Part shown: positions 1 through 39,133 of the stretch, piece after piece
Layout of the letters: each line of letters begins with the position of its first letter
How positions within the stretch are numbered: position 1 is the first letter of the stretch
Program-made: the position numbers and the translations under genes
The notes under the pieces: model-generated
What the model saw: the letters and a program-made list of their open reading frames with translations, nothing else
What the model was told of the DNA's origin: nothing
Databases searched by the model: none
Source: Nanobdellota archaeon
Lineage (GTDB): Archaea; Nanobdellota; Nanobdellia; SCGC-AAA011-G17; UBA489
Reading direction: 5' to 3'
DNA length: 39,133 bases
Assembly: GCA_030699455.1 (NCBI GenBank)
Contig: JAUYMN010000028.1
Span: forward strand, 1-39,133

Positions 1-158
1 TTAATTTATTATTATTTAATATGTTTGTTTTTATCTATTTTATAAAAAATACATATTTAAAATAAAAATGTTTTTTTGTTACTTATTTTTCTTTTAATTT
101 GTTCCATAAGAAACTATGGTGTGTGGTTCTCAGTAAAAACCACACATATCTTTAAATA
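1..158. promoter_or_regulatory. Putative replication origin segment (AT-rich with adjacent dyads, upstream of orc1/cdc6)
   Basis: Very AT-rich 1-100; GTTCCATAAGAAAC at 101-114 resembles an archaeal mini-ORB; CCATA-N6-TATGG dyad 104-119; perfect 9-bp inverted repeat TGTGTGGTT...AACCACACA 120-146; directly upstream of Orc1/Cdc6 and PolD genes. Confidence 0.55.
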
Positions 159-182
159 TTGGGCAAAAGCTATTATATAAAA

Positions 183-1400
183 ATGGTGAATGTTAAAGGT
201 TTTTTAAGAAATTATGCAGATAGTGAGAGTATATTCAAAAATAGGAAAGTTTTACAATCTAATTATACACCATTAAATGTGCCTTATAGAGAAGAACAAA
301 TTAATCAAATTGCTGGAATTTTAGCACCTTCATTACGTATGGAAAGACCCAGTAATATATTTATTTATGGGAAAACAGGCACAGGAAAATCACTAGTAAT
401 AAAGCATGTTGTTGATCAAATATCAGAAGTTGCTGCTGAAAATAAAATAAACTTAAAAGTAGTATATCTTAATTGCAAACTAAAGAGGGTTGCAGACACA
501 GAATATAGGCTAATTGCACAAATTGGGAGGGAATTAGGTCAAGAAATACCACCAACAGGGTTACCTACCGATGAAGTATACAAAATATTTGTAAAAATTA
601 TTGAAAAAGAAAAAATGTTGCTTCTTCTGGTTTTAGATGAAATTGATGAAATAGTAAAAAATACAGGTGATAAGATATTATATAACTTAACAAGACTAAA
701 TACTGAGTTAATTAACAGTGAAATATGTATTGTTGGGATTAGTAATGATTTAATGTTTATAGACCACGTAGATCCACGTGTTAGGAGCAGTCTCAGTGAA
801 GAAGAATTAGTTTTTCCACCATACAATGCAATACAATTACAGAAAATATTAAGAGAAAGATCTAATTTATCTTTTGAAAAGGATATTGTAGGAGAAGGAG
901 TAATTGAAAAATGTGCCGCATATGCTGCTAAAGAACATGGCGATGCAAGAAGAGCATTAGAACTAATGAGAGTTGCTGCTGAGCTAGCCGAGCGAAATAA
1001 TTCTGATAAAATTTTGATAAAATATATAGATGATGCAGAAGAAAAAATAGAAAGAGATAGGGTGTTAGATATTGTTTCAACACAGCCAAAACAGTTTAAA
1101 ATAACATTATATACTATTTTATCTGTTTCAGAAGAATATGCAAACAAAAAAGGCTCTCAGGATTTTTATACCGGAGATATATATGCACTTTACAAAGAAA
1201 ATTGTCTTAAAACAGGCACCAAACCATTAACACAAAGAAGAATTGGAGATATTATTGCCGAACTTGATATGCTTGGAATAATTAATGCTCGTGTCATAAG
1301 TAAGGGAAGATATGGAAGAACAAGGAGGATCACATTAGGGGTTCCAGAGAATATTGTTAGTAAAATAAATGTGATGTTAAAAGAAGGGTTGGGGTTGTAA
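183..1400 (+). CDS. cdc6: Orc1/Cdc6 family replication initiator (ORF opens at TTG 159; ATG 183 preferred)
   Basis: Walker A GKTGTGKS, LDEID Walker B, AAA+ sensor regions and C-terminal winged-helix region. Confidence 0.95.
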   Translation: MVNVKGFLRNYADSESIFKNRKVLQSNYTPLNVPYREEQINQIAGILAPSLRMERPSNIFIYGKTGTGKSLVIKHVVDQISEVAAENKINLKVVYLNCKLKRVADTEYRLIAQIGRELGQEIPPTGLPTDEVYKIFVKIIEKEKMLLLLVLDEIDEIVKNTGDKILYNLTRLNTELINSEICIVGISNDLMFIDHVDPRVRSSLSEEELVFPPYNAIQLQKILRERSNLSFEKDIVGEGVIEKCAAYAAKEHGDARRALELMRVAAELAERNNSDKILIKYIDDAEEKIERDRVLDIVSTQPKQFKITLYTILSVSEEYANKKGSQDFYTGDIYALYKENCLKTGTKPLTQRRIGDIIAELDMLGIINARVISKGRYGRTRRITLGVPENIVSKINVMLKEGLGL

Positions 1401-1405
1401 TTAAA

Positions 1406-3055
1406 ATGGTTGATAAAACTGTTTTGGAATCTTTTATAAAAAAAGGATATTTGTTGTCTCCAGAGTTGCTTGATAGGAGTGATTTTAATTCAGGTTTTTT
1501 AAATTTGGTTGACAGTAGAATTTTATCAAAAGAAAAACCAGTGGTTATTTGTTCTGATATATATAATGGAATTTTAAAGAAAGGGGTTAGTGGCATTAAC
1601 TGGATTGAATTTGAAAAGAGCAAAGTATTACATGAACGTGGAAAGAATACAAAAGTTTATGCATCATTTTTAGAGTTAATTTTTGAAAATAACAAAAAAC
1701 CAATTGAAAATACTAATTTAACAATAAATACAAAAGAGGTTACAGTAAATAAAGAAGAGCCAGTTAAGAAAAAAAAGATATTTGATGATAAATATACACT
1801 TAAAATAATAAAAAATTATGGTGATGAATCCAAACTAAGAGAAGTAAAAGATTTTGTTTATCATTACAAGGCAAGATATAATTTTTTAAGAAATATTATA
1901 ACTAAAAGGCAGGAGATGAATAATGTTATTTCTATTGAAAGAGTAAAAAATAAAGAAAAAGGAGAATCTGTTACATTAATCGGCTTAGTTTATGATAAAA
2001 GAATAACTAAAAAGGGAAATATAATGGTAAAATTAGAAGATGCCACCGGAACAACCAATATTATTTTTGATTCAAAAATTGAAAACGTTGATTTTTTATG
2101 TTTTGATGAGGTGATAGGTGTTACAGGTATAGTTAATGAAGGTTTTGTTTATGCAAATAGTTTGATATTTCCTGATATTCCAGAAAGAATAGATGTTAAA
2201 ACATATCCTGGAGAGGTTTGTGCTGCGTTTATATCTGATGTTCATATAGGCAATAAATTATTTATTGAAGACAAATTCATGAAATTTATTGATTGGATTA
2301 ATGGAAAGCACAGTGATCCAAAAATGATTGAATTAAGCAAAAAAATAAAATATTTATTTATTGTTGGTGATGTTGTTGATGGTGTTGGTATTTATCCTAA
2401 TCAAGACAAAGAACTAAATATAAAATCTATAAAAGCACAGTATGATAGATGTGCAGAATTATTAAGTATGATTAGAAAAGATATAAAAATTATTCTTTGT
2501 CCGGGAAATCATGATGCGAGAAGAATTGCAGAGCCACAACCAGCCTTAGATAGTTATGCTGAATCTTTAAAAGACATAGATAACTTATTTTTAGTTTCAA
2601 ACCCCTCAATGATTAATGTTTTATCTAGTGAAAAATTTGAAGGATTTAATATATTAATGTATCACGGCTATAGTTATGATTATTATGCAGCCAACATAGA
2701 TCCAATTATGCAGGGGGGTGGTTATGATAGGGGTGATTTAATCATGAAATTTTTACTTCAAAAAAGACACTTATCTCCGGCACATACTTCAACATTATTT
2801 GTCCCAAATGGAAAAGAAGATTATTTAGTTATAGACCAAATACCAGATATATTTGCTTCTGGACACATACACAAAGTTTCTGTTTCAAAATATAAGGGTG
2901 TTACAAATATTGTTGGAAGCTGTTGGCAATACAAGAATGATTTTCAGGAAAGGGTTGGGCACCACCCAGAGTATTGTAAGGTTCCAGTATTTAATTTTGG
3001 AACCGGTAAAGCGGTTGTTTTGGATTTTTCGGACGGGTTGGAGGATAAAAGTTGA
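1406..3055 (+). CDS. polB: DNA polymerase II (family D) small subunit DP1
   Basis: OB-fold then calcineurin-like phosphoesterase motifs SDVHIG, VGDVVDG, PGNHDARRIAEPQP, GHIH. Confidence 0.95.
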   Translation: MVDKTVLESFIKKGYLLSPELLDRSDFNSGFLNLVDSRILSKEKPVVICSDIYNGILKKGVSGINWIEFEKSKVLHERGKNTKVYASFLELIFENNKKPIENTNLTINTKEVTVNKEEPVKKKKIFDDKYTLKIIKNYGDESKLREVKDFVYHYKARYNFLRNIITKRQEMNNVISIERVKNKEKGESVTLIGLVYDKRITKKGNIMVKLEDATGTTNIIFDSKIENVDFLCFDEVIGVTGIVNEGFVYANSLIFPDIPERIDVKTYPGEVCAAFISDVHIGNKLFIEDKFMKFIDWINGKHSDPKMIELSKKIKYLFIVGDVVDGVGIYPNQDKELNIKSIKAQYDRCAELLSMIRKDIKIILCPGNHDARRIAEPQPALDSYAESLKDIDNLFLVSNPSMINVLSSEKFEGFNILMYHGYSYDYYAANIDPIMQGGGYDRGDLIMKFLLQKRHLSPAHTSTLFVPNGKEDYLVIDQIPDIFASGHIHKVSVSKYKGVTNIVGSCWQYKNDFQERVGHHPEYCKVPVFNFGTGKAVVLDFSDGLEDKS

Positions 3056-6000
3056 TAAAATCTCCAGAAATAAAAAAATATTTTGATGACATAAATGCCG
3101 AGGTGAACATTGCTTTTGAACTGGCAAATCGATGCAGGGGGAAGGGATTTGATCCTGATGAAGGTGTTGAAGTAGTTTTGGCAAAGAATATGGCAGAGAG
3201 AGTAGTTGGACTTATCAGTGTTGTAGCACCAAATCTGAAGAATACAAATCTTGTTGGAAGAATTAAAGAGCTTGAGGAGGAATATTCTGCACAAGATTGG
3301 AGGGTTGCATTAGTAATTGCTTTGGAAGTTGCAAAAGAAAAATTCTGTAAATTTCAAGATAAAAAAGAGGCGATGGAGATTGGATTGAGGGTTGGTATAT
3401 CCTATATCACAAATGGTGTTGTTTCTTCTCCATTAGAGGGGTTTACAAGAATAGAGATAAAAAAAAGAGGTGATGGTGGCGAATATCTTTCTTTTTATTT
3501 TTCAGGACCGATGAGGAGTGCAGGTGGCACTGCAGAAAGCGTTTCTTTGATTATTGCTGATTACTTAAGAAAAAATATGGGTTATTTAAAATATGATCCA
3601 ACAGAGAATGAAATTAAGAGAACTTGTATTGAGCTTTTAGATTACCATGAAAGGGTCACTAATTTGCAATATATGCCATCTGATGAGGAGATTACATTTT
3701 TAGTAAAAAATATTCCAATACAGGTTAATGGCGACCCCAGTGAGAAATATGAGGTTAGCAATTATAAAAATCTTGAAAGAGTTGAGACAAATAGAATTAG
3801 AAATGGAGTATGCCTTGTTATTGGGGAGGGTATTGCACAGAAGGCTCCAAAAGTATGGAAGCAGCTAAATGTATGGGGCAGGGATTTTGGTCTCGATGAC
3901 TGGATGTTTATTGAAGAGTTTGTTAAACTTCAAAAACAAATTAAGGCTAAAAAAGAAGTTAAAGTTGATACCGATTCCATTGAAAAATTAAAACCAGATT
4001 ATACATTTATTAAAGATTTAGTTGCCGGAAGACCAATCTTCACACATCCCCTCGCAAGTGGTGGATTTAGGCTAAGATATGGCAGGGCAAGGGCATCTGG
4101 ATTTTCTGCTCAAGCGATGCACCCTGCAACGATGGCAGTGCTAAATAATTTTATTGCAATTGGCACACAGCTGAAAGTTGAGAGACCTGGAAAAAGCACA
4201 ATAATTACTCCGTGTGACTCAATTGAAGGACCGCTTGTTAAATTAAATAATGGAGATGTTTTGAAGTTAAATACTATTGAAGAGGCAAATGCAGTTAAAA
4301 ATGATATTTTTGAAATAATCTATCTTGGCGACATTTTAGTTTGTTATGGGGATTTTTTTAATAGGGGGCACATGTTGGTTCCCGTTGGATATTGTGAAGA
4401 ATGGTGGGCACAAGAAGTGTTAGAAGCCTTTAATTTAAAAAACCAGGAGACCGAGCTCGTCGAAAAAATCAGACAAAATAGTTTTTGTGATATTTCTTTT
4501 GAAGAGTCATTGAGATTATGCAGGACTATGAATGTTCCACTGCATCCAAAATATACTTATAATTGGAATGCAATAAATATTGATCAACTTAAATTACTTA
4601 GTCAATGGATAAGTAGTGGTAATTTTTTAGAGAATAAAATTGTAATACCATATAATGATGGAGATGTTAAGAGGTCTTTAGAATTGATTGGTGTTCCACA
4701 TAAAGTTGTTACAAATGAATATATTGTTATTACAAAAACAGATGCAAATGTTGTTAAGTTTTTTTTCCAAGATTTGGATTTTAAAGGAGATAGTGTATTA
4801 GAAATATTAAACAAAAAAATTTTGATTAGGGATAAAATAGGCACACCACTTGGTGCAAGGATGGGTCGGCCCGAAAAGGCAAAGATGAGAAAATTGACAG
4901 GCAGCCCCCATGTTCTTTTTCCGGTTGGTGAAGAAGGAGGTCGTTTAAGGGCCTTTCAAGCCGCAGTAGATAAGGGGACCGTCAGGAACCAATTTCCCAT
5001 TTATATTTGTAAGTGTGGCAATGAAACTATTTATCCAAGGTGTGAAGTTTGTGGTGATAAATCTATAAAAAAATATATTTGTTCAAGATGTGGCATGAAA
5101 GATGAAAAATGTCATCCTGATTTGATTCAAGAGTTTAGGATGTGTGACTTAGATATCAGGAAATATTATGATGATGCTGTGAAAATTTCCAACATAAGCA
5201 GGAGCATGCTGCCAGAACTTGTTAAGGGAGTAAGAGGCACGAGCAATAAAAATCATGTTCCTGAACATTTAGTTAAAGGATTGTTAAGGGCAAAACATAG
5301 AATATATGTTAACAAGGATGGCACAACAAGATATGACATGACAGAAATTCCAATCACACACTTTAAACCAAAAGAGATTGGAACAAGCATTGAAATGCTG
5401 AAAAAACTAGGGTATAATAAAGACATTAAAGGTGATGAACTTGTTAATACTGAACAGGTTTTGGAATTAAAAATACAAGATGTAATTTTGCCTTCTTCTG
5501 CAGAGGCATTGGATGAAACATCAGATGCTGTTTTTCTAAGGGTTGCACATTTTATTGATGATTTGTTGGTTAATTTGTATGGTGAGAAAAAGTTTTACAA
5601 TGTGCAAAATACAGGAGACTTGGTTGGTCAACTGATAGTTGGCCTTGCACCACATATTAGTGCAGGCGCTGTTGGAAGAATAATTGGGTTTAGCAAAACA
5701 CAGGGAATATTAGCTCACCCATATTTCCATAGCATGGTGAGAAGGGACTGTGATGGGGATGAGTTATGCTGTATTTTGTTACTAGATGCTTTAATTAATT
5801 TTTCAAGACAATACCTACCTGCACATAGGGGGAGCACTCAGGATGCTCCATTAGTGCTTACGAGCGTGTTAACTCCGAGGGAAGTTGATGATATGGTTTT
5901 TGATATGGATGTTGCATGGAGCTATCCTTTGGAATTGTATAGGGCTGCAGAGGAATTTAAAATGCCATGGGATATTAAAGTTGAACAGCTTGCCGGGAGG

Positions 6001-6501
6001 CTTGGCAGGGATGCACAATTTTCTGGATTGGGATATACACACAGTACATCTGATCTGAATGCCGCTGTTAGGTGCAGTGCGTATAAAATATTACCTACGA
6101 TGGATGAAAAGGTAGAGGGTCAGATGGATGTTGCACAAAAAGTAAGAGCAGTAAAAACTGATGATGTTGCAAGGCTTATTATTGAAAGGCACTTTATAAG
6201 AGATTTGAAAGGTAATTTAAGAAAGTTTAGCATGCAGGAATTTAGGTGTGTTAAGTGCAATGCTAAATATAGAAGACCCCCCATTGCAGGGCACTGTATT
6301 AGTGGGAAGTGCTTTGGCAAAATTTTATTCACAATTTCACAGGGGAGCATTGTGAAATATTTAGAGCCTAGCATGAGACTTGCTGAGAAATTTGAAATTC
6401 CATCTTATCTGAGAGAAACATTGGAGCTAACCAAACTGAGAATTGAAAGCATATTTGGAAAATCTGAAGAGAAACAAGAAGGACTGGGCAAATTTTTTTA
6501 A
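3052..6501 (+). CDS. polC: DNA polymerase II (family D) large subunit DP2, TTG start, no intein
   Basis: Full-length 1149 aa with FSGPMRSAGGTAES, RRDCDGDE catalytic motif, zinc fingers and C-terminal QEGLGKFF. Confidence 0.96.
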   Translation: MIKSPEIKKYFDDINAEVNIAFELANRCRGKGFDPDEGVEVVLAKNMAERVVGLISVVAPNLKNTNLVGRIKELEEEYSAQDWRVALVIALEVAKEKFCKFQDKKEAMEIGLRVGISYITNGVVSSPLEGFTRIEIKKRGDGGEYLSFYFSGPMRSAGGTAESVSLIIADYLRKNMGYLKYDPTENEIKRTCIELLDYHERVTNLQYMPSDEEITFLVKNIPIQVNGDPSEKYEVSNYKNLERVETNRIRNGVCLVIGEGIAQKAPKVWKQLNVWGRDFGLDDWMFIEEFVKLQKQIKAKKEVKVDTDSIEKLKPDYTFIKDLVAGRPIFTHPLASGGFRLRYGRARASGFSAQAMHPATMAVLNNFIAIGTQLKVERPGKSTIITPCDSIEGPLVKLNNGDVLKLNTIEEANAVKNDIFEIIYLGDILVCYGDFFNRGHMLVPVGYCEEWWAQEVLEAFNLKNQETELVEKIRQNSFCDISFEESLRLCRTMNVPLHPKYTYNWNAINIDQLKLLSQWISSGNFLENKIVIPYNDGDVKRSLELIGVPHKVVTNEYIVITKTDANVVKFFFQDLDFKGDSVLEILNKKILIRDKIGTPLGARMGRPEKAKMRKLTGSPHVLFPVGEEGGRLRAFQAAVDKGTVRNQFPIYICKCGNETIYPRCEVCGDKSIKKYICSRCGMKDEKCHPDLIQEFRMCDLDIRKYYDDAVKISNISRSMLPELVKGVRGTSNKNHVPEHLVKGLLRAKHRIYVNKDGTTRYDMTEIPITHFKPKEIGTSIEMLKKLGYNKDIKGDELVNTEQVLELKIQDVILPSSAEALDETSDAVFLRVAHFIDDLLVNLYGEKKFYNVQNTGDLVGQLIVGLAPHISAGAVGRIIGFSKTQGILAHPYFHSMVRRDCDGDELCCILLLDALINFSRQYLPAHRGSTQDAPLVLTSVLTPREVDDMVFDMDVAWSYPLELYRAAEEFKMPWDIKVEQLAGRLGRDAQFSGLGYTHSTSDLNAAVRCSAYKILPTMDEKVEGQMDVAQKVRAVKTDDVARLIIERHFIRDLKGNLRKFSMQEFRCVKCNAKYRRPPIAGHCISGKCFGKILFTISQGSIVKYLEPSMRLAEKFEIPSYLRETLELTKLRIESIFGKSEEKQEGLGKFF

Positions 6502-7655
6502 AACATTAGGGTAAAATAAAAAATTAATGTGGGTATCATTAAAGAACCCATTAAAGTTGTTTTTGTAGTATTTAATTTGTATGGGAGATAACCTATCACT
6601 GTTGCAATAACCAAAATTAATATTCCTGAAAATTTAGTCATTATAAAAGTAATTAGTATTAAGAAGACAATTGTTCCCTGGCTTAATATCTTTGTACTTA
6701 TTTTGTTTCTAATTCTGATAAATGCTCTGGATATTGCAATACAAAGAATGACTCCAGGGAGTGTGATCATCAATGAGATGTAAAACAAACTTTTTAATTC
6801 AGCCAGATTAACACTCCCTAAATCTTTTATTACAGCTACAGCACCATTTCTTGCTTTGTTTAGTTCTGATAACATGATAACACTAAAAAGAATATTTACT
6901 GTGTTTAAGCAGCCAGTTAAAATTAAAAAATCTCCTTTTGATTTATTTTTTGAAACCGTTGACTGGACTGCAGCTGCCTGTGCTGCACCCACAGAAGGAA
7001 GGAAAGAAAAAAAAGACCCAAAAAATAAAGAAGATAATACAGTCTTTAGGCTTTTTTTATTTATTTTTGGTTCTGTTATCTTTTGTTTGGCTGTATTTTT
7101 GTCTGAGTTTATTAGCAACGATGGAATTCCAAACAAACCAGTAAACAATGGTAATAGAGAATTATCTAATTCAGAATTTAATGAGAAATAACCAAGTATC
7201 CCTGATGCTACAAATATCACTAAAGCTATCTTTTTATTTTTTTGGTGCAAAATTAGAAATATTGCAGTTAACAATAACAGAAATGGAATCGATTTGTTTA
7301 TTGAAGTATAAACTGGTTTTATTATATCATACAACAAGGGAACAAATGTCATAAAAAGTGCCAAAGATGCAACTGAACCTAATAAAGTCAATAGGACAGC
7401 TTCATGTGCCCTCCCCTGTTGTGAATATTCTTGTGAAGGGTGCAAGGCCAATGCTGATTCTGGATCAGGTGAGGAAAGATGTATTGAAGGGATGGTGTTT
7501 AGGAAGGTGTGGGTGATTGCTGTTGAAAATATGATTATCGTGGGATTCATGAAATTTGCTGTTGATAATAGGGTTGCTACCAGATTGGGGTGTATCCCTG
7601 GAATTATGCCAGTTATTGTTCCAAAAATGATACCCAATACTATCTGAAATTCCAT
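6498..7655 (-). CDS. TctA-like (COG1784-type) multi-pass membrane protein; start ATG 7655 preferred over 7748
   Basis: Polytopic protein with TctA-type N-terminus GTITGIIPGIHPN and SALALHPSQEYSQQGRAHEAV. Confidence 0.75.
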   Translation of the reverse strand: MEFQIVLGIIFGTITGIIPGIHPNLVATLLSTANFMNPTIIIFSTAITHTFLNTIPSIHLSSPDPESALALHPSQEYSQQGRAHEAVLLTLLGSVASLALFMTFVPLLYDIIKPVYTSINKSIPFLLLLTAIFLILHQKNKKIALVIFVASGILGYFSLNSELDNSLLPLFTGLFGIPSLLINSDKNTAKQKITEPKINKKSLKTVLSSLFFGSFFSFLPSVGAAQAAAVQSTVSKNKSKGDFLILTGCLNTVNILFSVIMLSELNKARNGAVAVIKDLGSVNLAELKSLFYISLMITLPGVILCIAISRAFIRIRNKISTKILSQGTIVFLILITFIMTKFSGILILVIATVIGYLPYKLNTTKTTLMGSLMIPTLIFYFTLMF

Positions 7656-7731
7656 TCGTTGATTACTAAAATATGCTTTAAGTGTTGTCCTTGGTATTTT
7701 TCGGCATATTTTTGGTAGTGGAACATAGAAA

Positions 7732-7757
7732 TGTTTATATATTAACAATAGTTAATC
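7732..7757 (+). promoter_or_regulatory. TATA box plus dyad ATTAAC-AATA-GTTAAT between TATA and start codon
   Basis: TTTATATA at 7734-7741, perfect 6-bp-arm inverted repeat 7741-7756, ATG at 7758. Confidence 0.6.
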
Positions 7758-8138
7758 ATGGGTACTATGGTTGAGAATATGAAGATTATACACCCTCAGG
7801 AAATTGAGGCATGGTATGTTATCCCTATGATTAGAAAGGAGTTAGCTTTTGCTATGAAGAAAGAAGGGTTGGATCAAAAGGGTATTGCCAAACTGCTGGG
7901 AATAACCCCTGCCGCTGTTTCTCAGTACATTAGTAAAAAGCGCGCAAGTAATTATGAAATAGAGGATGGAATAAAATTTGAATTTATTGATTCTGCCAGA
8001 AGAATTGCACAGGACAAGTCGTTGATTTTGTCCGAATTTCAAAGGCTGATGAAGATATGCTGGGACGAAGGTGTTGTTTGTGAGATTCATAAGTCTAAAA
8101 GCTGGTGCCCCGAACAATGTGAGGTTTGTTATGACTGA
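7758..8138 (+). CDS. XRE-type HTH transcriptional regulator with Cys-rich C-terminus (COG2522-like)
   Basis: HTH KGIAKLLGITPAAVSQYISKKR; C-terminal CWDEGVVC...CPEQCEVC; first gene of the isc operon. Confidence 0.8.
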   Translation: MGTMVENMKIIHPQEIEAWYVIPMIRKELAFAMKKEGLDQKGIAKLLGITPAAVSQYISKKRASNYEIEDGIKFEFIDSARRIAQDKSLILSEFQRLMKICWDEGVVCEIHKSKSWCPEQCEVCYD

Positions 8139-9363
8139 AAGAAAAGTGTATATGGATAATTCTGCAACAACAAGGATGGATAGTATGGTAAAAGAAGAAA
8201 TGGATAAATATTTTACAGAAATATATGGTAATCCTGGAAGCTTTCATTCTATTGGTCTTGATGCAAAGCAAGCAATGGACAATGCAAGGGAAAGAGCTGC
8301 TAAAGTCCTGAATGCTAAAACATCTGAAATAATTTTTACCGGGAGTGGAACTGAAAGTATTAATATGGCAATAAAAGGTCTTGCTTATGCAGTGCAGGGA
8401 AAGAAAAAACATATTATTACTTCTACCGCTGAACACCATGCAGTTTTGGAAACTTGTGAATATCTTGAGAAGAAAGGTTTTGATGTTACTTATCTAAAAG
8501 TGGATAGGGACGGATTAATCGATCTGGATGAGCTCAAGAACGCAATAAGGGATGATACTTTTTTGGTTAGCATAATGTATGCAAATAATGAAGTTGGAAC
8601 TGTCCAAGACATAAAAGAAATTGGAAAAATATGTAGTGAGAAAAATGTTAAATTTCATACCGATGCCTGCCAAGCTTCAGGATATCTCGATTTAGATGTC
8701 AAAGAACTCAATGTGGATATGTTGACATTGAATGGAAGCAAGGTGTATGGTCCGAAGGGTGTTGGTCTGCTTTATTTGAAGATGGGCACCGTTATTGAGC
8801 CATTGATACATGGTGGTGGTCAAGAAAATAATAAACGTTCTGGTACAGAGAATGTTCCAGGAATAATGGCTTTTGTAAAGGCTCTTGAGATTGCTCAGGA
8901 AAACAGGGTTGCTGAAAGCGAGAGGCTGGTTGCTCTGAGAAATAAGATGATTAGAGAAGTAATGGAAAAAATTCCAAAAGTAGTCTTGAATGGACACCCC
9001 ACTAAAAGACTGCCTAACAATGTAAATTTAAGCTTCTTGGATGTTGAAGGAGAGGCAATATTATTGTATTTGGATTCAAAAGGCATTTATGCTTCGAGCG
9101 GAAGTGCATGCACTTCTAAAACACTGGATCCATCACACGTTATATTGGCAATGGGCGTTCCTTATGAGTTTGCTCATGGAAGCATAAGATTCTCTCTTGG
9201 AAAGGAAACAACTGCTGAAGATGTAGATTATGTTATTAAAGTTTTGCCCGAGATAATCCAAAATTTAAGAAATATTTCTCCATTTAATCTTGATTTGGAA
9301 AATGTTGAGTCAGAACAAAAAAAGATTAGAGAAAAAATAAGAATCCATGAGGCAAAAAAATGA
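8131..9363 (+). CDS. iscS: Cysteine desulfurase (NifS/IscS); start ATG 8131 overlaps the regulator stop
   Basis: YMDNSATTR, TSTAEHHAVLE, PLP lysine region NGSKVYGPKG, active-site SSGSACTS. Confidence 0.95.
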   Translation: MTERKVYMDNSATTRMDSMVKEEMDKYFTEIYGNPGSFHSIGLDAKQAMDNARERAAKVLNAKTSEIIFTGSGTESINMAIKGLAYAVQGKKKHIITSTAEHHAVLETCEYLEKKGFDVTYLKVDRDGLIDLDELKNAIRDDTFLVSIMYANNEVGTVQDIKEIGKICSEKNVKFHTDACQASGYLDLDVKELNVDMLTLNGSKVYGPKGVGLLYLKMGTVIEPLIHGGGQENNKRSGTENVPGIMAFVKALEIAQENRVAESERLVALRNKMIREVMEKIPKVVLNGHPTKRLPNNVNLSFLDVEGEAILLYLDSKGIYASSGSACTSKTLDPSHVILAMGVPYEFAHGSIRFSLGKETTAEDVDYVIKVLPEIIQNLRNISPFNLDLENVESEQKKIREKIRIHEAKK

Positions 9364-10061
9364 ATGAGCTAAAAGTTATACAATCTGAAAAAGATAAGTT
9401 TGCATTAGCCGGCGATGGAGTTTCTCATGACGGGAAATCATGGTTTTATACAGATGTTGTTAAAGACCATTTTTTCAATCCGAGAAATATTTTTAAGACA
9501 ACGCAGGAAGCTGATGAATATGCAAAAGAAGCTGATGGTATTGGGCTTGTTGGCAGTCCTGCATGCGGTGATGGCATGAAGATGTTTATTAAAATTGATA
9601 AGGACACTGAAAAATTAGAAGAAGTTAAATGGCAGACTTTTGGCTGTGGTACGGCTATTGCAAGTACTTCTGCTTATAGTGTTATGCTGGCTGAAGGAAA
9701 TGGCATGACTGTTGATGAGGCACTAAAGGTTAAACCAAAAGACATTGCCGACTATTTAGGAGGTATACCTGCAAGGAAATTTCACTGTAGCGTTTTAGCT
9801 GACAAGGCATTCAGGGAGGCTGTCAATGATTATTACAAGAAAACCGGACAGAATGAAAAAGTCAAAACAGACGGCAAAAAAATAATTGATAATGTTCTTA
9901 AGATTACAGACCATGACATTGAACATGCTGTTTTGGAGGGTGCTATGGATTTTGAAGCCGTCCAGAAAAAAACAAAAGTTGGAGTCCATGATAAAGAGTG
10001 TATTCCAATGGTCAAAAATTTAATAAAGGAATATAAGGAAAAATATTTTGGAGAAGATTAA
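9360..10061 (+). CDS. iscU: IscU/NifU-type Fe-S scaffold with C-terminal extension
   Basis: Conserved Cys motifs SPACGDGMK, FGCGTAIASTS, FHCSVLA. Confidence 0.93.
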   Translation: MNELKVIQSEKDKFALAGDGVSHDGKSWFYTDVVKDHFFNPRNIFKTTQEADEYAKEADGIGLVGSPACGDGMKMFIKIDKDTEKLEEVKWQTFGCGTAIASTSAYSVMLAEGNGMTVDEALKVKPKDIADYLGGIPARKFHCSVLADKAFREAVNDYYKKTGQNEKVKTDGKKIIDNVLKITDHDIEHAVLEGAMDFEAVQKKTKVGVHDKECIPMVKNLIKEYKEKYFGED

Positions 10062-10062
10062 A

Positions 10063-10650
10063 ATGAAACAAGAGTTATCTGGGAAAATAACAAGAGACAT
10101 GACAATAGGGGATGTGCTTAAAAATTATCCAGAAAAGGCTATGAAATTGTCTGAGATTATGACAGCTGCAGGACTGCATTGTGTAGGTTGTGGTGCGTCT
10201 ACTTTTGAGACAATTGAGCAAGGTGTTATGGTACATGGATTTACAGATGAACAACTAATAAAACTAGTTGACGATTTGAATGCTGTTCTTGACGAGAAGG
10301 AAACTGAAATGGAAACAAAAAATGGAGTTCTATTAAAGCTTACTAACTCTGCTGTTGTGAAAGTAAAAAATATAATGAACAATGAAAGTAAAAATGAGTC
10401 TGGGCTGAGGGTTGCAGTACTTTCAGGGGGCTGTGCAGGTCATTCTTATGATTTAAGTATCCAAGACGAGCCCAAAGAAGGTGATTATATTTTTGAACAA
10501 GATGGTGTAAAAATATTTGTAGATAAGGCAAGCCTGCCAATGCTGGAAAATGTTGAAATAAATTATATTGATACACTTCAGGAAAGTGGATTTAAATTTG
10601 AAAATCCAAATACTACTGGAGGGTGTGGTTGTGGGAAATCATTCAACTGA
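10063..10650 (+). CDS. DUF1858-like domain fused to an A-type (IscA/HesB) Fe-S carrier
   Basis: N-terminal AGLHCVGCGASTFETIEQGVMVHG; C-terminal A-type motif GGCAGHSY...GGCGCGKSF. Confidence 0.88.
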   Translation: MKQELSGKITRDMTIGDVLKNYPEKAMKLSEIMTAAGLHCVGCGASTFETIEQGVMVHGFTDEQLIKLVDDLNAVLDEKETEMETKNGVLLKLTNSAVVKVKNIMNNESKNESGLRVAVLSGGCAGHSYDLSIQDEPKEGDYIFEQDGVKIFVDKASLPMLENVEINYIDTLQESGFKFENPNTTGGCGCGKSFN

Positions 10651-10785
10651 TTTTTAACAAGGTGTAGCCTATCAATGATAAAATAATTGACAGGGCTATG
10701 AGCCTTTTTTCGATGAAGAGTAGTTGCATAATTTAGCCATGTTTTTCTGTTAAATAAACTGTGCTAAAAATAAGCCGGATAGTTT

Positions 10786-11448
10786 TTACTCTTTGTATTC
10801 ATGATTTATTATGTCTATTATTTTTTCTGCTTTTTTTTCACCCATTTTGTCTATTTTTCTAATCTCTTCTTCTCTTGCAGTAAATAGCTCTCTTATTGTT
10901 TTGAAGTGCCTTAATAATGATTTTGCAAGCGAAGGGCCTACTCCCGGGAGTGTTTCTACAAGATACTCCTGTTGCTCTTTTAATGTTGGCGCTTTTCTTT
11001 TTTGTATCAGAGAATAATGCTTTGATGGTTTTTCCATTCTTTTTGCAATGACTGCTAATAAGGAAGCAGTGTCTTTTGATGTTTTTGTATGTATTGTAGG
11101 GATTTGAAAGTCAATTGCAATTGATGCCAGCATACCTCTTATAGCATTTGGGTGGAAGTTTCTCAAGGTGTATATATTTCTGTCTCCCTCTATTATGAGA
11201 AGTTGTCTTGAAAAGTTTTTTTTCAAATCCAGCAATTGCCTCAAAATTCTTTTATCAACTATTGAGCTAAGGAAATCGCTTTGTGTTTTTTTCTCAACTC
11301 CAAGACTATGCACATTCCCATCTCTGTCTTTTGTTTCTATTATGTAATCTGCAAATGGCAGTTGCTTCAAATCTACATCAAAACCCTTTTTAGCTAAATC
11401 AACAATTATTCCAGATTTTTTTTCCCTAACGTCAACAATTATCTTCAT
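10786..11448 (-). CDS. XPF/ERCC4-type nuclease (Hef nuclease half) with C-terminal HhH; ORF could open at TTG 11454
   Basis: VDVREKKSGI, VEKKTQSDFLSSIVDKR (ERKxxxD-like), HhH LPGVGPSLAKSLLRHF. Confidence 0.9.
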   Translation of the reverse strand: MKIIVDVREKKSGIIVDLAKKGFDVDLKQLPFADYIIETKDRDGNVHSLGVEKKTQSDFLSSIVDKRILRQLLDLKKNFSRQLLIIEGDRNIYTLRNFHPNAIRGMLASIAIDFQIPTIHTKTSKDTASLLAVIAKRMEKPSKHYSLIQKRKAPTLKEQQEYLVETLPGVGPSLAKSLLRHFKTIRELFTAREEEIRKIDKMGEKKAEKIIDIINHEYKE

Positions 11449-12934
11449 CTTCAAGATTTTTCTTCATATAGCCAAGCAGATTGTGCATTTTTGTTTCTTT
11501 CCTTTTTGCTGTCCATAGCATCGCTTCGTCAAGCGTTTTTTCTGCAATAAGGTTTATTATTTTTCCTGGCTTTATTCTCGCAACTCTTCCGGATCTCTGA
11601 ATTTTTCTTATTTCCGAGGCAGTATGGTCATAGAAAACAGCTAAATCCAATGATCCGATTGATATTCCTTCTTCTCCTATCGACGTGCATACTATGATGT
11701 TAAAGGCATTTCTGTTGAATTTGTCTATTGCCACCAATTGATTTTTTTGTGACAAACCTCCCGATTGTCCTATCAGTTTTACTGGTATTGCTCCTTGTAT
11801 TTTTGATAATTCTTTTTTTATTTCTTCTACTGTTGAACGGTAATTTGCAAATATTATTGTTTTTGTATTTGGATTATCTTTTAATTCCTTTGATATTATC
11901 TTCTTTAGTTCTTCCAATTTTGGATGTAATTGATTTTTGTCTATTATTCCTTTTGTCAGTGATATTGCGTTTTCTATGCTTTTGTTTTTTAGTATATTTT
12001 TTGCAGCTTTGCTTTTTTCAGATTTTAACTTTTGAAAGTAGTCCATAAGTGACTTAGGGGTTTGTGTTTCAATAAGACCTTGCGCATGGCTTATTTTTAT
12101 CATCTCAGCTATTTCTGATATTGCACGGTATGCTGAAAAATCCCCTTTTCTAATTCTTGTCTGGAAATTTTTTTGATATAATAATAAGTCTGTCTTGTTT
12201 ATCAGAGATTTTGGTTTTGTTATTCCATATCTCTTTAGCCCAGATGCCTTTGTAATATAATAACTTTTTAATATATTCTGGATTAACTGAAAATCTTTTG
12301 GAAGGGGCAATCTTATGTCTATGCTTTCTTTTTTTTGGATATGCTCAGCAATGTCTACATCTTCCTCAGTTCTTAGCTCTATGTTTTCTATGAACAAATT
12401 TGAGCATACTTCTGATATCTTTTCTTTTGTTGCACCTGGTGATGCTGTTAAGGCAAGAATAAGTTTGTCTTTTGCATTTTTCATGTAATTTTCCGCAACT
12501 ATGGTGTTTGCAAATTTTTCCTTTGAGCGATGGCATTCATCCACGACTAATAGAGATGTATTTTCAAATGATATTCTGTCATTTTGCAAGTCAAATTGTA
12601 TTGTTTGTGGTGTTGCTACAATTACCTTTGATGTTTTGAAAACTACTGACCTTTCTTCCGAGTTTATCGCACCAGTTAATAACGATATTTTTTCTGTTGG
12701 GATATCTGTAGAGTGCCGTATCTCATTTGCTATTTGTGATGAAAGGGGCTTTGTCGGCGAGATGATGACAATATTGCTTTCAGGGTTCTTATTTAGTCTG
12801 TAGACAGTCATCATTATGGCAAGCTTTGTCTTTCCTGTTCCTGTTGGAAGACAGATTAGGCTATTTTTTTCTTTTGCAGAAATAAATATGTTTTCCTGAT
12901 ATCTTCTCGGCAAAAAATTTGTTATTTTGTACAT
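11432..12934 (-). CDS. SF2 DEAD/H helicase (Hef helicase half)
   Basis: LPTGTGKTKLA, VVDECHR, LTASPG, motif VI QRSGRVAR; overlaps the nuclease ORF. Confidence 0.9.
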   Translation of the reverse strand: MYKITNFLPRRYQENIFISAKEKNSLICLPTGTGKTKLAIMMTVYRLNKNPESNIVIISPTKPLSSQIANEIRHSTDIPTEKISLLTGAINSEERSVVFKTSKVIVATPQTIQFDLQNDRISFENTSLLVVDECHRSKEKFANTIVAENYMKNAKDKLILALTASPGATKEKISEVCSNLFIENIELRTEEDVDIAEHIQKKESIDIRLPLPKDFQLIQNILKSYYITKASGLKRYGITKPKSLINKTDLLLYQKNFQTRIRKGDFSAYRAISEIAEMIKISHAQGLIETQTPKSLMDYFQKLKSEKSKAAKNILKNKSIENAISLTKGIIDKNQLHPKLEELKKIISKELKDNPNTKTIIFANYRSTVEEIKKELSKIQGAIPVKLIGQSGGLSQKNQLVAIDKFNRNAFNIIVCTSIGEEGISIGSLDLAVFYDHTASEIRKIQRSGRVARIKPGKIINLIAEKTLDEAMLWTAKRKETKMHNLLGYMKKNLEDEDNC

Positions 12935-12976
12935 TTTATTGATAACTCTTAAAAACAGACTGGATTATTAGGCTTT

Positions 12977-13252
12977 ATGCTTGTTCAGTTACTGGGGGTT
13001 ATGGACTTATTGGCAGGTGTTTTGCTAATTTTATCAAGGTTTGGGTTTGAAGGGCAAGTTATGTTTTATGTTGGGATAATTGTGCTTATTAAATCATTGG
13101 TTTTTTTTGGTGATATAGTCGGTTTGTTGGATATTGCAGGAGCCATTTTTTTAATAGCAATAGCAGTGTATTCAATCGAGCCTTATGGATTTATTGTTGG
13201 GATTTTCTCTTTATGGTTTTTGCAGAAGGGTTTTTTTAGCTTTGTTACTTAG
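12977..13252 (+). CDS. Small multi-pass membrane protein
   Basis: 91 aa, hydrophobic throughout with short polar turns. Confidence 0.6.
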   Translation: MLVQLLGVMDLLAGVLLILSRFGFEGQVMFYVGIIVLIKSLVFFGDIVGLLDIAGAIFLIAIAVYSIEPYGFIVGIFSLWFLQKGFFSFVT

Positions 13253-13985
13253 TTATTATGAAACTTTTTATGTAAAATGCTGAAGCAACTAAAATTGAAA
13301 ATAAAAGTGCAAAAACAATCGACCCTATTGGTGAGGTGAATTTTGTAAGGTAATATGCCAGGACTATCATAGTAATTGAAAATATATAAATGGTTGGAGA
13401 ATAAAAAAATGCAGTTGTCCCATTCAGCCTTGATATTGGTAGCATGCTACTGAAAGCTATTGAGAAGGGAATCAATGAGAGGTTGCTTATTCTTGCTATG
13501 TCTGATGCCGTAAGAAGTATCCCTATGAGCGCCAATGTTAAAGGGCCTATTACAGATATCAATCCGAGCTCCCCTTCTGTTGGCATCTCAAACTTTTTAC
13601 CAAATCTGGAATGTTTGGTTGATTCATATTCAGGCATCAAGACTGCCGAGAAGAAAATTTTTCCATAACTCATAAATGCTATCAGCAGTGGAAGTATTAT
13701 CCCAACAGGTATCCCTTTTTTTCTACTTGACTTTTCAAATCCCATTCTATCTATCTTCCAAATATTAAACTTGACTGTTACCCCATTTTTTTCAGAATAC
13801 CATTTTGTTATTCTAATAAAAATTATGATGAAGATTAATGAAATTAATATGTACTGCACCAAGTTTTGTAGCCAATAGGATGTATTGAATACTTCTTTTT
13901 TATCATTAAAACCAAAAACAAAACCAAGAACTACTGCAGATATTATGGCAGGTGTTAATTCCTGCCAACTGTTTTTTTTGACCAT
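13245..13985 (-). CDS. M50/site-2-protease-like membrane protein, apparently without catalytic motif
   Basis: VIGPLTLALIGI (GPxxN-like) and LPISRLNG (LPxxxLDG-like) membrane motifs; no HExxH found. Confidence 0.55.
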   Translation of the reverse strand: MVKKNSWQELTPAIISAVVLGFVFGFNDKKEVFNTSYWLQNLVQYILISLIFIIIFIRITKWYSEKNGVTVKFNIWKIDRMGFEKSSRKKGIPVGIILPLLIAFMSYGKIFFSAVLMPEYESTKHSRFGKKFEMPTEGELGLISVIGPLTLALIGILLTASDIARISNLSLIPFSIAFSSMLPISRLNGTTAFFYSPTIYIFSITMIVLAYYLTKFTSPIGSIVFALLFSILVASAFYIKSFIITK

Positions 13986-14650
13986 TTTTTTAATGTTCTT
14001 GTTATGCCTTCGATATGACCTGCGCCAACGACTGCAACTATCTTCCCATCTTTGTTTTCTTGTGATAGTTTATTTAAAGCTTTTGACATATGCTGGTCTC
14101 TATCGCTGATTAGTGCCTGATATATTGTTGGGTAATCTTTCTTTAACTTTTTTGAAAGAAGGGATATTTTTTCTTTTGAAGGCACCTTATTGAGGTCTAT
14201 CTTCAATTGCTTTTTTGATGTGAAAACTGTTGCCAGAACATCTCTTATAAACATGAATCTTTCTTTCCATGTGATTCTTTTGGATATGTTCCTTAAAGTA
14301 ATTGATATGTCCTGGTCTATTAATGCTATTGAAATATTTAGTTCTTTTGCAAGTTTTATTGCTGTTTTCATTTCTGAACCAGGAACGATGCCTGTTTCTT
14401 TTCCTAATTTTTGAGATATCCATGCTCCAATAACCCTAAATAGAAATCCCTTCATGCCAATCTTTCTTACTTCTACGAGGGATATTTTTTGCCTTTTTTT
14501 TGAGATAATTGACTGGAATCTTGACCTATCCAGTTCTATTGCTATGATATTTGGTTTTTCTGTTTGGATTGTGGTTTCAACTAAACTTATACTTTCTTTT
14601 GAAATGTGAGAGGTTCCAACCAAAACAATGTTTTTAAATTTCTTTAGCAT
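13955..14650 (-). CDS. TraB/PrgY family protein
   Basis: VGTSHIS, AIELDRSRF, SDRDQHM, VVGAGHIEGI. Confidence 0.88.
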   Translation of the reverse strand: MLKKFKNIVLVGTSHISKESISLVETTIQTEKPNIIAIELDRSRFQSIISKKRQKISLVEVRKIGMKGFLFRVIGAWISQKLGKETGIVPGSEMKTAIKLAKELNISIALIDQDISITLRNISKRITWKERFMFIRDVLATVFTSKKQLKIDLNKVPSKEKISLLSKKLKKDYPTIYQALISDRDQHMSKALNKLSQENKDGKIVAVVGAGHIEGITRTLKKWSKKTVGRN

Positions 14651-14718
14651 AGATAGAATAGCACGGAAACTTTTATAAAGATTAACTAACTTTCAGGCAT
14701 CATTGGGAGGCTTAAAAC

Positions 14719-15018
14719 ATGCTTAAACTAAAAAAGATGACTTCTGTATATGACATGAAGGTTTTTACTGATTCCGGTGAGTATTTCGGTGATGTTGAAG
14801 AATCAATCGTAACAATGAATAAGGTATTTGGGTGGAGAATTAGGGCTACTAGGAATTCGTCTCTTTCCAGAGTCTTGGGTGGTGCCAAGGGCGTAATTGT
14901 GCCACATAGACTGGTTAAGGCCGTTGGTGATATTATGGTTATAAGCAAGACAGCCATTCCGGAATATGACGAGATTGGAGAAGATTCTGTTGCAGGCATG
15001 TCCGAACGGGATAATTGA
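14719..15018 (+). CDS. PRC-barrel domain protein
   Basis: Single-domain 99 aa, DMKVFTDSGEYFGDVEE...GWRIRATRNS...IVPHRLVKAVGDIMVIS. Confidence 0.8.
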   Translation: MLKLKKMTSVYDMKVFTDSGEYFGDVEESIVTMNKVFGWRIRATRNSSLSRVLGGAKGVIVPHRLVKAVGDIMVISKTAIPEYDEIGEDSVAGMSERDN

Positions 15019-15050
15019 TTATTATGTGCAATCAAAAGGGGTGCAAATGA

Positions 15051-15593
15051 TTGGTTTCACCATTATATGATGGAATAAATTTCATGAAGTCTTTTGGCAT
15101 ATTTGATGTAGTTCTTCCATTTCTTCTTGTTTTTACTGTTGTTTTTGGAGTTCTTGAAAAAACAAAGATATTTGGCACTGAGGGTGATAAAAAAACCACT
15201 AGAAAAAATCTGAATGCAATGGTGGCATTTGTTGTTGGTTTCTTTGTTGTTGTTGCAACACAGATAGTATATTTAATTCAGACAGCTTTGCCAATTATAA
15301 TGCTGATTTTGGTTTTGGTAATTGCATTCATGATCGTATATGGTTCTACATTGTCTGAGGGAGAAATAGATATATGGAGCCACTTTGGAAAGGGAAGGGG
15401 CTATTTTGCATTTGGCATTATAATCGCAATAATCGCAATTGTTCTTGGTGCCATGGGCATGCTGGGGAGTTTTATAGAATGGTTGTATGCTAATATTAGT
15501 GGAACAATTTTGTCTTCTGCAATACTCTTAGTAATTATAGGTATATTTATGGCAATAGTGCTCAAAGGCAAGAACACAGAGGATAGCAGTTGA
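15051..15593 (+). CDS. Membrane protein, tandem paralog 1 (TTG start)
   Basis: FDVVLPFLLVFTVVFGVLEKTKIFG...NLNAMVAFVVGFF shared with the next two genes. Confidence 0.8.
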   Translation: MVSPLYDGINFMKSFGIFDVVLPFLLVFTVVFGVLEKTKIFGTEGDKKTTRKNLNAMVAFVVGFFVVVATQIVYLIQTALPIIMLILVLVIAFMIVYGSTLSEGEIDIWSHFGKGRGYFAFGIIIAIIAIVLGAMGMLGSFIEWLYANISGTILSSAILLVIIGIFMAIVLKGKNTEDSS

Positions 15594-15645
15594 GAATGAG
15601 AACTAATAAAAAGGAGTTTGAACTGTAATATATAGAGGTGTATGC

Positions 15646-16191
15646 ATGGATTTTTATCAATTGATGGCAAACTTTGATCAAATAGGTGGTTTTGATTTAT
15701 TGCTACCATTTATGTTAGTCTTTACCATAGTTTTTGCTGTTCTTGAAAAAATAAAATTATTTGGCAGTAAAAGCAAAAACATCAATGCAATAGTGTCATT
15801 AGTTGTTTCAATATTCTTTTTGAATAACACCTACTTAATTTTTGTTTTGCAGGGATTTCTACCAAGCGTCGCAATTATACTTATTGTGTTTTTGATGTTC
15901 CTATTAGTGTTTGGTGTATTTTCCGGAGAGGGTGATTTTCAAGGAAAGGCATTGGGGTGGGCTTTTGTTGCATCTTTAATTGCAATTGGCTTTGCATTGT
16001 TTAGTGATATATTTACACCAGGACTGCCAGGAGGAAGCGCTATTTCTCAGTTCTATCGTGCCAATACTTTTCTAATTTGGCTACTAGTGCTTGCAGCAGT
16101 GTTTATTATGTCCGTGATGAAAAGTGACAAGACAAATAGAGGGTCATTCTTTCAGGACATAGCAGATAGCTTTGAAAGAAAAAATAAGTGA
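15646..16191 (+). CDS. Membrane protein, tandem paralog 2
   Basis: FDLLLPFMLVFTIVFAVLEKIKLFG...NINAIVSLVVSIFF. Confidence 0.82.
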   Translation: MDFYQLMANFDQIGGFDLLLPFMLVFTIVFAVLEKIKLFGSKSKNINAIVSLVVSIFFLNNTYLIFVLQGFLPSVAIILIVFLMFLLVFGVFSGEGDFQGKALGWAFVASLIAIGFALFSDIFTPGLPGGSAISQFYRANTFLIWLLVLAAVFIMSVMKSDKTNRGSFFQDIADSFERKNK

Positions 16192-16197
16192 TAAAAA

Positions 16198-16722
16198 ATG
16201 GCAACCATATTAGATGCATCAGGATTTGGGAGCTTATTGGGTGTTGTGTTTACATTTATACTTGTATTTGCTGCAACGTTTGCAGTTATGAAGAAAGTTA
16301 AGTTTTTCGGGAAAGATAACTCAGGTTTGGATGCTATCATGGCATTCGTTGTTGCTTTTTTCACTATCATGATTCCTGAGGCTCAGGTAGTCATATCTTC
16401 ATTTTTGCCATGGATTGCAGTATTTTTTATGGTTATGATTGCTGTTATTATGTTTTTTATGTTTGTTGGTGTCAAAGACGAAACTATAACTGAGAATGTA
16501 TTACATCAGCCATTTTTTATTACCATTGTGGTGGCAGCTATTGTTATAATATTCCTTGTTTCCATGACCAAGGCGTTTGGATCATTCCTGACAATTGGAG
16601 CTGGCTTTGGATTTTGGGAGACTACAAAGAGATTTTTGTTTAGCAGAAGATTTCTGGGACTAATTTTCATGCTATTCGTTGCTGCGTACACTATCTTGTT
16701 TTTGACACAGAAGAAAAGTTAG
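16198..16722 (+). CDS. Membrane protein, tandem paralog 3
   Basis: LGVVFTFILVFAATFAVMKKVKFFGKDNSGLDAIMAFVVAFF. Confidence 0.8.
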   Translation: MATILDASGFGSLLGVVFTFILVFAATFAVMKKVKFFGKDNSGLDAIMAFVVAFFTIMIPEAQVVISSFLPWIAVFFMVMIAVIMFFMFVGVKDETITENVLHQPFFITIVVAAIVIIFLVSMTKAFGSFLTIGAGFGFWETTKRFLFSRRFLGLIFMLFVAAYTILFLTQKKS

Positions 16723-17394
16723 TTATTTTTTTACTGTTTTCATGATACGTTCTAGTTCTTTTACATTGTTTGCCAGTGGATTGATTATGTTTGATAACAG
16801 CTTACCCATAGCTTTTATCTCAATTCCCAAATCAGATGTACTTTCACCATATTCTCTTACCTTTCCAACTACTGAATTTGAAAGATTTTCAAAGCGATTT
16901 TCCAGCCTCATTAACTCTTGTTTTATTGAATCTAAATCATTGCTCACTCTTTCTTTCCATGCAAGCATATCGCCAAACTCCTCACCCATCTTTTGCCACT
17001 TCTCTTCTATTATGGATTCTGCAATCTCTTCAATGTCTTCTGTTGTTGAACCCATTGTCTGGGCAGGATAACTAAAACTCATTTGTTCAGGCATTGTTTG
17101 TGGTTGATACATTCCTTGTGGTCCTGAATTTGGTGATGGTGGCGATACAACCTCTGCTTCTTCCACTGGCTGTTTTTCTTCTGAGTATATTACAGATGGC
17201 TGCAAAATTGGTTCTTCCTTTATTCTTGGTCCTTCTATAGCAATCTTTGCCTGCGATTGATTAAGTGCCTCAGAAATTTGTTGAAAAGAATATCCATCTG
17301 TCTGCAGGCTTTGAATTATCTCGGTATTTGTCTTACCACTCTTCTGCATTTCCATTACTTTTTCTATAGGGGTATCTTCAGGCAGTTTAATCAC
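16723..17394 (-). CDS. Coiled-coil protein with Pro-rich linker, pilus-locus associated (GTG start)
   Basis: 223 aa, heptad-like C-terminal half; 8-bp overlap with the preceding gene. Confidence 0.7.
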   Translation of the reverse strand: MIKLPEDTPIEKVMEMQKSGKTNTEIIQSLQTDGYSFQQISEALNQSQAKIAIEGPRIKEEPILQPSVIYSEEKQPVEEAEVVSPPSPNSGPQGMYQPQTMPEQMSFSYPAQTMGSTTEDIEEIAESIIEEKWQKMGEEFGDMLAWKERVSNDLDSIKQELMRLENRFENLSNSVVGKVREYGESTSDLGIEIKAMGKLLSNIINPLANNVKELERIMKTVKK

Positions 17395-17785
17395 CTCTTT
17401 CTGTTTTTATAGGATAATCTTTTAATTTAAACTTTTCTAATCTTATTTCTAATTGCTCATCTGTTACTAATTTAAGTATATTTAGCATATCTATATATTT
17501 TTCCAGTATTTTTACTTCGTCCTTCTTTGCAAATATCCTCATTTCCTTTACAACGTCTTTTATTACATCCTGGGTGTTGCTCATTCCAAGACTTGTCTTT
17601 TTTGTTTCTGATGAAATTGTTCTAATTTCCTTCATTAATTTTTTATACTCTTCAATCATATTTTGGTTTATTACTAGGAGTCTTTCTGTGAGTATATTAT
17701 ATTTGCTTTCTAAGGCACGTATTCTTGCGTTTAAATCTGCAATTATGTATGCAGGATCTGTTTCGGTGAATTGTGGCTCTGACAT
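17387..17785 (-). CDS. Coiled-coil protein, pilus-locus associated
   Basis: 132 aa with heptad-like pattern, no hydrophobic segment. Confidence 0.7.
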   Translation of the reverse strand: MSEPQFTETDPAYIIADLNARIRALESKYNILTERLLVINQNMIEEYKKLMKEIRTISSETKKTSLGMSNTQDVIKDVVKEMRIFAKKDEVKILEKYIDMLNILKLVTDEQLEIRLEKFKLKDYPIKTERGD

Positions 17786-17878
17786 TTTACCTCTTTCTAA
17801 TATGACTAGTATTACGGCTTATTTAAATACTTTGTTTGAAGGGATAAATTATATAAATTTGGCAGGCAGATATAGATT

Positions 17879-20161
17879 ATGACTACAAAAGAAGAGGGGA
17901 TGTATCAGATTGTTCGTGATGGGGATGAAGAGGTCTTGAAAGTTAACGCAGACTCATGGCCATATACTCCCAGCCTTGAGGATAAGTTTTCTGTGATGGC
18001 AGATGTTGTTGATAAACTAGTAGCATCCCCTTCTGTAAAAAGAGTAATTTTTCATCAGAGAAAAAAATTTGTTTATTCTTATGACCAAGTGCAGATGCTT
18101 ATTGAAATTGCAAATATATATACTCATCTGATAAAGGGCAAAAAAGTTTTAAGCATTTCTGGGTGGGGCTTTGATGAGGTTAGTGCAAGATTTTATGGCG
18201 ACAAGATGGGAGAAATACAGTATCTTGTTTTGAACCTTCTTAGGGGCGATCCTCTCGGAGCATTTGTTGAATCAAAAAGAATATTGAGAGAAGAAAGGAT
18301 ATTAATCAAGAGGGATGTTGATGAGAGAGTTGCACAGGCCAGAAGCAATTATATTTTGTTATTATCTGAAATTGTTGATTTGCTTGAGAAGACTAAAATT
18401 GTACAGATACTAAAAAATAGCATTGATGGATTTCATATAGGCGACCGCAAGCCATACAGGGAAGTTTTTAGAGCAGCAGTAACTCCAGATTTCATATATA
18501 CACGGCTAAGATCTAATCCTCCATTAGATGGCGAAGAGCTTGACTTCTATAAAGTGGGTGATAGTGAAGTGAGCATATTCAGAATGCCGGGAGATATTAA
18601 AACATACTACCATTCAGTTCCGATTGAGTTTAAGCTTAATGAAGATGAATATGAATTACTGGACATAGCAAAAAATGTTCTTGCAGGGCACAAACCACGG
18701 AATGAAGAATTTATGAATCCAGATAAGATGCGTGCTACATTTTATAACATTGGGAAGGATTTGCTTGGAGAACTTGCAAAAAATAAAGGATATGATATTT
18801 CTTATGAACGTATTGGAGAACTTGCAAAAATATTAGTGAGGTACACTGTTGGTTTTGGACTAATTGAAATATTGCTTGCTGACCAAAATGTTCAGGATGT
18901 AACAATTAACAGCCCCGTTGGTGAAAGTCCGATGTACCTGGTTCATCAGGAATATGGTGAGTGTTATACTAATATTGTTCCAAGTTACGATGATGCTGAA
19001 AGCTGGGCAACAAAATTCAGATTGATAAGTGGAAGACCCTTAGACGAGGCTAATCCAGTTTTGGATACTGAGTTAAATGTTCCTGGCGGAAGAAGCAGGG
19101 TGGCTGTCATGACAAGACCACTTAGTCCCAAAGGCCTTGCCTTTGCCATGAGAAGACATAGGGATAGACCATGGACCCTGCCATTATTCATAAATAATAG
19201 GATGATTAGTCCTCTTGGTGCAGGTTTAGTTAGTTTTTTGATTGATGGTGCAAGAACGATGCTGGTTGCAGGTACAAGGAGTAGTGGTAAGACGAGCCTT
19301 CTTGGAAGTTTTATGGTAGATATTATGAGGAAGTACAGGATAATTACAATAGAGGATACTTTAGAACTTCCAGTTAAATACTTGCGACAATTAGGATATA
19401 ACATACAGAACATGAAAGTTAGATCTGCCCTAACAACTGGTGGTTCTGAAATGTCTGCAGATGATGGGATAAGGACAAGCTTAAGACTTGGAGACAGTAG
19501 TCTGATTATTGGAGAAGTAAGGAGTGTTGAAGCAAAAGCATTGTATGAAGCAATGAGGACTGGTGCACTTGCAAATGTCGTTGCAGGCACAATACATGGT
19601 GCTGATCCTTATGGCGTTTATGATAGGGTTGTGAATGACCTTAATGTTCCAAAGACAAGTTTTAAGGCTACAGATATAATCACAGTTGCAAATCCTGTTA
19701 AAAGTGCCGATGGCATTAATTCATGGAAAAGAGTTTTACAAATAACAGAAGTTAGGAAACATTGGAGCGATGATCCACTAAGAGAAAGGGGTTTTGTAGA
19801 TTTATTAAAGTATGATGCAAAAAGGGATGAACTGTTGCCTACTGCTGATTTATTAAATGGAGAAAGTGAAGTTGTCAAAGCTGTTGCTGGCAATGTAAGA
19901 GAATGGGCAGGCAATTGGGATGCTGTTTGGGAAAATATATTACTAAGGTCTAGAATGAAACAAGTATTAGTGGAATATTCAAATAAGACGGGGAACATGG
20001 AATTATTAGAATCTAATTTTGTTGTGGCGTCCAATGATGTTTTTCACAGACTGATTGAACAGATTAAGGGGGAAGTTGGTTCTATTGATAACAAAAGGAT
20101 ATTTTTTGAATGGAATGAATGGGTTAAGAAAAATATTAAGTTTGCTAAAAATAAGACTTGA
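17879..20161 (+). CDS. Type II/IV secretion ATPase (TadA/VirB11/GspE-like)
   Basis: Walker A VAGTRSSGKTSLL, ITIEDTLELP Asp box, LIIGEVRS Walker B, GTIHGADP His box. Confidence 0.95.
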   Translation: MTTKEEGMYQIVRDGDEEVLKVNADSWPYTPSLEDKFSVMADVVDKLVASPSVKRVIFHQRKKFVYSYDQVQMLIEIANIYTHLIKGKKVLSISGWGFDEVSARFYGDKMGEIQYLVLNLLRGDPLGAFVESKRILREERILIKRDVDERVAQARSNYILLLSEIVDLLEKTKIVQILKNSIDGFHIGDRKPYREVFRAAVTPDFIYTRLRSNPPLDGEELDFYKVGDSEVSIFRMPGDIKTYYHSVPIEFKLNEDEYELLDIAKNVLAGHKPRNEEFMNPDKMRATFYNIGKDLLGELAKNKGYDISYERIGELAKILVRYTVGFGLIEILLADQNVQDVTINSPVGESPMYLVHQEYGECYTNIVPSYDDAESWATKFRLISGRPLDEANPVLDTELNVPGGRSRVAVMTRPLSPKGLAFAMRRHRDRPWTLPLFINNRMISPLGAGLVSFLIDGARTMLVAGTRSSGKTSLLGSFMVDIMRKYRIITIEDTLELPVKYLRQLGYNIQNMKVRSALTTGGSEMSADDGIRTSLRLGDSSLIIGEVRSVEAKALYEAMRTGALANVVAGTIHGADPYGVYDRVVNDLNVPKTSFKATDIITVANPVKSADGINSWKRVLQITEVRKHWSDDPLRERGFVDLLKYDAKRDELLPTADLLNGESEVVKAVAGNVREWAGNWDAVWENILLRSRMKQVLVEYSNKTGNMELLESNFVVASNDVFHRLIEQIKGEVGSIDNKRIFFEWNEWVKKNIKFAKNKT

Positions 20162-20176
20162 TTGAGGTAAATATTT

Positions 20177-22321
20177 ATGGCTAGGAAAGATGTTGATGAT
20201 ATAATTGATAAGTATGAACATAAACTTGAAGATGAGTATGGGGATGGATATGTTGAAAATTTTGAACCTGTATTAATGAATAAGGATTATGAAGTTTTTC
20301 GTTCTGAGGTTTTGGAGAGCAAGGTAACTAACTATGAAAGGTGGTGTAATGTTGCTGAGAATATAATAAAAGTTAATCCCTCTGAAAAAGACCTGCCTAA
20401 GTTGGAGGAGAGTATTAGGGTTGCACACTTAAATGTTACCCCTCAATCTGCAGCCAGCCTCGGCGCTTTATGTGGCATTTTATTGATTTTTTTTGGACTG
20501 CTCCTTTTTGGTCTTGGCTATGCCCTTGGAATGGTATTTTATTTTTTTCCAATATTTTTATTAATTGCTGGGGCGATTGTGATAAAGCCAATAGGAAACA
20601 TTCCAATATACCTTGCAAATAAATGGAGGCTTGAAGCCAGTAACCAGATGGTTTTATGTATTTTGTATATTGTTATGTACATGAGGCATACCAGTAATTT
20701 AGAACATGCTGTAAGATTTGCAGCTGAACATGTTGGCCCTCCGCTGGGACTTGACTTAAAAAAAGTTTTTTGGGATATTGAAACTCAGAGGTTTTTTAGC
20801 ATCAAAGAAAGCTTGGATTATTATCTTGAAAGCTGGAGAGAATATAATCTGGAATTTGTTGAGGCATTTCATCTCATTGAAGGCAGTTTGTATGAACCTA
20901 ATAATGAGAGAAGAATTGGGTTACTCGAGAAATCTCTTGAGGTAATGCTTGATGGAACATATAACAAAATGCTTCATTATGCACATAATCTGAAAGGGCC
21001 GGTTACATTGTTGTATATGCTTGGCGTTATTCTGCCAATACTCGGACTTGTTATTTTTCCTTTAGTTGGTAGCTTTTTGGGTGGTGCAATAAGGTGGTAT
21101 CATCTTGCATTGCTTTACAATATTGTTTTGCCAATTATCTTAATTTCTATGGGCAATAATATGCTTGCGAAGAGGCCAACAGGATATGGCGAAAGTGAAG
21201 TTCTAAAAACTAATCCAGAGTTCAAAATTTACGAACAGTGGGTCGTTAATGACAGACTTATCCCAATAAGTCCAAAAGCTTTTGGAATTTTCCTTGCATT
21301 GGTTATTGGCTTTTTTGGATTTTTGCCATTGCTGATGCCGCTTATTAGCCCAGGATATGATTTTGAAATACCTGGTCTTGGTCTTTTTTTAGATTTTAAG
21401 GATGGAAACGGCCCTTATGGTGTTGGATCATTGATTGCAGGGATGCTGATTCCATTAGGAATGACTGTGGGAATATCCACTTATTATGGAATAAAAACTA
21501 AAAGATTAATCAAAATAAAAAAACAAGTCGATGACCTCGAGGAAGAATTTAGCGGTGCAATATTTCAGCTTGGAAACAGGATTGGAGATGGCATCCCCTC
21601 TGAAATGGCATTTGGTGAAGTTGCCGAAACTATGAGTGGCACACCGACTGGAAAATTTTTTACTGCTGTAAATAGAAACATCAGAAAATTAGGTTATGGA
21701 ATGAAAAAAGCAATTTTTGATCCTCGTGTTGGCGCAATATTGTTATTTCCCAGCAACCTGATACAGAGCACTATGAAAGTTCTTGTCCAAAGCTCCAATA
21801 AGAGTCCGCAGGTGGTTAGCACAAGCTTGATAACAATCAGCAAGTACATTGACAGAATAAAGCAAGTGAATGAAAGGCTGAAGGATTTGCTTGCTGACAT
21901 TCTAAGTAGCATGATAAGCCAGATTAATTTTTTGACACCATTGATTGCAGGTATTGTTGTTGGTGTTGGAAGTATGGTTACAACAATAATTAACAAGCTA
22001 GGCACTGCTTTTGAAACTTTAGGTTCTGGTGCAGGTGATTCGCCCACAAATATAGCTACTCTTGCAAACATATTAAATGTAAAGGATGCTATTCCAGGAT
22101 ATTTTTTTCAGCTCGTTGTTGGAATTTATGTTCTGGAGATAACAATAATATTAACAATTCTTAGTACCAGTATTGAAAGGGGGGCCGATGTGACAACTAC
22201 AAGAAACAGAATAGGCAAGAATGTTAAGAGAAGCATGACATTCTATTTTATTGTATCTTTAATTGGTGTTATCTTGTTTAACTTATTGGCAAATGCTGTA
22301 AGCTTTGTCCCTTCCCCATAA
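20177..22321 (+). CDS. TadC/ArlJ-like pilus platform protein with two T2SSF-like halves
   Basis: 714 aa, two membrane halves; LEEEFSGAIFQLGNRIGDGIPSEMAF typical of T2SSF; follows the ATPase. Confidence 0.88.
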   Translation: MARKDVDDIIDKYEHKLEDEYGDGYVENFEPVLMNKDYEVFRSEVLESKVTNYERWCNVAENIIKVNPSEKDLPKLEESIRVAHLNVTPQSAASLGALCGILLIFFGLLLFGLGYALGMVFYFFPIFLLIAGAIVIKPIGNIPIYLANKWRLEASNQMVLCILYIVMYMRHTSNLEHAVRFAAEHVGPPLGLDLKKVFWDIETQRFFSIKESLDYYLESWREYNLEFVEAFHLIEGSLYEPNNERRIGLLEKSLEVMLDGTYNKMLHYAHNLKGPVTLLYMLGVILPILGLVIFPLVGSFLGGAIRWYHLALLYNIVLPIILISMGNNMLAKRPTGYGESEVLKTNPEFKIYEQWVVNDRLIPISPKAFGIFLALVIGFFGFLPLLMPLISPGYDFEIPGLGLFLDFKDGNGPYGVGSLIAGMLIPLGMTVGISTYYGIKTKRLIKIKKQVDDLEEEFSGAIFQLGNRIGDGIPSEMAFGEVAETMSGTPTGKFFTAVNRNIRKLGYGMKKAIFDPRVGAILLFPSNLIQSTMKVLVQSSNKSPQVVSTSLITISKYIDRIKQVNERLKDLLADILSSMISQINFLTPLIAGIVVGVGSMVTTIINKLGTAFETLGSGAGDSPTNIATLANILNVKDAIPGYFFQLVVGIYVLEITIILTILSTSIERGADVTTTRNRIGKNVKRSMTFYFIVSLIGVILFNLLANAVSFVPSP

Positions 22322-22377
22322 GAAAGGATATTTAAATAGTGGGAAATGTTATAAATTCATAAATTAGGTGTATTTTC

Positions 22378-24714
22378 ATGATAAAAGGGGCTGGCAAGTA
22401 CTTTTCAAAAAATATTTTGTTTTACTTATTTGCTACATTTTTTTTAGCCAGCACTTTTTTTGCAAAGAGCGTTAATGCAGTAGTATATCTTGGTCAGACA
22501 TATACTGGCATGGGTATTGGTGGATATTATTATGGCGATATTCAAAATCTTTATTATTCTTATCCTGGGTGGATTGATTTTATATTATTTTTGATGATAT
22601 TTACATCGCTTGGAAAATTTGTTTTTGGAAAGAAGTTTAAAGATAACAGCTCTGCAGCAAATGGACTTTCTCTTTCACTTGGGGTTGCACTCTCTCTTGG
22701 GATGGTATTATGGGAAAGTAGCACTGGTGTTTTTCTGTTAAAAAATATGGCTGTGCTCGCTCTAGGACTTGGCATTGTTGCAATATTTGTTTTATTATAC
22801 CTTGTTTTTAGAAAATGGATGAGAATAGGCCAATTGCTTTCCCTTATTCTCGCATTGGTTGCTTCTTACTTCTTATGGCATTTTGTTGCAAGATATGTTG
22901 TTGGCATGGGTCCAGTTGATTTTGTTAGGTATGTTATGGGCGGATTTAATTTTGATGCCAATGAAATCATAAACTGGGCAGTTATGATTATATTTTTTGG
23001 TGGATTACTTGCTTTAATGGGGATGGGTATTAAAAATGCAGGTAAGGCAATACCTGCCAAGAATAATAAAAATTCGAGTTTATTTGGAGAAGGGCAGAAA
23101 AATTCAGTTGTTGATAATACAGGCACTGCAACGCCAGTAAAAGGTAGCAGTAAGTGGCGATGGCCTTTTAGAAAAAAGCAAAAACCAGCCGTTGATAAGA
23201 AAAGTACTACGCCACCAGTAAAAGACAATGATGATACGGACGTTGCACCGTTGCCTGAACCGTTGCCAATAGCTGATTCTGAAGTAATTTTAGATCCAAA
23301 ACAAAAAAAGATAACTTGTGACAGGATTAAACATCTTGTAAGGGTTGCTGATTATGCCAAAGAAGCAGTCAATGAGTCTGTTGTTATTGTTGATAAGCTG
23401 AGGGGAGAGATAAATATGTTGAATCATGCAATTAGCGTAGATCCTTCTCTTACAGACAAGGCGAGAATTTTACAAGATAAGTTTATGGAAATTAACAATA
23501 CTCTCAACTCATTAAGAGTTGGACTAATCAATCAGGCAACACCAATAAAGGTATTTTCTGGAATGGAACTATGGATAAATCATATCAAAACTTATTTTGA
23601 TAAAAACATCTATTCAGTTATATCAAATGTTCAATCTCTTAATGCTTACGTTGGTGAAATTGAAAATACATTAAAACTGCTCGATATTGCTTTTGGCAAA
23701 ACTTCTGAAAAATCTGGCAAGATGAAACGGCTTGGGCAATCAATCAGAATCATTATTTCCGCCAGTGAGCCATATAAAAAAATGTTTAGACCATCGGTTG
23801 TTGATATGAATCTTAACCAATACAAAAACTTTCTTGTAGGGCTTTGGAATACATATGGGTGTGGAGATACTCCGAAACCACCACAACTAGCATTAGCACC
23901 ACCAAGAGATACTCCGAAACCACCACAACTAGCATTAGCAGCACCACCAGCACAACTAGCATTAGCAGCACCACCAGCTACCCCCTTACTTGAGAATAAA
24001 GCAGAAGATGGTGCTGGCATGAATCAACCTCCAAAAAATGAATTGCCTGAGATGGGAGACAGGGAAGAGATAAACAAAGATATTGACAGAATAGAAGAAA
24101 TAATCGGCAAAGGCATTCGTTCTTTGCCACGCGAAAAAGGTAGCCTTTTTGGAAGGGGAAGTAACAGAGATACAACAATTGCAAACTTTGCATATAAACT
24201 TGTTTTTTCCAGAGAAACTAATCTGTCAAGAGAAATTGGAGAATTCCTATTGATAGAAATCAATAAAATTAAAGGTATTATCGGCGTTTTTATGAACTCT
24301 GAAAGTGTTGACAAAAATTCCAAGGAATTTAATAAAATGATGCAAGTTTATGAGGATATTATTCGTGCTGAGCCACTGCTTAAAAAACTTAGCAAGGGCA
24401 TTAGGTCAAGAGAAATACTAAATTCTATGAGGGTTGCATATCAACAAGATTTTGCATATGATAATAAGGTTGCACAGGTATATAAAACAAGATTTAACGA
24501 ACCACTCGCACGTGCTAGCTGGGATGAAGCATTATCAAAAATATTTTCTGATCCAGTTAAGCTCGAATTTTTATTAATCAATAACCAAGGGAACAAGGGG
24601 CTAACAATACTTTACACTTATTTTAGTAGGGCCTATGGATCTTTAAGAATATTAGACAGAAACTTTAGAAGGATGGCAAAAGCAATAACTGCCTTGAAGA
24701 GGCAGATAAGATGA
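22378..24714 (+). CDS. Large membrane protein with N-terminal TM region, Pro/Ala repeat linker and helical C-terminus
   Basis: 778 aa, signal-like N-terminus then TM helices; tandem repeats near 23864-23978. Confidence 0.75.
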   Translation: MIKGAGKYFSKNILFYLFATFFLASTFFAKSVNAVVYLGQTYTGMGIGGYYYGDIQNLYYSYPGWIDFILFLMIFTSLGKFVFGKKFKDNSSAANGLSLSLGVALSLGMVLWESSTGVFLLKNMAVLALGLGIVAIFVLLYLVFRKWMRIGQLLSLILALVASYFLWHFVARYVVGMGPVDFVRYVMGGFNFDANEIINWAVMIIFFGGLLALMGMGIKNAGKAIPAKNNKNSSLFGEGQKNSVVDNTGTATPVKGSSKWRWPFRKKQKPAVDKKSTTPPVKDNDDTDVAPLPEPLPIADSEVILDPKQKKITCDRIKHLVRVADYAKEAVNESVVIVDKLRGEINMLNHAISVDPSLTDKARILQDKFMEINNTLNSLRVGLINQATPIKVFSGMELWINHIKTYFDKNIYSVISNVQSLNAYVGEIENTLKLLDIAFGKTSEKSGKMKRLGQSIRIIISASEPYKKMFRPSVVDMNLNQYKNFLVGLWNTYGCGDTPKPPQLALAPPRDTPKPPQLALAAPPAQLALAAPPATPLLENKAEDGAGMNQPPKNELPEMGDREEINKDIDRIEEIIGKGIRSLPREKGSLFGRGSNRDTTIANFAYKLVFSRETNLSREIGEFLLIEINKIKGIIGVFMNSESVDKNSKEFNKMMQVYEDIIRAEPLLKKLSKGIRSREILNSMRVAYQQDFAYDNKVAQVYKTRFNEPLARASWDEALSKIFSDPVKLEFLLINNQGNKGLTILYTYFSRAYGSLRILDRNFRRMAKAITALKRQIR
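23864..23978 (+). repeat. In-frame tandem repeats: 42-bp period x2, then perfect 27-bp x2
   Basis: GAGATACTCCGAAACCACCACAACTAGCATTAGCA at 23864-23898 and 23906-23940; ACAACTAGCATTAGCAGCACCACCAGC at 23925-23951 and 23952-23978. Confidence 0.95.
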
Positions 24715-24748
24715 GAATATTTAAATACTTTAATGGATGTGAAACCAT

Positions 24749-25168
24749 ATGGAACTGGTGATATTACCTGCAGTTTATCTTGGTTTAGTTATCGGACTGT
24801 ATGAGGCTATTTTACTTCACAGGGATGTTTCTATTCCTGCCCATAGGTTTGGGCACATGATTCATGCGCTTATCTTTTCAGTGGTCGCAGTTTTTGCTAC
24901 AATGAATGTTGATTTTGTGTTTGGAAGTATACCTTCACTGAGCAATATAATGTACATTGGAAATCCATTGGTATTCCGAATTCTGATTGGGATTATTGTA
25001 ATGATTAAGATACACACTATTAGTGCTGTTGCTCCAGGGATGGCTGGTGCAAGTATTGGGCTTAAAGAAAAATGGAGCCATAGCTTTATTATTGCTGGAT
25101 TGATTATTGCAACGTATTACATATGGCCATATATAGAACCTGTTGTCGGGTTTTTGCCAGGGATTTAA
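24749..25168 (+). CDS. Multi-pass membrane protein
   Basis: 139 aa hydrophobic; TATA-like ATTTAAATA 22-30 bp upstream. Confidence 0.7.
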   Translation: MELVILPAVYLGLVIGLYEAILLHRDVSIPAHRFGHMIHALIFSVVAVFATMNVDFVFGSIPSLSNIMYIGNPLVFRILIGIIVMIKIHTISAVAPGMAGASIGLKEKWSHSFIIAGLIIATYYIWPYIEPVVGFLPGI

Positions 25169-25169
25169 A

Positions 25170-25439
25170 ATGCTAAGCGGATTTATGATGAGGGGAATTG
25201 ATCTTATAAATGGCAGTCCGTTGTTTGCTCTCTCCCCATTTTTATTATATGTTTTTATTTTCTGGGAGCTTTTTTGGAAAGGCATAGCTTTGTGGAAGAC
25301 AGGAAGGCACAATCAGATGGGCTGGTTCATTGCCATTTTACTGGTTAACTCTTTAGGCATATTACCAATAATCTATCTTTTGTTTTTTCAAAAAAGTGGA
25401 AGAATAATATCCAGCAAGAAACACAAAAAAAGAAAATGA
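25170..25439 (+). CDS. DUF5652-like small membrane protein
   Basis: SPFLLYVFIFWELFWKGIALWKTGRHNQMGWFIAILLVNSLGILPIIYLLFF. Confidence 0.75.
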   Translation: MLSGFMMRGIDLINGSPLFALSPFLLYVFIFWELFWKGIALWKTGRHNQMGWFIAILLVNSLGILPIIYLLFFQKSGRIISSKKHKKRK

Positions 25440-25440
25440 A

Positions 25441-25986
25441 TTATTTTTTATCATGTATATGGTGTTTTCCAGTTGCTTTTTCATAATATGGGAGTATTTT
25501 TAGGAGTCTAGGTACTCTTGTTATAGGTCTTAGAAAACGTAGTGCAAATCTTGAACGTGAAAACTTTGCTACACTTTCTGATTCTTTTATGATTTTATTT
25601 GCCTCTGCATCAATTGCACCAAGCTCACTGAGTCCTATACCTGCATGCAGTATCGACTGTCCTTCTTTCAGTGTATCTGAAACTCTAAAAATTAGATATA
25701 CCTCTTCTACTGCCCTTAAGAATAGGTAGAAGGGGAATACTGCAAGTATGTCTAACCAATATAATTTTATGAATTTCTTTATTTTTCTTATTCTGATGTA
25801 TTTGAAAACCAAATCAACAGCGAATGTTGTGACTATTATATAATCTAAGATAGTGATTTCTAAATGGTAATCTAATGCTAGCTCATGAAAGAATAATGAA
25901 ATGATTATTATAATCATCAGGAGAACAACCATGTATGGCACAATGGTGTCTACAAAGCGTTCTACCTTGTGAAACCCCTTTTTCAT
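25441..25986 (-). CDS. Voltage-sensor-like / ion-transport-like membrane protein without obvious pore domain
   Basis: Four-helix arrangement; S3-like YWLDILAVFPFYLFL; Arg-periodic RSRFALRFLRPITRVPRLLK. Confidence 0.5.
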   Translation of the reverse strand: MKKGFHKVERFVDTIVPYMVVLLMIIIIISLFFHELALDYHLEITILDYIIVTTFAVDLVFKYIRIRKIKKFIKLYWLDILAVFPFYLFLRAVEEVYLIFRVSDTLKEGQSILHAGIGLSELGAIDAEANKIIKESESVAKFSRSRFALRFLRPITRVPRLLKILPYYEKATGKHHIHDKK

Positions 25987-26059
25987 ATTTTGAGCCTTGT
26001 CTCTTCTTTATTTAAAACTACTGGAAAGGCTTAAATAATTTTGAGATTGATTTCTATGC

Positions 26060-26173
26060 ATGCAGAGAGGTTTTATTGAATCAAGGGCACTGATAATCCT
26101 TATTTTGGTTATTATATTTGCAATAGTTACGTATTCAATTGTTACAGGAGTGTTAAATGAAATTCTCGGGTAA
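26060..26173 (+). CDS. 37-aa single-TM prepilin-like peptide (not in ORF track)
   Basis: MQRGFIESRALIILILVIIFAIVTYSIVTGVLNEILG; overlaps next gene; TATA-like TTAAATAATTTT upstream. Confidence 0.6.
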   Translation: MQRGFIESRALIILILVIIFAIVTYSIVTGVLNEILG

Positions 26174-27041
26174 AAATGGGACGCTGATACAAACAACAAT
26201 CATAGTCTTAATACTCGCTATAATAACTTTGGTTTTTGCAGGGATGCTGATTGCAAAAGTCAGGGGTGTTGCAGAGCTTACTGCTGAGGACAAAATTTGT
26301 CTTGCCAGTGTTACAATTGCCGCTAAAACAAAATTAGCCGGAACAGGTTTTTTTTCTACGGATTTGAAATGCCCAACCAGAGAATTTAATTCTGAGGCAC
26401 AAAGCAAGGAGCAAGTTAAACTGGAATTGGCAACTGAAATGTATAGATGCTGGGCAAAGTATGGAAGCGGTAAAATTGATTTTATCAGCAATTTAGATGC
26501 TGGACCAAGCGATACACATTGTTTTATATGCTCAAATATTTATTTTGATAATGATGACAATCTGCCAAGCTATGTGGAATTTGTAAGCTACCTCGACAAT
26601 ACTAAACTGCCCGGACAGGATATTACTTTTGTTGAGTCTTTTACTGGAACCAAGGGATCTAGTTTGAAGTTTGGCGGTGATTCTGGGATTTCCACTGAGA
26701 AGATAGTTGGCAATGTTGAAAATCCTCTTTATGTTGTTTTTAGGGTGAATAAATATAATAGTGATAATGAAATGATAGCCAACTTTTTTACAGGAGACTT
26801 TGATTCAGCAGGGGTTCCAACTGATGCAGCTGTTTATGGTGTAGCTTCCAGTAAAATTGGGAAAAAAGCTGCAACTATGATAGGTGGCAAGCTTGGAACT
26901 AAATTCATTCCAGGTGCTGGGCAGGTAATGCTGTTTGTGGATATGGCAACTTCTTTTTTCTGGGCTGATGAAATGAGACCTTCATTGGCAGTTTATAATG
27001 TTGGCGATATGGTAGAGGTATGTGATACACTTGGCAAATAA
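26157..27041 (+). CDS. Pilin-like protein with N-terminal TM
   Basis: GKNG|TLIQTTIIVLILAIITLVFAGML N-terminus and Cys-containing ectodomain. Confidence 0.65.
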   Translation: MKFSGKNGTLIQTTIIVLILAIITLVFAGMLIAKVRGVAELTAEDKICLASVTIAAKTKLAGTGFFSTDLKCPTREFNSEAQSKEQVKLELATEMYRCWAKYGSGKIDFISNLDAGPSDTHCFICSNIYFDNDDNLPSYVEFVSYLDNTKLPGQDITFVESFTGTKGSSLKFGGDSGISTEKIVGNVENPLYVVFRVNKYNSDNEMIANFFTGDFDSAGVPTDAAVYGVASSKIGKKAATMIGGKLGTKFIPGAGQVMLFVDMATSFFWADEMRPSLAVYNVGDMVEVCDTLGK

Positions 27042-27189
27042 AAAAGGCACCGAGCTTATTGGAAATGAAATAGCCTTATGGCTGATTGCAATACTTATGT
27101 TATTCATTTTGATTTACCTGATTAGTGGAGGATGGGAGAAGATGCTCGATTTGGTCGATAAATTTGAAAGTGGGGTGTTGTTTGGATGA
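27022..27189 (+). CDS. Short prepilin-like protein (GTG start; TTG 27031 also possible; not in ORF track)
   Basis: ...NKKG|TELIGNEIALWLIAILMLFILIYLISGGWEKMLDLVDKFESGVLFG; overlaps both neighbours. Confidence 0.6.
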   Translation: MIHLANKKGTELIGNEIALWLIAILMLFILIYLISGGWEKMLDLVDKFESGVLFG

Positions 27190-27329
27190 TATTTAAAAAG
27201 AAAGGTGAACAATTGACTTTGCAAACCATAGTAATCTTTATTTTTATAATTGTTGCAATACTCATGGCATTTATTTTTGCAGGGGATGTTATTCAGGCCG
27301 GACAGTTATTTTTAAGTATGTTTAATTAG
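27186..27329 (+). CDS. 47-aa prepilin-like protein (not in ORF track)
   Basis: MIFKKKG|EQLTLQTIVIFIFIIVAILMAFIFAGDVIQAGQLFLSMFN; ATGA overlap with preceding gene. Confidence 0.68.
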   Translation: MIFKKKGEQLTLQTIVIFIFIIVAILMAFIFAGDVIQAGQLFLSMFN

Positions 27330-27359
27330 CATAATGTTTATAAGTGCCTTAGGGCTGTT

Positions 27360-29027
27360 ATGAACATGAGTAATATGAATAAGGTGGGGGCGCAATTGAC
27401 ACTTCAGACCGTTATTGTTTTTTTATTATTGGTGATTTTGACTGTCTCGGTTTTGCTTTTTGGCGGTGAAGCTTTTGGGAAAGAAAGAAGTATTGTTATG
27501 GATGATTTGAAAGAGCTGGAGGCTAATAAAAAGTTTCTAAAACCATGGGGCGATCTTACTGATGATACTAAGAAAGAGTTAACTAAAAATAATTTTACTT
27601 TAGCATTGAAAAAAATGCTTGATGAAATTGATAAAAAGATATCAGATGCTCGTTCTCTTGCACAAAAGGATGATTTATCAAGTGCTAATAATCTTTTGAA
27701 TTCTGCGGAGGCAAGGGTTAAAGAAGTAATTGGTGCAATAGACAAAAAAAGAGAGGAAGAAAAAGATGAGTTCAACTTGAAATATGTTTCTGAAAAAGAG
27801 AAAGCCAAACAATACCAAATACAAATTGGAAGCTTGAAAAAAGAATATGCTTCAAAAACGTCCTTAAAAAAAGTTTTAGATGATATCGAGTCAGGAAAAC
27901 TTACTGGTGAAGATGCTATTTCTGAACTTGAAAAAAATTTGGCTGGTAACACTGGTACAATTGATAGTGCAAAAATAAGAGTTGAAATATTCTTTAATAA
28001 ATACACCGATTCTAATGCTGGAAACGTTAAAAATTTTAGAGATGAACAAATGGATGGAATTACTTCTTCGCTAACTAAAGCAGAAATAGAATATGCTATT
28101 GGATTAATTTATGAAGATGAACGGTCAGGATTAGATAGGAGTGTTATTAGTTTATATGCAGAACCACAGTTTAGAGATGTTTTTAGAACGTATCTTGACG
28201 AAATACCATTTGCTCCAGAAGCAGCCTATAAGGTTGCTAAGTATGAGACAGATAAAAAGAAACAGTTTAGTTTATTGAAAGTGTGGTGGGAAAAATATCA
28301 TGAAAAAAAATATATTGGAGGAAATTATGAATTGATTGAAGAGGATATCTTAAGTTTTGTTAAGAAAGGCTATTCTGAGTATGATATTTATATGGAGCTA
28401 CATGGATTTGTTTGGGAATTTGATCTATTTAATAATAATGATTGTGCTGAGTTTTGCTCTTATTTTGGAGAACCTTTTACAGATCCAAAAAAACGCAATG
28501 TTGATTGTCTAGATAGTATCAGTGCAACCCCATTAACTATGACCTGTGAGCAGTATCCTGAAAAGAATGAGCAAAGGGGGTATAAAGAAGTTACTTTTGA
28601 TATATCTACTGGGAGGTATAAACATTCTGACCCTCCTTCTTTCTCTGTTACAAATTGTGAATATGGACCTAAAGTTGATGGAATAAATGGCGGTTATGTT
28701 GCCGGTGTTTATGATAAGGCTCCTGTTTGGATGGAATTTAAAGTTGTTGATAAATTAACTAATGAGGAGGTTTGCAATACTTATAGTGGGAAAAATTCAT
28801 TAAGTTATAAGACTGTAGATAGTTTTAAAAATGTGGCTAATGAGTATGGAATATTTCCTACAAGTGGTAATTGTGAGGCTATAATATTTGCTATGTATGC
28901 AGGTAAGGCTGGAAGTAGACTATTTGAGGGGACTGGTGTGTTTGAGAATAATGATAAAAATAACGTTGAGAAAGCAAGTGCAAAAGTTTATTTCCCGATT
29001 TGTGATGCATATCATAGTGGATCTTAA
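27360..29027 (+). CDS. Large pilin-like protein
   Basis: NKVG|AQLTLQTVIVFLLLVILTVSVLLF, then coiled coil and Cys-containing domain; TATA-like box upstream. Confidence 0.7.
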   Translation: MNMSNMNKVGAQLTLQTVIVFLLLVILTVSVLLFGGEAFGKERSIVMDDLKELEANKKFLKPWGDLTDDTKKELTKNNFTLALKKMLDEIDKKISDARSLAQKDDLSSANNLLNSAEARVKEVIGAIDKKREEEKDEFNLKYVSEKEKAKQYQIQIGSLKKEYASKTSLKKVLDDIESGKLTGEDAISELEKNLAGNTGTIDSAKIRVEIFFNKYTDSNAGNVKNFRDEQMDGITSSLTKAEIEYAIGLIYEDERSGLDRSVISLYAEPQFRDVFRTYLDEIPFAPEAAYKVAKYETDKKKQFSLLKVWWEKYHEKKYIGGNYELIEEDILSFVKKGYSEYDIYMELHGFVWEFDLFNNNDCAEFCSYFGEPFTDPKKRNVDCLDSISATPLTMTCEQYPEKNEQRGYKEVTFDISTGRYKHSDPPSFSVTNCEYGPKVDGINGGYVAGVYDKAPVWMEFKVVDKLTNEEVCNTYSGKNSLSYKTVDSFKNVANEYGIFPTSGNCEAIIFAMYAGKAGSRLFEGTGVFENNDKNNVEKASAKVYFPICDAYHSGS

Positions 29028-29062
29028 AATAAAAATGCTTATATATTCAAAACAAGGCGTAA

Positions 29063-29515
29063 ATGATGATGGAAAGAAGTGAAAGTTTCAGAAAATTTTT
29101 ATCTGATAAAAGAGGGGTGGAATTAACGCTTAATACGGTCATTATTGCAATTTTAATCGTTCTTGTCTTAATTGTTATCATTGGGTTTTTTTTGGGTGGA
29201 ACAAACAAGATGAAGGATACTATTTTCAGAATTTTTGCTGGTGGAACTGCTGGAACTGACATAGCTATTGCAGTGGAACAGTGTATTAGCTATTGTAACC
29301 AAGCGGAAGATTGGAGTCCTACATTGCAACAGACTTCTCCATATTGCAAGTTTAGGTTTAGACTGGATATGAATAATGATGGTGAGGCTGATAAATCGGG
29401 AGATACAGGTGTAGGTGATGGTTATGGTGATAATACAGCCAAAGATAAAGAATATATTAAGTATGGGTGTGATGATGAACCTTTGAATGTGCAGTGCGAA
29501 TTTAAGTGTGCATAA
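29063..29515 (+). CDS. Pilin-like protein
   Basis: SDKRG|VELTLNTVIIAILIVLVLIVIIGFFLGG. Confidence 0.72.
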   Translation: MMMERSESFRKFLSDKRGVELTLNTVIIAILIVLVLIVIIGFFLGGTNKMKDTIFRIFAGGTAGTDIAIAVEQCISYCNQAEDWSPTLQQTSPYCKFRFRLDMNNDGEADKSGDTGVGDGYGDNTAKDKEYIKYGCDDEPLNVQCEFKCA

Positions 29516-29673
29516 TAATTTTATATTAACTAATTTGGTTTTGTTGAGAGTTTCAAGTTTAGCATAAAAAACCATATTTTTTTGATATTATAAATTTTCA
29601 GGAATAATAAAAACTAGATTTTCAACAGCAGCTAATTCCATAAGTTTTTATATTTGTGCTTGTTTTTTCTGAT

Positions 29674-30192
29674 ATGGCTGTTTATAGGAAGGGGAGTGTT
29701 TCTGAAATGTCTGGCTGGACCATAGCGATAGTATATGGCATTGCAGTTTCTATTATTCTTTTTGGGATTGTAAATGGTCTTTGGGGGCTATTGGGAAAAT
29801 CACAGATTGACAATACTTCATATAACTCTTTTGTGGATGTATATAACTCTATATCTAGATTAAGTGAAGGTGGTGGCGAGAATTCCAATATCCCAATTGA
29901 GTTGAAAGATGATTTTGCTGTTGTCGGATTTAGCAAAGATTCTAGCAGGGTTACATGTTCCAGTACACCTATAATAAAACCCGACAATTGTGATGGTGCC
30001 TGCTTATGTATCTGTGAGGTGATTGCTGAAGAAAGCATGTGCCTGACCGAGAGGGCTAAATGTCTGAACTATGGTTCTAGCGATATAGATTTTGAAGGGG
30101 GATGTAATATTGTTCTTGGCACAGGAAATTTTAATTATGTTCGGGTGGCAAACCATGATGGAAAAATCAGCATCAACGATCCAATTGCATGA
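29674..30192 (+). CDS. Pilin-like Cys-rich protein (start ATG 29674 preferred)
   Basis: VYRKG|SVSEMSGWTIAIVYGIAVSIILFG; TATA-like TTTTTATATT about 25 bp upstream of ATG 29674. Confidence 0.68.
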   Translation: MAVYRKGSVSEMSGWTIAIVYGIAVSIILFGIVNGLWGLLGKSQIDNTSYNSFVDVYNSISRLSEGGGENSNIPIELKDDFAVVGFSKDSSRVTCSSTPIIKPDNCDGACLCICEVIAEESMCLTERAKCLNYGSSDIDFEGGCNIVLGTGNFNYVRVANHDGKISINDPIA

Positions 30193-30213
30193 GAGCAACC
30201 AATATAAACTTCT

Positions 30214-30225
30214 AACTTATAAGTT
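30214..30225. promoter_or_regulatory. Perfect 12-bp palindrome AACTTATAAGTT just before the start codon
   Basis: Lies between AATATAAA (about 30200) and ATG 30231. Confidence 0.4.
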
Positions 30226-30230
30226 GTTAT

Positions 30231-30635
30231 ATGAATAAAAGAGGGACTATTCAATGGATTTTTATGATTAATCTTTTTTTAGTGTTGATCATAATGTTTG
30301 CATTACTAAGCAGGATTAATGCCGCAAAGGATGATACAGGATATAACTTAGAGTATTACACGAGGGATATAGCATACGGCACCGAAGTTATGCTTTGGTC
30401 TGATGCCAACGAAATTAGCTATATTTACCCTATGAAGAAAGGTTATGGGCTTGTAATAGATTCTGATGCGGGGAAGGTTTTTGCAAGAAAAGGATCATCA
30501 TACGATGACTTTGATTTTAGAGTAAGGGATGGTTTTACTATTGAAGCCGAACCAATAAAAAAAGAAGGATATGAAAACCCTTACATAATTGTCAAAAAAC
30601 CAAAGGGGGGTGATTCTTCTGATCTTCTTGGATAA
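30231..30635 (+). CDS. Pilin-like protein
   Basis: MNKRG|TIQWIFMINLFLVLIIMFALL. Confidence 0.68.
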   Translation: MNKRGTIQWIFMINLFLVLIIMFALLSRINAAKDDTGYNLEYYTRDIAYGTEVMLWSDANEISYIYPMKKGYGLVIDSDAGKVFARKGSSYDDFDFRVRDGFTIEAEPIKKEGYENPYIIVKKPKGGDSSDLLG

Positions 30636-31062
30636 GAAAGGACAAACAAGCTCAGGGCAACTTGCAAATCAGCTTGTTCTTTGGCCTTTTTATACAGTGG
30701 TGATAGCTGTTGCCGCATTGATTATTGTTATATCATTAAGTTATTATTTGAACAGAGATGTTCAGGATCATGATTTGCAGTTTTTGGTTGCCAGAAACTA
30801 TATTGAAAAGAATTTTGTTTTTGGAGGAGAAACCAGCAAGAAAGATTTAACTAATTTTGAAGGTGTTAACGATTTGAAATTTGGAGTAAAAATACAAGCT
30901 GGCAATGAAAATTATTTTGCCAACAGAAAATTGTATGATGATTATGACTTATGTGGAATAAGCAATAGTCCATTTTATTGCAGTGATGAGATGAAGGACT
31001 TTTATCTTGTTGATGGAGAACTTAAAATAATTAAAATAAATATGGTGGCTAAGTATGAATAA
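30610..31062 (+). CDS. Pilin-like protein (GTG start proposed)
   Basis: LDKKG|QTSSGQLANQLVLWPFYTVVIAVAALIIVISL; overlaps preceding gene. Confidence 0.68.
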   Translation: MILLIFLDKKGQTSSGQLANQLVLWPFYTVVIAVAALIIVISLSYYLNRDVQDHDLQFLVARNYIEKNFVFGGETSKKDLTNFEGVNDLKFGVKIQAGNENYFANRKLYDDYDLCGISNSPFYCSDEMKDFYLVDGELKIIKINMVAKYE

Positions 31063-31552
31063 AAAAGGCATTATTGGATTTGAGGAAGTTGCTTCCCTTA
31101 TACTTATCATGGTTGCTGTTTTAGTCTTTGTGCTTATTTTTGGGTTTAATCTTTTACTGGAAAGCGCAAAAAATAGTGTCTTTGGAAGTGGTTCTTCCGT
31201 AGATGAAACAATAACTGCTTTAAGTGTGGATGGTAGCAGACAGCAGGCATTTGCCCTTTCCAAAACACCGATCAACGGAATGCTCATGGGCGATTTGATT
31301 GTTAAATCTGTGGAAAGTGGAGATTATACACTGCTGACTAAAAAAATGAATGAGATGCTTGGAGATGGAATGTACTGGGAGTTGGAAGTTTATGATAACC
31401 TTAAGGGAGGAAATGCTTTAATTGATTTAGGAAAAGAAGGATGGATTGCCAAAGACTGGAAAACAGACTTTAAGGAAATGACCATTCCAGGGTATGGCAA
31501 ATATACCAGCCTGAAGCTGAACATCAAAATAGCAGAAGGTGTTGCTTTGTGA
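31055..31552 (+). CDS. Pilin-like protein with Glu at +5
   Basis: MNKKG|IIGFEEVASLILIMVAVLVFVLIFGF; overlaps preceding gene by 8 bp. Confidence 0.72.
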   Translation: MNKKGIIGFEEVASLILIMVAVLVFVLIFGFNLLLESAKNSVFGSGSSVDETITALSVDGSRQQAFALSKTPINGMLMGDLIVKSVESGDYTLLTKKMNEMLGDGMYWELEVYDNLKGGNALIDLGKEGWIAKDWKTDFKEMTIPGYGKYTSLKLNIKIAEGVAL

Positions 31553-31588
31553 TGAGATTATGATTAAAGTGTATCAATTGGAAGAATA

Positions 31589-32386
31589 ATGAAATCCAGG
31601 AAAGGTCTGCTGATGACAGGGGTAAGTATTGTTTTTGTAGTATTACTTATTTATACTGCTGTATTGTTTTTTATTGAGCGGGAAGACATTAATGAAAGGC
31701 TTGTATTAGGTGGGATGGTTATAGATGTTTTAGCTGCCGAGGAAAGTTCTGGCATTGCAGAGTATTATCTTGAAAAATCAGGACAGTATGCCCTGTTGAA
31801 ATCTGTTAAAAAGACAACTGAAGAAGGTTTTTTGGATGAAAATTGTGAAGCATATTATTCTGGTGAAGGATGTAAAATCAATGTTTATGATTTTGCAGAT
31901 AGTGTAAAGAAAAATTTGCCAGGATATTTTGAAGAGTACATTATTGCAAACAAGTTAGATATGGATGTTAAAAAATATAAATTTGATGTTATTGTTGCTG
32001 GCGGAAAGGTGATGTTATATGCTGAAACTTCTGAAAAAATTGATTTTGGCGATGCTTCTGTGAGGGAAATGGAATATAAAAAATCTGGAAATTTCAACAC
32101 TGAATTGAATTTTGCATTTTCTCAATATCTTGAGGCTATTGAATCTATTGAAAGTAATATCCTTTGTTTATTGGAATCTGAAGATGAGCAGGTCAAGGAA
32201 GATTTAGGCAGTTCTTCAACTAAAAAAAATCCGAAAGAATGTCTAGATGATAAATTTTTTAATGTTAAAAAGAAAAATGGAATTCTAAGCTTTAAATATA
32301 AAATGAAAGGAGCTTTATTTGAGGAAAATCTTGATGTTAAGCTTGATGTTAACTTAAAAGGTCTTGGTGAAGAGGCAAATTTATAG
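31589..32386 (+). CDS. Pilin-like protein
   Basis: MKSRKG|LLMTGVSIVFVVLLIYTAVLFF. Confidence 0.68.
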   Translation: MKSRKGLLMTGVSIVFVVLLIYTAVLFFIEREDINERLVLGGMVIDVLAAEESSGIAEYYLEKSGQYALLKSVKKTTEEGFLDENCEAYYSGEGCKINVYDFADSVKKNLPGYFEEYIIANKLDMDVKKYKFDVIVAGGKVMLYAETSEKIDFGDASVREMEYKKSGNFNTELNFAFSQYLEAIESIESNILCLLESEDEQVKEDLGSSSTKKNPKECLDDKFFNVKKKNGILSFKYKMKGALFEENLDVKLDVNLKGLGEEANL

Positions 32387-32392
32387 TTTTAT

Positions 32393-32653
32393 ATGTTTGA
32401 TATAATTAGATATGCTGAAAGAGTTGTGAAGATTAGAACTTATAAAATCGTAGATTCCAAAAATCCTATGTTTAAATTATATACAAACAGAACATGTGTT
32501 TCTCTGCCAGGCACCGGTCCAACATTATGCAGCCCCCTTGGATCCGCATGTGATAATTCTGCGGAGAGACATAGCGTATGCATGAATAACCAGTGTTTGG
32601 CTATGCCAGGACCAGGACCAAATCAATGCAATCCAGTCGGCTCTAACTGTTAG
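32393..32653 (+). CDS. Small protein with duplicated Cys/Pro/Gly module
   Basis: CVSLPGTGPTLCSPLGSAC and CLAMPGPGPNQCNPVGSNC. Confidence 0.6.
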   Translation: MFDIIRYAERVVKIRTYKIVDSKNPMFKLYTNRTCVSLPGTGPTLCSPLGSACDNSAERHSVCMNNQCLAMPGPGPNQCNPVGSNC

Positions 32654-32698
32654 TAGAAGACAATAATCTATAAAAATCAAATTCTCCTATGTTCTGAA

Positions 32699-33697
32699 AT
32701 GATTGGATTAAACTTAGCAGATATTATTTCTCAGATAAAGGACAAGGCTGGACTGTCTGATGAGGAAATTAAAATAAAGATTTCCCAAAAAAAAGACAGG
32801 TTGAGCGGACTTATCAGCGACGAGGGTGCAGCACATATACTTGCAAATGAGCTTGGAATTGATTTGATGGAATCAATCAGGAAACATGGTCTCAAGATTG
32901 AAAAATTACAATCAGGGATGAGGGTTGGTGTTACCGGCAAGGTTGTGAAGATGTATGAGGTGAGAAGTTTTAATAAAAATGGAAGGGAAGGAAGGGTTGG
33001 AAGTTTTCTTGTCGGTGATGATACAGGATTGATAAGAATTGTCTTGTGGGATGAAAACCATATTCTAAAGATGGAAAATGGTGACATCAAAGAAGGTGTT
33101 GTCATGAAGATTGAAAATGGCAATGTAAAAGAAAATAACGGCTATAAAGAAATGCATCTTGGCAATTACAGCACTATTGAACTAAATCCATCAGGTGTTG
33201 AAATTGTTATTATTCAGAGAACAGAACCACAAAACTTTTCTGGAAGTGTTAATGAAATAACTAAATTGAGTGATGCTAATGCTGGTGATAACATTTCTAT
33301 CTATGGAACCATTGTCCAGCTTTTTGATCCAAGGGCCTATGATGGTTGCAGTGAATGCGGTAGAAAAGCAGTCGATGGAAAGTGCAATAATCATCCAGGA
33401 GCAGCAATTAATAAGATTCCAATATTAAATTTCTTTGTTGATGATGGATATGGCGGTATGAGGGGCGTTGCATTTAGGGATCAGGCAGCCAATATATTAG
33501 GATTGAGTGAGAAGGAAATACAAATGATACTGGACAATCCCGTGAAATTTCAAGAAGTGAAAACTAAGGCATTAGGAATGCAGAAGGTTCTGAGTGGCAG
33601 GGTCAATTCCAATGAGATGTACAATAGAAATGAGTTTATGGTTAGATCAGTGCATGAAATGGATGCAAAAGAAGTATTAGCTAAGTTTTTAAATTAG
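32699..33697 (+). CDS. RPA-like ssDNA-binding protein with OB folds and Zn finger
   Basis: VTGKVVKMYEVRSF...GEVGSFLVGDDTG-like OB patterns and CSECGRKAVDGKCNNHPG. Confidence 0.85.
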   Translation: MIGLNLADIISQIKDKAGLSDEEIKIKISQKKDRLSGLISDEGAAHILANELGIDLMESIRKHGLKIEKLQSGMRVGVTGKVVKMYEVRSFNKNGREGRVGSFLVGDDTGLIRIVLWDENHILKMENGDIKEGVVMKIENGNVKENNGYKEMHLGNYSTIELNPSGVEIVIIQRTEPQNFSGSVNEITKLSDANAGDNISIYGTIVQLFDPRAYDGCSECGRKAVDGKCNNHPGAAINKIPILNFFVDDGYGGMRGVAFRDQAANILGLSEKEIQMILDNPVKFQEVKTKALGMQKVLSGRVNSNEMYNRNEFMVRSVHEMDAKEVLAKFLN

Positions 33698-33714
33698 TTC
33701 GTACTGTTATTTTT

Positions 33715-34101
33715 ATGGTAGTAAGAAAACCACATGGTGTGAATCATGGCATTGGTTCGGCTAAAAAAGGTGATATAATTCTATTATTGTCTTTGGTTGT
33801 TCTATTGCTGGCAATGGGTTATGCGAGAGATGGCAGACTGTTAAATCCAGTTACCGGCAACATTATTGAGGACTACAACGAAGTTTGGATGTCTGAGTGC
33901 AGTCCAGATGGAGCAAGCGATACAATTAATGAATTAGTTTATTTTTACGGATGTGGTGATGCTTCTGGAATGTGCTGGTTAGCTGCTAATGGTGTTGAAT
34001 TAAAAAAGAATATAATAGTTAATCTTGATTGCAGTGATAGTAATTCCAGGCAGGAATGGATTAATAATTGTGATGAGTTTTATGGTCATATTTGCAGTTA
34101 A
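33715..34101 (+). CDS. Secreted or membrane-anchored Cys-containing protein
   Basis: AKKGDIILLLSLVVLLLAMGYA N-terminus, ectodomain with about 6 Cys. Confidence 0.55.
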   Translation: MVVRKPHGVNHGIGSAKKGDIILLLSLVVLLLAMGYARDGRLLNPVTGNIIEDYNEVWMSECSPDGASDTINELVYFYGCGDASGMCWLAANGVELKKNIIVNLDCSDSNSRQEWINNCDEFYGHICS

Positions 34102-34228
34102 TGGTTTTATTGGTTGCCTGGCATCGCTTTTTAAGTTATCTGCCGTATTTTGAAAATCCTGCTTGTATAATTTCAGATTTTGTAAACTTAACTAATGGCG
34201 GAAGCTCTGCTTTGAGATTGGAGATAAA

Positions 34229-34264
34229 TACCAAAATCTGGTAAATTTATACCAAAAAATGGTA
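34229..34264. promoter_or_regulatory. Tandem operator-like dyads TACCA-N5-TGGTA x2
   Basis: TACCAAAATCTGGTA 34229-34243 and TACCAAAAAATGGTA 34250-34264, 21-bp repeat spacing, just upstream of TATA-like CTATTTAAAT and ATG 34300. Confidence 0.75.
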
Positions 34265-34299
34265 AACTATTTAAATGACAAGTCTTCAACAATATTAAA

Positions 34300-34872
34300 A
34301 TGAAAGCAGAAGAAAAAGTGTATAAAGCATTCTTCGATTTAAAAGAGTCAAAACTCTACTATAATCAAATAAAAGAGCAAGCTAATCTATCCCATAGTTC
34401 GCTTCAAAATGCTCTGGAAAAACTAAAAAAAGCAAATATCTTAAGTGAAGAAAAGACAAAAGCAAACACTTTCTACAAAATAAAGGACAAAAAGCTCCTT
34501 GCCTTAAAATTCTCAGAGATAGCAACCCAAAAATTCAATAATCTAAATCCTAATATCAAAATACCATTAAAGAATTTTTTGAAAAAACTGCCAGAGGATA
34601 TATCCACCATCATCTTATTTGGCTCTGCATCCAGAAAAGAGGAAACAAAAGATAGTGATATAGATCTCTTAATAGTCTCCAATAAGAAGATAGACCTATC
34701 AACAAACAAAAAAGAGGCAGAAATAACTTCAAATTATCCTATCTCACTATTTAATGCAACCATAACACAATTTAAGGAGAATAAAGACCATGTCATAATT
34801 CAGGCAAGAAAGACAGGTTTCCCAATATACAAAGAACAGAACTTTTATGAGGTGATTTTAGATGGATATTGA
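34300..34872 (+). CDS. MNT-type nucleotidyltransferase antitoxin with N-terminal wHTH
   Basis: GSASRKEETKDSDID matches GSx10DxD exactly; N-terminal winged-helix-like segment. Confidence 0.85.
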   Translation: MKAEEKVYKAFFDLKESKLYYNQIKEQANLSHSSLQNALEKLKKANILSEEKTKANTFYKIKDKKLLALKFSEIATQKFNNLNPNIKIPLKNFLKKLPEDISTIILFGSASRKEETKDSDIDLLIVSNKKIDLSTNKKEAEITSNYPISLFNATITQFKENKDHVIIQARKTGFPIYKEQNFYEVILDGY

Positions 34873-35360
34873 CCGGCTTTTTGCGGATAAAGAATACCTC
34901 GAGAGCGAAATTGAGTTCTTCCTATCAAAAAAAACACATCAAGATAATAATAAAAAACCATGAACTCACAAGTTCGCATATGGAAAAGGCAAGGCATAAT
35001 CTGGAATTCTATCAATTGAACAAAAAACACGATAAATTCAACGATTGGCTAGTTGTAATATTATACTACGCACTTTATCATTCCGCATTAGCATTAGTTA
35101 CAAACAAAAATTATGCCTCAAAGAACCATTATGCAACTATACTCATTCTCATAAAAGAATACAACATAACAAAAGAAGAGGCTCAACTTTTAAACGAACT
35201 TTCCATCAATAAAGAAGACGCTGAGCTATACACTCAACTCAAAGATGATAGGCATGACGCAAGCTATGCGACAAATATTAAGTTTGACAACCAGACAATA
35301 CAAGACTATGAAATCAAAGTAAACGAGTTCATTAACAAAGCTCAGGAAATGATACAATGA
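34862..35360 (+). pseudogene. HEPN-domain protein (MNT partner) with apparent frameshift at an A8 tract
   Basis: Frame from ATG 34862 encodes MDIDRLFADKEYLESEIEFFLSKK; removing one A of 34927-34934 joins it to HIKIIIKNHELTSSHMEKARHNLEFYQL...DRHDASY. Confidence 0.7.
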
Positions 35361-35545
35361 AAAAACTCATAATCGAAGAACACGTTGAAGAGAATGTTTT
35401 GGATATTCTCAAATCATTAGATTACACTATAACCAGGGGGAGCAATGAAGAATATTTGCATGGCGGAAGCTCTGCTTTAAGAGCAGACTATAATTTGTTT
35501 ATAAAGGCACTTACCGTACTTACCATCTGGAACATAATTCTTTAA
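35357..35545 (+). pseudogene. Probable N-terminal remnant of a type I restriction HsdR-like protein
   Basis: EENVLDILKSLDYTITRGSNEEYLHGGSSALRADYN resembles the HsdR N-terminus, then stops at 62 aa. Confidence 0.5.
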
Positions 35546-35637
35546 ATAATATCCGAGTTTATTTACTTATAGCCTAAAAAGGGCAAAAAAATCAAAACCT
35601 AAAAGGGCCTTTGCTTTTGCAAGGGTAGGAGACAAAA

Positions 35638-35937
35638 ATGAAAAAAGAAGATGTAAAAATAAGTTCTATGGATTCAGTTCCAAATAGGCCATATAAAGAT
35701 TGGAAGGCCGGAAATATACAAGCCGCCATCTGGAAGAATAAGAAAAATATGGAAGATGGTTCTGAGATTGAGTTTAAGACAGTCAGTCTTACAAGAAGTT
35801 ATAAGAAGCCAGGCGAAGATTTGTGGAGACACGATGTTCTAAATCTAAGAAGGAACGACATACAAAAAGTTATGGTCGTGTTACAAAAGGCACAAGAAGA
35901 AGTTTTACTTTCTGAGAAAAAAGATGAAGGGGATTGA
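35638..35937 (+). CDS. Conserved small protein directly upstream of radA
   Basis: 99 aa, WKAGNIQAAIWKNKK...VSLTRSYKKPGEDLWRHDVLNLRRNDIQKVMVVLQKAQEEV; SD-like GGTAGGAG. Confidence 0.65.
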   Translation: MKKEDVKISSMDSVPNRPYKDWKAGNIQAAIWKNKKNMEDGSEIEFKTVSLTRSYKKPGEDLWRHDVLNLRRNDIQKVMVVLQKAQEEVLLSEKKDEGD

Positions 35938-35943
35938 TTGGCT

Positions 35944-36906
35944 ATGACAAAAACTAAAAAAGAAATTGGAATTACTGATTTGCCAGGTGTCGGTGCTGCT
36001 ACTGCAGAAAAGCTTGCAGAAGCAGGTTTTAATACTTTAATGTCATTAGCTGTTGCAAGTCCTGGAACTATTGTTGAAATTGCTGGAGTTGGTGAAGCTC
36101 CGGCAAGAAAAATTATTAATTCTGCAAGAAATTCTTTGGAAATGGGTTTCGAAAATGGTGTAGAGTTGCTTGAAAAAAGAAAAGCTATTTCTAAGATTAG
36201 TACTGGGAGCAAGGCTTTTGATGCCTTGATGGGCGGTGGTATTGAAAGCGGTGCCATAACTGAGGCTTATGCTGCTTTTGGTAGCGGTAAAACAAGTCTT
36301 GCGCATCAACTAGCTGTAAATGTTCAATTGCCAAGAGAACAAGGTGGTGCTGAAGGCATAGCAGTCTGGATTGATACTGAGGGAACCATTAGACCAGAGT
36401 ATTTGGAGAAAATTGCTATTGCAAAGGGCATGGATCCTGCCGAAGCACTAAAAAACTTTAGAGGGGTGAGGGCATTTAACAGTGATCATCAGATGCTCTT
36501 GGTTGAAAAGATAGGTGATTTAATAGAAAAAGAAAAATTACCTGTTAAACTTATTATTGTTGACAGCTTGATGGGACATTTTAGAAGTGAATTTGTTGGA
36601 AGAGGAACCCTTGCTGATAGACAGCAGAAGCTGAATAAACATATGCACGCTTTATTAAAGTTAGCTACCCAGCATAATATTGCAATATATGTTACTAATC
36701 AAGTAATGGCAAAGCCAGATACCTTTTTTGGAGATCCTACTACTGCTATTGGGGGGCACATAGTTGCACATACCTCTACATACAGGATTTATTTAAGAAG
36801 GGGTAAAAAAGGAGCAAGAGTTGCCAAGCTTGTAGACGCCCCTGCAATGGCTGATGGCGAGTGCGCTTTTATAGTGACTGATGAAGGAGTTAGAGACGTT
36901 CCGTAG
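35944..36906 (+). CDS. radA: DNA repair and recombination protein RadA (TTG 35938 also possible)
   Basis: Hh[13 protein letters not shown], Walker A FGSGKTS, Walker [26 protein letters not shown]. Confidence 0.96.
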
Positions 36907-36959
36907 ACGTCTACTTCTTTTTATAAAGCATATAAGGCCTTTATTTTAGTAGGTAACTG

Positions 36960-37223
36960 ATGAGAAGAATTCCAGAGAAAAGTATATTGGATAAATTTTG
37001 TATAGATCTTTGTAGAGTTATTGAGAAACATATTGAATACATTGTTGTTTCTGGTTTTGTGGTGATATCTTCTTGAAGGGCAAGAGCTATGGAAGATATA
37101 GATATGATTATCTCTAGATTAGATAAAGAGTCTTTCATTGAACTGTATAATAATTTAATTGAAAATGGATTTGTTTGTATGTAATCTAGTGATTCTTTAG
37201 AGATACGCTACGACTCAGTTTGA
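36960..37223 (+). pseudogene. Decayed nucleotidyltransferase-like gene with in-frame TGA and TAA
   Basis: MRRIPEKSILDKFCIDLCRVIEKHIEYIVVSGFVVISS*RARAMEDIDMIISRLDKESFIELYNNLIENGFVCM*SSDSLEIRYDSV*; stops at 37074 and 37182. Confidence 0.75.
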
Positions 37224-37232
37224 ACTCTTTGA

Positions 37233-38405
37233 TTAAGTAGGCGAGCGGGGGATTGAACCCCGGTCTTGGCCTCCGCAGGGCCACGTACTATCCACTATAC
37301 TACTCGCCTTTTTTAATCGTTGAATGTGTTTTGGGTTATTTGAACCTATTTCATCCATCCATTTTTTAAACATTGTTGGTCCATTTAAATATACTGCATA
37401 TTTGTATTTTACTGCAATATAACCAAGCTTTGTTAAAATATCAAATAATTGTTCTATAAATTCTGTAGATTTTATTGATATTGAAATTACTGGATAAGTT
37501 TTTCTACTTATGTAAACACATCCGTCTGTGTCAAATAACCCTCTTAAAAGTGCACGATATATTTTTTTATTTTTTGTTGCAAGAATTTGTTTTGGAATTT
37601 TTACTTTTTCAACTTTTTTCCCCCTTGGCAATCTCAAAACAATACTTTTGAAGTCAGCTAATGCCTTCGAACAAACTTCAAAACCTGAAAGATTTGGAAA
37701 TTGTCTTAATTTTAGGTCTAAATTGTAGACATCTTTGTAGAGTTTGAACATATAATTTTCAAAATATCTTTCTTCTCTTTTGTGACACCTGACAGAAAAG
37801 CAATTTCTATTTTTGCTTAGGTATCCATCCCCTATATGTATCCCTACTTCTTCTGCTAATTTAGTAGTTATTTTATTAGGGAGTTTTATTTTTCTCTCAT
37901 TATCTTTATGTGAATTTTTGATATTTTTTGTGTTTAGAAAGATTATTTCATTTGTGAAAAACTTTTGATATTTTTCTTCTAACTTTTTGCTTGCTAACTC
38001 TCTTTTTTTGATTTTTCCAATTAGTATCTTTTGTTTTAGATCTTTTCCATATTTTCCCCATAGATTACATCTAGTGGGTGATAGTTTTCCCATTGCCCTC
38101 ATGATTTTTGAATATTCTTTTTCCCCTACTCTTTCCCGTAACAATTTTGGTGCAATTATCCCCCCTATTTTTCCACCTTTCACTGCACCCCAATTATCTT
38201 GTTGCTGATCTAAAATTTCTAGATTATTTAATTCTAAAGGGATTATCTTGGAAGGAAGATAATTTTCTCCATATCTCCATTGTTTAAGGCCCCCTAGTGA
38301 AACATTCATTTTTTTAGATAATTCTTTTAGAGATTTGGAGTTATGCTTTTCTTTCAAGTGATTGAATAATTTTTTTCTTGATTTTTCCGATAATTTTAAT
38401 CTCAT
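37233..38405 (-). CDS. LAGLIDADG homing endonuclease-like protein with N-terminal HTH; ORF runs through tRNA-Arg
   Basis: Two LAGLIDADG motifs (EVGIHIGDGYL, LLRGLFDTDGCVYI); N-terminal HTH SLKELSKKMNVSLGGLKQWRYG; last about 25 codons are the tRNA sequence. Confidence 0.85.
   Translation of the reverse strand: MRLKLSEKSRKKLFNHLKEKHNSKSLKELSKKMNVSLGGLKQWRYGENYLPSKIIPLELNNLEILDQQQDNWGAVKGGKIGGIIAPKLLRERVGEKEYSKIMRAMGKLSPTRCNLWGKYGKDLKQKILIGKIKKRELASKKLEEKYQKFFTNEIIFLNTKNIKNSHKDNERKIKLPNKITTKLAEEVGIHIGDGYLSKNRNCFSVRCHKREERYFENYMFKLYKDVYNLDLKLRQFPNLSGFEVCSKALADFKSIVLRLPRGKKVEKVKIPKQILATKNKKIYRALLRGLFDTDGCVYISRKTYPVISISIKSTEFIEQLFDILTKLGYIAVKYKYAVYLNGPTMFKKWMDEIGSNNPKHIQRLKKASSIVDSTWPCGGQDRGSIPRSPT
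37238..37309 (-). tRNA. tRNA-Arg (anticodon GCG), no intron, CCA not encoded
   Basis: Cloverleaf: acceptor AGGCGAG/CUCGCCU, D stem GUAU/GUAC, anticodon stem UGGCC/GGCCA with loop CUGCGGA, T arm CGGGG-UUCAAUC-CCCCG. Confidence 0.95.
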
Positions 38406-38520
38406 GAGGGTATAAAGTATTTCTCTTTTTTTAAACTTTCTATAGGGACTATACTGCCAGTATATTTTCGAAAAAATATTTAGTAAGATTTATAAGTCTT
38501 CTTTTTGGGTCTTTTATGAA

Positions 38521-38697
38521 ATGGAAGAAAAAGCACAAAAATGCGTGAGTATGGGTAGAACTGTGATTAATGATAAAGGCAGTGTAACTTTTAATTGTCC
38601 GGGGTGTGGAAATCAAAAGATTACTAGGTCATTCAAAGCCAGACAAATTTCTGCAAGGTATAAATGCGAAGAGTGTTCTTTTGAGGGACCTAATTAA
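38521..38697 (+). CDS. Small Zn-ribbon protein (COG2888-like; not in ORF track)
   Basis: 58 aa, CVSMGRTVINDKGSVTFNCPGCGN...RYKCEECSFEGPN. Confidence 0.8.
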   Translation: MEEKAQKCVSMGRTVINDKGSVTFNCPGCGNQKITRSFKARQISARYKCEECSFEGPN

Positions 38698-38698
38698 G

Positions 38699-38977
38699 AT
38701 GGCCAGAGTTATAATAAAATTTAGAGTAATGCCTGCTGATGCTGAGGCCGATTTAGGATTAATTAAATCTAAATTAAAAGAGGAAATTGAAAATTTTGGT
38801 GGGTCTATTCATGGAGAGATGACTGAGGATCCTGTTGCTTTTGGTCTGAAATCCATTGGAGTCTCTTTTACTTATGATGAGGCGAAGGGGACAACAGATG
38901 ATCTTGAAGATAGCTTATGTGAGGATGAAAATATACAAAGTGTTGAAGTTGTAAGTGTTGGAAGGACTATGGGATGA
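38699..38977 (+). CDS. ef1b: Archaeal elongation factor 1-beta
   Basis: MARVIIKFRVMPADAEADL...GEMTEDPVAFGLKSIGVSF...IQSVEVVSVGRTMG. Confidence 0.93.
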   Translation: MARVIIKFRVMPADAEADLGLIKSKLKEEIENFGGSIHGEMTEDPVAFGLKSIGVSFTYDEAKGTTDDLEDSLCEDENIQSVEVVSVGRTMG

Positions 38978-39133
38978 CTGAAGGGGAAATTTCCGGGAAT
39001 CAATGTGTTTTCTGCAGTATTATTGAAGGTAAGATTGGGAGTGCAAAAATATATGAAGATGATATTGTTGTGTGTGTTCTAGATATTTTTCCTGCTTCTA
39101 AGGGGCATATGCTTGTAATTCCAAAAAAACATT
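38974..39133 (+). CDS. HIT family protein, 5' part only (truncated by window end)
   Basis: MTEGEISGNQCVFCSIIEGKIGSAKIYEDDIVVCVLDIFPASKGHMLVIPKKH; ATGA overlap with ef1b. Confidence 0.88.
   Translation, partial: MTEGEISGNQCVFCSIIEGKIGSAKIYEDDIVVCVLDIFPASKGHMLVIPKKH

Follow-up and report, generated by a model that had tools for sequence, protein, structure and literature searches.

Nearly all DPANN archaea are thought to depend on other cells, and the question at stake is how they hold or draw from their partners. The stretch of DNA analyzed in this study (hereafter the window; 39,133 nt, contig JAUYMN010000028.1 of a Nanobdellota archaeon) carries a pilus-like locus, first quoted as positions 14719-32653, which an earlier note had described as a divergent type IV pilus-like machine, other than an archaellum, in a small-genome archaeon. 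This description agrees well with our results, but the locus is not the oddity of one genome that it had seemed, being near-universal in the phylum and already outlined in print. From the sequence comparisons together with structure models, we consider it very probable that the locus encodes a type IV filament (T4F) assembly machine.

Gene organization of the locus

The genes of the earlier inventory were all found in place, and the cluster is syntenic in relatives (Table 1). Neither edge gene of the quoted span, a PRC-barrel gene at the start (14719) and an 86-aa Cys-rich ORF at the end (32393-32653), is counted among the machine parts. The core cassette, made up of the membrane triplet, the oppositely encoded pair of coiled-coil genes, the ATPase and the fused platform, was also identified in Woese-, Pace-, Nanohalo- and Aenigmarchaeota, and the comparison across DPANN genomes indicated that the order TM-TM-(TM)-CC-CC-ATPase-platform is kept in several phyla. 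The 778-aa repeat-bearing membrane protein, previously included in the machine, is missing from most relatives, as are the genes at 24749-25986, and the region that holds them (22.4-26.0 kb) is a lineage-specific addition outside the core. The N-terminal membrane part of the 778-aa protein was tried as a fourth TM paralog and rejected (hhalign probability 13%).

Table 1. Genes of the pilus-like locus and their positions in the window (a slash marks the predicted junction)
Feature	Coordinates	Strand	Remarks
TM paralog 1, 180 aa, 5 hydrophobic segments	15051..15593	+	DPANN-specific family (family/lineage searches)
TM paralog 2, 181 aa	15646..16191	+	same family as TM paralog 1 (family comparison)
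TM paralog 3, 174 aa	16198..16722	+	same family as TM paralog 1 (family comparison)
Coiled-coil protein A, 223 aa, without signal peptide or TM	16723..17394	-	divergently encoded; predicted cytoplasmic
Coiled-coil protein B, 132 aa, conserved C-terminal KYIN-WNP-FVTE-like motif	17387..17785	-	predicted cytoplasmic
Assembly ATPase, archaeal TadA/VirB11 family, 760 aa	17879..20161	+	catalytic motifs intact
Fused double platform protein, TadC/FlaJ type, 714 aa	20177..22321	+	fold and profile matches
Membrane protein, 778 aa, proline-rich repeat and coiled region	22378..24714	+	accessory, lineage-restricted
Prepilin-like slot A, 294 aa, 6 Cys	26157..27041	+	related gene in 33 loci
Mini prepilin, 55 aa, NKKG/TELIGNEIALW	27022..27189	+	almost without ectodomain
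Mini prepilin, 47 aa, KKKG/EQLTLQT	27186..27329	+	
Large prepilin-like protein, 555 aa, NKVG/AQLTLQT, 8 Cys	27360..29027	+	
Prepilin slot D, 150 aa, DKRG/VELTLNT, invariant Cys	29063..29515	+	best-conserved prepilin
Prepilin-like, 178 aa, YRKG/SVSEMSG	29656..30192	+	
Prepilin-like, 134 aa, NKRG/TIQWIF	30231..30635	+	
Prepilin-like, 157 aa, LDKKG/QTSSGQ	30589..31062	+	start probably further downstream than listed
Prepilin-like, 165 aa, NKKG/IIGFEEV	31055..31552	+	
Prepilin-like, 265 aa, SRKG/LLMTGV	31589..32386	+	last of fixed array, followed by RPA
RPA, ssDNA-binding OB protein	32699..33697	+	conserved downstream neighbour, not counted as machine part

Motor ATPase and fused platform

The assignment of a TadA-type ATPase was borne out by a match to T2SSE (E=3e-14) and by the Walker A, Asp box, Walker B and His box sequences, all invariant in 19 orthologs. 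Among the platform orthologs, a T2SSF sequence match in Pfam was obtained for only 1 of 21. The AlphaFold model of the platform protein matched the cytoplasmic domains of EpsF/OutF with a Foldseek probability of 0.99-1.00 and an rmsd of about 3 Å, the E-values of the same matches being weak (1.5-1.9). Both halves align with classical TadC (hhalign, E=1e-4 and 5e-5; control, 0.35), though no hhalign match was obtained between the two halves themselves. Fold model and profiles together indicate that the 714-aa protein carries platform domains of the T2SSF fold, in good agreement with its first description as a TadC-like double platform. In relatives, the ATPase was found to carry inteins in its active site; our literature search, limited to the terms used, gave no report of inteins in this ATPase.

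Prepilin array and prepilin peptidase

Class III signal peptides were scored by our own motif rule, a [KR][GA]/hydrophobic junction, rather than by a trained predictor. Prepilin-type N-termini were counted for ten genes at 26157-32386, instead of the about 11 counted before. By the motif rule, across the order, the junction was present in 102 of 181 array genes as against 9 of 321 genes elsewhere in these loci. The prepilins of Aenigmarchaeota have leader-like M-K-G starts. The order of the prepilin genes is fixed and co-conserved across the order; a family match was sought for the ectodomains and none was found. The earlier note had held that unlinked membrane and pilin-like genes in relatives would speak against a common machine: linkage between pilin-like genes and motor is retained in other DPANN phyla and over much of the order, but in several Woesearchaeota lineages the pilin-like genes lie away from the motor.

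A prepilin peptidase had been missed for the sole reason that the contig ended. The search of the rest of the genome identified a PF01478 gene at the start of contig C25 (G000:C25:732-1082), just past the window end, with both the GGGD motif and the upstream Asp (DIKTREIPDW). The gene occupies the same place in eight relatives, syntenic with the locus, and in two Pacearchaeota loci the peptidase adjoins the prepilin array; for the phylum as a whole, a prepilin peptidase was detected in 190 of 194 genomes.

Membrane triplet and coiled-coil pair

The three tandem membrane proteins at 15051-16722 belong to one family, as first supposed, and this family is present in 189 of the 194 sampled genomes of the phylum (about 97%). 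Among 33 further genomes, accessed by way of named loci, 23 contain the family, the ten negative ones being nine Diapherotrites or euryarchaeal-type genomes and one Nanoarchaeota genome, and no member was found in the euryarchaeal genomes searched. The three positions separate into lineages (5 changes, as against 48.7 after shuffling), and each is an ancient lineage of its own. A known fold was rejected for the family, the AF2 model of TM paralog 1 (pLDDT 85) giving no PDB match.

The two coiled-coil proteins noted at 16723-17785 are indeed encoded there on the minus strand, and both form alignable families, found in 74 loci (protein A) and 70 loci (protein B), with homologs of both in the Nanohaloarchaea loci L111, L117, L121 and L133. 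A hydrophobic segment was detected in 0 of 69 homologs of protein A and 0 of 70 homologs of protein B, and the pair is predicted to be cytoplasmic. Coiled-coil protein B was also considered as a relative of archaellum ArlD/E, and this was rejected, with no such Pfam match among the matches listed for 24 members. The membrane triplet and the coiled-coil pair are probably functional parts of the T4F machine.

Relation to known systems

Loci of this class have been outlined in print before. For cluster 2 DPANN, including Nanohalo-, Woese-, Pace-, Nano- and Aenigmarchaeota, conserved pilus loci that contain coiled-coil proteins have been described (Hamm 2024; PMC11291902, Fig. 4), in which ATPase (CpaF), TadC and coiled-coil genes lie in one locus, as they do here; the window locus matches the described gene content of these loci, and the closest is probably Locus 2. 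The 'dark matter' pilin islands of DPANN (Makarova 2019; PMC6393860, Fig. 2A) likewise combine a secretion ATPase and TadC with numerous proteins that bear signals but belong to unknown families, and are described in general terms. The portion of the Hamm 2024 text available to us makes no mention of a three-membrane-protein family, an ordered prepilin array or a linked peptidase, all of which are present here. This study adds that the membrane triplet is a nearly obligate partner, that the prepilins stand in a fixed order and that the peptidase gene is linked to the locus; it also adds evidence for cytoplasmic coiled-coil proteins and the presence, in relatives, of inteins at the active site of the ATPase.

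Euryarchaeal pairs of a long ATPase (about 650-860 aa; 36-39% identity to the window ATPase) and a mostly adjoining fused platform (about 510-700 aa) also exist in Hadarchaea, Thermoplasmata, ANME-2 contigs and the Haloterrigena plasmid pHTUR04, but the euryarchaeal genomes searched lack the TM triplet family and in the tree these ATPases fall outside the DPANN ATPase clade. The archaellum motor (ArlI/ArlJ with ArlC/D/E and ArlH) shares the ATPase and platform superfamily and, by analogy, soluble coiled-coil partners; nevertheless the view that the locus is not an archaellum holds, since archaellin (PF01917) was detected in 0 of 41 relatives, with archaeal controls positive. A KaiC-like ArlH is absent from the array. 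The Haloferax PilB3/PilC3 adhesion pilus has an archaeal type IV pilus ATPase and platform, as here, but PilB3_C (PF23989) matches the contig C20 ATPase of the same genome (E=1e-4) and not the window ATPase. The same genome carries two other, classical archaeal pilus systems, distinct from the window locus.

Proposed machine and alternative explanations

The full explanation that we prefer, a T4F machine inherited by most cluster 2 DPANN, with the subunit roles proposed below, is held with good confidence. Prepilins with class III signal peptides would enter the membrane, where the syntenic aspartic peptidase encoded on contig C25 would cut after the [KR]G junction, and a hexameric ATPase would power the fused double TadC platform so that subunits are pushed into a filament. 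The filament is likely to be built of mini prepilins and of the slot D pilin (120-150 aa), and the longer Cys-rich prepilins may serve as minor or tip subunits. Linkage, topology and co-conservation suggest a hetero-oligomeric assembly of the three TM paralogs in the membrane, surrounding the platform or lying beneath it, and a cytoplasmic scaffold formed by the coiled-coil pair at the ATPase, like ArlC/D/E in the archaellum.

Much of nucleotide synthesis is missing from DPANN archaea, and the filament might instead bind environmental or host DNA, with the RPA/SSB and RadA encoded nearby taking the incoming strand. Across the order, the prepilin genes are followed by RPA and, about 2 kb beyond it, by RadA; in other Woesearchaeota the platform gene has an SSB-like OB gene as its neighbour on the opposite strand; moreover, DNA import via pili has been proposed for Nanohaloarchaeota and Undinarchaeota (PMC9563170). 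However, RPA and RadA are general replication and repair genes, Orc1- and PolD-like ORFs also lie upstream in the window, and no RPA/RadA link was seen in Nanohalo- or Aenigmarchaeota loci. A ComEC family protein was detected in 0 of 41 relatives, an absence of little weight because the archaeal controls also lack ComEC. Altogether we regard DNA uptake as unlikely. A pseudopilus device of type II-like secretion, exporting surface or lytic proteins without a long filament, would account for the many distinct prepilins with large Cys-rich ectodomains, as in pseudopilus sets, and for the absence from the array of tandem copies of one major pilin, but it is rather unlikely, for the ectodomain-less mini prepilins and the conserved slot D look like filament formers and no gene for a substrate or exit channel was found.

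A locus that exports its coiled-coil proteins and displays them as attachment spikes could be argued from their likening to reovirus sigma-1, their predicted coiled-coil folds and their proteomic detection in Ca. Nha. antarcticus (Hamm 2024; PMC11291902). This is quite improbable, as a hydrophobic segment or N-terminal signal was detected in 0 of 139 homologs, and the divergently encoded genes adjoin the motor ATPase. There remains the reading that the pilin-like N-termini are ordinary signal anchors and the cluster coincidental; the earlier note had named such anchors, in a genome lacking a prepilin peptidase, as grounds against a pilus machine. In one complete relative, 30 of the 111 remaining proteins with a lone N-terminal TM also carry the motif, a figure that counts in the prepilins of that genome's further pilus systems, but 5 of 9 array genes are positive in that same genome, and the gene order is fixed and co-conserved; with the peptidase present and syntenic in relatives, this reading is hardly credible.

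For the T4F machine that we favour, attaching to surfaces or to host cells is the likeliest job, with about even chances of being the main one. The two other pilus systems of the genome could do the attaching, which counts against this role for the window machine. Tentatively, and with somewhat more doubt than belief, the three TM paralogs may be an obligate, hetero-oligomeric core component of a filament machine peculiar to the cluster 2 DPANN, without counterpart among described pili, archaella and secretion systems, and the machine as a whole may be an ancestral device for contact or uptake that survived genome reduction. Being kept by almost every relative and having a membrane triplet without known counterpart, the machine is a strong candidate for touching or feeding on other cells, and its near-universality among the sampled genomes of a streamlined phylum, together with its DPANN-only components, makes it a natural first target. 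The parts list of motor, platform, triplet, coiled-coil pair, prepilin slots and peptidase replaces the vague annotation 'T4P present' by subunits that can be tested in cultivated Nanohaloarchaeota and Nanobdellota.

The type IV filament machine and its motor

All the genes that the earlier note had listed for the pilus-like locus were found by ORF check to be present on contig C12, which constitutes the window, of an assembly (G000) of 770 kb and 83% completeness. Among named relatives, Candidatus Woesearchaeota archaeon SI054_bin47 is the closest, its ATPase being 78% identical. The ATPase matches T2SSE, its nearest solved relatives being the archaeal protein 2oap, CpaF and FlaI, and 19 orthologs share without exception the residues of the motifs Walker A (GTRSSGKTS), Asp box (EDT), Walker B (GEVRS) and His box (TIHG). 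After tree analysis, the window ATPase and its DPANN orthologs were grouped with full support, with the euryarchaeal long ATPases outside. This clade is separate from the ATPases of two further pilus systems of the genome. One, on contig C5, comprises besides its ATPase split TadC proteins, a gene of KaiC type and prepilins beginning KRGQ; in the other, on contig C20, an ATPase matching PilB3_C is accompanied by split TadC and KKGISPLIATVLL-type pilins.

Pfam T2SSF was unmatched by the platform protein in 20 of 21 orthologs. The AlphaFold model (pLDDT 78) matches the cytoplasmic platform domains of EpsF and OutF with probability 0.99-1.00 over about 120 columns (rmsd 3 Å), the E-values being weak (1.5-1.9), and each half of the protein aligns with classical TadC proteins of the order. 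Because of this model match and the alignment of both halves, the protein was rightly described before as a double platform.

In relatives the ATPase carries intein-like insertions (loci L055, L057, L058, L059, L060, L061, L140, L145 and L148). Most are about 500-700 aa long, that of L140 having 167 aa, and they interrupt the active site in three places, behind Walker A K471, Asp box D493 and Walker B S549; the first residue is S or C, and HN stands at the end. RadA, usually about 330 aa long, measures 697-842 aa in L043, L048, L059 and L061, so that it too may contain an intein. Related to the ATPase and platform of the window are also two neighbouring genes of Haloterrigena plasmid pHTUR04 (L152), for a long ATPase and a 'secretion system protein' of about 600 aa, with no annotated pilins near them.

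Features of the window and of the adjoining contig
Feature	Position	Strand	Product or content
PRC-barrel gene	14719-15018
Membrane triplet	15051-16722		three genes, about 180 aa each
Coiled-coil pair	16723-17785	-	two divergent genes
ATPase	17879-20161		760 aa
Platform protein	20177-22321		714 aa
Accessory genes	24749-25986
Voltage-sensor-like protein	25441-25986	-	181 aa
Prepilin array	26157-32386		ten genes
Slot D prepilin	29063-29515	+	150 aa
Cys-rich ORF	32393-32653	+	86 aa
RPA	32699-33697	+	ssDNA-binding OB protein
LAGLIDADG-like ORF	37233-38405	-	390 aa
tRNA gene	37238-37309	-
HIT-family gene, N-terminal part	38974-39133
HIT-family gene, C-terminal part	G000:C25:1-240

Conserved membrane triplet and coiled-coil pair

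The triplet genes form one family with five hydrophobic segments, of which the AlphaFold model (pLDDT 85) gave no match to PDB folds. Of 194 sampled genomes of the phylum, 189 contain the family, usually with three copies each; for high-quality genomes the figure is 181 of 186. Among genomes reached via named loci, it was present in all tested Pacearchaeota, Nanohalo-, Aenigm- and Micrarchaeota and in most Nanoarchaeota/Parvarchaeota records, and absent from ten (two each of Diapherotrites, Hadarchaea, Thermoplasmata and ANME-2, another euryarchaeote and one of Nanoarchaeota). Each of the three positions makes up an almost cleanly separate lineage in a tree built from 102 sequences (5 changes versus a shuffled mean of 48.7), and the triplet is therefore older than the sampled lineages, with its order retained. 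Such separation is consistent with subunits that each hold a place of their own in a single complex, and the triplet probably forms a membrane assembly surrounding the platform.

Of about 108 loci, 74 and 70 contain the respective coiled-coil genes, and a hydrophobic stretch was found in none of their homologs (0/69 and 0/70). We read the pair as probable cytoplasmic scaffolds of the motor and not as spikes for attachment at the surface, the role proposed in the literature.

The 778-aa protein, which had been counted as part of the locus, is present as a gene but does not belong to the core, since it is restricted, together with the accessory genes, to the genus and a few relatives; its N-terminal part was tried as a fourth triplet paralog and rejected by profile comparison. 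Between the accessory genes lies a genus-restricted membrane protein resembling a voltage-sensor domain. The PRC-barrel gene and an upstream TraB-like gene are conserved neighbours, and nothing shows them to be members of the machine.

Ordered prepilin array and prepilin peptidase

Between platform and RPA, about ten genes follow one another in a succession kept across the order: a Cys-rich protein (about 270 aa), a mini prepilin of ~50 aa, a variable large one, slot D (a Cys protein of ~120-150 aa), often a second mini prepilin of ~60 aa, and then five or so more, the last of ~250 aa. A basic-G/A junction before the hydrophobic stretch was detected by our own regular expression in 102 of 181 array genes versus 9 of 321 genes that lie outside the array in these loci, a contrast inflated by the array consisting of N-terminal TM proteins. 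Among such proteins of one complete relative, the junction occurs in 5/9 of the array versus 30/111 others, the latter including other pilus systems. In slot D the K-R/K-G junction is almost invariant and the cysteines are fully so. The slot D profile gave matches in 80 of 85 genomes of the class, the score coming partly from the N-terminus common to prepilins. Many of the genes that follow the platform in Aenigmarchaeota start with M-K-G and a hydrophobic stretch. The Cys-rich ORF directly after the last prepilin has no homolog among the relatives examined.

The search for a prepilin peptidase in the rest of the genome, as proposed earlier, yielded a single A24 peptidase, whose gene stands at the beginning of contig C25 and is preceded by the C-terminal portion of a HIT-family gene. 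The N-terminal part of the HIT-family gene ends the window, and thus C12 and C25 are adjacent; about 50 codons are missing between them by comparison with an intact relative. The succession of prepilins, RPA, RadA and peptidase is shared by eight relatives, in most of which RadA is separated from the peptidase by EF1B and HIT genes. From the split gene and this shared order, we place the peptidase very probably no more than about 1.5 kb beyond the window end. A prepilin peptidase was found in 190 of 194 genomes of the phylum, and in two Pacearchaeota loci a peptidase-family gene stands within or beside the prepilin array. Within the window, the 3' end of an ORF resembling LAGLIDADG homing endonuclease runs into a tRNA gene.

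Relation to published systems and possible role

Archaeal secretion ATPases were classified by Makarova 2016, where the pilins of nanoarchaeal members of one clade were stated as not findable and Woesearchaeota are not named. DPANN pilin islands are shown in outline by Makarova 2019 (PMC6393860). For cluster 2 DPANN, Hamm 2024 (PMC11291902) described two pilus loci that are conserved and include coiled-coil genes, a description with which the window locus agrees by gene content. The machine class and the locus are thus already known in outline, and the parts of the published accounts considered here make no mention of the triplet and the ordered array. The window system is not an archaellum.

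In the type IV filament superfamily, the ATPase, by acting on the platform, lifts peptidase-cleaved pilins out of the membrane, and all the required parts of such a machine are present in the genome. A role in DNA uptake, which we hold less likely than attachment, would fit the position of RPA and RadA next to the locus and, in other Woesearchaeota (L081, L082, L085, L087, L088, L089 and L108), of a small SSB-like OB-fold gene that adjoins the platform gene but is encoded on the other strand. Attachment is in our view the likeliest role, and the mini and slot D pilins would make up the body of the filament.

Follow-up and report, generated by a model that had tools for sequence, protein, structure and literature searches.

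What does a member of the DPANN phylum Nanoarchaeota, which comprises Woesearchaeota and their kin, build from a serial array of genes with pilin-like N-termini? The array in question lies in the window, the whole 39,133-nucleotide stretch of DNA analyzed here, which is on contig C12 of a 770-kb genome. Its closest named relatives, Woesearchaeota MAGs, place the organism in that phylum. Diverse pilins have been predicted in the "dark matter" islands of DPANN archaea (Makarova et al. 2019, PMC6393860, Fig. 2A), and a census of archaeal type IV pili noted nanoarchaeal ATPases for which no pilins could be identified (Makarova, Koonin, Albers 2016, PMC4858521). Type IV pilus systems have also been reported for Nanoarchaeota, with a FlaJ/TadC homologue rich in non-synonymous SNPs (PMC6142677).

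The ORF list of the window contains ten consecutive plus-strand ORFs between 26157 and 32386. They are given here with the slot letters used below and the residues around the putative cleavage site (/).

26157 to 27041, + strand: slot B, 294 aa, GKNG/TLIQTT, with a class III N-terminus and a conserved cysteine pattern, the cysteines being invariant in the alignment
27022 to 27189, + strand: slot C, 55 aa, NKKG/TELIGN, single-helix pilin-like protein, assigned by slot position and profiles
27186 to 27329, + strand: 47-aa single-helix pilin-like protein, KKKG/EQLTLQ, with a QLTLQT core and an F-like N-terminus
27360 to 29027, + strand: slot D, 555 aa, NKVG/AQLTLQ, with a large lineage-specific ectodomain, assigned by position
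29063 to 29515, + strand: slot E, 150 aa, DKRG/VELTLN, candidate major pilin with 6 Cys and a DxNxDG calcium-loop-like motif, assigned by alignment
29656 to 30192, + strand: slot G, 178 aa, YRKG/SVSEMS, its start possibly the ATG at 29674
30231 to 30635, + strand: slot H, 134 aa, NKRG/TIQWIF, assigned by slot comparison
30589 to 31062, + strand: slot I, 157 aa, DKKG/QTSSGQ, supported by alignment and a structure model, start uncertain
31055 to 31552, + strand: slot J, 165 aa, NKKG/IIGFEE, assigned by slot comparison
31589 to 32386, + strand: slot K, 265 aa, SRKG/LLMTGV, the last of the array, differing in size between lineages

The initial annotation had described about 11 prepilin-like genes. 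Its serial array holds, with all the cleavage sites that it quoted present in the array ORFs and its size range in agreement with products of 47 to 555 aa, but the number is ten; an eleventh candidate (33715, 128 aa, AKKG/DIILLL) lies beyond the RPA gene that follows slot K and is outside the conserved set. Several ORFs overlap by a few bases (27022/27041, 27186/27189, 30589/30635, and 31055/31062), which indicates an operon-like arrangement. Because the preceding gene (25441 to 25986) is oppositely oriented, the start of the array is probably also the start of the transcription unit, near 26150. The gene calls are mechanical, and the starts of 30589 and 29656 are uncertain.

Every array ORF encodes a short basic leader, a glycine immediately preceded by basic residues, and one helix of strong hydrophobicity. 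A home-made class III pattern detects a cleavage site in 10/10 members, compared to 34/110 of the other ORFs whose first feature is a transmembrane segment in 293 kb sampled from the same genome (Fisher p = 2e-5). With a strict [KR]G requirement, the motif is found in 8/10 array members and 18/110 background ORFs (p = 6e-5). The comparison is conservative, since many of the background positives belong to other pilin-like clusters (contigs C5, C20, and C18). The Q/E-L-T-L-Q/N-T core, initially described as repeated, is present in 27186, 27360, and 29063 but not in the other seven genes. A slot E profile run genome-wide (E ≤ 1e-3) matched those three ORFs and the 27022 ORF only. The restriction of the core to three N-termini may reflect filament-core compatibility or old kinship.

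The genes upstream of the array include those for a putative assembly motor, and an RPA gene follows the last slot.

15051 to 16722, + strand: three polytopic membrane proteins of 180, 181, and 174 aa with 4 to 5 hydrophobic segments each, syntenic in loci L007, L010, and L011; candidate accessory parts
16723 to 17785, − strand: two soluble coiled-coil-like proteins of 223 and 132 aa, in the same place in loci L007 and L010 to L014
17879 to 20161, + strand: FlaI/TadA/VirB11-type assembly ATPase, 760 aa, Walker A GTRSSGKT
20177 to 22321, + strand: FlaJ/TadC-like membrane platform, 714 aa, about 10 hydrophobic segments
22378 to 25439, + strand: optional module between platform and array, membrane proteins of 778, 139, and 98 aa, as in loci L007 and L010; kept in near relatives and variable elsewhere
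32699 to 33697, + strand: RPA-like OB-fold protein after slot K (PF01336, 5e-8)

The ATPase matched PF00437 with E = 3e-14, NCBIfam FlaI with 8e-36 (below the family cut-off), and, in the PDB, 2oap with 1e-28, CpaF, and FlaI. The neighboring 714-aa protein showed no Pfam T2SSF match, and an earlier comparison with 7 sequences was not significant. A profile built from 105 platform sequences, however, matched a T2SSF protein of the same genome (contig C5) with E = 5e-4, compared to 0.037 for the best control in a panel of proteins from that genome, and we therefore assign 20177 as a FlaJ/TadC-like platform with moderate confidence, a role that its position and topology also fit. A single A24 prepilin peptidase match was found in the genome, located on contig C25. 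Across the order, 76/83 genomes encode this peptidase, mostly in one copy, and in several of them it is found on one contig with the platform gene, about 20 kb apart or less (e.g., G001 C10, G002 C16, G083, G088, G090, and G095).

A FlaI-like ATPase paired with a FlaJ-like platform is also found in the archaellum. The array differs from that system, as it contains no archaellin-type subunits, and neither FlaH nor FlaF/G was noticed in the Pfam results for the scanned ORFs of the window. Contig C20 carries a distinct archaellin/PilA-like cluster that includes an ATPase of its own. The very short single-helix subunits of the set (47 to 75 aa) recall the Epd/Tad (T4cP) pilus. In Epd and Tad systems, the platform is divided over two genes, each with a single T2SSF domain (PMC6668835), whereas here a single 714-aa platform gene stands beside the ATPase.

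Across relatives belonging to roughly a dozen families of the order, slots B, C, D, E, F, G, H, I, J, and K come after the platform, usually with RPA behind them, and have median sizes of ~284, 52, 265, 123, 61, 284, 130, 159, 169, and 250 aa for B to K, respectively. The window has the order B, C, the 47-aa F-like gene, D, E, G, H, I, J, and K, and about 28 genomes of the order show the same sequence of distinct ectodomain slots (order, class, and phylum are used as in GTDB). Slots were first set by position and size and then tested on the ectodomains alone, with the helix removed, at a threshold of E < 1e-3. Within a slot, 1469/4148 ectodomain pairs matched, compared to 9/28708 pairs from different slots of different genomes and 0/1184 pairs from different slots of one genome; the best match of an ectodomain was in the same slot in 177 cases and in another slot in 2. 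The ectodomain of slot D in the window had no detectable relatives in this comparison, and its assignment is therefore positional. The shared core had been taken to suggest duplication. As a recent tandem event, this is rejected on the complete lack of between-slot matches within a genome, and the same slot remains recognizable across families. Thus, the array genes are old, separately conserved families rather than recent duplicates.

The system extends well beyond this order. The platform gene was found in 234/238 sampled genomes of the phylum and a slot B match in 184/238, while E-like N-termini were found in 226/238, a signal that comes mostly from the helix. In other orders, the FlaI/FlaJ pair usually has no array behind it, and the array, its order unchanged, is encoded at a different place in the genome. 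Locus L162 combines motor and array, and some genomes have parts of the array dispersed. Profiles trained only on the order of this genome gave E-values down to 1e-34 in other orders, where confidently assigned slot pairs were concordant in order in 175 cases and discordant in 5. As judged by these profile assignments, gene order, beyond mere presence, is conserved in other orders of the class. Those orders also have four more pilin-like genes directly upstream of slot B. Profiles of this four-gene block found exactly four adjacent genes on contig C18 of the present genome, arranged in that order (E = 1e-10, 3e-38, 2e-25, and 6e-11), and together with the ten array genes they bring the full set to at least 14 subunits.

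These features both link the array to known archaeal systems and set it apart from them. Archaeal type IV pili and the DPANN islands likewise pair diverse signal-peptide proteins with a FlaI-type ATPase and a TadC-like platform, and the earlier prediction for DPANN used these same criteria, but in those systems a few fast-evolving pilins are shared between motors (PMC4858521, PMC6393860), while the array has at least ten fixed slots in a constant order phylum-wide and is often unlinked from its motor. At least five minor pilins are known from methanococcal loci (PMC4858521). Diverse pilins in DPANN loci have already been published (PMC6393860); a fixed-order, phylum-wide set appears to be undescribed in the open literature that we searched.

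A different machine with many pilin-like parts is the T2SS pseudopilus. The G-H-I-J-K order of the array, with K last, resembles the major-H-I-J-K order of GspG-HIJK in T2SS and T4aP. GspG, the major subunit of T2SS, has a calcium-binding site, and the candidate major subunit of the array, slot E, carries a calcium-loop-like motif. This DxNxDG loop was present in 15/28 slot E members, compared to 0.5 expected from shuffles, and slot E members have 4 to 6 ectodomain cysteines; from these sequence features, a calcium-stabilized, disulfide-bonded head is a fair guess. The array differs from GspG-HIJK in being archaeal and in having at least 10 subunits, and PDB sequence searches with slots E and I and the platform returned no matches. 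An AlphaFold2 model of slot I, from a five-sequence alignment, has helices at residues 24 to 57 and 60 to 76 followed by five strands (mean pLDDT 69). The predicted layout, a long N-terminal helix plus β-strands, is pilin-like, and a fold search of the PDB with this model gave nothing significant, with an archaellum filament at rank 10 (E = 0.6). The slot E model (pLDDT 47) is unreliable.

The Gsp-like layout raises the alternative that the array encodes a short endopilus or secretion-type machine, in which a fixed piston or pseudopilus of 10 to 14 subunits would export proteins without forming a long fiber. Besides the gene order, this would fit a set with many minor subunits and few clear major ones, and large secreted proteins of 900 to 1500 aa adjoin the four-gene block both in other orders and here. 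However, no secretion partner was identified, the E-type genes are conserved and rich in hydrophobic core like shaft subunits, and the Gsp analogy is one of layout only. We consider such a machine unlikely.

Are the products assembled at all? They could instead be surface proteins that share a basic N-in membrane anchor and are neither processed nor assembled. No array member matched any pilin family in Pfam or NCBIfam, and the basic cleavage motif is incomplete in relatives (the fraction with the motif is 0.26 for slot C, 0.33 for slot D, and 0.50 for slot H), so that processing may not be necessary for all subunits. Unassembled anchors are nonetheless very improbable given the operon with ATPase and platform, the near-universal A24 peptidase in the order, the strict colinearity of the slots, the common core, and the pilin-like layout of the slot I model. 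The prepilin-like identity proposed in the initial annotation is thus borne out by the motif, the operon context, the genomic prepilin peptidase, the conserved order, and one pilin-like model, and pilins are the best reading of the array products.

The genes downstream of the array bear on what such a pilus might do. In the majority of complete arrays within the order, and in at least 5 detached arrays from other orders, slot K is followed by RPA; RadA is encoded nearby, and this arrangement would be consistent with a DNA uptake or exchange pilus. The UV-inducible pili of Sulfolobales, through which stressed cells come together to repair their DNA, provide a precedent (PMC6668835). ComEC was absent from all genomes of the order (0/83), ruling out ComEC-type DNA uptake. 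Moreover, the window is a dense replication and repair gene cluster, so the RPA/RadA adjacency may merely reflect old gene order. A pilus dedicated to DNA therefore seems quite improbable.

Taken together, the array is probably an operon for the subunits of a near-universal type IV filament of Nanoarchaeota, with pilin processing, assembly by ATPase and platform, and a role in partner contact. While the motifs, the operon, the peptidase, the conserved slots with their order, and the distribution are observed, we infer the following course of cleavage, fiber formation, shaft and tip roles, and host contact. Prepilins would enter the membrane, where the A24 peptidase would cut the basic leader after the K/R-x-G-like site, and the remaining hydrophobic helix would pack into the fiber core. 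The FlaI-type ATPase (17879) would power assembly on the FlaJ/TadC-like platform (20177). Slot E (29063) would form the shaft, perhaps with the tiny C/F-type subunits that have the same core, while G, H, I, J, and K would be non-interchangeable minor subunits of an initiation or tip complex, like GspH-I-J-K in type II secretion. A tip complex is possible, with K last in the operon and D, G, and K as the three slots of strongly variable length (length CV of 0.33 to 0.46, compared to 0.04 to 0.14 for B, C, E, F, H, I, and J). These size-variable subunits may bear lineage-specific grafted domains that face the partner cell. Within family f6 of the order, slot K in one genome has a domain in common with slot G in a different genome, which we take as a sign of such grafting, and modular pilins carrying grafted domains are known in bacteria (PMC10191384). 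The filament would serve adhesion or cell contact in a symbiotic or ectosymbiotic lifestyle; a partner-contact pilus is favored because the system is retained even in genomes of 0.5 to 0.7 Mb.

A more specific idea, which we put forward only tentatively, is that the products form a heteropolymer, or a complex of fixed stoichiometry, from at least 10 non-interchangeable pilins (14 with the four-gene block), retained by nearly all of the phylum as a partner-contact organelle. We know of no larger constant pilin set.

The array is real and more regular than initially described, and it bears a specific prediction on DPANN cell contact. The slot profiles allow annotation of "dark matter" genes in hundreds of genomes. 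The array further suggests that an archaeal pilus can follow a constant plan of many subunits, in contrast to the common view of archaeal pilins as fast-changing and exchangeable. For the contact between uncultured Nanoarchaeota and their partner cells, the near-universal, fixed-order set of 10 to 14 pilins provides named, testable candidates. The conserved array thus points to a surface fiber kept throughout a phylum of small, probably symbiotic archaea.

Slot K, the last of the prepilin-like genes in the array, is followed directly by RPA (window 32699-36906; related loci L156, L157, L164, L165 and L170), even in arrays that are detached from their motor, and in some of these loci RadA lies beyond RPA. 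Between RPA and RadA in the window lies a gene pair that is toxin-antitoxin-like. Two further ORFs on this side of the array fall outside the set of pilin-like slots conserved in order across the order and other orders.

Window 34300-35360: paired genes for a nucleotidyltransferase (MNT) and a HEPN protein
Window 32393-32653: Cys-rich ORF, 86 aa, with a PGxGPxxC repeat
Window 33715-34101: KKG-helix protein, 128 aa

Farther along, the 3' end of a LAGLIDADG-type ORF overlaps the tRNA-Arg gene (37237-37309), and this ORF looks like a homing-endonuclease-like gene at the tRNA.

Window 37233-38405, minus strand: LAGLIDADG-type ORF (PF14528)

On the other side, a trio of membrane-protein genes is kept beside the motor, and directly ahead of the array, on the opposite strand, comes an ORF that is conserved in related loci L007 and L010.

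Window 15051-16722: three small polytopic membrane proteins in a row, with similar N-termini
Window 25441-25986, minus strand: small ion-channel-like protein (weak PF00520)

Four pilin-like genes, w-x-y-z, adjoin slot B on its upstream side in other orders; in the source genome they occupy a separate contig, C18, together with genes for secreted proteins of 1300 and 1132 aa. Besides the array, this genome has two more pilin-like clusters, each with its own ATPase and T2SSF platform.

L196 (contig C18) 2541-5046, minus strand: w-x-y-z genes
L185 (contig C5) 3958-8109: pilin-like cluster, ATPase and T2SSF platform
L197 (contig C20) 10834-12871: pilin-like cluster, ATPase and T2SSF platform

Finally, slot K of L117 and slot G of L118, from two genomes, have a large domain in common (1e-75; family f6), a sign of domain grafting between slots.
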